64,000 nt of DNA, taken from NCBI GenBank assembly GCA_001792895.1, contig MARA01000029.1:186001-250000 (forward strand), written 5' to 3'. The DNA is from Lentinus brumalis (Eukaryota; Basidiomycota; Agaricomycetes; Polyporales; Polyporaceae). Each line of letters starts with the position of its first letter. Within the stretch, counting starts at the first letter, position 1. The position numbers were made by a program, and so were the translations under genes. Of this stretch, positions 1 to 64,000 are shown one piece after another. The notes beneath the pieces were generated by a model that was not told the origin of the DNA, searched no databases, and saw nothing but the letters and a program-made list of their open reading frames with translations.

Positions 1-1220
1 AGCAAGGGCGGCGTTATGCAATAACGCGTGTGGATCGGTTCTTCGTCGTCCCGCCCTGACGCCGTCGGAGACTTCGCAGATGGACCGTAGCGAGATCATT
101 GCGTCGGGTGCCTCTCCCGCTGTCTTGGGACTTACGTCGTGGGGAGGATCGCGTCTCGGACGTTGTCTGCGTTTGCATGTATGCTCAGTGTAAGTAGTAC
201 AGCGTACATAGCGTGAATACATCGACTTGCCTCGTTCATAGCTTCCTGGGAGATACGAAAAGACGACGGAGGCGCGACACTTAACGGTGTGTCGTGTCCA
301 TGTGTGGCCTGCTTCTCGACGGCGCGACGTCCGTCGTGTGAGCCTCGTTGCGGCCCAAGGAACTGGACTCGGATAAATGTAGTCGAACGATGGAAGGGTC
401 CTTTCTGCGGCGAAGTTCGCGTGCCGAGCTCGTCCCTCGGCGACTTGCTTTGCTGGGGATGACTGCCAGACTGAGACTCCAATGGGTCGAGCACTCACTT
501 GCAGTGCAGACATTGCAAGCTCTGGGAAAGTACTTACCTCCAAGGAGTCGAAGTACTACTGTACAGAGCGGACATCCTGCAAGCTCGTCGAGTGCATGCG
601 GCAGCCGCAGCAAAGAAGACACGGCACCGCAGAGCGGACCGTGTCATGCTCGAAATAGGTCACCCGACGACCGTTTGAAACGCAGCGGAGCGCGAGGGTG
701 TGTGAGAGGATTGAGTGAGTCTTCTCTCGGTTGCTCGGTGCCAGTTCGCCGCCATGCCCGCTTGTTCCTGAGTCCCGGCATGGGCGGACAGTCACAGTGC
801 GAGCGTCGGCAGGTCAGTGAGCTGTTCCTAAAGGCGGCATGCTTGCGCACACTCTTGGCATGCACCGGTATACCAGGGAGGCTGGCATGAAGTGCTGACT
901 GCGAGGATAAATTGCCATTAGTGACATGATACACAGGACATGCTGGAATGCACAGTATGTTTGCCATGTTTCACCCTGTAACCTCTCTCGCAAGGACCCA
1001 CATCGGGCCGAGTGTGTTTGAACTGTCCCGGGTCCATGGAAATGGTAGCGTCCAAGACGCAGGCGATCCGAGGGTTAACCTACAGGCAACGCGTCAGACA
1101 TAACCGCGGCGGCCCTATTGCTGCTTACCGCCGCTCTCATCAATCTGTCTGTTGAATCGCGATCAGCTCTATAAATGTGAGGCTTACGTGTGATCTGGAG
1201 CTCAGTGTGCGCTCGCACGA
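1..1220. other. No supported gene
   Basis: Several short overlapping open frames exist on both strands. None shows a recognisable motif or a consistent exon series, so I see no gene here. Confidence 0.5.
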
Positions 1221-2008
1221 GTGTCTGACATGCATCTCCATGCCCATACCAAGGCTGGTCGGCCTGGACGCATTTCCCGCTGCTCGATGCACGCTGAGCT
1301 TCTGCGTCCGCTCACCGTCAAGCCCGCAAAGTCCGACTACGCAACAGGATGCGGCGAGGAGCTGGGGTACCTGCGAGCGTTGCTCAATGCCATGATTGGT
1401 GAGTTTAATGCGTCATATTCGCCGCTTGTCCGTCGTCTGATTGATGGCCAGCTCGTGAGACAGGCGTGCCGCATGCCAGGATGGCCTGGACTGCCCGAAG
1501 CTTCCAGCAGCAGATCTTCCTCCGCTTCGGCATGAAGGCCGTCGGGTGGCCGCCGGAGATTGTGTTCCGCAACCCAAAGTACCTCAGCATGGACGATGTC
1601 CGGCTGCTCATCGAGCTCTGCCATTCTGGCGAGCTCTACTTCACCGCGGCCTCCGAAGACGAGCTGGCAGCGGGTGAGCACGACGTTGCGCGTGCTTGTC
1701 CTGGTGCCCTCTTCCCGGCCCCAACTCCCGCCCTCGGGCGGAGAGACATCGGCAGGCAGCAGGTCCGGCGTGACGCGGAGGGGAACGTCGAGCCGAGGCG
1801 GTATGAGCGGAACGGGCCGAAGAGTGCAAAGTGGGTCGATGAGGAGGAGGCGGAGATGACCGGTGAGCCGAGTGCATCTGGCCCCAGGCCGATGATGTAC
1901 AAGAACCGCACGTGGTTGGCGTGGCACGAGCCCGGAGGATGGAGGGAGGCGACCGACGCTGATGTCAGTGGTTATGTTTCCTGGGGCGCAGCGCACCTGC
2001 TTTGCTAG
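1221..2008 (+). CDS. Unknown basidiomycete protein
   Basis: I do not recognise a named family. Exon 1 ends at 1398 and a GTGAGT..CAG intron spans 1399-1463. Exon 2 continues in the same frame to the stop at 2008, giving 240 residues from the ATG at 1221 or 218 from the ATG at 1287. The middle has a coherent segment with GWPPEIVFRNP followed by a short helix-rich stretch, and the C-terminus is rich in charged residues and tryptophan. A second donor-like site at 1674 (GTGAGC) may mark another intron, but removing the obvious interval breaks the frame. Frame continuity across the first intron is the main evidence that the gene is real. Function unknown. Confidence 0.5.
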
Positions 2009-4264
2009 TTACCTGCTTGCAATGATATTCCTAACTGCTCGTAACCATCTTGTGTAGCGCGCTCTCGGAGGAACAAGTATCTGTTTGTGCACCAGTTGTT
2101 AGCCGTCTCTGAATTGATCACGTACGAAGGGCGGCCGGCACGGCCGCTCGAGGTCACGGCGTTGCATCGCTCTCGCTTATCTTGAGCGTGAGTTACTTAC
2201 AATACTCCTCCAAGTCGACCGCCCCACTCCCACGGCACGACGTCCAACCCCCCCTCCCAGGAAACCCCACGGTGCCCTCCCCCACCGCCGTCCGAGTCGC
2301 ACAGCTCGACCTTTGGGTACTCGATTCTTATTAACCTCGGTCCTCTATACTACGTACATGACGGCGCTGCGACACACTGTCCGCACGAAGAGAGACGACA
2401 GCGGCGAACCTCGCCATCCAATATGCGAGTCTCGGTGAGCTGCTCCAGATTCTCGCTCGTTCGGTGAGTGCAGGAGGTTCTTTGCGTCTCGTGCAATGCT
2501 CACCTCCGTCACGTACCAGAACCCGTGGCGACCAGCCCACAGCAAGCGACGAGAAGTCGTCTCCTTCCCTCGAGCTCGCTGTCAGCCTGCTGCTCGGGTC
2601 ATGTCGCCCACCAACCGTGACCGTCGACTCTGCTCTTCCCTCGCCGTCGCGCAACGTCATACACGCCCTGCGACTCGAAACCGGTGGCTGGACACGCGAG
2701 CATCTATGCTGCTTGTTTGCCACGATTCATCGGTGAGCGCAGCCTGTCCTAACGTTCGTGTCCCGCGCCGTGCTCACCTGTATAAGCTAGGCCGTGCAAC
2801 GCGCCGCTAGAAGCTGGCCATCCTCCTCCTCGTCTTGACATCGCCATGCACCTACCGTTCCATTGTCTACATGAACTCACCGTCCTCAATCCTGTGTCCA
2901 ACTCGCTGCTCGCAGAGTCGCCTTATGGCCGCGCCCACCGGCCTCGTCAGCCCACAAGTCGAGCCTGCCAGCAGCACGCAGACTGCGAGCATCCCTCGCC
3001 GTGCGACGTACCTCCTTCCCTGTTGTGCTGTCTTGTCCGGCAGGTGTCCGCTCGCTCCACACCTCCATGTTCCACCCATCACGCACCTCTCGTCCGCGCT
3101 CTTGAACGTGGTTGACATGCCTTCAGCAGTGTACGGCCGACGCATCGCCCTCGCCGGGCGTCCCATCGTCTCGGCTGTCGGACAGCGTGTATCTCCTCGC
3201 CATCGCGAGGCCCTGGATGCCGCTGCCGCTGAGGCTCCCCGTCTTCAGATTCCCTCGCTCGCTGGCAGCACAGTGCTCTGCAGCGAGTTACGAGCGGCGG
3301 CGGATGCTCCGCCGTGTGAAGTGATCGCTCCCGGTCCTGGGACTGCGCAACACACAGGTGAGTACGCTCAGGTTCCGTGACGAGTCTCCGCAAAGCGCTT
3401 ACCAGATTGTATCCTTCCGCCAGCAAGGTGCCGATGAGAACTGGCGGGCAAGCCGCGCTTCTTGAACAAACAGCGATGTCCGACTTACGTGTACGTCTTC
3501 TTTTCCTCCCGGGGCTGTAGAACGAGCATAACCTGAGATACAATGTTCGGGACACAGCTGGCACCGGAGCGGGGGGAGTTCGAGGTCGGGTCAGCGGAAC
3601 GAGGTGAGACTGGCTCGTGTACTGCGGCGAGGTCTTGGCTCGCAATGTTGCGTCCCCGCTGGGTGCAGAACGAAGGGACGAGAGCGTCAGCAGTCGACTG
3701 CATGCGAAGGTCTCCAGCATAGAAGGATTGCCGTGGGAGGCCGCCAAGGGCACTTAGCTCAAGCTCAGCGTCGCGGCGAGAGCTGGAGGAGCATATGTGC
3801 TTACCAGTACGTGTCCTACCTTTCTTCCACGAATCCCATCTCCCCGTGCATCCGAGGAAGCGTGTTGAGGGCGGCGAGTCGGCGCGGTGGCGGCGAGCAG
3901 AGGCGGGCGAGATCCCGGGAATGCTGAGTCTCCGGAGAGTCCTGTGCAAGCAGCGGGCAGAGAGAGGGAGAGAGACGGGCGTGGTTCCCGAGGCCAGAGT
4001 GGCGGGGCGTCACAGCAGCGAGATGGTGGTGGCAGAAGACAAGCCGCGACGCGCAGACTCGCTCCGCCAAGTGCTGTGCAGATAGGCGCCCGTGAGATCG
4101 GGTGGTTTGCGCGTCGTTCGCGCATCGTCCTCGCTGTCCGTGTGCTCGCCCGCGCCGTCTGTAGCGCGTCGAACGAAATATATTTTCTGTCTACTACATG
4201 GCATCTGCGTGAAGTGCGACTCCAGCATCCTAGTCCGAGTCCAGTCCGAGTCCTCCAGAGGGAT
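2009..4264. other. No supported gene
   Basis: The stretch is pyrimidine-rich on the plus strand, with many short open frames and scattered donor-like GTGAGT sites. I could not assemble a convincing exon series. No C-terminal half of the neighbouring phospholipase D was found on the minus strand here. Confidence 0.5.
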
Positions 4265-4345
4265 CCTGCATGCGGTGTCCTGCGTGTGGTGTCCTGCGTG
4301 TGGTATCCTGCGTGTGGTATCCTGGGTACGGGGTGTCCTGTCTAC
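4265..4345. repeat. Minisatellite, about 14-bp unit
   Basis: About five imperfect copies of TCCTGCGTGTGGTA follow one another just past the 3' end of the truncated phospholipase D gene. Confidence 0.7.
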
Positions 4346-4433
4346 GGTGTGCTCAGAGTCAGCCGTTCAATCGAAGAGATTCTGCCCGTCGATCGCCGAG
4401 ACTCCCGCGTGCCCGCCTCGCGACGCCTCGAGG

Positions 4434-6136
4434 CTACTCACCGCCGCCCGTGCTGTGCCAGCGCCCGCGTCCTACCTTGCGCTTCTTGATCTCGTTCCAC
4501 CGCTCGACAAAGTGCTGGACGATGTCGAGCACGACGTCTCCAGTGATGGTCATGTGCACATCGTGCCACGGCATGCGCGCGCTCTCAACCGAGCTGAGCC
4601 CGTTGCTGACGTAGTTCGGGACGTTCTGGAAGTCCATGATGCGCGCGTTGTTGTAGTCCTGTCCGGGAAACAGCGTCGCGAACGGGTCCAGCGGGTGCAC
4701 GTCCGCAAGCGGGTGCGAGTGCGTGTCCCACCGACCGAAGCACAGGTCCAGGCCGCCGATGCAGGCGTAGTGGTTGTCGACGACGACGACCTTCTCGTGG
4801 TGCGACCAGAATTCGACATCGTCCTTGCTGCCGATGTGGTCGGGGTGCCGCATGACAGCGATGTTCGGATGGAGCGCCTCGAGAGTCTCCTTCGTGTGGT
4901 GCGAGCTCATCGTCATCGTCTGCACGACCTCCTTGTACACCACGACGTAGACCTTCACGCCCTGCTCCGCCTTGCGCTTGAGTATTCTGTCGATGCGCCA
5001 TTCGGGGTACTTGGCCGGCGGGCGCCGGAGGTACAGCTCGGGGGTGAGCCACCAGTCCTATCGGAAGCTCGAGGTCAGTCTCCAATCGCGTCAATCAAGT
5101 CAAATGCATCAAGACCAGGACTACAGCAAGTGCTGCCCCTGCGACATAGGTCGTGTCCACCCGGCTTTCAGGCCACTCATTAGGACGATCAAGCGTATAG
5201 GAGATGAAACACGCATAATACTGAGAAGGGAAAGCGCTAACAGAGGTGGTCCAACGCGCACTGTGGCCATTACGTTGATTATTCGCCGGTCCAACACCTA
5301 GTCCCAGAGACATGCGACTCGTTGTTCGCGTACGTGGAACGCTGTCGGTCATGTGCACCGAGGCAAGTGGAATCCGAAGTGGCCGACGAAAACCACAGAA
5401 GCAGTCCAGTCAACCGATGCGCTTCTGTGTCCAATGATCCCGTAGACACGCTCGATAGGCAATGCCTTGCACATTCTCATCCGCATGGTCTCGTCTGGCG
5501 CGTGGCATGCCGTCCCGGGAACGGATGAGGCTCAGCGGTGGCGCGACGTGCGTGAACACGCAAAGACCCGCACCGGCGCGATCATATAAGAGGAGGCCGC
5601 GTATGGCGATTCATGGTTTCATGGAGCATTGGGGCGGCGCGCAGCGAGGATAAGAACGGACAGGGGCAGAATGCACGTACCATGATGAAGATGGCCTCCT
5701 GCGCCTTCTCCAGGAGCTCAGAGACGGCCCACATGTAGTCGTGGCCATCTACGTGCCTGCAAGATGTTTGGGAACACATCCAGACGCGACGATGAATTAT
5801 GGACGTACCACTTTACGAAGTTCTGCGCCCTCTGGACCGCGAACGAGTGGAACCGGTGTCCTGCCTGGATCTCTGCGCGGATCATGTCCGCCTTTTTCTC
5901 CTCGGGGTCATCGTGGCGACCTGTGGTCTGATTAGCGTCGAAACTAGCGAGTTGGATGAGAAGGGTACGGACGATCCGGGTCCAGTATGCCTGATTAGAT
6001 TGTGCCAGTTAGCCAAACTCTACACTCAGGCCCAACTCAGCCCTGTTCACGCACCTATTGCCATCGCGCGAGCATGGCCAAACCCTTCTGGTACCTTGTC
6101 CACGATGCGCTCGAGCTTGTTGAGAAACTTGGACAT
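4434..6136 (-). pseudogene. Phospholipase D (Spo14/PLD1-like), N-terminal half only
   Basis: PLD enzymes hydrolyse phosphatidylcholine to phosphatidic acid and choline, and need two HKD half-sites. The minus strand gives a short first exon (start MSKFLNKLERIVDK at 6136), an exon at about 5990-5811, one at about 5762-5680 (DGHDYMWAVSELLEKAQ) and a large one from 5056. The large exon carries DWWLTPELYLRRPP and the first HKD motif as HHEKVVVVDNHYACIGGLD. The frame stays open to RWNEIKKRK, then meets a donor-like GTAGGA and a stop at 4434. No second HKD half is found downstream on this strand, so the gene looks 3'-truncated. The intron 5679-5057 is about 620 bp, ten times longer than its neighbours. 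It could still be expressed as a shortened protein, but a single HKD half is not expected to be catalytic alone. Confidence 0.8.
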
Positions 6137-6413
6137 GGTCGAGGTCGAGGATGTGGTGGTCAATGAGCAAGGGGATTCAGGCTTTAAGCGATGCGCAGGT
6201 GATAGTAACAGCCGCCGAAGTATGGATACGGGGCAGTGACGATGCCGCGCTCGCTTGGCGCTGCGACGGAAACATCCTCTGCTCGACGGCGAACACGATG
6301 AGGAACATGTCGCGCGCGACGTGTTGCGCGATGAAAGGGAGCATCGCGCCCAAATCGCGCCGCCACTGCTGCGAGCAGCTCGCGCAGGCACGTGATATAC
6401 GGGCCTTTGCAAT

Positions 6414-6500
6414 GGTAAGTAAGGAGTAAGTAGGTCAGTAAGTAGGTATCTAGGTAAGTAAGTAAGCAGGTGATAAGTAAGTAAGTGAGCAAGTAAGATG
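6414..6500. repeat. TAAG/TAGG microsatellite
   Basis: An imperfect tetranucleotide run (GTAAGTAAGTAGGT-like) lies about 280 bp upstream of the phospholipase D start codon. Confidence 0.85.
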
Positions 6501-6789
6501 GGAGTGCGCGCGGCGAGTCGCCTTTCTCTGCAGCCACCGCTTGCCACCGCCAGCCACTCCATGTCCATCTTTCATACAATATGGACACTGGGCGGAACGA
6601 TGCCTTCAATGTCTTGAATCAGCCTGCGAACGTTGGTGAGGCTCAGGCCCGTCAGGGAGGCGCCATGGACGTCGTCGCCACTTCCAGTATATCGGCAAAA
6701 CCACCCCGCACTGTTCATGACCTACCTTGTCATTGTTGTAGGGAAATTCGTGCAAATGTTTTCATACTGCTAGTTGGCTGACTACCCTC

Positions 6790-7893
6790 TGCGATCAAAG
6801 GGAAAACTCGCATCCCGAAGGACAAGTTGCTCTCTCCCTCATCCTTCCACAAGTTCGCGCGGAGCTCGATCGGGCACTTCAGGCATTCAACTCCCTCATC
6901 AACCTCGTCGAAAATCAGGCGGATGAGATCCAAGACCCCGCGGCATCGCTGCCTCCTGACATCCGCGACACGTTCTGTTTGCGCAGGGAGACCATCGCTG
7001 CGGTAGGTCTGACCTGAGACCTCGATCCGCTTGCGTCTCTCCGCTCATTCCTGCTGCCGTATCATCCAGGGCTTTGACGCTGCTATTGTGGTTTTCTGTA
7101 CTACTCCGGGATATGTCTGCAAGCAGGGCAGTGCGGAGCATGATCGTCGCTACTTTGCGCGTCACAAGGCGCTCACCAACATCGAGGACGACATCGCACG
7201 CAGCCTCAAAGATGCGGAACCATTGTTCAAGGCCCGCGAAGAGCTCCTGCTTGCAGAACGCCGACACCGCCGCCGGAAGTACATCCAGACTGCCGTCCGT
7301 GCCCTGGTAGGTGATCCGTATGGCAGCGGGCCGCTCGGACTTGTCCGTTGATATTGCACTCTCAGTCCATTGTCACCATTCCCTACTCCCCGACAGTCTC
7401 CGCCTTGTTTACTGCTTCTGACCTATTTGGTATCTCGGTCGTGATCGCAATCCAAAGGGCCGTATTCCCCGACGCCGACGACCAGCTGGGAGAGATGCTC
7501 GACCGAGTTGTGTCTCTCGTAAGAGACCTCGAACGCAAGGTCGGCGAGGTCAAGCACCTCAAGGAGAACCTCGAGGCTGTCAAGTTGAAGCTGGAAGAGG
7601 AGCGGATGCACCCGATTGCCACGCAATTGGCGGACATTCTGGACAAGGTCTATCGCGCCCAACTGGCCGTCGAGGATGTACTCTTTCCGTCAAGGGACAA
7701 GTGCACGTGTTCCCATCCCGTTGTGCCCATTCGCGAGGTAGTTTCATCCCTGCAGGTCATGGCGGAGGCTTTGGAATGCCAGGAGATGGTTGATGGACCG
7801 CTTGTATCGCTATGCGACGAGCAGTGTGCGGTTGTTGACAGGGTCTTCTCGGTCCTAAGGACGTTGCCGCGACCTATTGCGCAGACTGGTTAA
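6790..7893 (+). CDS. Unknown protein with helical, coiled-coil-like C-terminal part
   Basis: Three exons can be inferred. The first ends near 7001 (FCLRRETIAA before GTAGGT). The second covers about 7070-7303 (IEDDIARSLKDAEPLFKARE). The third runs from about 7456 to the stop at 7893. The third exon contains a strongly charged heptad-like segment (DRVVSLVRDLERKVGEVKH, then ENLEAVKLKLEEER), and a CxC pair lies near residue CTCSHP. I found no signal peptide and no family I can name. The N-terminal start is not resolved. The protein is probably a soluble coiled-coil-type protein; function unknown. Confidence 0.5.
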
Positions 7894-8203
7894 CATTGAT
7901 TCCCAGTGGTCAACCGTCCTCATCTTGTTTGATCATTATTTGGACTTATGTACAACGCACGCGACACATATATCACCCAAGATCCTCACCCTGGTACGTC
8001 CTCGGGCTCCAAGTTTCCGAGGGTGGAAGTCCATCTTTACCATGAGTTACGGTATGATGATGTTTTTGTAGCAATCACACGCACTGATCGATTTGTTTGT
8101 CCCTTAGAGACAAGACTGCCGGCCGGGCACTGAATGCAGGCAGGAACAATGTGAGCGGGATAAGTTGAGCTGCATACACGTCTGCGCCCTGCCGTCAGGT
8201 ACA

Positions 8204-9633
8204 TCAGACAGATGAAGTCATCCTAAGTTTAGCCTCGACCGCCTCCGCAAGAAGACTGTGCACGCGAGCCGTCGGATGACCAGTATCTGCGAAGCACCTC
8301 GGAAATTAGTCACACGAGCAATCATTGCGGACCGGACACTCACTGAACCAGAAGAATGTCGGGTCGCTGCACTCGCAGAACCTGTATGACGAATCCCACA
8401 TGAATATTGTCTCGCAGAATCGGGGTAGTAACCATGATGACTTACCCAGTGATGTTAGTGAAACCGTACTGATCCGCGTTGTCGAGGATATCGTAGAACC
8501 ACTGGTGCGTGTCGAACGTGAAGACGTTCACATCTGGATGGGTACGCGCAAAGTAGGCGGAGTGGTTGAGGAGCGCGGCGTTGTAGTCCTTGATGTTCTG
8601 CTCGTAGAGGGGCGCGACGGGGTTTCCGATGTGGTCTGGAGAGCGCTCCAGGGGCGGAAGCGTCATGAAGAGATATGCGCCCCGGAGTTGGTGATTGTAC
8701 GCGTTTTGCTAGCAGAGCGACGGGTTCGTGAATGAAGAGAATAAATTAGCGTGTGGAATCGTACCACGGCGCCGAAGAGCGACTGCATTTCAAGCTCCCA
8801 AAACGCCTTGAAGTCCAGCTAGAAGAGGTCACGTCGTGAGCTCGGCTCGGATTCCAATGAAGAGGTGAGCCCACTGTGCTGTTGTTCAGCGTATCTCCGG
8901 TGTCATTGATACCGATCCAGAACGCAGTGATCGTCTCTTCCGCTGGATGGGGTATGACGTCCGATCCATACAGCGCCCACTCTCTAACTTGGTCGACGAG
9001 GTCAACCGAGAAGTTGTGGTGCAGTGGGATCCTGATCGAGATAGTAAGAGGTTTGACTTCCAGCACAGGATGCTCGTACACCCACAGATCCTTGTCGACA
9101 TCTGCGCCCGAGAATGCGAAGTCCCACAGCTGTCGCGGCGCACACTCGGAGGGTCTTCCTTGGAAACAGCCAGTGAGATACTCCAGCTGGATGTTATCGT
9201 ATAGCATGTCAGATATGCACAAGGTCAGGAGAAAGAACGGACGTACCCAGCTAGCACCATCCGACCCAGTCTCAAATGAAATTCAGTTGAATTATCCATA
9301 TAGGTCGCGAGGAGAACCTACCACATTGACCTGGATCTCGTCTTCCAGAAGTTGTTGTGGGTATACGAGAAGTTGAAAGCGCTGCCTATGAAGCTGTGAT
9401 GCAGAGATTCGGAGTCAGTCGAAGTAGCAAGGAGTAGGCTCAAAGAGGGCACGTTACCTCCACCGCGGGTAGCCTTCAGTGCCCCCAACGAAGGTGTATG
9501 AGTCTCCGAACGCGTAGACATACTTGATCTTGTCCCATTCGAATCTTGGCTTGAAGAACCCAGCTGGTGCAGCCAGCGCGGAGAGAAAGACGGTCGATGG
9601 AGCGAGTGTCGCGAGGTTATACAAGTAGCGCAT
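8204..9633 (-). CDS. Secreted GDSL/SGNH esterase (CE16-like), one frameshift
   Basis: This is a carbohydrate- or acetyl-esterase-type GDSL lipase with about seven exons. The ATG at 9633 opens a hydrophobic signal peptide (MRYLYNLATLAPSTVFLSAL). Block I is AFGDSYTFVGG (nucleophile Ser), block II is DFAFSGADVD, block III is WIGINDTGD, and block V is DTGHPTARVH (catalytic Asp and His). It ends in RMTSSV and a stop at 8204-8206. In exon 2 the conserved frame switches at about 9360: SFIGSAFNFSYT is in one frame and PQQLLEDEIQVNV in the next. One extra C in a CCC run would repair it. It could be a recent pseudogene, but every catalytic block is present, so a sequencing omission is equally likely. 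Probable role: extracellular deacetylation of hemicellulose or related esters. Confidence 0.85.
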
Positions 9634-10078
9634 GATACAAATGACGCAGCCTTGCGCTCGCTCGTCGGTCATTCACTGCTTTATACAACTCTGCAACGCC
9701 AGCCATCAGCTCAGACGCCGTCGTCCACCTGACCGGTGAATGACGAGCACCAGTGGCCTGCTGAAGGACGCGGACCGTTACATGGTCAGTAGTCTAACTG
9801 TTCGAAGGCAGAATTTTCTCCCTATGTGCTCACGAGACGCGAGAAGCAAGGTGACGCACCACGAGACGGCCCGCCCATCAAGCTGGGAGTTTCCGTGTCG
9901 ACGAAGGACTCTACTGAGTCGTTGTGCGGCATGATAGTAAGCATTACACCCACAGCATCATCTCAATCACTCCAGAGAGATAGAATTCTGCCTAATGGCA
10001 TACCGCACCGACCCTGGCCAGCAATATCAACGTGTAGAGCTAGAGTACTGTAAGTCTTAGCCTGCTCTCGACAAAATG

Positions 10079-10081
10079 AGT
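10079..10081. repeat. Target site duplication AGT (left, outer element)
   Basis: AGT directly abuts the CACTG terminus and is repeated as AGT at 57099-57101 after the other terminus. A 3-bp duplication is typical of CACTA/EnSpm insertions. Confidence 0.8.
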
Positions 10082-10153
10082 CACTGCAAGCATGGCCCCA
10101 TTCTGCACCGGGCGATAGCCGGTCGATAGTGGCGAGCAGGGTTAACCTATCGG
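10082..10153 (+). repeat. Left 72-bp terminal inverted repeat (outer element)
   Basis: All 72 bases match the reverse complement of 57027-57098. Identity stops immediately inside, at CCGG on the left against TCGA on the right. Confidence 0.93.
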
Positions 10154-10682
10154 CCGGCTATCAGCCAGTTATCAGCCAGGCCGATATTAAACCTATTCGC
10201 CGGCCGCGACCTGCCTATCGGCCGGTGTTATAGGATTCCCATTGCCCGACTTATTGACCATGTAATAGCCGGCTTACAGTCATCCATTAGGAAGTACTTA
10301 TAGTCGGTCAATAGTCTACCTATCGGCCGGTGCACCAGTAATACTATCGGCCTGCTATCGGCCCCTTACAGCGCCGGGCGATAGCAGCCTCTTTGTCCGC
10401 CTATCGACCAACCGCCGCCCGGCCATTGTCTTGGCCAATAGCCGGTCAATAGGTGGATTATATGTTGACTAAAGACCGCCTATAAGCCAGGTTCCTAGCC
10501 AATCGACAGCTTAACTGCCGGCCGACTTTCAAACGCCTATTACCTCCGCTTATGGGTTGCCTATTGCACCAGTCAATAAGCTGTCCATAGTTAATCAATA
10601 GGTAACATATTACACCGTGCGATAACTGGTCAATAGCCGGCCGATAGGTTAACCCTGCTCGTCGCTATCGCCCGGTGAGCGA
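10082..10682 (+). repeat. Left subterminal block of CTATCGGCCGG-type repeats
   Basis: About 600 bp are filled with variants of a short near-palindromic motif (CTATCGGCCGG, CCGGTCAATAG, CCGGTCGATAG). The inner edge (about 10620-10678) is an inverted, diverged copy of the outer terminus, so the block is itself flanked by inverted ends. It has no coding capacity. A diverged copy in direct orientation lies at 56486-57098. By analogy with CACTA subterminal repeats, it may bind transposase. Confidence 0.85.
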
Positions 10683-10779
10683 CCATGTAATCCACGGGGC
10701 GACACCCGCCTCAATCCATAATCTGACAAGTACTTCAGTAGCTTGACTAACCAGACGCCTAACCGTGCTTACCGCACAA

Positions 10780-12250
10780 CTCTCGTTCGTGTCTCGTTCT
10801 GAGTGGGCTTGTGCGGAGAACATGCGGCGAACTTCCACGCAGAACACGCAGAACTGAAGACTGGACATGACAAGTCACCGCTCACCGCAAGGGGTGCCTC
10901 CTCGGCATCGCACAACACAGTGCAAGAAGTAACAGCGCGAGACAGGACACCACAGCAAATAGTGCGGGTCAGCTACACCTCACGCAACAGTGCAAGAAAG
11001 GATTACTCGGCACGAAACAGGACTGCGCCATATCAAACTGCGCAAGACAGGACTTAACTGCGCAGAACAGCACCGGGACACGCAAGGCCCAGTCTGCGCC
11101 GGACCTGCCCAGACGAAGCAGAACCTCACCAGACGAAGCAGAACCTCACCAGACGAAGCAGAACCGCATAGGACCACGCAGGACCGCATAGGAGTTCGCA
11201 TAACCGCACCAGACGAAACAGAACCGCATAGGACCACGCAGGGCCGTTCAGAACCATGCAGAACCGCATAGGAGCCCGCATAACCGCACCAGACGAAGCA
11301 GAACCGCATAGGCCCACGCAGGATCAGAACCCCACGGCACCGCCCCTTCGCACGACCTCGCACGACCTCGCACGACCGCATAGGGCCGCCCGAGATCAGG
11401 CAAAATCAGCGTCGGAGCACATACTGACCGTCTCAGACGACACAGGGGAAACCATTGGGCCGCCCCCGCGACCACTCAAGACTGGCCTCGTGACGAACAG
11501 CCGGAGGCTAAGCCACTTGTGACGATGCAGGAACCGCAACGACAAATAGTCACGGCACAACCGCACGAGACTGCCCTGTTCCGCTCAAGACGCCGCCCGA
11601 GAACTCCCTCAACGACGCAGGGAAGTCCGCGCAACCGCACAGGACCGCTTTGCTCCACTCCACGCGCCCTGACCTCTACATATGCCATTCCGCTCAACAC
11701 AGCCCCACGACGGGCCGACGTAGAAGTCTCTGGATCCGCAGAAGCTGCTGAAGACGAACACCGCAGCCTGTTTGCGACATCGCAAACCGCGCATGGTAAT
11801 CCACGGCCACGCACAGATCGCTCAAGACCCCGCTTGCGTCGGACCAGCTGCGGCAGCTCCAAGGACGCACAAAAGCTTGCCTCAGCAGCACGCGAGTTTG
11901 GCCCGTTTCACTCAAGACTGCTGCAGGACATCGCTCGTCGACGAAGACAGTTCCGCAAAACCGCCAGAGCAGCGGAAAACGAACCCCACACGACTGTTCG
12001 TAACCGTGTATGACCGCGCACGGTTGACGCAGGAGTTCACAGAGTGATCTGTGGCCGGGCACACCTACGTATTCTCGGCAGAGATCCTTACTCCGCACGT
12101 CCGCACGATGGTCCGCTCTTCTCGTGACTGTCCGAGCGGAGACGGACAACGCACGAAGGCAGAGGATAGCTCGTTAGAGGGGATGCTCAGTCCCGGCAGC
12201 ACGGAAGGCCTTCAGAGCAGCGCAGAAAAGCCCGCATAGTCACACGAGAC
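10780..12250. repeat. Left GC-rich subterminal array (CGCAGGACC-type)
   Basis: The plus strand is dense in motifs such as CGCAGGACCGCA, GCAGAACCGCATAGG and CACCAGACGAAGCAGAACC. A 21-bp unit repeats directly near 11108-11160. The region is C/A-rich on the plus strand, and the right-hand counterpart (55390-56420) is the same kind of sequence in reverse complement. Long open frames here are low-complexity artefacts. Motif density falls off beyond about 11950. Confidence 0.75.
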
Positions 12251-13300
12251 CGATCCGCTCTGCTCAGGACGGCCGACTTGAGTACTGCGACCATGCACAT
12301 TCACACTCAATGCAGCCGGATCCACCCACTCTTGTCAACGATGAATGGACTCACTGATTTGAGCTCGTCTTGGGACGGTCGGGTCGACCCATTGATTGGG
12401 TGTCGGATGAAACGGACATGTGACGTATGCGTCCCGAATGCGTCGCGCACCAGCCGCGTGCGCGTCGGCGATGATTGAGGAGCCCTCTATAACAACCAGG
12501 GTGGTACCGGGCCATGGCATAGAAGTTGAATCAATTCGCCTCATCTTCCCCAGCAGCTTCCTCCGCGGTATTCAGGTTGAGGACGTCGCTCACCATTGAC
12601 TTCGACCTTGACGTTCACCATCATGACAGCACTGTAAGCTGTCAAGAACCCCCAGAAGGTGGGACGCCGCACAAAGAATAGCTTGAACGTGTAGCGGGGA
12701 GGCGCGCGTCCTTAGGGAAGTCGGACGCCGTAAGACTCTTGAGAATAAGATTGACGAGTAAGCTCAAGAGGAGGATCAGTAGAGACATACCTGATCGATT
12801 GATCTTCACAGTCGCGCTACCATGATAGCTGCCGCAAGCGAGAACGCCCTCGGCGCAGAAGGTAAGTCTGCCCTGCCTGACTCATGTTCATTAGCATCTC
12901 AGGATTCAAAACGACGTGCGTATGCATACATTGAGAGACATTCAGGGCGCGACGTTGAGAGAATGCAGGGAGTAACGATGAGCGTTGTGGTACGAGAACA
13001 GAGTGGCTGGTGGCGTACGGACGCGACAAGACGCGACATCGTGAAAGAGCCATTGCGAGAACAAAAGAGCAAGAGTAGAGACGCCGGAGTTCGGGCTATA
13101 AACGTCGTGCTTATCCGTTATTGTCTGTTATTACCTACAGGGGCATTTGTTAATGATATCTCTCCTAGAAGCACTCTCACAGAACAGTGCTCATCGTCTA
13201 CAATCTATTGCTTACATACTTGGTTACATTGCGGACAAACGAAAATGCCCAGAGGCTAGACGGATAGCAGCGCTGCCTGAGGTCACGGAGCGAAGGCAAT
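12251..13300. other. No supported gene
   Basis: Short open frames only; I could not link them into exons with recognisable content. Confidence 0.45.
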
Positions 13301-14075
13301 CTACTCGTCGCCTTCTTCAACCTCATCCACGCGATCGGGATTGGAGAGTTCGACCAGTTGGTCGAGAGAGGAATGCCTAGACAACGGCGCAGAAGGGCGG
13401 GCGGCGGGTCCAGCCCAGTCGCTGCGCAGGAAAGCCTCATATCGGTGGTTGCCATCCACACTAGCGACCTCCTGCTCCTGCTCGGACACGGGCTCGCTCC
13501 GCCCGTGGAGAAGGAACGCCCCTACGGCCTTGGGCACGGTGATGAGGCCAAGGTCTCGGAGTTGCTCCAGCGTGGGGGCGGGAGATCCAGTGCCGTAGTA
13601 GGGAAGACAGTCATCGCAGGCCGCTTCGAAACGATCCAACGACGGCGCGGTGTGGAAGAAGAGGCACATTCCGCTAGTTCCGGCACGGTAGGTGACCAGT
13701 CTCTTCGTCTAGTACGATGGTCAGACGGAAGCCAATGAGGACATGGGAAGGACAAACGTACAGAGCGGCGATAGGTGCAAATCTCCCAGAAGCGACCGAA
13801 GTCGAACACTAAGATGTCCCCAGGGTCAACACCCACGATGACCATGAACACTGTTGGCAGAGATCAGCGAGGGTTGAGGTGTTACGGCGAGTCTGCAACT
13901 CACCGGCGGCGTCCGAGCTCTCAACCAGCGACAGGCACGCATCCTGCGAGCCATGTTCATCCACGCGCCCTCCCCAAGCAAAGGAAGAGACAATGTGCTC
14001 CGAGCACCTAGCAAAGGCGCAAGTTAGGGCACGACGCACACGGGCACCGAAGTAATCACGCACACTATTTTCCAA
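13301..14075 (-). CDS. Unknown element-borne gene (5' end unresolved)
   Basis: Several minus-strand exons can be linked. One contains SSFAWGGRVDEHGSQDACL, the next PGDILVFDFGRFWEICTYRR, and the last reads TYRAGTSGMCLFFHTAPSLD then ends in an acidic tail DRVDEVEEGDE at 13301. Donor- and acceptor-like motifs separate them at about 13880 and 13690-13765. I do not recognise a family and see no membrane segment. The upstream exon with the start codon, perhaps reaching 14392, is not clear. The gene lies inside the outer transposon, 1.2 kb downstream of the transposase gene's 3' end. Function unknown. Confidence 0.4.
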
Positions 14076-14548
14076 GTTGTATCAGACTGCATCGTGTAGA
14101 CGTATAGGGTGGCGTTCAGAGACGGGGGTTGGAGCTAAGGGATCTGCGCTTCGCGCGAACACAGGATGACCTTATGAGAGCGACGGATGAGTCTGCATTG
14201 GCAGATAAAGGGAAATAAACGAACTTGTCTCTGGACATTGGTGAAACGTTTCCATCGGCGCTGTCGCAGTGAGGTCTCTATGAAGCAGTGAAGAGGTATT
14301 CCCTTGTCGTGGAGACGTCCGGATGGGAGAACAAGGCTGAGAGGACGAGGGTCGCGACGAGGAAGAGACGAAGGTGCGCGGTATCGGTTCATATCAAAAT
14401 TCTAGATCGCAGATCCGAGGTTCACGGAATCCTGCCTGTGCCTGCACATCCCTTTGTGACAGTGCTATGATGACGCCTACGCAAGATGCCTTTCTTTATG
14501 TTCCCGTTCGCCAACGCCGCCTCGTGCTGACTCTTTGTCAAACAGCCA

Positions 14549-15250
14549 GTGGCTTACTTCGCTCTCGCCGACGATGTCCAACCTGAACAAGTGAGTGACT
14601 CGCGAGCATCACTAGTAACAGCAATTGACTGCCGAGGTAGCGAGTATCCTAACGCTGTACTCTTGACGTTGGACGGCAATGTCAACTTGACGTTGGACGA
14701 CCACAGCGTCAAGCGGTCGACCCTCGGCGTGCGGAAGGCAGCTGAGACTGAGACATCACCCGTGCAAGTCATCATCACCGAGCTGTTGCCAGAGACCTGT
14801 CTGTACCTGCATGTCGTGGCTCTACGCACGCTAATATTGCCTTCAGATGGCGTCGTTCTTCGCAAGTCTGGTCCGAGCCGTGAGAGTCTCGGTTCGTTCG
14901 TGGTGAACGATAATGTCAAATTTGGCTGCCAGGAGGTGAGCCTGGCGCAATGCCGCGGCGTCCACCGCTGATCATGCGCACAGCGATCCCGTATCGTGGA
15001 CCTCGCAGTCCATGACGAGAAAATCCACGCTTTAGTCACCGACTACCGCTTGCAGTTCTCAAACGAGCTGGATTGGCTCGAATGCGTGCGGCTTCTAGAG
15101 CAGGCCAAGTCTCAGAGCGCCCTTCGCAAGCGGCTCCTCCAAGAGAACCTGAAGATCGCCGAGGCCAAGGACATTGTGCCTGAGGAATTTGGTGAGCGTC
15201 CATCAGCGTCTTGTCTGTCGTACCTCTCGACTGACCATACTTCCTTGAAG
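14549..15250 (+). CDS. Unknown element-borne gene, helical C-terminus
   Basis: One exon stays open from about 14549 to 14935 (VAYFALADDVQPEQ, then SPVQVIITELLPETCLYLHV). A second from about 14990 contains VDLAVHDEKIHALVTDYRLQ and a charged helix LECVRLLEQAKSQSALRKRL before a donor at 15191. The start codon and 3' end are unresolved. It converges on the minus-strand transposase gene. No family recognised; function unknown. Confidence 0.4.
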
Positions 15251-15272
15251 CAGCAGAGGAGTACGTGCAAGA

Positions 15273-18200
15273 TTAGGAGGATTGAACGATCTGTACATTA
15301 TACCATACTGCATACCAACGCAATCGCCATCGTGTTTTCTCACCGTGCCCAGCGTGCTTCATGGCTCCGCTCGATAGTGAAGTGCGGCAAGCCACCTTGT
15401 TCGTCAGGCGACATGTAGACATGACATGGACCGAGGGATCGCTCGCTATGTCTATACGGGCGTCAGCATTGCATTCGCTTGGAACAACATCGAGGGACAT
15501 ACCCTGTCCAGTGACCGAACGGCGATACACTCGTGGCCGATGTCCGCCGGCGTCAGCACCAATGACGCGAAGTGCGACCGGATCTCCTCGAGGGTGAGGA
15601 CGTGGGGCTTCGTCTTGAACCGGTTGTAGACCAGCCACATGTCCAGGTCTTCGAACTGGCGGTAGGGATCGAGCTGCTATCGGAGAGGTCGTGGATAGAC
15701 GAGAAGACCGGGCCGCAAAGCACTGTGACACGCGCAAGTAGTGCTTGATACACGTCCCGGGTGAGTTTGACAGAGTTGTGTTCCGAGAAGGGCAGCTCTT
15801 CCGGCTCAGCTTGGGGTGTAAAACAGAAGCTCGCGAGACGAGGGTTGCTCCGCGCGGCGTCCCGGAACGACTTCTTGTACGCGGCCATCATAGCCACGAA
15901 CGGCGGATCGTCAGGCCACTCGGAGGTAGCCATGAGCCACCGGAGGTTCGCGCCGATGTAGAAATACCGCATGAACGTGAGTGGCATGTCGTCTGGAGGA
16001 TACTCTGTCAGGATGTCGCCGGTAACAATAGAACAAGGTACGTACTTGTCCTGCTGTTGGTATTCAGATGCTGCAATATTCCGTTGAAGCGTTCGAACGG
16101 GAACGCCCACCAAGCATGGACTGGCCCGAACAGTTCCAAACATTCGCGGAGGTGAAGGGAAAGATGATGATTAGGGACAAGCGGATGCTTGAACGTCTCG
16201 GTCAGCCCGGTGAGGTATTGCAGCATGTAGTTGTCGAACTTCTCCGCCCGTGTCTCATCCATGGTCCGTCGAGTTGCCAGATCCACCGCGCGCACGAGAT
16301 CCAGGAAGTTGTTGAGGAGAGATCTCTGCCTTTCGGTCGCATTCGGTCCTCCCCAGAGTCTGACGAGAGTGATAGGGAGGTTCACGAGGCACCCGGTACG
16401 CCATTGGTCTGCTTTCAGCTTCCCGTGAGACGGACTGCCGAAGTTCTTGGGGGCGTGTTGCATCCAAGAGGGAACTACAGTGTTAAGGATATCCCTTCGG
16501 ATGATACCCAACGTCTCCTGGTCCAGGATACGGAACTTCGAAATGTCGAACTGATCGCGGACAAGACGGAAGTCCTGTATAGAATCTTCGAAGACAGGCG
16601 GCAGTCGAATTACGCGACCCACGTCCTCCTTGTACTGCAGAAGCAGTCTAGTCAGTCGTCCTTGGTTGTGCGGAATGGACCTTGAATATACTCACCCATG
16701 CGATGAGACTCTGGATGTATTCGCGTTTGGTGAAACCAGTAAAGGGCACCGCGCCGTTCAGTTCAGCAACAGCTGCAAGATATCCCTTCCTCACTCTGTC
16801 GAGCTTCTTTTCCGACCCCTCTTTGACGAAGGTGACGACGTTGTCCAAGAACGTCTTCTGCTCTTCGGGTGAGTGTGGTCGAACCTTGCTAAAATCGGAG
16901 GACTTGTCCTTGATGTCGACTCCCCAGAACTCTCGACAGTGATGGCGAAGTTCCCCGAGGAACAGATTGTGCATGGCATCGACCAAAGAGAAGCGAGTCG
17001 GATCCCAGTAGGGCAATCGGAGCAGTTCGGACCATCGAACACCGTGCTCCTTGAAAGCCGCGTCTCGTTCTGCCTCAGTCTTCGCCTCGTGCCACTCGTC
17101 GGCGCAAGCCTGGTGCTGAGCCCGCGTTCTTCGCGGCCACGTCGAACGTCGCAGGTTCTTGATCTCGTTCTTAGGAAGTTGACAGAACGAGCAGAAGTGT
17201 TTCTTCGATGAGTGTCCAGCGAACCCGGCGGCCTTGCGCAAGGCTGGCAAGTCGCAAACCAGGGGAATCACAGCCGCCCGAACCAAGAGGGACGCCTCGT
17301 CGAGTGCGGAGGTGGACAAGAAGATCCCGCGGTGCCACAAAACCAGAAGCTCGTCGACGAGGGGTTGGAGGAAGTGGTTCAATTGATGCAGTTCGGGCTC
17401 GTGGGGCCCAGGAATGATCCCCGCGAGGTAAATGTTCTCGGGGCGGTAGCGGATGTCAGGAGGAAGGTTCAAGCAGGCGAGATAAATTCCGCCCACAGAG
17501 TGCGACTTTCCTGCCTTCTTGTTTCCGTATGGGTTGAACCAGTCGATAAACAAGGAGAATACGAGATGTACCGAGCCGTCAGGTTGCTGCGAGAAGGGAG
17601 TTCTGCCGTCGGGTCCGATGAAGTTGCGCAAGACAGGCGCATCCCAGACGTCCTTCCACCGCGATCTGGGCTGCGGGGCCGGAGACTTCCATGCACCGCG
17701 CGCCATGGCAGCGAGCTCGGGTCTCTGGAAGATCTCTGCAAGCCAGGCATACATGGAGCGATAGGGGAAGAATCGAATGGGATCGTAACGGACAACCACA
17801 CGGTCCCCTTCGCGCGTCTCCTGCCGGACGACGAGGCGTTCGCCGCAAACCTTCTTATCTGTTTCGCGGAACGTGCAATGGCCAGGATACGGTTTGTTCG
17901 GCTTCTCAGGGTTCGGGGCGTACGTCGCGCGACACTTCGGACAAACGGCATGGCGGACGATCTCCGGCTCCAGGTCGAGCTTTTTCAAAATGCTTCTGAT
18001 GTCCTTCGGGATCTCGTTGAGCATCTCAAACTGTGCCGGGGTGAGAGATCGAGGCATTCCGGAGGTCATGTTGGTCCACATGAATGCGCCATACAGAATT
18101 GCCTGAATGCCAGCGAGAACGAAGGCCATGTCGTACTGGGAAGCTTCAGCCAGAGCGTGGAGGACAGCGGCGAGGAGGAGAGCGGCGAGGATGAAGTGTT

Positions 18201-19175
18201 CCTTAGTCTTCGCTTGGGCGCCGGGGAGTGGACCTTGGCGACATCAGAATCAGTGGTGAACCATTGTAGCATGTGCGGAAGAACTTACCCACTGTGATTG
18301 GCATTGGACCCTTCTTTGACGTCGATGTGGACGATTCGAGGTAACGGATTATATAGAACTCGGTCCAAGCGTCATCCCGCAGCTGGTCCAAATACTGCAG
18401 GTGCGAATCTGCTCTCTCGATGAGAGCATCGAGACGACGGTCAAGGTCGTTGTCCCCGATGGGGTTGAGCTCCTGCAGGTAACGCCGTTGTTCGCGTATC
18501 TTCCCTCGGACACCTCGGTATAGTGAGTTCTGCTCCCTGTCACCTAGCGGTTCCGGAGCAGGGTCGGACAGCTTCGTGGATGGAGGAGTAGAGGAGAAGT
18601 CGAGGCACAGTCGCGCCGGGATGAGCTTGCAATGAGCTTGGAGGGACGACTCGATTGTGCTGAGGAGTTGTAGGCGAGTCTTGGTCTCGTGCTAGTTCGT
18701 ATCACCACAAATTAACAAGGCCTGCTGTGCTGAGGTCCTGAGCAGGGACGTACCTTGCCCGGTTTCGGTCCCACGTTACCACCGCCAATGGCCTCTGATA
18801 TCGGACCGTTGTCAACGCTCTGAAATGGCCGGGTTTGAGCGAACTAGTCAGACAACAAATTGCATTACTCACCACTTGGCTGCCAGTCGGACCTTGCATT
18901 GAGGCCGTGCCCCTCTTGTCCTTCTCGCCGACCCGGAGGGACGAGGAGGGCTCACCAGGCAAACCCATGCTCGCGAGCAGAATGGTGTTCTCCACCGCGG
19001 CCTGGTTCCGTAGTAGATCGAGATCGCGATGCCTCTCTATGGTTTTGGCGGTATTATACAGTCTTCCGCGATGCTCTCGATGTCCTCCAGTCCAGACACA
19101 GGTAGCGCACTGGCTGCACAGACAGAGGTATTTGCCTCGCGGCACCGGCGGGGGGTCCGAGGCGGGATCTGCCAT
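15273..19175 (-). CDS. Plavaka-family transposase
   Basis: This is a DNA transposase of the Plavaka group, widespread in basidiomycetes and related to CACTA Tnp2. The start MADPASDPPPVPRGKYLCLC is at 19175 and is followed by a zinc-binding N-terminus (CSQCATCVW, then H..H). The next exon carries EQRRYLQELNPIGDNDLDRR. The largest exon (about 18160-16680) has a CPKC..HC..C cluster, VFSLFIDWFNPYGNKKAGK, GIIPGPHEPELHQLN, CDLPALRKAAGFAGH, YWDPTRFSLVDAMHNLFLGE and ends LIAWV. Later exons have KADQWRTGCLVNLPI, GPVHAWWAFPFERFNG and FMRYFYIGANLRWLM. A 55-bp intron near 15680-15735 restores the frame into QLDPYRQFEDLDMWL. The protein is roughly 1,000-1,100 residues and all frames can be joined, so it looks intact. 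Together with the CACTG ends and 3-bp duplication, it is the likely mobiliser of the 47-kb element. Confidence 0.88.
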
Positions 19176-19669
19176 GGCGTCCTCCAGGATAGGAAGCTCA
19201 AGGTGCTCAGCGGAGACCAGGGGGTATTGGGATGTGTGTGCACGCCTGGGCGAAGTGCAAATCCGCAAAATGGTGCGACGCAGGTGCGACCGTGGAGTGA
19301 TCCTAAATTATGGATGCAGAGTTTAGGGACGGACTTACCAGAATAGTCGCCTTCTTTTGTTATCAGAATGGGAAAGCAAACGGAGTGCATTGCGACCGGG
19401 TCCAGCCGATTACGAAGGGGGAATCACATCAATCTATCACGCATCGCTTCCTCCCAAACCGGACGAACCCCAGGGAGTGACGGCATTTCTGCTTGATCGG
19501 CGACCATCTGACTACCAAAGAAATCAACTGCGCAGAAAAGTCCGTAAAGACACACGACTTGAGCACCTCGCCGAAGCTGGTATATGATAGCCTCCCTGGT
19601 CGCCTTCCAAATGAACTGGCGTCGGACTCGGCGTGATGGGCATGGAGCGAGTTGGAACATCATCCGAGC
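19176..19669. other. Intergenic, no gene seen
   Basis: This is the upstream region of the transposase gene and holds no supported coding sequence. Confidence 0.5.
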
Positions 19670-21300
19670 CTATGATGGTGTCAGTGTACCGGTGAGGTGA
19701 TTATTGCGGGCACTCACAAACAAGTGAGCAATGATCGTCACAATCACCAATGCAAGGAAGTCTGATGCTGCGCTCTTGACGTCCTCCGGAGTATCGGTCA
19801 TATCATGGTCAACACACCCTCCTGTCGGGTGGAGAGCTGTGAGCTCCATGGCCGGAATCTTCATGTCTGGTGTTGCCGCCACGAGGGACACTCCAGAAGA
19901 GGCGGGCAAAATTGCTAGTCGGGCCTCCGGTGAAGACGACACCTGAGACGGAATCTGTGCTGCCAAACTCTTCGTCTCAGGAACATGGAACCGTGGAACC
20001 TGGAAAAATCGTACAATTATGCTCAGTCGAACATCGGCAGAGAGGAATAGAAGACGCCTACTGCATCCGCTGAGGGAGAGTCCGAAGATCCGGACGAAAT
20101 ATCCCAAGACTCGGACGTGGCACCCAGCTCTGCATCTAGGGAAGCGCCAGAACGGTCACTGCTAGACGTGGAATCAGGAAGGGCGCCTTCCTCGCCTGAG
20201 CTGGGCGAAGATGACCGCATGGATTGTACACCGTCCAGCACGACTTCGAATGGATTGGGAAGGTGTAGCAGTTGGCACGAATTGTCCACGCCGGCTGGAA
20301 CCGGGTGGACATCTTGAGTGTGCTGGAGAACTGCAGCTGTGTGCCGAGTGTCTTCTTGCAGCATTGTAATTGTCTCGTCCGTTTTTCCGGCCCACTCTTG
20401 GATAGATGAGAGTACCGTGTTGACGGACTCTACCGCGTGCTTGCTCCCCACCACCTGCGACTTCATGATGGTAGTATCCAGCTCAAGTTTTCGCAGTCTG
20501 TCGTTGAGGTCTTGAATATTGTCCTTAGATTGCGTGCGAAAGTTCTCTAGGGTACGGCGCTCGAGGTTAAGATTTCCTATAGATGCGATGGTTAGTACGG
20601 AGTTGAGTCAACGAGGGTGACAAAGCTTACCTTGCGCTTGTCGGTAAGAGAGCTTGACTGGTCGGATCTCGTTCTCGCAATCCTTCCTGACCTTCACGAG
20701 TTCTTCCTCTATTTCCTCGACACGTTTTTCGAAGGATTTCTAGCCCGACAGACTCACTTTCTGCTGATGCGCATATGTTGAAGACGAATGCTCACCTGAG
20801 TGTGTCGGATAGCGATCACTGCTTTGTAGAGTGCGGCATTGCAAGAGTTCAATCGTTCGAGCTCTTGCAGGGCTTCGATATACTCGGCCTCCGAGTGGCT
20901 CTCGGCGTCGTCATCTTCGCTATCGCGAACGTATGTAAGTTCTTCCTTTCACAGCGCACAGAACATGACTCACGCAACCCGCTTGAGCAGATCTGCAGCC
21001 CTCACAGAGAGCTGATACTGGGGCGGACCCCGGGGAGAGATGGTCGAGAGCGGTGGATGCCGATGTTCCACGCTCGTGAGCCTGAATGATTCCTCGACCA
21101 AGCTCGGCCTGATCTTATAGTCTTCCTCTGACCCATAGGCTGAATGGTCTGCATACGTGCCAGTAGATGTCCCACAAAGTGAGGCCATGGAAGAGGAGGT
21201 AGAGGAGAGGGCGGTTGGCTTCGCCGCCACGACGTCTGACACTTGTGGCTGGTCAAAGCGATAACAAAGCAACTTGATGACCTTCGGCTAATTAATGATG
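19670..21300 (-). CDS. Coiled-coil protein with C-terminal membrane anchor
   Basis: Five exons can be followed on the minus strand. The N-terminal exon (21272-20970) is serine-rich. It is followed by EAEYIEALQELERLNSCNAA and FEKRVEEIEEELVKVRKDCE, then by IQDLNDRLRKLELDTTIMKS, which together suggest a long coiled coil. After that come an acidic, serine-rich segment (SMRSSSPSSGEEG) and a last exon ending near 19670. That exon contains a hydrophobic stretch FLALVIVTIIAHLFV about 15 residues from the C-terminus, suggesting a tail anchor. I do not recognise a family. The 5' end is not resolved. It is one of several membrane-anchored cargo proteins in the outer element. Confidence 0.5.
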
Positions 21301-21516
21301 CAGATGCGGCTATTGACCTGTGCACGCAAACAATGAGGACCATGGAAACAGTGCACGCCGCAACTCACAGTAGTCTCCGAAAGGTTTTATGATACAAGTA
21401 ACGGGGATCAATTAAAGTAGACTACATGGATAACTAGATAAGAGAAAGTCATTCGATCATGCGACCTACAAGCTATCTGAACAGACGGTTAGCTCAGACA
21501 TGCGGAACGTCTGTGA

Positions 21517-22616
21517 TTAGGGCATACCTTCAGCTTCGCGTCTTTCGAAGTAATCCCGACGAATCCACGACGGATCCTTCCTCTTAGGTGTCTTCGAAAG
21601 ATACCGACCATCCTCTCTTCGGTAACCAACGTCCACAGGCTTCCAACGCGGCGGCAGCCCTGGACTAGCAAGCCAAATCCATAACTGGGAGCGATCTGGG
21701 TCGACGGGATGGCGATGGTAGAAGAGGTCGCCAAGATAACGCTTCTCCTCGACGAAGTGAGGTGGCTGTGGGATGGGAGACGCGCCCTTCGTCTGGAACC
21801 AAGCCGTCTCAATAATCTGACTTGGATCCTCGCTGTCTGGATGCGAATGGGTCTTCCTGATAAGAAACTGCACGATGCTCAGACGTAGTCATACGCCGAC
21901 AGAAACAGTTTACGTACCAGACTCGTCGGCTGCACAGACCGCCTTGTACCCGCCCTGCCAGTACCCGCCCTGCCAGTGCTCGCCTCTTCTGCATCTTCCT
22001 CCGGTTCAGAGTCAGAAAGCTCTGTCAGGGGAGAAGGAGGCGCCTGCTCGACGCCATCCTCGCTGTCACCAGTAGAACTTCCGGGCATATTGCTCAGCAC
22101 CTGAGAGGCAGAAGGAGGCTGTTCGCAACCAAGGAGTGAATGCGGGGGTGGGAGACACGGTGTGATGACAAGTGTACGGAGGCTCGACTTCGGTCGCGGC
22201 AGCGGTGGGTTTAAAAGCGCATATGAGCTCATCGCCGAGGGATCTGCAAAGCCGGAATGACGAATAAGCCCATCGCGGCGCGAGTCGACGTCAGACGTTG
22301 TGGACATCTTGTCGTCGACGGGAGAGCTGGAGACCGAGATAAGCGGTTGGCGGCCACAGGAGACACTTGCAGCGTACCTCCGGAGTCGCACCGGCGAGAA
22401 CCTACGTGCGATGGTGGGCTCCACCTCATGGTGGAAACCCGGCGGACGCGGGACCATCAGTTCCAGGTTCGTCGTACGATGTGCCCGCACAGTCGTAGTG
22501 GCCGAGAAGACGAAGCCTGGGCGGGGCTTTGGTCGCTGTCGAAGCCGTCTTCCATAGCAGGCCCATAGACAGGAAGAGAGGGAGATGAGCACGACAGCGG
22601 CCAGCACTGCAAGCAT
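21517..22616 (-). CDS. Single-pass membrane protein, paralogue A
   Basis: Two exons (22616-21918 and 21867-21517) join in frame across a 50-bp GTACGT..CAG intron to give 349 residues. The ATG at 22616 opens directly into a membrane segment (MLAVLAAVVLISLSSCLWAC) followed by a basic patch GRRLRQRPKPRP. The middle is proline/serine-rich and acidic (LTELSDSEPEEDAEEAS). The C-terminal 90 residues form a compact domain with AWFQTKGASPIP, LGDLFYHRH and WKPVDVGYRREDGRYL. The same pattern recurs in the gene at 23194-24455, so the two are paralogues. The topology suggests an N-terminal anchor with a cytosolic or nucleoplasmic C-terminus. No family name is known to me. Confidence 0.65.
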
Positions 22617-23193
22617 CCGGAACGAAGAAGTCAAGGACAGTGGCGTATGGGGTGACGGTAGGGGAATGAGAGTGCTGCACCAGTTGTGCTGCTTGCGCCT
22701 CAGCTCATTGTCCTCAAAGAGCCAGTTACATCCTTTGCGTCGTTCTTGGCCTTATGTGGCGAGCACAATGGAGGACAATGCGAGCAAGGACGAGGCGATA
22801 CACGCTTCAGCGCTTAGAGCCGGTCGGGGCGGTGCGGTTTGACGCGGTTTGACGCTGGTCAGGGCGGTTCGACGCTGGTCGGGGCAGATCCGTGGCTCAT
22901 TTCGACGGAGCACGCACGCGATACGCACAAGGGGTTTCCGGCATAGATTCGGTTGTATTAGGGCTCATCGCATAGCATACAGGAATACAGAAACAGTGTC
23001 TAGAAAGGAGACGCACGAGAACAGAAAGGGTAGAGGAAAAGACGGTAGACATGAATAGAAGAAGGTGACGCGTGTGACGCATGCTCCGTTGGATGAGGAG
23101 GCTTGGTAACGAAAGGGACTTGGCTCAGATGGCCGCGAGCCTACTTTCGACGGGTGCGAATGGCTGTCGATGCGGTGAGCGAGAGACAACGGC
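22617..23193. other. Intergenic, short G-rich tandem repeat
   Basis: Around 22822-22890 a short GGTCGGGGCGGTTTGACGC-like unit repeats about three times. No gene is seen. Confidence 0.5.
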
Positions 23194-24455
23194 TCACGGA
23201 CAGGATAACTCACGGACAGGAGTCGATGCCTGGGAAGATGCCGCGCTCTTCTGTTCAGCACGCACGGTTTTGTTATACTGGGAATCCTTGACCCAACTCG
23301 GCTCCTGCAAGACCAAGGTGACGTTCAGCCTGTAGCCATCGGCACGGCGGTACCCTTTGTTGACAGGCCACCACCCGGGACGGCCATCGATGCCTTCCAC
23401 GCGCAGGAACATCTGATAGTTGGGGCGGTCAAATCCCGTAGCAATGTGCAGGAATATATCGCCGATGCGAGGGGCCTCCGCCAGCGACGGCGACGGCGGC
23501 GGAGCATTGATAAACCCTGCGCCCCGAGTGGTGAACCAAGCCATATAGACGATGTCACCGTCGCTCGACATACGAGCTTTCCTGTCGCGCTTGATCAGGC
23601 CGCTGTCGACCTATGGCCATGAGACATGAATACTTTAGGCCTGCAAGGAATTGCTAGAAAATGCTCACCTCCATCGCATCGTCAACGTCATCCTTGACGT
23701 CGTCTTGGGCTGCGCCCGCTGCCGGAGCCAGCTGAGAAGGGGGAGGAGACGGGGACCGAGATGATGGCAAAGACAACGAGGCCGAAGATGGGGATGTAGA
23801 GACCGACGGAGAAGGGGACGGGGACGCGATCGGCAATGTACCGACGGACGTGATCGAGAGAGGACCAGGTGTAGCGCTGCGCGTACTGCTCGGACCAGGT
23901 GTAGCGTTGCGCGTACCGCTCGGACCAGGGATAGCTTTGTGCTCACGTTCTTTCCCTTTGCTGTGCGCCACTGGCTCTTGATTGAAAGACGGGGTGCCAA
24001 CTGGAGTGGTCGACCGAGCCCCGACAGCACGGGAGCGAGCATCCTTACGGGATGAGACAGTAGGGGGCGGAGTCATCGGGAGCGCGACTTGACGGCACTG
24101 GAGTGGGCTCGGCGGGACAGAAACACGCACACCTCGAGCTACGGTCTTCGATAAGCCTGCTTTCGCCACGCCTTCCCCGACAGGCTCAGCAGTACTAGTA
24201 CGCGTAGTAATTTGCCATTAGATTTGACAGCTCCTTCACAGCAATGTGCGCATACCTTGTGTCCTTGCCCATCCGTGCCGCTGCAGCGACGTCAGCGGCG
24301 ACTTGTGTTGCGGCGACCGGAGCCACCGGGTCTCGCCCAACAGCACGTCTACGCGCATCTCGAGCCTCGCCACCAAACATCCGGGAGCATAGATAGACAG
24401 CGAGGACGAGGTAAAGCAGCGCCACGAGAGTCGTGAGGTCGACCGTCACCTCCAT
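23194..24455 (-). CDS. Single-pass membrane protein, paralogue B
   Basis: Three exons (24455-24256, 24194-23669, 23610-23194) join in frame to 380 residues. The ATG at 24455 is followed by a membrane segment LTTLVALLYLVLAVYLC and a basic stretch RDARRRAVGR. The middle is proline/serine-rich with three near-identical repeats reading GPSGTRNATP, GPSSTRSATP and GPLSITSVGT. The C-terminal domain has YMAWFTTRGAGF, IGDIFLHIATG and WWPVNKGYRRADGYRL, matching paralogue A. The target duplication of the nested KDZ element ends only 27 bp upstream of this ATG. The insertion probably separates the gene from its own promoter. Function unknown. Confidence 0.65.
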
Positions 24456-24474
24456 GGCGGTCAAGGGAACGGGG

Positions 24475-24482
24475 GATATGCT
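24475..24482. repeat. Target site duplication GATATGCT (left, nested element)
   Basis: GATATGCT directly precedes the CACCAGTGG terminus and recurs at 39569-39576. Eight-bp duplications are known for Zisupton elements. The last base could instead belong to the inverted repeat, giving 7 bp. Confidence 0.8.
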
Positions 24483-24885
24483 CACCAGTGGTATCCAGAC
24501 TTGTAGTACAAACCCCCACAGGTATGGTACAATGGTTGTGCTGTATGTGGGGGATATTCTGTACAAGACCCTTGTACAAGAGCCATAGGATTGTACAACC
24601 AACCACTTGTAGTACAAGTGGGGCTTGTATTACAAGTGGTCTACTGCAAAGGGCAGCTAAATGCGGACTTGTACGAAGGATTGTAACCCACATAGAGCAG
24701 CCTATACAGAGCTTGTACGGAGCTTGTAATAGATGTGATCAGCAGATATAGATCTGATAGATCTGGCGATGGGAAATCTAAGTACCAAGATCCTGGCTCT
24801 TGTAACCAATTGTAACATGGTCTGGGGGCTATATGGAGGCAGGCTCTGTAAAAGTGATTGTAACCATCCATGGGTGTCTATATTC
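24483..24885 (+). repeat. Left inverted terminal repeat (nested KDZ element)
   Basis: Matches the reverse complement of 39166-39568 throughout. It is rich in CTTGTAC/GTACAAG and TTGTAAC motifs, which may be transposase-binding sites (inference). Confidence 0.9.
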
Positions 24886-26100
24886 GGACAGAGAAAGCTG
24901 GAGCTTGTACATGGGGTCCAGACCTTGTAATGCGGGTTGTAACCGGCCGTAGCGATCCCGATTCGGACAGGAAAAGCTGGAGCTTGTACATGGGGTCCAG
25001 ACCTTGTAATGCGGATTGTAACCGGACATAGCGTCCCAATTCGGACAGAGAAAGCTGGAGCTTGTACATGGGGTCCAGACCTTGTAATGCGGGTTGTAAC
25101 CGGCCGTAGCGACCCCGATTCGGACAGGAAAAGCTGGAGCTTGTACATGGGGTCCAGACCTTGTAATGCGGGTTGTAACCGGCCGTAGCGATCCCGATTC
25201 GGACAGGAAAAGCTGGAGCTTGTACATGGGGTCCAGACCTTGTAATGCGGGTTGTAACCGGCCGTAGCGATCCCAATTCGGACAGGAAAAGCTGGAGCTT
25301 GTACATGGGGTCCAGACCTTGTAATGCGGATTGTAACCGGACATAGCGTCCCAATTCAGACAGAGAAAGCTGGAGCTTGTACATGGGGTCCAGACCTTGT
25401 AATGCGGGTTGTAACCGGACATAGCGATCCCGATTCGGACAGAGAAAGCTGGAGCTTGTACATGGGGTCCAGACCTTGTAATGCGGGTTGTAACCGGCCG
25501 TAGCGATCCCGATTCGGACAGGAAAAGCTGGAGCTTGTACATGGGGTCCAGACCTTGTAATGCGGGTTGTAACCGGCCGTAGCGATCCCGATTCGGACAG
25601 GAAAAGCTGGAGCTTGTACATGGGGTCCAAACCTTGTAATGCGGGTTGTAACCGGCCGTAGCGATCCCGATTCGGACAGGAAAAGCTGGAGCTTGTACAT
25701 GGGGTCCAGACCTTGTAATGCGGGTTGTAACCGGCCGTAGCGATCCCGATTCGGACAGGAAAAGCTGGAGCTTGTACATGGGGTCCAGACCTTGTAATGC
25801 GGATTGTAACCGGACATAGCGTCCCAATTCGGACAGAGAAAGCTGGAGCTTGTACATGGGGTCCAGACCTTGTAATGCGGGTTGTAACCGGACATAGCGA
25901 TCCCGATTCGGACAGAGAAAGCTGGAGCTTGTACATGGGGTCCAGACCTTGTAATGCGGGTTGTAACCGGCCGTAGCGATCCCGATTCGGACAGGAAAAG
26001 CTGGAGCTTGTACATGGGGTCCAGACCTTGTAATGCGGGTTGTAACCGGCCGTAGCAATCCCGATTCGGACAGGAAAAGCTGGAGCTTGTGCAGGGGGTC
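24886..26100 (+). repeat. Left 79-bp subterminal tandem array
   Basis: About 16 head-to-tail units each contain GGAGCTTGTACATGGGGTCC, TTGTAATGCGGGTTGTAACC and GATCCCGATTCGGACAGG. Units are 79 bp. A shorter variant with GGACATAGCGTCCCAATTC recurs at about every fourth to sixth unit. The last unit at 26081 is diverged. The array is open in all three minus-strand frames, which creates long artefactual ORFs. Confidence 0.92.
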
Positions 26101-26573
26101 CGCCCACCATCGACCCCATTTGGGTACTTGCAAATTATTTGTATTACTTACCAGCAGTTGCACCTCTGTGTGAACCATGGACTTCGTAGCCTCTGTTCTG
26201 AATCATGATTGTAAAACACAACACGATGTAACAAGCTTATTGTGCATAAGTGCCAACTGAGCAATGTCACATGCGGAGCAAGGCTGCGCATGTTGGGCTC
26301 ACAGACGCGAGACTTTGAGTGCACGTGCTGTGTGCACTCAAAAGTGGCAGTCTTATACAAGTCAACAGCGCTTTCAACACATATATGGCAACAGTATCAT
26401 GTAGTAAGGACAGATGCATACAACATGAAACAGTCGAGCTTGTCTACAGAAACCGAGTAACATGGACGATGGTACAGGATTGACGGATGAATGGCAAGGT
26501 ACTAGCGATGCAGGCAAACACGAAATACGTTCACCGCACTCCACCCTCGCACCTGGCAGCAGCGAGTACTCAC
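26101..26573. other. Spacer between array and gene
   Basis: AT-richer than its surroundings. No gene is seen. An inverted pair reading GAGTGCACGTGC / GTGTGCACTC occurs near 26318-26341. Confidence 0.5.
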
Positions 26574-29344
26574 TCAGTCAACGCGTGGGCGCTTGTCAGG
26601 AGGAGCGTTCTCGATGTCAGGAGGAGCAGCGCGCTTCCCGCTGACTTGGTGGGCTTCCATGGCGGTGACGCATACCCAGTTCACGTCCTCAATCGCATCA
26701 TAGACATCCTCGAGGGAGTCGTCGCTCTCAGATGCAGCATAGAGCCACCACGCGAGGCCCATCACGACGAGGAAGAGCCCACATGGGCCTCCTCGCCACA
26801 CCGTGTCCCACTGAGCCTTGTCCGCAGGTGCGATGCGGCTGAGCAAGATAGGGGAGCCCTCTACACGTCGGATAGACGGCTGCAGGGAGGCCCACCATGT
26901 CTTCCATTGCATCGCAAAGGCGACGTGGTCAGCCAGCTCGGGGAGCTTCTCATAATCCCGCCCTTCCTTCATCCAATGAGCGATCTCATCTGGACGCAGA
27001 GCGGTCGGGAGATGATACTGCTTCTTCTGTTGAACATGTCGCGATCGTAAGTACCCAGACGACCAACAAAATGAGAGTCAGGACTCACGCGGCTTTCCGG
27101 ATACCCCATCTGCTTCTCGAACATCTGCCAAGTATTCACGAGGCGGTGCCAACGCTCCCCTCCGACTTCCAGGTGATATTCGAAGTATTCGACGGCGTTG
27201 AAGACCCAGTCTGGGGCATCCTGGTCGAGTACCATCAGCGTGTTGTAGCTGATGCCGGCGGGACGGACGAGGTCGGAGTCTGCCTGGGGTTTCTCCGGGG
27301 AAGGCTTGGCGGAGCTCGCCGACTCGGACTCGGATGTGACGGTAGCACGCGGGGAAATGCCAGCCCCAGGACCAGAGACCGAGTCGCGCGCGGCGGTGGA
27401 AGTCGTCTGAGTCGTCAAAGAGGAGGCGTTCGCGGCGGACTCCGACGGCACAGAGACCGTGAAGGCTTGAGTGGTGGTCAACGATGTCGCAGTCGAAATC
27501 GTCGAGGTGGTGATCGCAGGTACCTCGGTGGCGCCGCTGTCGACATCTTGAGCGATTTGTGGAGTACTGACGGCGGGAGCTTCTTCAACAGACACAGGAG
27601 TAGCCGCCTCGGTCTCAGGAGCGGCGGCGGGAGCATCCAACTCGCTGTTTGCTTCGGTCTGTGTGATGGCAGCAGCAGCAACGACCGCGGCCGCGGCCGC
27701 GGCAGAGCGTGTACGGGTAGTGACGGACGTGGGAGGAATGGACGCTGCGGGCTTCGCCGAGCGGGGCGCACGGGCTTTCTTTGCTGGCTTTTGAAGAGCC
27801 CCCGCGGCCGCTATTAACCCCTGCGACACCATCAACTCCTGGTTCCTCTTGATCGTCGCCAACCTCTGCTTCTCCCAATCCATCGCGCTTAAAACTTGGC
27901 CAGCCGACGCACTCGACGACGCCTTTGGCTTGGGCGCACGACGCTCGAATGTGCTATCATCCGAAGGGCTCGACACCGCCGTGTTTGTCGAAGGATGTGC
28001 CGCGGACTCAGTTGACTGTCCGGACGTGGACGGAGGGGGATCTGAGGGCGACGGAGGGGCAAGTTGGACGGAGAAGGTCGGTTGGGGATTGGGAAGAGGT
28101 GGAGGAACGGGTGTGGATCGTGAAGAGGAGGTGTTGGAGTTAGAGGCGGAGTCGGCTTGGCTGCCCAGGTAAGCCGCATGCAATTTGGTCGCGGCATCCG
28201 GGGCTACATGCCGCGAGATTGGATGAGTACTGTGGTCAACTAACAAGCAAGCAGGCTGCACGGAGTACTTACGATAGCAATTGACTATGTAGTTGTTAAA
28301 GTCCGACTTGAACGCCGGCCATTTCGTACACACTTCCGGCAGGGTGAGCCCCAGATTCGCGGTCTGCCCCGAGTGATACCTGTTCAAGACCATCAGCTGA
28401 CGGTGCCACTAGTCCAACCAGCATTTCGTACTCACGAGTAAGACACGAACTCCCCCGTATCCGGACGCGGCCCTCCAGCGCTCACCGAGACCTTCCAACC
28501 GAGCTGTTGGTCGAGGTTCTTCGCGAGCTTTGCAAACTTGGCGGGCAAAGCGTCAATACGCCTTGGACAGGTAAGTACACTTGAAAGTTTGCGATATCAA
28601 GCTGCAGGTACTCACTCTTGGATGGTCTTTGCGCGCTTTTGCTGGTCCTGCGCGGTCACGCCAGGTGCGGGATCGGTGAACATGTCTAGACCGTCGTCCT
28701 TGGGACCCTTGACGCGAGCCGCTTCGACCTCCGCCTTCACCTCATCACTTTCCTTCTCCAGCATCGCCTTCGCCCGCTCGCCCATGAACGCCAACCATCC
28801 CTTCGGCTTCTCGCCCTCCTCCACTGCAACAAACTTCTTCAAGTACTCGTCGAACTCCGGCTTGATGATTGGTAGGACGCGCTCGCTGTAGATGTCGACG
28901 TAAGCCTGATAGGCTTGTCGCTTGACAGCCTTCTGCGGGTCTGCGTTGAAGTCCAGGCCGCTGTCCTTTTTCTTGCCCTTGTTTCTCGTCTTCAGGTCAA
29001 GGCTGTTCGCGCGATTCCAGAACCACCAATAAATTTGCTAAGTATTGAAACCAGGTGAGTCAGTCAAACGCGCTACAAAGCGCAGCGAGACTGACCTTTT
29101 TGCGCCCATGAAAAGAGATCTGCTGCTCCTCGCCGTCGGGCCCCGGTTTCAGAGTGGTGAACAAGATCGACTTCTCGTCTGCGCCCTCTGGCACTACGAC
29201 TCCGGGGTATAGTGCGGAGAAGTAGTCTTGATACACGCTCGTCAAGAACATCGTCGTGAGTTCCTCGGTACGAGCTGCAGTGAACCCTGGCCACCGCTCT
29301 TCAAGCATTGCGAGTTCGACTTCAGCTGTCCAAGGGCGGCCCAT
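26574..29344 (-). CDS. Transposon-associated unknown protein with Ser/Ala/Pro-rich linker
   Basis: This large multi-exon gene looks intact. Exon 1 starts MGRPWTAEVELAMLEERWPG at 29344. Exon 2 has QIYWWFWNRANSLDLKTR and ERVLPIIKPEFDEYLKKFV. Further exons have LTLPEVCTKWPAFKSDFNNY, then about 300 residues of low-complexity Ser/Ala/Thr/Pro sequence with a basic patch KPAKKARAPRSAKP. The C-terminal module has DAPDWVFNAVEYFEYHLEVG, HRLVNTWQMFEKQMGYPES, FAMQWKTWWASLQPS and GPCGLFLVVMGLAWWLYA. I recognise the general pattern as an unnamed protein family common in Agaricomycete genomes, often near transposons (memory of the family, not a search). Function unknown. It is transcribed divergently from the TET/JBP gene. 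Confidence 0.65.
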
Positions 29345-30443
29345 AGCGAAGGTACGAGTTTGGTGACCGTGTAGGGAGGGGAGACTGAATCGATGCAGGT
29401 GAGGACAGACGTCGGATGCTAGAGGCCGCAAAAATTCGTGGGCGGATTGTGTTACAATGCCCAGCGGCGACGCACCCGATCTGCACCGAGCCAGTCCGAG
29501 AGGCTGATCGGGCACGAGCACCTGTCCCCTTCCTGCTGCAACTGCCCTCCCACCTTCTCGGATCTGGTCAGTAGTATTGCTCTTCCTCCGGCATTCGTTC
29601 TGCTAACATATCATTATTGCTTCAGTCTTGCGTCCAGCTATTCGCCAGCCTCCGGACAGTGTCCCTTTGCACGGGCCTAAGGAGGACCGATCTTGCATCG
29701 CTCTTGATCGGACGGGACTGCCTCCTATTCTTCGGCTCCTCTCTACCTCCTGCGCGACGCGCTGAGCCGGTTCTCAAAGCACGGACGTCGCTCCCATTCC
29801 CACCGCGACCACCGCGACCACCACTCCCGGGTCTCAATACACAGGACATCTAACTACATGATCCCGGTCTCCTGCGTGACGGACGTATGGGCTCGATAAC
29901 AGTAGCTACTAGTACCTGTATGTATGTATCTGTACCTGGCGCCCAATTGACTCTTCTCTACTACTCCTTCGAGCACGCCTCGTGTGTCTTGAACTGGACC
30001 TTGCTGCTTCAGATGGATATGGCAGCGTATCGGTGTACAGCGTCTGTGTGGTCACAGATCCCGTGCCCGTGACCGGACGTACTTATCTCAATACGCGCCT
30101 GTGGCACCGTTTACACAACCACCACCACGTCCGCCACCCGTTCAACTCACTTGATGCCTGTATGTCCGGTGAGTACTCTCAATCACACCCCCTTCGACCT
30201 CTCTGCGTGCGCCGAGCGTGGACTCGACTATTGGATCCCGGACGTTGCGCGCAATAGGCGGTCGAATGGGTGCTTGTCATAGCTCAGCACCGTGTACTGA
30301 TCACTACCTCACTGTGCCTTAGGGCCCGAATATCTAGATTCTTTTCGCGTTGTGAGTACTTACTCTCAGGCTCAGCCCAACAGGTACCTAATTAATGTCG
30401 ACAACTCTCGATTTCAGACGCGACAGAAGAGCATATTCTCCCC
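29345..30443. promoter_or_regulatory. Divergent intergenic region
   Basis: About 1.1 kb separates the minus-strand unknown gene from the plus-strand TET/JBP gene and should hold both promoters. No specific motif can be assigned. Short splice-like exons near 29900-30360 could belong to a 5' leader. Confidence 0.35.
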
Positions 30444-32195
30444 ATGGGGAGCCCTACTCGGCCTTCCCCTACACGCCCCGCAACCTTCGACTTTGGACGC
30501 GATCTGCTCGCTGCGATACGTGCACAAGACGATCCCCATGGGTCGGGCCCGCCGCCTGTGGCACAACCGCCATCGCCTTCAAGCCGAGCGTGGTTAGAGA
30601 CGCCTGCCACCGTTCAGGAACAACGCACAGTGCACCCCAACCCCCTTCCCGCGATTACCGCCTTTGCGCCATACCTTCCGGGCTCAGTGAGCTCCGCGGA
30701 CCCGCAGCCTTTGCACGCGCTTGCCAGCGAGACGCCCTCCAAGCCGAGGCAGCGTGGAGCCGAGGCTAGCACCTCTGCTGCCGCATTGCGCAATGCACTG
30801 GCACCCTATCCCCAACCACCCTTGCGCTCGTCCGGTACTCAGGACGACGGCGCTACCAAGGAGCAGTTTCATCAGCGAGGGCGCAACAAGGCCCGCCGCC
30901 AGCGGAAGCGCGTCGCCCAGCCTGCCGCATCTGTGGACAGTGGTGCTTCCGCAGTGCCCCCAGATCTGAGCGTCCGCACGCCCCTCACGAGACGACCTCT
31001 TAAATCCTCCGCGGCAAAGCATCGTCAAGGGGCTCAAGCATCACGCACCGAGTCCGCGCAGAACATCTCAGCACCGGCAGTTGGCCTCGACTATGTACCT
31101 GTGGTCGGGCAAGGCTTCACAGGACCGGTGCTCTCGTTGACCGAAGACGATCGGACGCCGTGGACGGCGCAACAACTGGTGGATCTTCTGGGTTTCGACT
31201 ATGAGGAGTGGGATGGGAAGTGAGTGTTTCGTACATACTCGAGTCGTCGAATTCGTCGCCCAACCCTTTATCCAAAGGATATGTCGTGTCCTCTCGCTCC
31301 TGATGGCACAATCATCGTCGTGCTTGCCGGTCAACCCAACGACGCGTTTGGAGCACGGTGACTGAGGAAGCGACCGGGGCGCTTGAGGACATGCGGCGGA
31401 ACTACCACTCTGCACACTGCGACTTCTCCCACCGCCGCGGCGATTACTGGTCGGTCACTACTGGAATCACCTATGGAGGCGGACAGCCGGTGAGTGCGCG
31501 TGCTCGTGGCCTACCTTTCGCATGCTCACCGGCCCGAAGTCTCCGTCGAACTTCGCCCATTCCGCGCACAACCGCCTTGTGATCCAAGACGCTCTGGACA
31601 ACACGGCCATTCGCCGCATCGCGAACTTTGCCAGTGGTGAGTGGCGAGTTTGTTGCAATGGACGGGTCATTTACAAGCTCGAAGGCGCGCTCCAGGTCTG
31701 GGCACCCAGGCTCTATGATCCTACGGCGACGTGCTCAGCGAATTGTGCGAGCGCGATCCTGAGCTCAAGCCGCCCTTCAAGGGCAATGTCTTCGCCGCAG
31801 CAACGTTCAACCTCGGCCCGAGCACCGTCACTCATCGCCATGTTGACCAGCAGAACGTTCCATGGGGGTTGTGCGCGGTCACTGCGCTTGGGAGGTACAA
31901 CCCTAAGCAGAGCGGACATCTGTCCTGTGGTCTTTGCGTAAGGTGATCGAGTTCCCACCCGGCGCCACGATCTTTTACCCTCCGCGACCGTTCCCCATTC
32001 AAATACCATCCTGACACAAGCAGGCGAAACTCGCCTGTCAATCACGCAGTATACCGCAGGTGGACTCCTTCGCTGGGCGGCGTGCGGCTTTCAAAGCCAG
32101 AAGAACTTCGAGGCTGCGGTAACAAGTTCGACATTACCGGCCAGGAGCGATGGAGGTTGGGCATGTCTTACTTAGCAAATGGGACGAATTTGTAG
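30444..32195 (+). pseudogene. TET/JBP-family 2OG-Fe(II) dioxygenase, five frame breaks
   Basis: TET/JBP enzymes oxidise 5-methylcytosine or thymine in DNA using iron and 2-oxoglutarate. Exon 1 (ATG 30444) encodes about 258 residues of disordered, basic sequence (GRNKARRQRKR) ending QLVDLLGFDYEEWDGK. After introns the catalytic domain follows: DGTIIVVLAGQPND, ITYGGGQP, IANFASGALQVWAPRLYD, VFAAATFNLGPSTVTHRHVD (iron-binding HxD), GLCAVTALGRY, VIEFPPGAT, TVPHSNTILTQAGETRLSIT (distal His and 2OG-binding Arg), QYTAGGLLRWAACGF and a tail ITGQERWRLGMSYLANGTNL. The conserved frame breaks near 31357, 31720, 31922, 31974 and 32116. At each break a single added base would restore it. The gene is therefore either decayed or mis-sequenced. 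All catalytic residues I can place are present. Confidence 0.82.
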
Positions 32196-32779
32196 ACTGA
32201 TATGTGTATTGTCGTACTACCTACTTTCGTAATTGAGTTCGTCGTCGCACAAGACTTTGATGGCATGCGAACATGTGTCTTACTGGGAGGGTAAGACGCT
32301 GTCGCCAAAAGTAAGATTCGGTGAGTAACATGGCTACGGTGTCTTATAGACTGATATGCGTCTTACCAGTTTACTGTTGTAGTCGAGTTGGTCGTACGAA
32401 CATATATCGCCGAGAGGTTTCATAGACATGTGAGCCGGTGACGATGGCATAATCCATGCGAGGACATGCGACGGCGTCTTACTCGAAGGTTAAGACGCTG
32501 TCGCTGAAAGTAAGACACAGTATCGTAGAGTCATGTTGTGTATTAGAACATGTAGTCAACATGGGATGTAAGTCGTCTGAAATTTGGCTATACACATTCA
32601 GAGGATCTCCTGTGTTACTGACGATGTACGCATGAGGTATCTTGCATAATAGAGTCCTGCGGAGCGACGCGGCCAACCTCTTCAATTGCCGCGGACTACT
32701 AGCGCCTCCATGCTCACCTTGATCCTCTACTCAGCCCAACTGCAGTCACTCCTACTTGTGCATCCCTCGTCTACATATC
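32196..32779. repeat. Hairpin-like GTCTTAC/GTAAGAC repeats
   Basis: A 40-bp motif occurs at 32277-32316 and again at 32476-32516. It reads GTCTTAC, a short loop, GTAAGACGCTGTCG, then GTAAGA. A related piece lies near 32338-32370. The inverted GTCTTAC/GTAAGAC arms can pair. No coding sequence is seen. Confidence 0.6.
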
Positions 32780-33577
32780 ATGCCTCGGGCTGTCCAAGAC
32801 ACAACCGACGAGGAGACTCTGCGGAGCAAGCTTCTGAAGCAGGAGAGGAATCACCGGCACTACCTGAAGAAGAAGTCGGAGTAAGTCCTTGCTCCCAAGC
32901 TGCACTTGTGACTAACACTAACCTCCCGCCAGAGCAGAAAGGCTTGGGATCTCGGTGAAGGCCCTGCGCAAATTGAGTAGGGCGGGCAAGGGAAGCAGGC
33001 CGGTTGGACAAAGCACAAGCAACTACTTCAAGCAGGGCCGTCCGAGACCCACGAGGATTCTGGCTCAGACGCAACCGCGCCGCCGCGCAGGAGCATGTTG
33101 GATTCGAGGGCGATGGTATAGACCCTTCGTTCCGGTGAGTCAAAGCGCAGTCAGTTATGATGCAATTGGTGAGGTGCGACAGGACGAATGCCCTAGCTTG
33201 GCCTATTCCTATCCCTGCGACCGCCGAATATGAACTCATTCGAGCCTCGACAGCTCAACGAGGCACTGAACTACTGGGGATATCGCGAGAACCTCAACGC
33301 GTTCTGGAAACAGCTCTGTGTTCGATACGAGCGTGCGTTACTGGGGGAAGAGATGGAATCCTGGGTGTCTGAGGCTGAGGAGCAGGTCGACAGGGGTGAG
33401 GAGTTGTTGGAGTGGATACAGGATGTTCTGGTGAGCATGCCTGCTCGAGGACTCTCCTCGGACACCTTGTATGAGGTGTGGAGGGGCATCACTACTGCAA
33501 GCTCTAATGTTCAGTATGTCATCGCTGCCACCAAAGTCCACCTACAGCTAGCTGCGCACAATGCACAAGTATTGTAG
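32780..33577 (+). CDS. Unknown small gene, possibly frame-disturbed
   Basis: Exon 1 (ATG 32780) encodes a highly charged segment with LRSKLLKQERNHRHYLKKKS. A GTAAGT..CAG intron follows, then a basic stretch AERLGISVKALRKLSRAGKG. The frame then becomes ambiguous: the segment RNRAAAQEHVGFEGDGIDPS lies in another frame. The last exon (33230-33577) reads NYWGYRENLNAFWKQLCVRY and GEELLEWIQDVLVSMPARGL before a stop. It could be one gene with a frame break or two overlapping models. No family recognised. Confidence 0.45.
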
Positions 33578-34380
33578 AGCGGACATGTATAAGATGAATG
33601 CCAGACAGATAAATTGTGGTCGGATTGATACATGCAATGAAACTACTTGGGGTGAATAGTCCATCCAGAACAGATACTCGATGCTCGTCCCGGCTTCGGG
33701 GGACAGTGAACTGGCTGGATGCCATCGTGCTCGAGGTCGGCCCTCGCACGCAGTGAACTCGCTACAGCACGAGGCGAGAGAGGAGAGGGGCGCCGTCGAC
33801 GGAGATGGGGGCACGAAGACTTCCGAGCCTTCTTCGGCCTCGACATCAGACTGCTTGAAATCCGAATGGACAAGGGAGCATAACTCACCGGAAACCGCGT
33901 CATTTCTCTCGAGACGAACATCGTCTGGCTCGCCTGTAGCATGGAAGTCAGTTACGGCAGGTTGACTCGTGTGCGTACCGTTACGGGCGGAGCAGTCGGC
34001 CTGGGCGACGCGTGCGGGCTGGTACCGCGGTTTCGCAGGATTTGGCCATGCAAAGTCTTTGGGGAGCTCATGCACGGCATCTTGTAGGCGTGCAGAGCGA
34101 TGTGCAGGCGCCATCGTCGGGGCCGTACGGGGTAGTGCACCGTGTGTCGTGGACGGGCTGCGAGGTCGGCATTTGGAGGATGCAGGATGAACAACACCGG
34201 GTCAGGATCTGAGACAGGCTGAGGCTCATGGTAGTCTTCAAGATGTGCGTCCTCGTAGTCAGGCTGTGAAACATATAAGGCTGATTTGAGTGAGATATAG
34301 CATGTACAGTACGGATGCGCAAACTCGTACGCAGTTGGATCCGCGCTTATTGCCATCATTGGTCTTTCCCTGGCCGCCAC
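33548..34380 (-). CDS. Unknown small gene, one frame break
   Basis: The 5' part reads LYVSQPDYEDAHLEDYHEPQ and VLFILHPPNADLAARPRHTV. It continues after about 34115 in another frame as APAHRSARLQDAVHELPKDF and FAWPNPAKPRYQPARVAQAD, which needs one added base. A proline/serine-rich C-terminus follows (VFVPPSPSTAPLSS). It lies between the small plus-strand gene and the KDZ transposase. No family recognised. Confidence 0.4.
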
Positions 34381-34424
34381 GGACGTCTACCGGCTGCGTC
34401 GTCGGTCGCCCAACTACATCGAGC

Positions 34425-37400
34425 ATGAGGTCGGAAAAACGCAAAGCGACATCGGGTCCACGCAAAGGCAAGAAGGCCAAGTTTGATGTGATAGATACAG
34501 TCTTCGACGGGCCCAGTGGAAGTAGCACCGAGGCTGGCTCGAGTCAACCTATAACAGTGCGACATGTCGACTTCTCAGAAAGCTCTTCCGGGCGCAGACG
34601 ACAGAAAACCGAGCGTATGCAGGTCATTCCAGACCCGCGCGAGCAAGCACCCGCCTACGCAGGAGATGCCTCGTCGGACAACACAGTGAATTCGATCTTG
34701 GCTGTATTGCCTGTCGCGGAAGCTGAAGACCTCGAGGGATCGACTGGCGACACCAGTCCCACCACTCAGGCCAAGAGACCGCGTTCTGATTTACGTGCAG
34801 TAGTGCGTGACCGTTCTTCTACATTTTCTCATCGAGTACTGAAGTCTTCTTTAGAATCGTCTTCGGAAGTGGCTCCCCGCCAGGCAAGACTTCCTCGATG
34901 AACTGCTCGCCTTTGAAGGCTGCGAGGAGCCTATTGAAGAGGGCTTCGTTCTCTGCGATCTATGCGGAGTCCGCCCTGCAACTATACGATGTCGCGACTG
35001 CTTCCGACGCCCTCTCCGCTGCAAGTCGTGCATACTTGAGAAGCATGCCGAGAACCTGTTGCACCGGGTCGAAGTGAGTAAATCCCGATTCATTCAGCTT
35101 CTGGAAACTCACAAGCGACGGAGCAGGAGTGGGATGGAGATAAATTCTGCAACAGCTCGCTCGAAAAGCTCGGCTTGAAAGTGCAAGTTGGCCATGACCG
35201 TGGAACATGCCCTCACCCTTCTCTGGTCGGCCGCCGGATCGTCATCTGCGACTCTACGGGAATCTATACGCACCGGGTCAAGTTCTGCAAGTGCATAGAC
35301 CCTGCTTCGGGTGAACTCACGCCAGATTGGCGTCAGCTCATGCGCATGGGCTGGTTTCCGGCCAGCATGGACCGCCCGGAAACGGTCTTCACATTTCGGC
35401 TCCTCAAGACGTTCCAGGAGCTCAATTTCCAGGCCAAGACCAACCTGCACGACTACTGGAAGACCCTGGAGCGGATCACCGACAACTCAGGAGGTGCCGA
35501 TGTCCCGGTGAGCTTCATTTCAAAGATCATCCGTCGTCCTCACGGAGTTCCCTAATGATACTTTTAGAATCGATACAAGCAACTCTCCATGCCGTTCGTA
35601 TCTGGCGTCATCTCCAGATGCTGAAGAGATCCGCGCGAGCGCACGATCCAGCTGGCGCGCAGGCAACCGGACCTGGCGAACTCGTTGTTGAGTGTCCAGC
35701 CTGCCCGCACCCTGGCAAAAATCTGCCAGAGGGATGGGAGAATGCGCCGGCAGAGTCGAAGTGAGTTCAGATTCTTGCTTTCTATCAGCGCGTCGATCTC
35801 ACGCATGATTCGAATACCAGGTGGTTGTACACGCTGTATCTCATGATAGATGCCAACTTCCGCGCTCGGTGCAAGGACCGAGGGATCGAGGACATCGAGC
35901 TCGCCCCGGGGTGGGCCTATTACGTCGAAGAGAAAGCGTATCAAGCGCATGTTGCCGCCTGCAAAGGCCAAAAGGAGGTATGACAACGCACGCAAAGCCC
36001 GTCTGATGTCAGCTGACGTTGATCGTCGTAGGAAAACACCTGCTCTGCAGAGCACAACGCTATCTTGAAGGCCAATCTTCGGCGCGAGGGGTACATTGCT
36101 TCGGGTATCGGCGCTGTCTTGTGCGCTCGCCATGCCCTTGTCCGGAAGAACGGAGCGGGAGATCTCCAGCTCGGCGAAGGGTATGTGAGCTTTCTATGCT
36201 TCCTAGTGTTCAGGCTGACTAAATAAACATCTTCAGTATGCCAATATGGACTACCTCGTTTTTTCGACGGTCTTGGGCCTCGTCCTGGCGGCACTGCTCT
36301 TCTCCTACGACATCGCCTGCCAATGGTGCAAGAAGTTCTTCAAGCGGATGGACGAGAACTTTCCTCCCGAGATGAGGATAGATAGAACAAAGTCGAAGAC
36401 ATCCGCTTTGCTATTCCGAAGAAGCACTACCGTGTTCACGGAGGGGAGCCGCACTCGCGGTGGTCTCTCAACTTTCTCAAGCACGTCGGACGCACTTACG
36501 GCGAATGGATTGAAGCGCATTGGTCACACATGAACCCTCTGGCACTCAGTACGCGGGAGATGGGCCTCGGCATGCGGCATGAGGTCTACAACGACCACTG
36601 GGGCGCCTGGAATTGGCAGAAGACGATCTCGTTCGGTAAGTCTTATCTGCGTTGACCTGCGTACATCATGATTGACACTATCATCAGGCTTAGTTCTCTT
36701 ACGTGCGCTGCAGGAAGCCAAAGAGATGCGCGTAAAACAGCGAAAGGTCTATGAAGAGTTCGCTGCAAACATCCCAGAGGATACTGTCAAGGGATGGGAG
36801 GAAATGCTCAGCGCATGGAATGCAGACCCCACCAAACCGGACCCATATGACGAACCCACCTCGTGTAAGCTGAGAGCGACTGTGGACTTCCACGAGCTTG
36901 CGTTGACCTCGCTTTACAGCCATCACATTCGTCGCGGTCAAGCTCCAGCTCAACCAGGAAGAAGCAGCAGAAGCCGCGGCCGGGACGCTGCCTCCCCACG
37001 ACACAACTCCGGAGTGTTCCTGCAGGTTGGACTGGAGCTCGAAGAGAAGCAGTACGCGTTTCCTCTTATCTCGCTCTACAGCTGACTCATACTGGCACGG
37101 GTTGGCAGGCGTGCCCTCCGCCTTCGAGCGAGCACGGGGCGCAGTCTGTCAGAGCTCGCGGCGCAGCAAGAAAAGCGCAACGTCTTGACGCGCCGCATTG
37201 ATCTCTGGCGCGAGCTCCAGGACATCCACATGCCTATGGTTGCAGAACTACGTGCGGCCGCCGGTCGCACCCGTTCCGATCAAGAGGGTCCGCGTCCTGC
37301 AATCAAAGCTGAAGATGTCCGCCTGTGGCTCCCATCCGCCCTTCCGGCAACTTTGGCATCCAACGAGACTCTCTCGGGCTTGCGGAAGAAGGAACAGCGA

Positions 37401-38236
37401 CTACGTCTGGCCCAGTTATCCGATGCGCTCGCGGAGATTCGGCGTATCCGCCGTGTTCTGGCTGCGGTATCCGAGTTCTCAAGGATGAACGTCCTCGGCC
37501 TTGGCCAGCGCTCCATGACCAGGCAACAAGGCTTGTATACTCGCTTCAAAGACAAGCAGCAACGTGCGGTGGAGAGGTACCGAGCGGCGCGTGCTGCAAT
37601 GGTGGCTCTCGATCCGGACGGTTCCTGGACTACGACTTACCGGCCGCTCCTTGACGCAGATCTCCGCGGGCCCGGAGAGAGGACGATGAAGTCATCGCCA
37701 GCGAGGGTCGCTACACGCCAAGCTGGATTTGGCTCACATCGTTGTCCGCACGGGAATCTGCTGCTAACAGCATGAATCCTGCGGACAATGAGGAGTTCCT
37801 GCAGACTATGCGCGCAGAATGGGCTCGGTGTAAGGCGTGGGCCGACCGGTGGGATGAGGAACAAGCTCTCCTATTGGAAGAGATGCGACGTATTATCGAG
37901 TACTTCCAGTGGAAGTCTCGATGGTGGCGAAATCAGGCCGGCCGTCGGGCAGACGTGCCTGCATGTCTTAAACGGGGCCTTCGGATCTATGCCCGGAAGC
38001 AGGCAGCTGTGTTTGACAAGCTCGCAATCCGCACCGCATCGTTTTGGGTGCACGAGCTTGCCAGCATAGGGCCTCTACCACCATGGATCCGCCCGTACGA
38101 GAAGTACGCTCGTAAGGTGCGGCCGCGCAGTCGCAATGGCATGGCTGTGTTGGATGGCGAGGAGTTGGATGTGGCCTTTGGCGTCGAAGCCTCAGACTCC
38201 TCAGACTCTGAGGCTGGCTCAGATAGGGATGAATAG
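34425..38236 (+). pseudogene. KDZ-family transposase with CxC2 cluster, four frame breaks
   Basis: KDZ (Kyakuja-Dileera-Zisupton) proteins are DNA transposases. The ATG at 34425 starts a basic N-terminus. An exon then carries LPARQDFLDELLAFEGCEEP and a CxC2 cluster (CDLCGVRPATIRCRDCFRRP, CKSC). Next come SLEKLGLKVQVGHDRGTCPH and NFQAKTNLHDYWKTLERITD, NRYKQ, HAVRIWRHLQMLKRSARAHD, ECPACPHPGKNLPEGW, YLMIDANFRARCKDRGIED, CSAEHNAI and LCARHALVRKNGAGDLQLGE. They are followed by NMDYLVFSTVLGL, FSYDIACQWCKKFF, PKKHYRVHGGEP, LNFLKHVGRTYGEWIEAHWS and a long helical C-terminus. The conserved frame breaks near 35584, 36391, 37010 and 37681, each fixable by one base. All introns are 45-65 bp. The gene is probably not translatable as written, unless these are assembly errors. 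Confidence 0.85.
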
Positions 38237-38761
38237 GCTGTATATAGGATCACATGTGTATCGTCATGATCTTGACTCTCATCTGTAATGTGCAACAGTC
38301 AGATAAGTAAGCTCAGTAAGGCATGTCCATAAGTCGTCCAAAAGCGCCGACTTGTTTGAATTACTTATTCCCTAAGTGCGGCTATCAACAGTGTTGTACA
38401 ACTGCTAAGACTCAGCCTGAGTAAAAAACCAATTGTAGAGTCCGAAAGCGAAGCTAAGTAGTAATCTCCAAAGGGCATCATGGGCGGCAAACTGAAGCGG
38501 TCAGTAAGTGACGATCAATGACATGTCTTGGGCAATCACTATGGGCTCAAAAGCTATTTTTGCAGATAGCCTAACATATCAGGATGGTGCTCGCAGCAAC
38601 GAGGCGGCTACTAGTGTCCTAGAAACTGGCACACAATTAGATCTTTTGCAGCTGGAAGTTGTGATGGCTCTCCAAACCTCAGTACCTCTAGTTGTATTTT
38701 GCACCCAGCCTGTGCAGATGTTCTGGAATACTGACAATGATTATGGTATAATTGAGATAGC
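38237..38761. other. Spacer before right array
   Basis: AT-richer sequence between the transposase stop and the subterminal array. No gene is seen. Confidence 0.5.
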
Positions 38762-39165
38762 TTTCTCTGTCCGAATCGGGATTGCTACGGCCGGTTACAA
38801 TCCGCATTACAAGGTCTGGACCCCATGTACAAGCTCCAGCTTTTCCTGTCCGAATCGGGATCGCTACGGCCGGTTACAACCCGCATTACAAGGTCTGGAC
38901 CCCATGTACAAGCTCCAGCTTTCTCTGTCCGAATTGGGACGCTATGTCCGGTTACAATCCGCATTACAAGGTCTGGACCCCATGTACAAGCTCCAGCTTT
39001 TCCTGTCCGAATTGGGATCGCTACGGCCGGTTACAATCCGCATTACAAGGTCTGGACCCCATGTACAAGCTCCAGCTTTTCCTGTCCGAATCGGGATCGC
39101 TACGGCCGGTTACAACCCGCATTACAAGGTCTGGACCCCATGTACAAGCTCCAGCTTTCTCTGTC
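38762..39165 (-). repeat. Right 79-bp subterminal tandem array
   Basis: Five units of the 79-bp repeat are present in inverted orientation to the left array. The outermost unit and part of the second match the left side exactly, after which the order of variants differs. Confidence 0.92.
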
Positions 39166-39568
39166 CGAATATAGACACCCATGGATGGTTACAATCACTT
39201 TTACAGAGCCTGCCTCCATATAGCCCCCAGACCATGTTACAATTGGTTACAAGAGCCAGGATCTTGGTACTTAGATTTCCCATCGCCAGATCTATCAGAT
39301 CTATATCTGCTGATCACATCTATTACAAGCTCCGTACAAGCTCTGTATAGGCTGCTCTATGTGGGTTACAATCCTTCGTACAAGTCCGCATTTAGCTGCC
39401 CTTTGCAGTAGACCACTTGTAATACAAGCCCCACTTGTACTACAAGTGGTTGGTTGTACAATCCTATGGCTCTTGTACAAGGGTCTTGTACAGAATATCC
39501 CCCACATACAGCACAACCATTGTACCATACCTGTGGGGGTTTGTACTACAAGTCTGGATACCACTGGT
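39166..39568 (-). repeat. Right inverted terminal repeat (nested KDZ element)
   Basis: Reverse complement of 24483-24885. Ends in ...GTCTGGATACCACTGGT directly before the second GATATGCT. Confidence 0.9.
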
Positions 39569-39576
39569 GATATGCT
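39569..39576. repeat. Target site duplication GATATGCT (right, nested element)
   Basis: Second copy of the 8-bp duplication at 24475-24482. Confidence 0.8.
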
Positions 39577-39905
39577 GACGCCACGACTAGCGTTGCTGAT
39601 CATATATTCGACTTCGAGACAAAGAGCTTCGCTGTAGCCCCAGAACGTGCGGACCGAACATGGCTAGCTTGGCACGACTGCGGCACGTTGATCAGGAACA
39701 AAGCGGAGAGAACGGTGAAGTCGTCGATAGTGTGCATTGTCGAAGTTCAAGTACAGAAGAGCAGTACCGCGCGTCAGTACATCTGACGGCACGTGAGTCA
39801 TCGGTTACAGAGGCCCGCCGCCAAATAGATGGAACGTCGACGTCGAGTTAATTCAACTGAACACGGTGATGGCGATACAGTTGCTAATACAGTGGGGTAT
39901 ATACT

Positions 39906-40771
39906 CTACGCATTCAGTGTGATCCAAGCGCATTCCGGGACTTCGACGGCGTCATAGAAGGTCTCCGGGATGTCGTCGTCCTCATCCTCGGACTCAGAGG
40001 AGCATACATCGAACGATTCTAGATCATCCAACCAGCTCTCCGAGTCTGACTTCCCCATGTTCGAAGATAAGGGGGTGTTGTTGAGAGTGGACGCGCCTTC
40101 AGATGCGCGCTGTGAGCCGGCAGCGCCTACATCGTCGTCCCCGAAGAGGAAGCCCAACGAGATAACTTGTTCATCTTCAATGAACGAATGTTCGTAGGAG
40201 GAAGTGATGTCTTCCTCTCCGAAGATACCTAACGACTGCAAGACGGTCAAGGAGGGCGGATTCCCGAACGGTGTCGACAAGGGCGATGTGGAGTCCTTAG
40301 GGAACAATTCGGCAGCATCCTTGATGAACGACTCGGCGGCATCGGGATCGGCAAAGGTCAAGTACAGCCCCGCTTGATGATGTCGGAATAATACCATATG
40401 GTCGGACTTCTTCGTGTGAGTATATGAAGCATTCGTAGGAGTGCGTGGAAAGACTCACCATCCGCTTGCAATCCATGAAGGCCTCCATTCTGTTGAAGTC
40501 TAAAGCGATGGCCTTAACGTGCGCATCGCCAGTGATGCAGAGAGCCACTGGACGCCGGACGTCATGAATGTGCTATGATTCAGTGCATGAAGGCTTACCT
40601 GAGCCAACACTTGAGTCCACGACGGAGAGGCGGACATCTTTACGAGCATAATCATCTCCGGGACCCCAGGAGACAATGTCCACAGGGTAGATAGAGCAAC
40701 TGATATGGAACATTGAGCAAGGACAATCGGCGAGACGGTGAGCATTCTTACCGCAGTGTCCACTCAGGCAT
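39906..40771 (-). CDS. Unknown acidic protein
   Basis: The exon series starts at MPEWTL (40771), continues as YPVDIVSWGPGDDYARKDVR, then VRRPVALCITGDAHVKAIAL and FNRMEAFMDCKRM. The last exon (from about 40390) has LFRHHQAGLYLTFADPDAAE and an acidic serine-rich tail (SESEDEDDDIPETF), with a stop at 39906. Between the second and third pieces the frame is interrupted by a TAG (about 40576) or a 26-bp apparent intron, so the model is uncertain. No family recognised. Confidence 0.45.
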
Positions 40772-41379
40772 ATGTTGCTGTTGTGGCTGTAGGATTCAGG
40801 GAGACTTCTCTAGTCGGAAAACATCCCTTCGCTGCATGAATATAAGTGCATCTGCACGGTCAGAGAACCAAGCGAATATGCCAGACGACGAAAGGACGTG
40901 CCAATGGAATCAAAGGAATGCAGTGCCATGCCGCAGACCTGGTTGTTCTGTCATGCGACAACGTGCCGAATTCATGGGAGTAGAGCACCGTAAGTCCCAG
41001 TGGACGTGGACGTAGACGTGAGCACACAGTCAAGAGGTGGAGGAGGGCGAGGTGAACGTCACTGAACGAGGGCGAACGATCGCAACCTGACAGAAGCGCC
41101 GGCGAACTCCGGGTATCGCCGATCTTCGATCTGAGATCATTCGGCGTCATAGAGTTGAGCTCTCAGTCTTCCTCAATATTGCTGCACGTACAGGCTCTCC
41201 CCAATCTCACTCGCGCACCCTCAGCTACCTGAACTACCGGCAACACCTCCGACTTGCAGCGTGGCTTGTCCGTGCAGGTTTTTGTTCTTTGACGTCGAAT
41301 GCACCGTGGAAGATCTCCAAGTGCTTTGAAAACGGCCATGGCCATCCAGCGATACGTGTCCATCCGCCCCCCATATCCT

Positions 41380-42456
41380 CCGAGTTCTCCCCGCCATCTG
41401 CCACCATCTCAGCGATGTCGTCTGATACTCACGAGGTACAATTCGATGTGTCTTCTTGTCCCGCCCCGCCCGCCTGACCACGACCTTAGACTGACAGGAC
41501 GAATTGTAAGCCCAGTGCTCGCTCGGCTCCATGGCTTGCAGTTGTCCGTCATGTGGGCGATATCCTCCTCTCGGCTCTTGTCCTGATGAAGACGCCTCTA
41601 TCCTTCTTCTGGCGACTGTGGTAACCGTCGGGATGTTTTCCTCCATCGGCAGTCACTACCTCGTAAGACTCTACGTGCCACATACCCGTCGTCTCGTCGA
41701 TCATTCCATTTTGCGCTGCTCCTGAGGGGCCCATCATTCATTCCCCGGCCTCACCTAGTCGCCACGACCTCCCGAGCATTGTGCCCATTCAGCACCGTGC
41801 GCTCGACGGCTTTGCAACCAGCACCGGAGATAGCTTGGGATACCGCGCTCAACGTCAAGCATGCCGAGTTGGCCATACGGGAACTGGTTGCCATCGTTCG
41901 GCTGAGCAACCTTACTGCCAAGGATGAGCTAGCAGACACCCTGACGGCGTTCTTGTCTGAAGCTCGGGAGGCCGCTCGCGGTTTGCAGACGCTGTCATCT
42001 CAGATCCATGGAACTCTTGATAGGTACGTTCTCTGCAACCTCGTTTGACACCCGTGCTCACAGCCTCATACTGTGCGACAGCGTCGCCGCTTTCAGTAAT
42101 TACGTCGGTCGTGCCATCAGTGGAACCGCCTTGGGAACGAACCCCATCGCTCGTGACCTCGACGCCACCGTGGCGACCTCAAGCATCGTCAATTCGTGTT
42201 GAACAGTGTCCAGCAATATCGTAGGATTGCTGCGGCCTATGTTACCGGGACCGTGCACAGTCTGAGTGCGGTGGGTGCTCAGCTGTCCGATCTTCAACGT
42301 CGACTTAGCGGGTCTTCCTCTGCGGCGGTCGTCGTTCCTATCGCGGTCCAGCTTGAGGGTATCGACAAGACCCTGCACCGTATGAGGGGAGGTCTCAGAG
42401 GAGCTGGTTCTCAGTCAGTTACTGGGGAGGACCGTAGGTTGGATGGAACGATTTAG
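41380..42456 (+). CDS. Unknown protein with possible N-terminal membrane segment
   Basis: An upstream exon around 41596-41720 encodes ILLLATVVTVGMFSSIGSHY, a plausible membrane segment. The next exon (about 41779-42023) has AWDTALNVKHAELAIRELVA and LTAFLSEAREAARGLQTLSS before a GTACGT donor. The following one has AAFSNYVGRAISGTALGTNP. The frame then shifts near 42198 into VLNSVQQYRRIAAAYVTGTV and LSAVGAQLSDLQRRLSGSSS, ending at 42456. One added base near 42198 would join the two. The helical, amphipathic character suggests a membrane-associated helical bundle. No family recognised. Confidence 0.4.
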
Positions 42457-42715
42457 ACAATCTCGTAAGAATGTACATCACTCGCGAGCAATACTCCAGT
42501 TGTAAAAATGTCCAACGCCAAAGCGCACATTGCTCATTGCCACAAGGATTCCTGCGCTAGCGACGATAATCCCCAGAATCAAGACGCACTAGACAGTGTG
42601 AGCTACTGGAACAAAGGGAACCAAAGACTGATCGTACCGAGTGCCACATGCATGTCCTACCGCGCAGCCACTGGGATCGGTGGCTGTAAGGAACATCTGA
42701 CCCTACGGCGAGATT

Positions 42716-44026
42716 GAATATGTGCGTGTGCTTCGCTTAACCACATGTACTCACGTGCCATCCATATAACCACCGCTGATTTCCCGTGAGCGTCGTTACC
42801 ACCTGTAGCGAGGAGGAACCGGTCTTGCTCGGCATTATAATTCGCCTGAGCATCTTGTGAGACTGAGTATAAGAAGAACTATGTCAAAAGACGTACCGCT
42901 ATAGCCAAAATTGTGTCGTACGCTGGACGCGGGATCAGCGCTGATTCGTGGAAGGTGACGTCCAACTCACGCTTGGGCGCAAAGGTTTGGTGTATACGTT
43001 GGTTTTGGACGTTCCAAAGGGCAGCACGGCCCACCGTGCTGCCTCCGAAGAGTGCAAGCCCGCCGTGTACAAGGAGGACAGGTACAGTGCGTTCACCGTT
43101 TGTATCGTCCACAAAGGAGGCTATACAGTCTCCCTTATCCAAGTGGTAGAGATTGAAGCCAAAGCCCATAACCGAAAGGGCGATAATTGAGCCCTTTGGC
43201 GACACACTCGATCCGCCTCTGTACAACGAAAACATGAGGCAAACATGCGATAACACGTCGCGAGCACTCACATGTCGCTGAACGGCAGAACGTGAATTTG
43301 ACTCCAGTCTACGGAGTTATATACTCTGCAAAGTTGTGAGAATTGTGAAAGCTCTACTCGGTGAGACGCTTACACGATGCCATGATGCATGTAAGTAACC
43401 ACCACGACCGAACGATGAACTCTGGTCTTCGTCCAGTGGATACCCATGACGATGAATTGCTCTTCAGCGTTCTTAGAGTCCTTAGGCGGACCCTGCAGGT
43501 CAGTAACGTGTCTCCATACGTCTGCAAACGAGTTCGTACAGGATGTCTGACATATGATATAAAGTGACGTACCGGTACCGTTGCTCAGGTGCTGCCACAC
43601 CCGAACTTCCGGCTGGGCGCCCGACACTAGTTGACTTCCTTGCGTAGCGAGTCGTTCTACCGGATAGTCGTGTGCCCAAAAGCCAGTGGCCTCAGCAAGT
43701 TCCTGCTTATTAGTCAGCCCCGCACTTTCGTCGCCCACTATGTATCGGAGCACAATACTCACCGAGCCCAATCGGAGCACGGCAATATAGCCATCGCTCG
43801 ACCCGCACAGAATGGTGTCAGACCGTCCAGGGAGCCATTCCAGAGCTAAGAAGGGGCAACGGCTCCCCGTGTACGTGTGAAGGAGCTTGTGATCAGCCAC
43901 ACGCCATACGTAGACCTTGGGGTCCTCCATGCCCGCAGCAGCGATATATGTCCCATCAGGACTGAACGCAAGTGCGGACACACACACCTCCGTCAAGGCC
44001 GCGTTGCAGTCGAGCAGTCTCTTCAT
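42716..44026 (-). CDS. WD40-repeat protein
   Basis: WD40 proteins form beta-propellers that scaffold complexes. The ATG at 44026 opens MKRLLDCNAALTEVC, followed by repeat strands LAFSPDGTYIAAAGMEDPKV and YVWRVADH, FLALEWLPGRSDTILCGSSD, and WAHDYPVERLATQGSQLVSG and VRVWQHLSNG. After an intron come DVWRHVTDLQGPPKDSKNAE, VVYNSVDWSQIHVLPFSDM, SIIALSVMGFGFNLYHLDKG, VHGGLALFGGSTVGRAALWN and DRFLLATGGNDAHGKSAVVI, then a donor at about 42745. All frames join, so the gene looks intact, but the last exon is not resolved. Propeller-only proteins of this kind are common in Agaricomycetes. It is transcribed divergently from the SUN-domain gene 178 bp away. Confidence 0.72.
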
Positions 44027-44204
44027 ACCTCAATGCCATCTGACAAGTGGAAAGCGAAGACAAGAGGACGAAGTTCACAACCACTCGTGAACAAAGGAAG
44101 GATCAAGCGCCGCGGAAACTTAGCCGATCAGTCCGCACTTACAGGTGCTAGTTCTCGTTCTCCTCTCCTGCCATCTCACTAGCTCTAGCTCGCGCTCGTG
44201 CGCA

Positions 44205-45303
44205 ATGGTCTTCACCAGTCGCACAGAATCTGCTTCGTCTGCTCCCTTCCAGGATAGATTTGTGTACGAAGAGACTCCAGCCCCGAGTACGTTATCAGTC
44301 TATGACGATAAGTAGTCCCCTGCACTAATGCCGACGCAGGGAGAAGGGCGAAAACAGGCTCAGCGATAGCTGAGGAACGCTTTCCAGCTGTTGACTCAGC
44401 ACAAGCTCTGAAGATTAATCGGTCATCTCCTCCAGCAAAGCGTACCATGGCCGTGGTTGCCCGAGTGGCTCAACTCATCGGGCTGATCCTCGTTGTCACT
44501 TGCTTGGCCGCCATCGGGTTGGCCAACTCATCCGCGCGTGGAACTGACTCCGTTGCGGACAAGACCTCTTTGGGCATGTCCTCGCCCCTTCCCGAGCCTC
44601 TGCTGCCATCTTCTACCCTTACACCGGATCTAGAAGCATACGTTCAACGTCTGGTGTCGACTGCCCTGCGTGATCCAGTCGGGAGGCGTGACTTCGCCCT
44701 CTTACAAGACGGCGCCGTCGTGGTATCCAAACTCACGTACCCCGCCCCTTCACCTCCATCATCTAAACGATCCAAACCGATTGTAGGATCTTCTTTCGGT
44801 CACAGGGAACGCAGCGCCCCAGAGGCCGCTCTCCGTGACGACCTTCGCGTTGGAGAGTGCTGGTTAGTGCGTAGCAGTTCGGCACAGCTAGGCGTTGGCC
44901 TGCAGAGCTTCGTTGCACCGACCCACATAACCATCGACCACATCCCTCTCGAGATAGCGGCAGACATCGGCGAGGCTCCCAGAACGATGTTCTTGTGGGG
45001 CCTGGTTGAAGGAGCTGGCAACCTCGCGATTTACCGCAACTTGACCGAACGGGGGAGGTGCTGTCCGCAATCGTCGATCGTCAAGGTCCTCTCCATCGCG
45101 ACAACTCGCCCTATGTCCTCCTCGCTAGCTTTGACTACAACATCTATGCCCCCTTCCACATTCAGACATTCTCTATCAGCTCAGTCGCTATCGAGGAGGG
45201 TATGTACTTCGGAGTCGTGGTCTTGGAAATTTTGGAAAACTGGGGTGCGGAGACGACGTGCCTGTATCGCATACGTATTCACGGCAACAAGGTAGTGTTC
45301 TAA
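44205..45303 (+). CDS. SUN (Sad1/UNC-like) domain protein, one frame break
   Basis: SUN proteins sit in the inner nuclear membrane and link to KASH proteins. Exon 1 is 44205-44286, then a 53-bp intron, then exon 2 from 44340. About 60 N-terminal residues precede one membrane segment, AQLIGLILVVTCLAAIGLAN. The SUN domain follows: YPAPSPPSSK, ALRDDLRVGECWLV, AQLGVGLQSFVAPTHITIDH, PLEIAADIGEAPRTMFLWGL, YVLLASFDYNIYAPFHIQTF and VLEILENWGAETTCLYRIRI then HG. The frame breaks at a run of five G at 45051-45055; a sixth G restores it. The topology matches a fungal SUN protein with the SUN domain in the perinuclear space. It is an unexpected cargo for a transposon. Confidence 0.8.
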
Positions 45304-45559
45304 CAAATTATGTCTTTGCTCTATACGGTACCCATGTTTATCAAGAATTTGCACGTATCTCGGACTTGAGCCTCCCGGACGAAGCTTTGAGTTGCCAGTG
45401 GCGTAGGCGCTATTGCAAAGCTTGACAAACTGACAAACGTAGCCATTGTCGAGGTCAACAAAGGTAATGTCACGCTCCATCCCGAGGCACGTTGGTTCAC
45501 TGATATATATGCACTTGCACCTTGTGCGTCGGCTAACATCTCTCCCCCCTTCCTTCACC

Positions 45560-48500
45560 ATGAGCCACTCTGGCGAAGCATCAGCGCCACCGGCAGCCGC
45601 CCCAGGGAGCAGGGCTCCTAGTAAGTTATAGCCGAAGAGAGACCGTTCTTTACTGAACTTGTTCCGTAGTCATGACCGGCCGGTACAAGACCGTCTCTAT
45701 ACATGGACAGAAGCGTCCAGCAACGGGGCCATCCCTGCACGTTGCAGTCGACAACACCAAAGTTCCCCATAGACATACCAAGGACAATGCCAAGCCTCTG
45801 AGGGCGAAACCATTCTTCAAGGCGAGCTTCTATCGATCTACGAATCCGTTCATCTCTCTGACGCAGCAGCCTTAGAATACGCCTAGAGAAGATCCCGAGG
45901 CTCGGAAGGAACGACTTGCTCAAGCAGAAGAGTCCTCAGCCTCGGAAGAGGAAGGTCCGCAGCAGAAGAGAAGAGCGTCGGCTATCCGAGGAGGCCCGTC
46001 CGGCAGCAGCTCTCGCGCCTCCGGGTCTCCGTCGACCGCCTCCAGCACGGTTGCACCCTTTGCACTCGCTAGTGGCACGTCTGCGCCAGCGCCGCACATT
46101 CCAGCTGCTCCTCCTATTCTACACCCATCCAACCCGGCACCGGCGGCTATGCTCACCATTCCCATCTTGCCATCTGCGCCGTCGCAGCCAATCCCCTTGC
46201 ACCTCGTCCACCCGAAGCTTCTTCTGCGGGATCTGGTCCAGTTCCTCCGCACTCTATACTTGCAGGAGCGGCAACATATCATCGTATGTGTCGGCCTTTC
46301 CTGTCTTTTGCGTGCGCTGACCATTCTTGCAGACGGACGAGGGTGCGATGAACTTATGGACGACGCTCGATGAGCAACAGCGCGTTCACATCGTGGAACT
46401 CTACGGACAAGCGGCTGCGACGGCCCAGCGACAGGCCACAGACGCAGAGTTCGCAGCCAAGGTGCAGCCCAAGGCATCGAAGAAGAGCAAAGCGGCATCT
46501 CAACATGAGACCGTGAATACGGCCGCTGCTCCCCAACTTCCCGCGGAGCCTAGAGCTCCTCTCGTGCATTCGGCAACCCAATTTGTGATACGCAACGCGT
46601 CTGCTTCCAGTTTGGGCTCGCACGGGTCTCAAGCGAGCTTTACGACCGACGGACATGTTCAGACACCTTCGTTCGTAAGTGCGGCTTCGTCGGAGAGCCT
46701 TGGCTTGCAGGGTATGGAAGAAGTCATCAATTACACTGCGGACGTTGTCTCAGTGGTACGGAAATCTTGTTTGTTAATGCTGAATGTTGCACCTGACTTT
46801 CTTCATGTATTCAGCACGACGGCGGATCCACCAACACCTCTCATGCGAAAGAGAAGGGAAAGGTGCGTGTACGGATCACCTGTGACACTTGCATATACTG
46901 AGATCATGCAGTCGAAGGCACCCCAGATGGCTTATGAGGACGAGGCAGATGATGAAGAAGACGCCATGGATGACATCGACGGGTACGATGTTGAGCTGCG
47001 CGAGGAGACGAACGCTCTCAGTGGTTTGGAGGTATGCACTCGAAGTCTTGCCTCCCTACTTTCCTATATATCCACACCCATCCAAACAGGAGTGTGATTC
47101 TGGCGCCAGTACGGTCATGGACACGGACTTCGCTCCCCAGGAGATCGTTCAGGGGACCGCATCCATGGGTGCAAACCCCTCCGCTTCCGGATCACAGTCG
47201 GCTCAGCCTGGGGCCGCAGGATATGCCCCGTTCGACCCGGAAATTATTCTGATGTTCATGCGCAAGATGGACGGATTCGGGAAAACTATCCAGGCGCAAG
47301 GCACATTCATTCGTGAACTGCAAGAGGGCAATCGCGCGTTCCAGTGTGTACATTCGTTGCAGTCTCCTCATCCTCTCGTCTAATATACGAACAGGGAGGC
47401 CGTCTTAGAAGAGCTGCGAACATTGCGTACTGGCGGACCTCAGCCAAGCCCGCAACAGGCTCCGTCGCGTGCTGCTGCTGCAATTCTGAGGGTCCAGATG
47501 CGCTCTGCCAAACTCCGCGGGCAGGAAGTTCTACTCACTCCTGAGCAACTTGACACCGAGCACCGCAACCGTCAGATAGTGAGTATGCACTGGCAAGCAG
47601 TCGTCTTCTCGACCTTTGCTGACCACTTATCCAGCATCGAATGCACGCCCACATGCTGTCACTGTTGAAGATCAGCGACACGACCGAAGTCGCGATCTCC
47701 CATCCAACGCTTACAGAACAACAGGTCGCGGATTACCATGAAGGCAGGCTCCAGTGCACTCCCGAGAAGTTCGTCATCGACTTCGTTCGCAAGTGGAAGT
47801 CATTCTCGCTCAACAAGTTCGCCCGGATCGTCGCTATCCGATGCTTCCAGAAGAAGGCGGCCGGGGGAGCATTCGCGATGTTTCAACCTCCTGAGAAGAT
47901 GCTCACGGAGGAGTTCCTTGGTGCACTCATCGATCAATATATGAAGACGCTGCGACGCGCTTACCGGGAGGGCATCAATCCCAAAACCGAGGCGGAGAAG
48001 GCAGAGTTCAGGCGTCGCTGCGCAAGGAACGCCCGCATGGGGACGGTGAGTGTGCATGTGTCTTCCCGCTTCGTGATGACACTGACGCGCAGTGGAACGA
48101 CTATAGCTCTTCCAAGGCCGGCTGTTTGTCGTCGTCCATATGGGGTACGGCAGGCACAGCGTCTTCTTCGGGAAGCTGGCCGCCAGCAATATGAGCGGCG
48201 ACGAGACCGACGGTCCTACGGTCAAGCACCCTCCAACCTATCGCATCATCATTGCTGACTGGCAGAGCGTCGAATTGCGAGCGTTCCTCTGGGCTTTGGA
48301 CGCCAAGTACGTAGGCTACTGGGAGAAGCCTCCGAAGAAGCGCCGCACTCCAGGGAACCCAGTCCGCGTACGGGATGTGGATACTCGCGAAGGCGTCACT
48401 CGTACCCTGCCCGGAGTCGCGCCGGTGGGCTTGTGGCGCAACTGCTACAATGACAAGTGGCTTGAGACACTTGCCGACTGGGAGATTGAGATCCTGGAGA

Positions 48501-48583
48501 TGATCAATGAGGATTACGACTTCACGTTGGATCCTCCTGCTGCAGCAGCTGGGCCGTCTGCAGCTGGACCGTCTAGTCGGTGA
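45560..48583 (+). CDS. Transposon-associated unknown protein, multi-exon
   Basis: The start MSHSGEASAPPAAAPG at 45560 is followed by a GTAAGT..TAG intron and a segment MTGRYKTVSIHGQKRPATGP. Frame breaks occur between about 45795 and 45890. The later series is regular. A proline/serine-rich region ends VHPKLLLRDLVQFLRTLYLQ. It is followed by MNLWTTLDEQQRVHIVELYG, an acidic segment AYEDEADDEEDAMDD, and FDPEIILMFMRKMDGFGKTI. Next are RNRQI then MHAHMLSLLKISDTTEVAIS, EKFVIDFVRKWKSFSLNKFA, and a final exon with MSGDETDGPTVKHPPTYRII, VELRAFLWALDAKYV, PPKKRRTPGNPVR and GLWRNCYNDKWLETLADWEI, stop at 48583. The final module resembles an unnamed Agaricomycete family often found with transposons. Function unknown. 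Confidence 0.55.
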
Positions 48584-49023
48584 ATGAGGGTACGGCAGAA
48601 GCTTGGGTTCAGATGACTATTGATTCTGATAGTGATTCTACGATTGTACTGTACATGACATGTTCGCAGAGACTCGTATCTATCTGTCTTGCGCTATTTC
48701 GCGAGACGTTTGTCCCTACATTTCTCGGCAATGGTGTCAGCGGTCTCGTGCGGTTGTCCGTACTGAGTCGAACTCGCTCCAAGTTCCAAGGTTCTCCGAA
48801 CGTCCACCTTCTGCATCTCCGGGGCTGCCCTGCGGAGAGGTTCTCGCCCGCGCGCCATGTTCACTGATATCCTGCGGCTGTCTTGAGCGGAACGAGAAGG
48901 CCGGTCTGCTCGTGGCTGGGTCAGAGACGCCCGCGATCATCATCAGGCCGACAAACTTTAAACCTGCTGGCAACCTTGCTCCCGCCGCTCGCTCCTCGCA
49001 CACACGTTCCCAAACCCGTCGAC

Positions 49024-49761
49024 ATGACTTCCCTGGACGCCTCCTTTGAATATGCGAGCGCGACCGGGCTATCGAGGAGAACGATTACGCTGCGCGCAGA
49101 AGCTGAGCGCCTCAAGTTCAAAGATCGTGTTGTCGCGAATTGCACCACCTGGAGGCTGAGATCGAGGACCTGATGGCCGGAAAGAAAGCTCTGCTGGTAC
49201 GTCTGCTAGCCTCGTGTTCTTAGTGGATGGATGGTCACAGCGTTCCTCTAGATCGCGGGTGACTTCGTAAGGCTACCGACGATGACAACGACGACACAAA
49301 CAATTCCGACCCCATCTATAACATCTGCGGCTTATCCGACGACAACGGCTCCTTCATCCTACCTGTCCGTGACTCGTGCTCCCGTTGGTGCTATGCCGCC
49401 TGCTACGACACCGTCCAGATTGAGGTCCCCGACGAATGGCAGTGCTCACCCCCGTCAACAGGGACCGCACCGTCAAGCTCCAGAGGTCCAGCATACGCCT
49501 GCAGAAGCAGCGCAAACGCAACCGGGTTTTGAGCGTCGAGCGCAAACAGCGCAAGCTGATCGCGGCGGCCGGCGGCGGGGCAACAAGCGCAAGCGGCGTG
49601 TATTGGTCAACAGGTCGGTCAAGTGCAGTCGGGAATTGAGCAGGTTGACATTGATGAACCTACTGAGCAGTCGCGTATTCCCATTGCAAAGGACATCGTC
49701 GCCAACGTCGCCCAGAATCGTCTACATCAAGGTCGCCTCGGAGGCTCGATTTGGCGTTAGG
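49024..49761 (+). CDS. Unknown protein with coiled-coil N-terminus and basic region
   Basis: The ATG at 49024 gives MTSLDASFEYASATGLSRRT and a helix RAEAERLKFKDRVVA. It continues, one base out of frame at about 49136, as ELHHLEAEIEDLMAGKKALL before GTACGT. The next exon is Thr/Pro-rich and ends with a nuclear-localisation-like RGGRRRGNKRKRR. The series may finish as QVGQVQSGIEQVDIDEPTEQ and NRLHQGRLGGSIWR at 49761. Model uncertain; no family recognised. Confidence 0.35.
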
Positions 49762-51303
49762 TTCCCTTTAAAACCTACACATCGCCGTTCAGCCCGCAAA
49801 CATCGACTTCAGCAGCTTCGTTGTCTTTGATGATTGCTAACTGTAGCGCATCGGCACGTCCGCCAACGTCTTCAACGCTTATCGCCTGTGGCCGTGGCGA
49901 CCATCCCGACGGCGACATACCTCCGCGATCCACTGAATGCGTACGCGAGGCACTTCCACAACTAGATGACATCGATGCTGCACACCTCGCGTCGGCGTTC
50001 ACCGCGTGCGCGTTCCGGCGCGAAGGCGCGCGGTTGTGTGCTCACCCGCATCGCAGATACCGTCGAGAACCAGACCCCGTTCACGCCCTCCTGCTATCTG
50101 TCCCCGTAGTTTACGAAGGAGAAGCACCGCGGCAAGTCTGAGCAGCCACTGGAGAGTCCGTAGAACCTCGCGCGTGCTGTGGCCGCGGAGTTTGGTCGTG
50201 CGCAGACACAGGTCTAGGGTGAGCATTGACCCTCATGACGATCCGGCCGGCGGACTCGCTGATGGAATCAGCAGTGTGGCTTGCACCTCTCTTTTACGAA
50301 GTCGTGGTCAGAAACTTGTTGTAACTCATATCTCATTCACAAAATCAATGTCATGTTTGTGTTGTCCGTCCTGTCTTCTTATGGTCCCGAGGTTGGCAAG
50401 TACCGCCGTTGGGATCTAGCCGGTCGCGGCGTGCAACTCATCGACGTGTTCTTCGAACCCGTCGTCGTTGGTTTCTCTGAATGCCAGGCTTCGTCCTTTA
50501 TCGCGGGCAGGTGTGGGCGCTTCCGTCGTCGCAATCCTCATCTCTTTCAGACTCCAACATGAATCAAGCAGCCAATGGTGTGGTATGTACCGTACCCGTA
50601 GACTCCCACCTGCCCATACTGATAGCTGTCGCAGGTGCAGGACGACATGAGTCTGCATTCATGTTGGTCAAGGTACCACACTTCGACGTTGCGCCACTAT
50701 TGTTCTGGCGGAGCACGGTCATGCGACAGGCCGGAGGTGATCTTCTCTCCGCATTCATACAACTTCATACTCATCAAAGGTCCGCTCAGCTGGTTCTTGG
50801 CCTTCATTGTGTCGCAATGTTCGCCGCCGAATCTGGCTTCTACAGCACACTTTGAACCTTTGTGATGGAAGCGCGTGAGTCCAGGTGTGATCTCGCAAAA
50901 GTTGTCGTCCCTACGGCACATTGGACAGGTGCATCATACATACATTCTGGCTATGACAAGCTCGACATACTGATGCATCGAACGCATAGGTGCTCTGCGC
51001 CATCAAGGCAAGTCAATGCAGTGCCGCTTGAGGAGCGCCTGTCGGCGAACTCCGGGCGCTCTTAGATGTTTGAACCTCTTCCGGTTCACCTTCCAATCCT
51101 TTCACCCAACTTCACCCAGCACTTCTGCCTTGTATCCGGCGCCTGTACTCCCAACAAAGCCCGCTTGTTCTGGCTGACAATAGCTTGACGGCTACCTGAT
51201 TCACGCTCAAAGATATCAAGAGGTTCTACTATAAGTATGTACGAAACCCCACTAACTGAAGGTATGTTCCCCAACCACCCCGTCTGTTCTGACCGCCGCT
51301 GCT
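49762..51303. other. No supported gene
   Basis: Several short frames overlap on both strands. None gives a convincing exon series. The last 100 bp form the probable promoter of the kinase gene. Confidence 0.4.
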
Positions 51304-53880
51304 ATGTCTCGCCTCCCCCAACACGCCCAGGCTCTTGCTCCTCCCGCTGTGTCCCGGCTTCGTGACGGGCAGAAACCTGCTCAGTCTTCCCCAGCCCGCT
51401 ATAAGCGCGACACCGTAGACTCGACGCTGACCTTCACCCTTGCAGAGGCTCGAGGCGCGCTTCGGGACACCATGCGTGGCAAAATCGACATTCCCCCTAA
51501 CATCAAAGGTTTCACGGATCTGTTCGTGAAAGACTACTACCCTGCACTTAAGGAGAACATCTTCTCAGGAGCGCCGAAGTTCTCGACTGAGGTACAGATG
51601 TACAAATGGATTGTGAGTGGTTACGCCTTGTCCGTCGCGCTCTCGCCGTATAACTACTCGTTTCCTATTGTAGACCGACACGATCAACAACTCCAGCATT
51701 GTTGATAGCCGGAAGTTCGTCTGCGCATCGACACCTTACAAGTCCGACCGAAACGACGCTACCCGTCAGGCAGTGGACCTTGGTTTGTACCCCACTGCGT
51801 TCAGACCGATCAACGAGGGCGACGGCGAATACAACCGACGCATCAACTGGTCGCGGATTGATCTGTCTATCGAGTGCAAGGTTCACTCCACTGACCAGGA
51901 TCCATTCGACGACATGAGCGTCGACGGTCAGCCACTCGCGGCTGACCGGAAGAAGGCGCTGGGTCAGATCCTCACATACGTCGAGAACGTGTTCGTGCAT
52001 CAACATCGTACCCACCATTACATGATCCTCTTCCTCGGCCACTATGCTCGCATTGTCCACTTCGACCACTCGGGGGTCTACTCCACCATCAAATTCAACT
52101 ACAAGACCCGCGGCGCCATCCTCTCCACGTTCCTCAGCCGCTACTCTCACTACAACGCCGTACAGAGAGGGCACGATCCTACCGCTACACGTTTGGAGCG
52201 TCGCAATCCGCTCATGGCTCAAATGCGAAAGTTCGGACAGGCCAAGGCGGATGAAGCCCCGGACGACTACGTGCAGAGAATGTTCAACAACTCGCTCGAT
52301 GAGGCTTGGCCGTGGCACAAGCTCCAGGTGCACGTACAGCCGAAGAGTGGCGATCCGGATCCCCCGCGAGGTCGTCTACGCTCATCTCAATCAGAGCGGG
52401 TCACACGTTCCTTCGTAGTCGGGAAGCCTCAGTTCGACGCTGGAGGTGTTGTGGGTCGGGGTACTCGTGGTTATGTTGCGGTTGAGGTCAACGCTAGAGG
52501 CAAGTTGGTTGGGCCGTTCGTCTACCTCAAAGATGCTTGGCGTGTCGACCACCCTGGGATAGAGCGCGAGGGATGTGTTCTCGAGAAGCTCAATCAGCAC
52601 AAGATCCCCTTTGTCCCCACCCTGGTCTGTCACGGCGATCTCGAAGGTCAAGCCACGAAGTCTCAGGACGCTTGGGCCCAGCGCAAAGCCAAGCGTCCTC
52701 AAACCAAGCGGACATTCAAGCGGCATCAGCACTACCGCCTGGTGGTCGCGGAAGTTGGGAGACCGCTGGAGGAGTTTGGGTCAGGGTTCAACCTGGTCAG
52801 CGCGATCTTCTGTTGCCTCTTAGGTGAGTCTTCCAACGCCACGGGTGCTATGTATGATCCTGATGTTAGGGGTCACAGCGCATCAAGCGGCCTACGAGAA
52901 GGCTGGGATTATACATCGCGACATCAGTTCAGGCAACATTCTCCTTCATAAAGGCTTGAACGGCGTTTGGACCGGACTTCTCAACGATTGGGAGCTCTCA
53001 AAACAGGTGAACGCACTCGCGGCTCGCCAACCTGATAGAACAGTACGTATGCTTCTGACTGAGTAGCATCTATGCTAAATATCACCTTTCCTCACAGGGT
53101 ACTTGGCAATTCATGTCGGCGAGAGCCCTCAACAATCCTGAAAAGGAGATCGTGGTGGAGGATGAGATCGAAGCCTTCTTCCACGTCCTGCTGTACCATG
53201 CCGTCCGGTTCCTCCCTCACAACCTCAACCCAGACCACGTACCTCAATTTCTCCAGGACTACTTTGACGGCTGCTGCACGATGGGCGGCGAGTACCGCTG
53301 CGGCCTGGCGAAACTCACGGCCATGGAGAATGGTTTCATCACGATCACAACCTACAACTCGGCGCCTGCCACGCTGAAGTTCTTGCAACGTGACATGAAG
53401 ACCTCCCACGTCTTGGACGGTCTTGTCTCACGACTTCTTCGTTCCTTCAAGGAGGTTTACGCGCTCCACCCGAGCGCTCCGCCTGTTCCGCAGCCAAGTT
53501 CTGTCGAGACCGCTGAGGACGTAAACGTCTTCTGGGCTGCATTGGGAGCCATGTCCAATGTGGACCCAGTGACGCCGAGGAACACTGACGAGGTTCACTC
53601 GAAGCAGCCGCAGTCGGTTGTGGTCGCCTCTGATGACGGACAGGCACCGTTGTCATTCAAGGAGCACCGCCATGTCATCAAGCTCTTCACTGAGTTCCTG
53701 AAACGGACGGACTGGCCGGCGAACGACAAAGGCGAGGATCTTCGGGTGAAGGGCATAAAGCGCGCGAACACTTCCCAGGGAGCTTCGGGCAGCACCAGCG
53801 AAGGGGAGAGCAAGTCCATGAAGCGTCGGCTCGACGATCCTCACCCTGCGCCTGGTAGCAGCAAGAGGAGTCGCATTTGA
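51304..53880 (+). CDS. FunK1-type fungal protein kinase
   Basis: FunK1 kinases are a fungus-specific, strongly expanded group related to protein and aminoglycoside kinases. Exons 51304-51612, 51674-52823, 52870-53042 and 53098-53880 sum to 2,415 bp and give 804 residues with no break. The N-terminal regulatory part has FTDLFVKDYYPALKENIFSG and WSRIDLSIECKVHSTDQDP. The N-lobe includes GPFVYLKDAWRVDHPGIERE. The hinge reads HQHYRLVVAEVGRPLEEFGS. The catalytic loop is AGIIHRDISSGNILLH and the metal-binding motif is LLNDWELSK, DWE in place of DFG as usual in the group. GTWQFMSARALN follows. The C-terminus ends in basic KSMKRRLDDPHP and KRSRI, suggesting nuclear localisation. It lies 3.2 kb inside the right end of the 47-kb element. 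Confidence 0.9.
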
Positions 53881-55389
53881 GGGTCATTTAGACCACCACT
53901 CTCCCGCGCCCACCACGACACTGCCTCTCCTCAATGCAAACGATCCTCAATGATGGCAGCCGCGCCAATTCCATTGTCCTCCAGATACAGGCAACATTTC
54001 AGCCCTGAAGCGCTGTCATCAACCTCTGCGAACTCAAAGTGTGTTTGCGCTTGCGGCTGTCGTCATCTTCGCCTCTGGTTTTAAGCTGCAGAGTGCGAGC
54101 CTGTGTCCTCGGCTCGCCCAGCTCCCCGAACCCTCGTCTAGCCGCGCTGCGCTTTCCCATCACCTCTGCTTGGGAACTGCGACTCAGTAATGCTCGACTT
54201 ACCGCACAGACCGGCCGCACAAACCCTGCACAACCCTGCACAACCCCGCACAACCCCGCACAACTATGTGCGGCAGGGCTGGAGACGAGGCGCAACAACA
54301 CTTCGCATATCTCGAAGCTTCCGAAGGCGTCAATGCAGTAACAGCCGTAGCAACCTCGACTATCCAGATATTTTCAAGTCACTCCACTGTATCTCTTGTG
54401 TACTATATCAGCTCGCCCCGATTGAAGTTCGTCCACCGCTCCTCTTGTGCAACGCATGTGAGTTTGCTTCGTGCCCTAAGCCAGACGGTTAAGTGATTCA
54501 TTGTAAGGCTACGGCATGCATGCGTCACAAAAGGCCTTTGTTAACCATGCACTTTGTTGGACTCTGGCTGGCCGTACCCGCACGGCCGCTCTCTCTGTCC
54601 TACTACGACTACTACCCCGCCTCCGCCTCCGCCACTCTCGCTTGCTCCTTGCGTCCGGGTTTTTTCGAATGTCTCCCTACGAGTACGTCAGTTCATACTA
54701 TCTAAGAAGGCAGTACTTGCTCACGTATAGAGAAGGGAAGGGAAGGTGACGTTCTGCTCCGAGGATGTTCTTGTCAGGGGCAAGTACAACGGGACCGCAA
54801 CCGTGAAGATCATCGAATGCTCCCCTTCTAAGTGTCAGTCACACAATAGGGACTGGCTATGTTCTAAGACGACTGACGCCCTCCTCACGCAGCCTTCGTC
54901 GTGGTCGTCCCGCCTCCATCCGCCGAGAGCCACTCCACAGCGCAGCCACTGCTCCGGATCCCAGTCGACACGATCCCTATCAATGATTATCAGCAAGTCA
55001 ACACCGACGAGGTGAGTCGTCAGTATCGATCCCATTGAAGTCAACATTCTGATGTTGTTCTGCTCAGCGGCTTCACGCTGTAGAGATACGTGATCGGGAG
55101 AGTCCTCTGTGCTCAGACGTCGGCCTACTGGAGCTTCGTGGCACGTTTTGGCGCGCTCATGGTCGAGCACCACAAGTTCGAAGACATGGTCATGCAGAAG
55201 ATCAACGACGCCCTCTGGACAACGAGGGCAGCGGAGCAATTGCTCCTCCTGTCGAGGCCGATGCTTAACCCGGCATTGATCCTATACTATTAGCCACTCT
55301 CCTGGTGTCGCCTCATCCCTATCAATCCTTTCGTCGATGTATGAAGCCCAAGTATTGATGAACAAGGTGAGCACGGCTCGTGCTCATGG
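53881..55389. other. Gene-poor, with CACAACCCYG minisatellite
   Basis: About five copies of CACAACCCYG stand at 54223-54265. A possible short plus-strand exon pair near 54850-55290 (EVQISVRVQI-like frames, RVLCAQTSAYWSFVARFGAL) may be a gene remnant, but I cannot support a model. Confidence 0.4.
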
Positions 55390-56420
55390 TTCTTGCCTGC
55401 TCCGGCGTTTCAGGCGGCGGCGAGTGTACATGCGATTGCGCCAGGCTGGTCGACGCCGTCTCGGGCTGCCGTGCGTGCGTGCGTGTGTGCGTGCGTGCGG
55501 AGAGCGGGACGGTCCTGCGCGGTTCTGCGAGGTCTTGCATGACTTCGTGGGGCTCGTCTCCACCGTCTCGGGCTGCCATGCGCGTGCGAGTGTGGTAGTA
55601 CGGAGAGCGGGGCGGTCCTGCGTAGTCCTGTCAGGTCTTGCGAGGTCTTGCGTGACTTCGTGGGGTTCGTCTGCGCCGTCTCGGGCTGCCGTGCGTGCGT
55701 GCGTGCGTGCGGAGAGCGGGGCGGTCCTGCGCGGTTCTGCGAGGTCTTGCATGACTTCGTGGGGCTCGTCTCCACCGTCTCGGGCTGCCGTGCGCGTGCG
55801 AGTGTGGTAGTACGGAGAGCGGGGCGGTCCTGCGTAGTCCTGCCAGGTCTTGCGAGGTCTTGCGTGACTTCGTGGGACTCGTCTGCGCCGTCTCGGGTTG
55901 CCGTACGTGGTCCCTGAACGGAAGGAAGAGATCTTGGCAACTTGCGTGGTTGTGCGGACTCTTCGCACCGTCCTGCGGTCCGAGCGTGCTGTTCTGTGCT
56001 GTTCTGTGCGGCCCTGCGTAGCCCTGCTCAGCCGAGTCTGTGCGGCTCTGTGAGGTCCTTTGCGGACCTGAGCTGTGCGGTTTTGCTCGGTTCTGCTAGG
56101 TCTTGCGTGGTCCTGCTCGGTCTTGCGTGGTCTCTCTCGGTTCTGCTCGGTCCTGCTCGGTCCTGCGTGGTTCTGTTCAGTCGGATCTGTGCCGCTCTGT
56201 GCCGCTCCGCTCGGTCCTGTGCTGTGCCGTTCTGCGTGGTTCTGCTTGGTCTTGCGTGCTCCTGCGTGGCTCTTGTGCGTTCCTGCGAGGTTCTGGCGGT
56301 CCGGCGCGGTCCTGTGTGTCCCTACGGGGCTCTGCGAAGTCAGACGCGGTCGTGCGGATCTCGGCAGCACAATGACCGCTGCCCTAAGTCCAGGTGGTCA
56401 GGACTAGTGCGCAGCCCACC
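55390..56420. repeat. Right GC-rich subterminal array (GGTCCTGCG-type)
   Basis: G/T-rich on the plus strand, dense in GGTCCTGCGTGGTTCTGC-like motifs. This is the reverse complement of the motif class at 10780-12250. Long frames here are low-complexity artefacts. Confidence 0.75.
55498..55910. repeat. Higher-order tandem repeat, A-B-A-B
   Basis: Units start with CGGAGAGCGGG at 55498, 55601, 55710 and 55813, with lengths of about 103, 109, 103 and 95 bp. Units 1 and 3 share CATGACTTCGTGGGGCTCGT. Units 2 and 4 share a different middle. The real period is therefore about 212 bp, present twice. Confidence 0.8.
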
Positions 56421-56485
56421 GTTGTCCGTGGTTCGGTGGCGTCCCCTGCGTGTTAGACGACCCGAGTCGCGCGCGCTCGGTCCCG

Positions 56486-57098
56486 TTTCGCATCGGGCAA
56501 TAGCCGCTCGACAGTGGCGAGCGGGGTTAACATATCGGTCGACTATTGACCGGCCTATCGGGCATGCTTATAGTTTAGCTACAAGCCGGCCGCCAGCCGC
56601 CCATCGGCCGGTCCGAAAGGATTCCCATCGCCCGACTTACGGACCGCATAATAGTGAACTTACAGTTGTCTTTATTACCAGGCTTACAGCCGGTCAGTAG
56701 TTTACATACAAGCCGGTGCCCAAGAATAACTATCGGTCTATTATCGGCCTCCTATAGCGCTGGTCGATAGGCAACTCTTTGTCCGCCTATCGGTCAACTG
56801 CCACCCAACCATTGTCCTGGTCGATAGCCGTTCAAAAGGCGGGTTATTGGTTAACTCACAACCAACTACAAGCCAGGCCTCTAGCCGATTGACAGCTTAA
56901 CTGCCAGCCAACTACTAACTGCCTGTTGCCGGGCCTTGAAGTTTGACTATTCGTCCGGTTGATGGGCGCCCTATAGTCGGTCGATAAGTAACCTTTCGCA
57001 CCGGTCAATAGCCGGTCAATAGTCGACCGATAGGTTAACCCTGCTCGCCACTATCGACCGGCTATCGCCCGGTGCAGAATGGGGCCATGCTTGCAGTG
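56486..57098 (+). repeat. Right subterminal block of CTATCGGCCGG-type repeats
   Basis: A diverged copy of 10082-10682 in the same orientation. Shared landmarks are GGATTCCCATYGCCCGACTTA, TTTGTCCGCCTATCG and GACAGCTTAACTGCC, in the same order. Its inner edge carries a diverged copy of the terminal sequence. Confidence 0.85.
57027..57098 (-). repeat. Right 72-bp terminal inverted repeat (outer element)
   Basis: Reverse complement of 10082-10153 without a mismatch; ends ...CATGCTTGCAGTG. Confidence 0.93.
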
Positions 57099-57101
57099 AG
57101 T
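57099..57101. repeat. Target site duplication AGT (right, outer element)
   Basis: Second copy of the AGT at 10079-10081. Confidence 0.8.
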
Positions 57102-57192
57102 GATTGTGCGGCCGTGGAAGCACATCTCATGATCTCACCCCGTGATAGAGGGTTGGAATCCAGGCTGGAGAGTAGCAGTATGTGGTTGCAAG

Positions 57193-57220
57193 TTGAACGT
57201 CGAACGTCGAACGTCGAACA
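57193..57220. repeat. 7-bp tandem repeat GAACGTC
   Basis: About four copies of GAACGTC stand about 95 bp outside the right end of the element. Confidence 0.75.
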
Positions 57221-57413
57221 CTGGCCGGTAAGCAACTATTGAAGCGCCGACACAGGGACTCAGTACGTTACTTATCGCCATCAGTAGCTTGTGAGCGTCT
57301 GAGATTGAATCTCGGCTAAATGGCATTAGATTCGGCGCTCGCTTCCTTGTCTTCGAACCACCACCCTCCCTTCAAACCGACGTTCTCCGCATCAGCGCTG
57401 AAGCCTTTCCACG

Positions 57414-59309
57414 ATGAATCGGAGAGGTAGGACTCACTTTACGAAGCGATTTATGCACACCGATCTAACTCATGTCCAGGCGCACAAACCCTCACTCGCG
57501 CGCCGTCTTTGTATGTGACGATCATACAACGCGTGCTGACCATCCCGGAACTCCTCGAGATGATATTCTCGTTCCTCGAGAAGGGAGATCTGAGTAGGAA
57601 TGCGCTTGTTTGCAAGGCTTGGTCTGAAGTTGCCCTGGACATTCTGTGGCGTGACGTAGACGACCTACCACGCATGCTACACCTTCTAGCACCAACGGAA
57701 GCATGCCCTCAAGGACAGGTAAATGCTGCACCCAACCATCATATACTGTCCTGACGCGTAGAAGCGATTTTGCAGACCGCTCGAGCCAAGTGACTGGCTA
57801 CGCTTCATGCGCTATGCTGGTCGCGTGCGCAAGCTAGCCGTGACACCCGACATCGACAAGTATCTACAGGAGCCGCTTGTCTTCGACGAGATCGCGCGGG
57901 CGCGCACCACGCTGCACCTGTTTCCTAGGCTCTCGTCCTTGACCTGGTCGTCAGAGAACGGCGAACGCCTCCGCGTCTCCCTCATGTTCATGCACGAGAA
58001 CATCAAGGGGTTCGCGGTCCTCCTCACCCCGTCGATCAACTACTCCTTCAAAGTCTACTTCCAGGAAATTACTCTCCGCATGCCGAAGATCACACAACTC
58101 GACCTGCGCTTCTCTTTCCCCGTCCGCGATATTGAACGAGAGCTCTGCGAGCTCCTTGGTGCGCTCCCGAAGCTGGAGGAAATCATTCTTCCCAAGTATA
58201 CATTTACAACCAACCTCATCGAAGCGCTGTCTCGAAAAGAAGCACTCCGCATCGTCCAATTCGAGTTTATCCCACATCAGGGAAGCGGTGATGTCGCGGA
58301 TGTCCAGGAATGGAAACCCGTCTTGCAAGAAGGCGCGTTCCCCGCCCTGTACGACTTCAATGTCAACGTACGACTTCCCGCCATGCTCCGCTTCATGAAC
58401 GATCCATTCTTCCCTTCCAACCTCCGTTGTCTCTATGTACATCTCGTCGAGCTTGCCACCCCACAGTGTGTACGGGACTTCTTTCTCGCAGTGGCGGAGA
58501 CGTGCCCGCACCTGACGAACCTCGTGCTCGACTACTCCGGCGAACCCACTCCCTACGTCTTCCGGAGTGTCGTTCCCGAGGACGAACTCATCACCTGGGA
58601 AATTCTCCGTCCTCTCCTGAAGTGCTCGGAATTGACCTCATTCCACCTCGACTGGTCCACTCCGCTGGCAATCTCACAAGCAGACATCGAGGAGCTCGCG
58701 TCAAGCTGGCCCCAGCTCGAAGTCCTCGGGCTGAATGTGTCGCCCATGCCCAGCGCGGACCCGCCCTCGCTCACTCTGCACGCACTCATCCCATTCGCGA
58801 AGCACTGTCCCGACATTCGTGAGCTGGGATTATACATCGACGCTTCGGCCACTGCTGTAGCTCATCTTCCGGATGCAGCCCAGCTCGCGCGCCTCCTTGG
58901 GCTTACGGCGAGGCCGTTCCCGCGCTTGCAACGGCTCTTTTTTGGACTCTCGAGCATCGACGAGCCTGAGGCGGTCGCGCTGTTCCTCAGCCAACTGTGT
59001 CCTCTCGGATGCGACGTCGACGCTGGCGTCAACTGGCCTGACACGGGAAGGAAGGAGATCGTAGTAGCCGTACCCGAGGATATGGAGGCAGGTATAACCC
59101 TTTCGCGCTCAATTGACGCGTGGTATCACTGCTGGGTGGAGGTGAACCAGCTACTGCCGGTGCTAGTCAAGCTCCGGATGGAGGAGAAGAAGCGCAGGGG
59201 CGAACTCGAGCATGAAGTAGAGGACCTCAGGACGTGCTACAAGGTCTCGGAGGAGAGGCGGAGCTTGGGCACGGCCGCGGTCGCGGACCGCGGTTGTACT
59301 CTGCAATGA
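57414..59309 (+). CDS. F-box protein with LRR-like body
   Basis: F-box proteins recruit substrates to SCF ubiquitin ligases through Skp1. Exons 57414-57426, 57480-57718 and 57762-59309 sum to 1,800 bp and encode 599 residues without a break. The ATG at 57414 gives MNRRGAQTLTRAPSL. The F-box follows: VLTIPELLEMIFSFLEKGDL then VCKAWSEVALDILWRDVDDL. The body repeats leucine-rich strands, such as MPKITQLDLRFSF, LGALPKLEEIILPKY and CPHLTNLVLDYSG, and ends in a charged helix LRMEEKKRRGELEHEVEDLR. The same order, including SWPQLEVLGLNVSPMPSADP, recurs in the gene at 61552. It is the first host gene to the right of the transposon, whose duplication ends 313 bp upstream of the ATG. Confidence 0.88.
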
Positions 59310-61551
59310 TTCGTGGGACGCATGTCCGGTGATATCTTCTTGAATTTGTGAGCGGCCCTTGCTTCTCCTCTGGCGATTCGCTGACTGGCAGACTGGTTTC
59401 AGATGACTACTTATCTTACGTTTTGTTTATGCTCTCACATATGCAATTGTTGAGTTCATCCAGGACACGTCTCGGACTGTGCGTTGCATCAGTATCAGCA
59501 GAAGGTCGCCAACAGTACGTTACCCGACCACGAGGACCATGCAACGTGCGCAGCCGCCGTTCTCCTGGTCTAGAGGTCGAACTCTACTCGACATCGCAAA
59601 AGAGCGCATGGTCACTGACATAACGTACCGGCGGCCGGGAGAATCGAGTGCCACCGAACGCTCCGGGTGAATTCGGTTCATTCTGGGGACCAAACTTTGA
59701 GCCCGTGGTCAGACAATTCAGCTACGGTGAGCTTCCCATGTTGCGCACGCCTACCCGCTGACGGGATGACCCTCAGGATCCGATGACCACAGCCTGTCGA
59801 ACTGATACTGGAATCGAAACACCGGAATGCCTCCATGCAGGGTCGTTGGACGGTCGCTCGCATCTGGGGTTCGGTTACCTGACCAGTCTCATGCTTCCCG
59901 GAGGCCGCACGCCGCCAACAACCTTATGTCCGCCGCGTACAATTCCTCCGGACTTGCCAACTTTACAAGCCAAGGCGTCACATAACCTAAGACGGACGAT
60001 CTGGGACAGCGGAATCACGACAAACTCCTCTAATGTGGCTGCAAGCACTGGGCTGGACATGTCGGTAGGCGAGTGGCGGGGCAACCAACCAGCGTAGACT
60101 ATCCATCACCATCCACCTTCCATTCTGACGTCCACATCCTGACGCCGAGGTGGAAGTGCAGGGCGTGGTCGCCTGCGACGGCACAGACTTGAGCAAGAGC
60201 ATAGGCCGGATCTCAGTGTTGCCAGTCAATAGCAATGATTGTGGCTGACTAGACGCGGTGCAGCGGGCGGCCGGCATAGAGGTGACTAGCCCTTTCATAT
60301 CCGCTCTTGGGAGCCATTCTGACGCTTGCAGCACGCAGTCATAGGCCGCGCCTTGTCCGTACGCCCAGCGCCGAGTCGACCGCGCGCTGCTCCTTCCTCA
60401 TCTCGGCGGCATGCAAAAGCCCTCTCCCTCTCATCGTTCTCACCGGTAACTCACGTTAGTCGCCGTCGACGGCGACTCAATGGCCAAAATTGCAACGATT
60501 GCGGGATTTGGCAATTGCTTTCTGATGTTTGGGAACAGCGCGTATCGCCCGCAAGCTTGCCTTGTCCATCGCAGGTCGACCGGGCATTCCAGGTTTACGT
60601 GACCGTGAAGCGCAGCGTCATGAACACATCTTGCGAGGAGAACAGATGCCCAGGGCGGTCTGTCGCGAGGACACTTGAGCCGATTGGTCGCCTCAGGTCA
60701 CTAGGGCGCAATGGGGATAGACAGTGCCTCGCCGCTCCGTTTTGGCATGCTCCTACTCGATCCGGAGGCCATTTAGGTCACGACCAGAGTCCAGGTGCCC
60801 CTGCGCAGTCCGATGTTCTCGGTAACAAGAGGCATTACCGAGGTCGTTGCCCGAACGCCACCGACTTTGGGCCGGCAAGTTCCTCTTTGCAAATAGTGGG
60901 TCGGCCATTGAATAAGCCACCGAGGCTATCAGACTGGACACGTCCCTGTAATGGCCGCGGCGGTATACAAAACGACAGGGAAGCCCGCGGAGGAGGCGAA
61001 GATGTGCTGCTGTTCGTCGAATCCGGCGGGACTGTGGTAGGGGGCTATGTTGGCATAATCTTCGGGGCTGTTTGAAGGCCGAGAGCGAATCCGTTGAACC
61101 CCGGGCGGCCTCTAACCACGCGATCAGAGACCAAAGGCTTGGATCATCGATGATCGCACGCAGTCGCACGCCCGGGCGTGCTAGGGCATGCTTCTCTACA
61201 TATTTCACTCAGATTTCACTCTAAACTGCTTCTGTTGTCCCCCGAGCTTTCCGAAATGATGTGTGCGCCCCAAGACAGCCTCGCCGCCCTTTGTACGCTC
61301 GCAGGAGCCTTGGCAGCGCCCGGCATGCACAAAGCACGGGATCTCCTGGGAAGCCGTTGACATGAGAAGATGTGCGTGTTATACGAGATCCAGATCAAGC
61401 CGGCTTTCCAATCGGGATTCCGGGGTCTTATCGGCATCTATCCGTGTGTGGACCGCAATGCGGTATATAGACCGGCAAATTCTCTCGGCGGACATCCCGC
61501 CTTCTTCATTCTCCCCCTCCACTTCCATCCGCTCGTCTACAGCGCGCGACC
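59310..61551. other. Intergenic, no gene seen
   Basis: About 2.2 kb between the two F-box genes contains only short frames. No repeats or motifs stand out. Confidence 0.5.
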
Positions 61552-63423
61552 ATGTATTCGCCGAGCATGGACCACCGTGCCACCCGCTCGTGGGCGCATA
61601 TTGACGAGCTTCTCGCCATGATTTTTTCGTACCTCGACGATCGCGCTCTTGCACGCGCCGCATGCGTGTGCAAGCACTGGTCAGAAATTGCACTCGATTG
61701 TTTGTGGTTTGAGGTGAACGACTTGAAGCGGGTACTATCTGTCCTTGCTCCCTTGACGCTCAAGCCAGAACGAGTCGCGGTCTCAACAGGACGACTGCCT
61801 GGTGCCTATGTCGGTGTAGTCTCCCCATTCCCGTTGGACCGTCCCCTTTGACGTCTGCTGATACCCAACGAATAGGCTTTCAAGCGGTCGTTGCTACCCG
61901 CTGATTGGGTCAGGTTTCAACGATATTCCGTCCGAGTACGCCGACTGCGCCATGACCACCGTCACCTCCGCTCGGCAGTGGACAGGTCGGCGAAACGTCC
62001 AGCACTGATACATTCGAAGGTGTTCGATGAACTGGCAGCGACATGTACAACGTCAGACATATTCCCGAACCTCCAGTCACTTATTTGGTACCCGTCTGCT
62101 CCGGAGAGGCAGCGTCTCTGCCTTGTCTTTCTGCATCGGCGCGTAAAACATCTTGGCCTCCATCTATATCGATCCGAACCCCCTTCCCTCACAGACTTCA
62201 TCAGTCAAATATGCGCACGATGCCCTGCCATCACGAACCTGGACCTCTGTCTTGAGGAGCACATGGGTAACTTCGAAGATTATGCCGTCGTTCTTCTCCG
62301 CGGACTTCCCCACCTACAGGGTGTATCGGTGCCAATATACGGTCTCACACCTCGACTTCTCACGGAGTTGTCGCGACTCAATCAGGTCGCGACAATCAAC
62401 CTCACCCATCCCGCCCGCGCTGAGCCGGGAAACCGCGCCGACGTTGCTCACTTCTTCCCTGCCATCGCCAACAACGCATTCCCAGCCCTCCGTAATCTGT
62501 CCTTCAGTGCTCAGGTTGAGCATGCCACGCAGCTCCTCCGCTCGTCCTTCTTTCCCGCGCAGCTCACGGAACTGCACTTAAAAGCTATCGTCATTGCAAC
62601 TCCGCATGCGCTGCAAGATCTGTTCTCCGCCATCCGCGACAGATGCACGTCACTTGTCCAACTGTCCGTCGACTACATCATCGCACCGGATGCTCGACTC
62701 ACCTCTCCCCCACCACCTCTTCACGAGCGTCCGAACATCGCGACCTTTCGGCCGCTCTTCTCGGCGCGATGCCTTCGGACGTTCGAGTTTCGATGGGACT
62801 ACGCGCTTGCTATCAGCGACGAAGACATGGAAGAATACGCGAGCAGCTGGCCTTCTCTGGAGAGCTTGCAGTTCAATCCAGAGCCCGTACCTGAACCCGA
62901 CGTGCCCGGACTGAACCTGCGCGTCCTCCTGTCCTTCGCCCGCTACTGCCCCAATATCCGTCATCTCGGTCTTCATGTGGACGCGCGCACGATCCCGAAC
63001 CTTGCTCCCACTCCCCGCTCCCAGAGCCTACCCCGGTTTCGACGCCTCGAGACCATTGCCGTCGGACTCTCCGCGATCACGAAGTCCGAGCCCGTCACGC
63101 TCTTCCTCAGCCAGATCCTTCCGCTTGGGTGCACGATTGTCTTCGGACTACGGTGGCCAGATGCGTTTGACATCGCGATGGAGCATGCGCTCGTCCCCGT
63201 GTGCTTGCGTGCGGAGATGTCGAACAACCACGTGCGTTGGAACGAGGTCTCGAGGATGCTGCCCATCGCGACGAAGGCGAGGATGGAAGAGAAGGCCCAT
63301 ATCGAGGCGCTGGAGAGGCAGATGATGGAGCTGGAGGTGTCGAGGAAGGAGGACAGGCAGAAGCTGAACTGGTTGGAGCAGGAGGTCCAAGACTTGCGAG
63401 GTCGCACAGGCAGGGCGCCATAA
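61552..63423 (+). CDS. F-box protein with LRR-like body (paralogue)
   Basis: The start MYSPSMDHRATRSW leads into an F-box (ELLAMIFSYLDDRALARAAC, CKHWSEIALDCLWFEVNDLK). Exon 1 probably ends near 61773 and exon 2 begins at 61876 after a TAG acceptor. The donor is non-standard, so this junction is the weak point. With it the protein is 589 residues. The body has LLRGLPHLQGVSVPIYGLTP, SSFFPAQLTELHLKAIVIAT, YASSWPSLESLQFNPEPVPE and CPNIRHLGLHVDAR. It ends with a coiled-coil-like tail (ARMEEKAHIEALERQMMELE). It aligns in order with the 57414 gene, indicating a tandem duplication in the same orientation. Probable SCF substrate receptor; substrate unknown. Confidence 0.85.
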
Positions 63424-64000
63424 GTTGTCTCTCCCTGGCTCGCGTCTCTCGTTGGACTTCACTCATGGTCGTTCACGGCCTTCTTGGCTACTACTTACAA
63501 CGTGAGTCCTTTGCCTTGACATCCTCTAGAAGCTGCCGACGGGCCATGGTGACAGTTGGTGTCCAGGTTATCGCAAGACGACCCAGCGACGTCGTCCGCG
63601 CTATCTCCCGCATGCTATATTTGCTTCATTTAATGACTTTCGCTGCCAGGCCCGTCCAACAAAGTCGTGTTCGCGCCGTCCTACTAAGTACACCGGCTGA
63701 CTCCCTCCATTGTATAGACCAGCTGCTGCGACAGTACCACTGTATCATAGTCTCCCAACATGTTCCGCGGACGCCAGAAGAAGTATCCATCGGATCAGTG
63801 CGCCCACAAACCGTCGTCTTCACACGTCAGCGGCGGGTCATTGGTCTTCCCCGACTGCATGCTAGTTTTCTACTTAATTTTGCCTTATGCCGCATGGAAT
63901 GCATCACAGTTGCTGTTCTGTAGCCATCTGTGGCCTCATGAGCACCCAAGGTCGCCGTCTTGATACACCTACCGTTTTCCGCACGATAACCGACGCACGC
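63424..64000. other. Right edge, no gene seen
   Basis: Short frames only. A 3' untranslated region of the F-box gene is likely. Confidence 0.45.

Follow-up and report, generated by a model that had tools for sequence, protein, structure and literature searches.

Fungal EnSpm elements, in the account of Kojima (2025, PMC12730594), combine CAC..GTG tips with a 3-bp duplication, a Transposase_21-type transposase and subterminal repeats. CACTA elements usually hold one or two ORFs, and enlarged En/Spm elements of 16–20 kb with four or five ORFs are noted for the red alga Chondrus crispus (PMC6431247, citing Kojima 2013). A role of TNPA in plant CACTA elements is also mentioned (PMC1636069). The Plavaka elements of Agaricomycetes carry TGT..ACA tips (2 bp) or CATCA..TGATG tips (2–3 bp) (PMC12730594). 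Discussion of giant cargo transposons in fungi has mostly concerned the tyrosine-recombinase Starships, of which one paper reports eight in a basidiomycete (PMC13066641). Within the literature consulted, whose scope excluded subscription papers and Repbase, neither a CACTA element with SUN or WD40 genes nor a giant basidiomycete CACTA element was described.

Here, we describe an element from the wood-decay polypore Lentinus brumalis, contained in a window of 64,000 nucleotides (the whole stretch of DNA analysed, C59:186001-250000; C-numbers denote the 136 contigs of the 53.4-Mb assembly). It is very probably a giant DNA transposon of the CACTA/EnSpm type and belongs to a family with a five-gene backbone in this polypore and its relatives. 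Like CACTA/EnSpm elements, the window element and a sister on contig C1 have CAC..GTG tips, a 3-bp duplication, a Transposase_21 transposase and subterminal repeats; unlike them, they span 28–47 kb and hold five backbone genes, including SUN and WD40. The enlarged elements of C. crispus are multi-gene CACTA elements as well, but they are smaller and belong to another host kingdom. Starships are likewise giant, with a conserved mobilisation gene near one end and variable other content, but their captain is a tyrosine recombinase, in contrast to the DDE transposase and inverted ends found here.

Boundaries of the Element and a Nested Transposon

The ends and flanks of the window element comprise the following features:

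10079–10081: left 3-bp duplication AGT (flank letters read)
10082–10153, forward strand: left 72-bp inverted end with CACTG tip (letters compared, assembly search)
10094–10675, forward strand: left subterminal unit, palindromic internally, a direct repeat (73%) of 56479–57061
56479–57061, forward strand: right subterminal unit
57027–57098, reverse strand: right 72-bp inverted end
57099–57101: right 3-bp duplication AGT

The initial annotation described perfect 72-bp inverted ends of the CACTG..CAGTG form with AGT on either flank, and letter comparison found exactly this. Reverse-complemented, the last 72 bases (to 57098) equal the first 72 (from 10082), with mismatch from base 73, and the junctions read ..ATGAGT|CACTGC.. 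on the left and ..GCAGTG|AGTGAT.. on the right. Together with the subterminal repeat arrays of the CACTA/EnSpm kind that are present, these tips and the 3-bp duplication bear out the proposed assignment to CACTA/EnSpm. An empty site, suggested as a check, was sought with both flanks in this one assembly and none was found: the right flank (1,302 bases) is present once, and the left flank (1,382 bases) occurs once, with an additional 73% partial match on C1 and no empty allele. Within the left flank, the stretches 4473–5088 and 5675–6378 have copies on this contig, 94–96% alike and approximately 10 kb to their left. The right flank holds two 515-aa open frames (57762–59306 and 61876–63420) that are alike by eye, have no Pfam match and are probably ordinary host genes.

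The initial annotation also proposed that the whole 47 kb moves as one unit. Instead, the 47,017 bp are divided between a CACTA element of 31.9 kb and a KDZ transposon of 15.1 kb inserted within it:

24483–39569: nested KDZ transposon, 15,087 bp, tips CACCAGTGGTAT, 7-bp duplication ATATGCT on both sides
35082–36652, forward strand: KDZ transposase exons, Pfam CxC2 and KDZ

The KDZ transposon's tips and the ATATGCT duplications at 24483 and 39569 rule out a single 47-kb unit. Without the insertion (15,087 bp and one duplication), the CACTA element measures 31,923 bp, a size near that of its sister (28,224 bp). The exons of the nested element match KDZ at E 2.5e-19 and CxC2 at 8.6e-35, and its inverted copies (24482–25293 and 38759–39570) are 97.8% alike, with 79-bp tandem arrays of unequal length (15.5 and 5.2 copies) inside the inverted ends. 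Its duplication is 7 bp long, as against 8 bp for Zisupton. A homologue of the KDZ gene on C1 matches window positions 34861–38011; this gene, at C1:2631396-2634493, lies outside the C1 sister, 1.7 kb past its end, and its adjoining position is taken as coincidence.

The Transposase

The transposase gene, T, lies near the left end of the element:

15500–19166, reverse strand: transposase gene T (the span is that of the stretches matching the C1 element, with approximate intron positions)
16651–18243, reverse strand: T core exon, Transposase_21 (Pfam, E 1.6e-17)
16011–16691, reverse strand: next T exon, weak DUF4218 (Pfam, below the curated cut-off)

An intact-looking transposase exon inside the element was thus correctly recognised, whereas its attribution to Plavaka was not upheld: the core exon matches Transposase_21/tnp2, and no Plavaka match occurred among the exons scanned. 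The tips (CACTG or CACGG, with 3 bp duplicated) likewise differ from the published TGT..ACA and CATCA..TGATG forms, although Plavaka elements share a related transposase clade and mushroom hosts. When the DDE triad and the C(2)C and H(3-4)H motifs were sought in T alignments, D234, D331 and C351-x2-C354 were found to be conserved. The predicted fold of the T core matches RAG1/Transib structures; the T sequence itself retrieved from the PDB a single meaningless match (E 0.89). No Pfam match to a tyrosine recombinase was seen in a selection of the window ORFs, in keeping with the earlier view that a TIR-bounded element of this kind is distinct from the Starships.

A Conserved Five-Gene Backbone

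Besides T, four genes of the window element are homologous to genes of the C1 sister, and neither the order nor the orientation of the five differs between the two elements. A kinase exon lies further to the right:

20611–23610, reverse strand: gene C, two related copies (21520–21888 and 23197–23610), no Pfam match
42756–43981, reverse strand: WD40 gene
44312–45292, forward strand: SUN gene (Sad1_UNC domain; single hydrophobic span, residues 52–70)
47623–48580, forward strand: gene A, no Pfam match
51674–52948, forward strand: FunK1-type kinase exon (Pkinase_fungal, Pfam)

The SUN, WD40 and FunK1-type kinase genes listed in the initial annotation are all present, but the label of cargo is not supported for SUN and WD40, which accompany the transposase at many places in the assembly. 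FunK1 has no counterpart in the C1 element and, with the KDZ insertion, is an extra beyond the five-gene backbone. The hydrophobic span of SUN occupies residues 52–70 in the window and 79–97 on C1, and the protein matches SUN1/SUN2 structures at E of about 1e-6. For gene A, a model with a pLDDT of 75.4 gave 11 matches in the PDB, none at E <= 0.001.

Homologues of gene A come, among the matches listed and where the source is named, from polypores only. For example, gene A is 99% identical over 99% of its length to a protein of Polyporus arcularius HHB13444, and a stretch of the window SUN protein is 99% identical to a protein of the same strain over 44% of the query. In Lentinus tigrinus, SUN and A homologues are each found on contigs of 282,889 bp (locus tags 470550 and 470548) and 694,112 bp; in L. 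brumalis, each is found on a contig of 40,786 bp. T and A homologues are each found on further contigs of 26,429 and 17,805 bp. Because the reported contig sizes are equal, which is an indirect indication, the SUN/A and T/A homologues are perhaps linked on one contig in these cases.

Across the assembly, 19 of 50 T matches had an E below 2e-50 and were retained as T places; the 31 weaker ones, which include fragments of these loci, were dropped. The corresponding searches gave 18 SUN matches at 16 places, 15 A matches at 15, 22 C matches at 16 and 25 WD40 matches at 16. A T place lay no more than 40 kb away from 12 of 16 SUN, 13 of 15 A and 14 of 16 C places, against an expected 2.8%. Seen from the transposase, 12, 13 and 14 of the 19 T places had a SUN, A or C neighbour, respectively, within this distance, leaving seven T places with no SUN nearby and four of the 16 SUN places with no T nearby. 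Of the 16 WD40 places, 14 had SUN at a distance of about 20 kb or less (read by eye), and the remaining two, both on C57, are weak. The complete set of five is present at 11 loci, 10 of them in three recurrent orders, as follows (signs denote strands):

T- WD40+ C+ SUN+ A+: C35, C104, C76, C46, C1:0.54 Mb
A- T- WD40+ C+ SUN+: C67, C52, C70
T- C- WD40- SUN+ A+: window, C1:2.6 Mb; C61 is alike but has no WD40 match
Rearranged five-gene locus: C65
SUN, A and WD40, no T within 40 kb: C78, C115
SUN, C and WD40: C1:0.03 Mb
T and C: C111, C16 (C16 is only 30.8 kb long)
T and A: C98
T only: C126, C102, C35:0.306 Mb
C only: C100
SUN only: C1:1.71 Mb

Over 13 loci, SUN and A scores rank together (Spearman 0.86, p 1.5e-4), as if the two genes were co-inherited. 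Since SUN and WD40 stand together with T, A and C at 11 loci, mostly in recurrent orders, they are not random cargo. An ordinary CACTA element with host genes captured by chance (Pack-type), in which SUN and WD40 are passengers, is therefore very improbable. CACTA gene capture has been published for plants (PMC8978399), and the window's FunK1 gene, unmatched in the C1 element, would suit such a process. It would not lead one to expect such constancy of gene content and order where the transposases have diverged so far: T at the other ten five-gene loci is 48–58% identical to the window's, except at C1:0.54 Mb, where two fragments are 65% and 49% identical.

The Sister Element and the Layout of the Ends

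A search with the left 201 bases against the 53.4-Mb assembly gave four matches: the query itself, the right end, an inverted subterminal copy within the left end, and C81. The proposed search for the window end thus led to one further place besides its own copies, and a whole-element sister was recognised instead on C1. This sister (C1:2601476-2629699, 28,224 bp) has CACGG..CCGTG tips with TGA on both sides; its inverted ends of 112 bp are 99.1% alike, and its 499-bp unit, repeated in direct orientation, is 99.4% alike. Common to both elements, then, are inverted tips combined with a subterminal unit of 500–600 bp in direct orientation, the two units being approximately 99% alike on C1 and 73% alike in the window element.

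The near identity of the direct units on C1, set against their age in the window, suggests that one end may occasionally be copied onto the opposite one. Direct units of a similar kind would also be left by a composite origin. On this account, two direct copies of a short palindromic element moved the intervening DNA by means of their outer tips, while the inner tips decayed. Both members do have the inverted outer tips and direct subterminal units that two direct double-ended units would give, and the inner tips of the window's direct units are decayed. Nevertheless, no stand-alone copy of approximately 600 bp was found in the genome with the right subterminal unit as query, and the backbone is conserved among members, so that any capture would have to be old, whereas the two units on C1 have stayed 99% alike. 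Repeated end-to-end copying also explains the layout, and we regard a composite origin as unlikely.

Both boundaries and their duplications were read at two loci only, the window and C1; the remaining loci are assigned to the family by the linkage of their genes. At C1, C16 and C111, a distance of 2.6–3.0 kb separates the core transposase exon from subterminal arrays beyond it, and the near side of the C76 T locus has none. A search with the C1 array located its mate 28 kb away; for the members on C111 and C16, the opposite end is absent from C111:14,001-34,000 and C16:4,001-14,000.

Short Copies and Related Tips

Seven short-end loci, C81 and six others, were examined for 3-bp duplications, with 40 stretches as control. 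Short pairs with such a duplication were found at two of the seven, five loci having none, and in the 40 control stretches there were no pairs. The copy on C81 is 180 bp long with the duplication CGA, and that on C61 is 273 bp long with TGA and an overlapping weaker pair. A 458-bp reading at C61 was superseded by the 273-bp pair, and a 202-bp AGT pair at C1:2174727 failed the duplication test and was not counted. The other pairs with 3-bp duplications that the initial annotation had called for are accordingly the C1 sister (TGA) and the two short copies (CGA and TGA). As a possible refutation it had named ends scattered as unrelated MITEs that share no interior. This is not the case: related tips do occur in short copies, yet the C1 sister shares the interior of the window element.

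A tip search gave 172 matches genome-wide versus 31 in the control. Some facing tip matches approximately 205 bp apart, for example C2:182027-182232 and C62:15666-15870, look like further short non-autonomous copies. Among the matches listed, the tip pattern was found at none of the C35, C46, C52, C61, C65, C67 and C1:0.54-Mb loci; these therefore either end in different tips or are no elements with boundaries of their own. Such observations bear on a further explanation, namely that T, C, WD40, SUN and A form a host cluster spread by segmental duplication and that the inverted ends belong to independent short elements. The commonness of tip-like sequences genome-wide agrees with it, as does the scarcity of demonstrated end pairs, which 10 of the 12 tabulated linked loci lack. 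However, where both ends are known, at two loci, the tips match each other and are directly flanked by matching 3-bp duplications, and single near ends recur at a similar distance from the transposase at C1, C16 and C111. We consider a host cluster highly unlikely and a bounded transposon family the better account.

Proposed Mechanism and Significance

In the transposon reading, the sites that T, a DDE enzyme predicted to fold like RAG1, recognises are most likely the inverted tips together with the dense repeat units of the subterminal regions. From the behaviour of the superfamily, we infer that the whole unit moves by cut and paste, in which T would excise the complete element and reinsert it through a 3-bp staggered cut. 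The family retains T together with C, WD40, SUN and A, and other content, here the FunK1 kinase and the 15-kb KDZ transposon, varies. TNPA is an accessory terminus-binding protein of plant CACTA elements; by analogy, A, C or both would most likely take this role. More speculatively, SUN, with one membrane span and a SUN domain, and WD40 may act at the nuclear envelope or ER, aiding the persistence or spread of the element.

Taken as a whole, this looks like a Polyporales family of giant DDE transposons that share a conserved set of genes, comparable to the Starships but powered by a DDE enzyme. Its gene set, including a protein of nuclear-envelope type, goes far beyond the known needs of cut-and-paste transposons and raises the question of why a transposon would keep a SUN-domain protein of this kind. 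Tentatively, and with slightly less than even confidence, we propose for Polyporales a giant DDE class with a conserved multi-gene backbone, in which SUN and WD40 serve the element itself, by nuclear-envelope tethering or by passage between the nuclei of a dikaryon, and in which the ends are renewed by copying in direct orientation. The 99%-identical direct end units offer a handle on such renewal of transposon ends. A RAG1-fold DDE family with a conserved module and members from 28 kb upward would indicate that cut-and-paste chemistry is able to sustain a Starship-like lifestyle.
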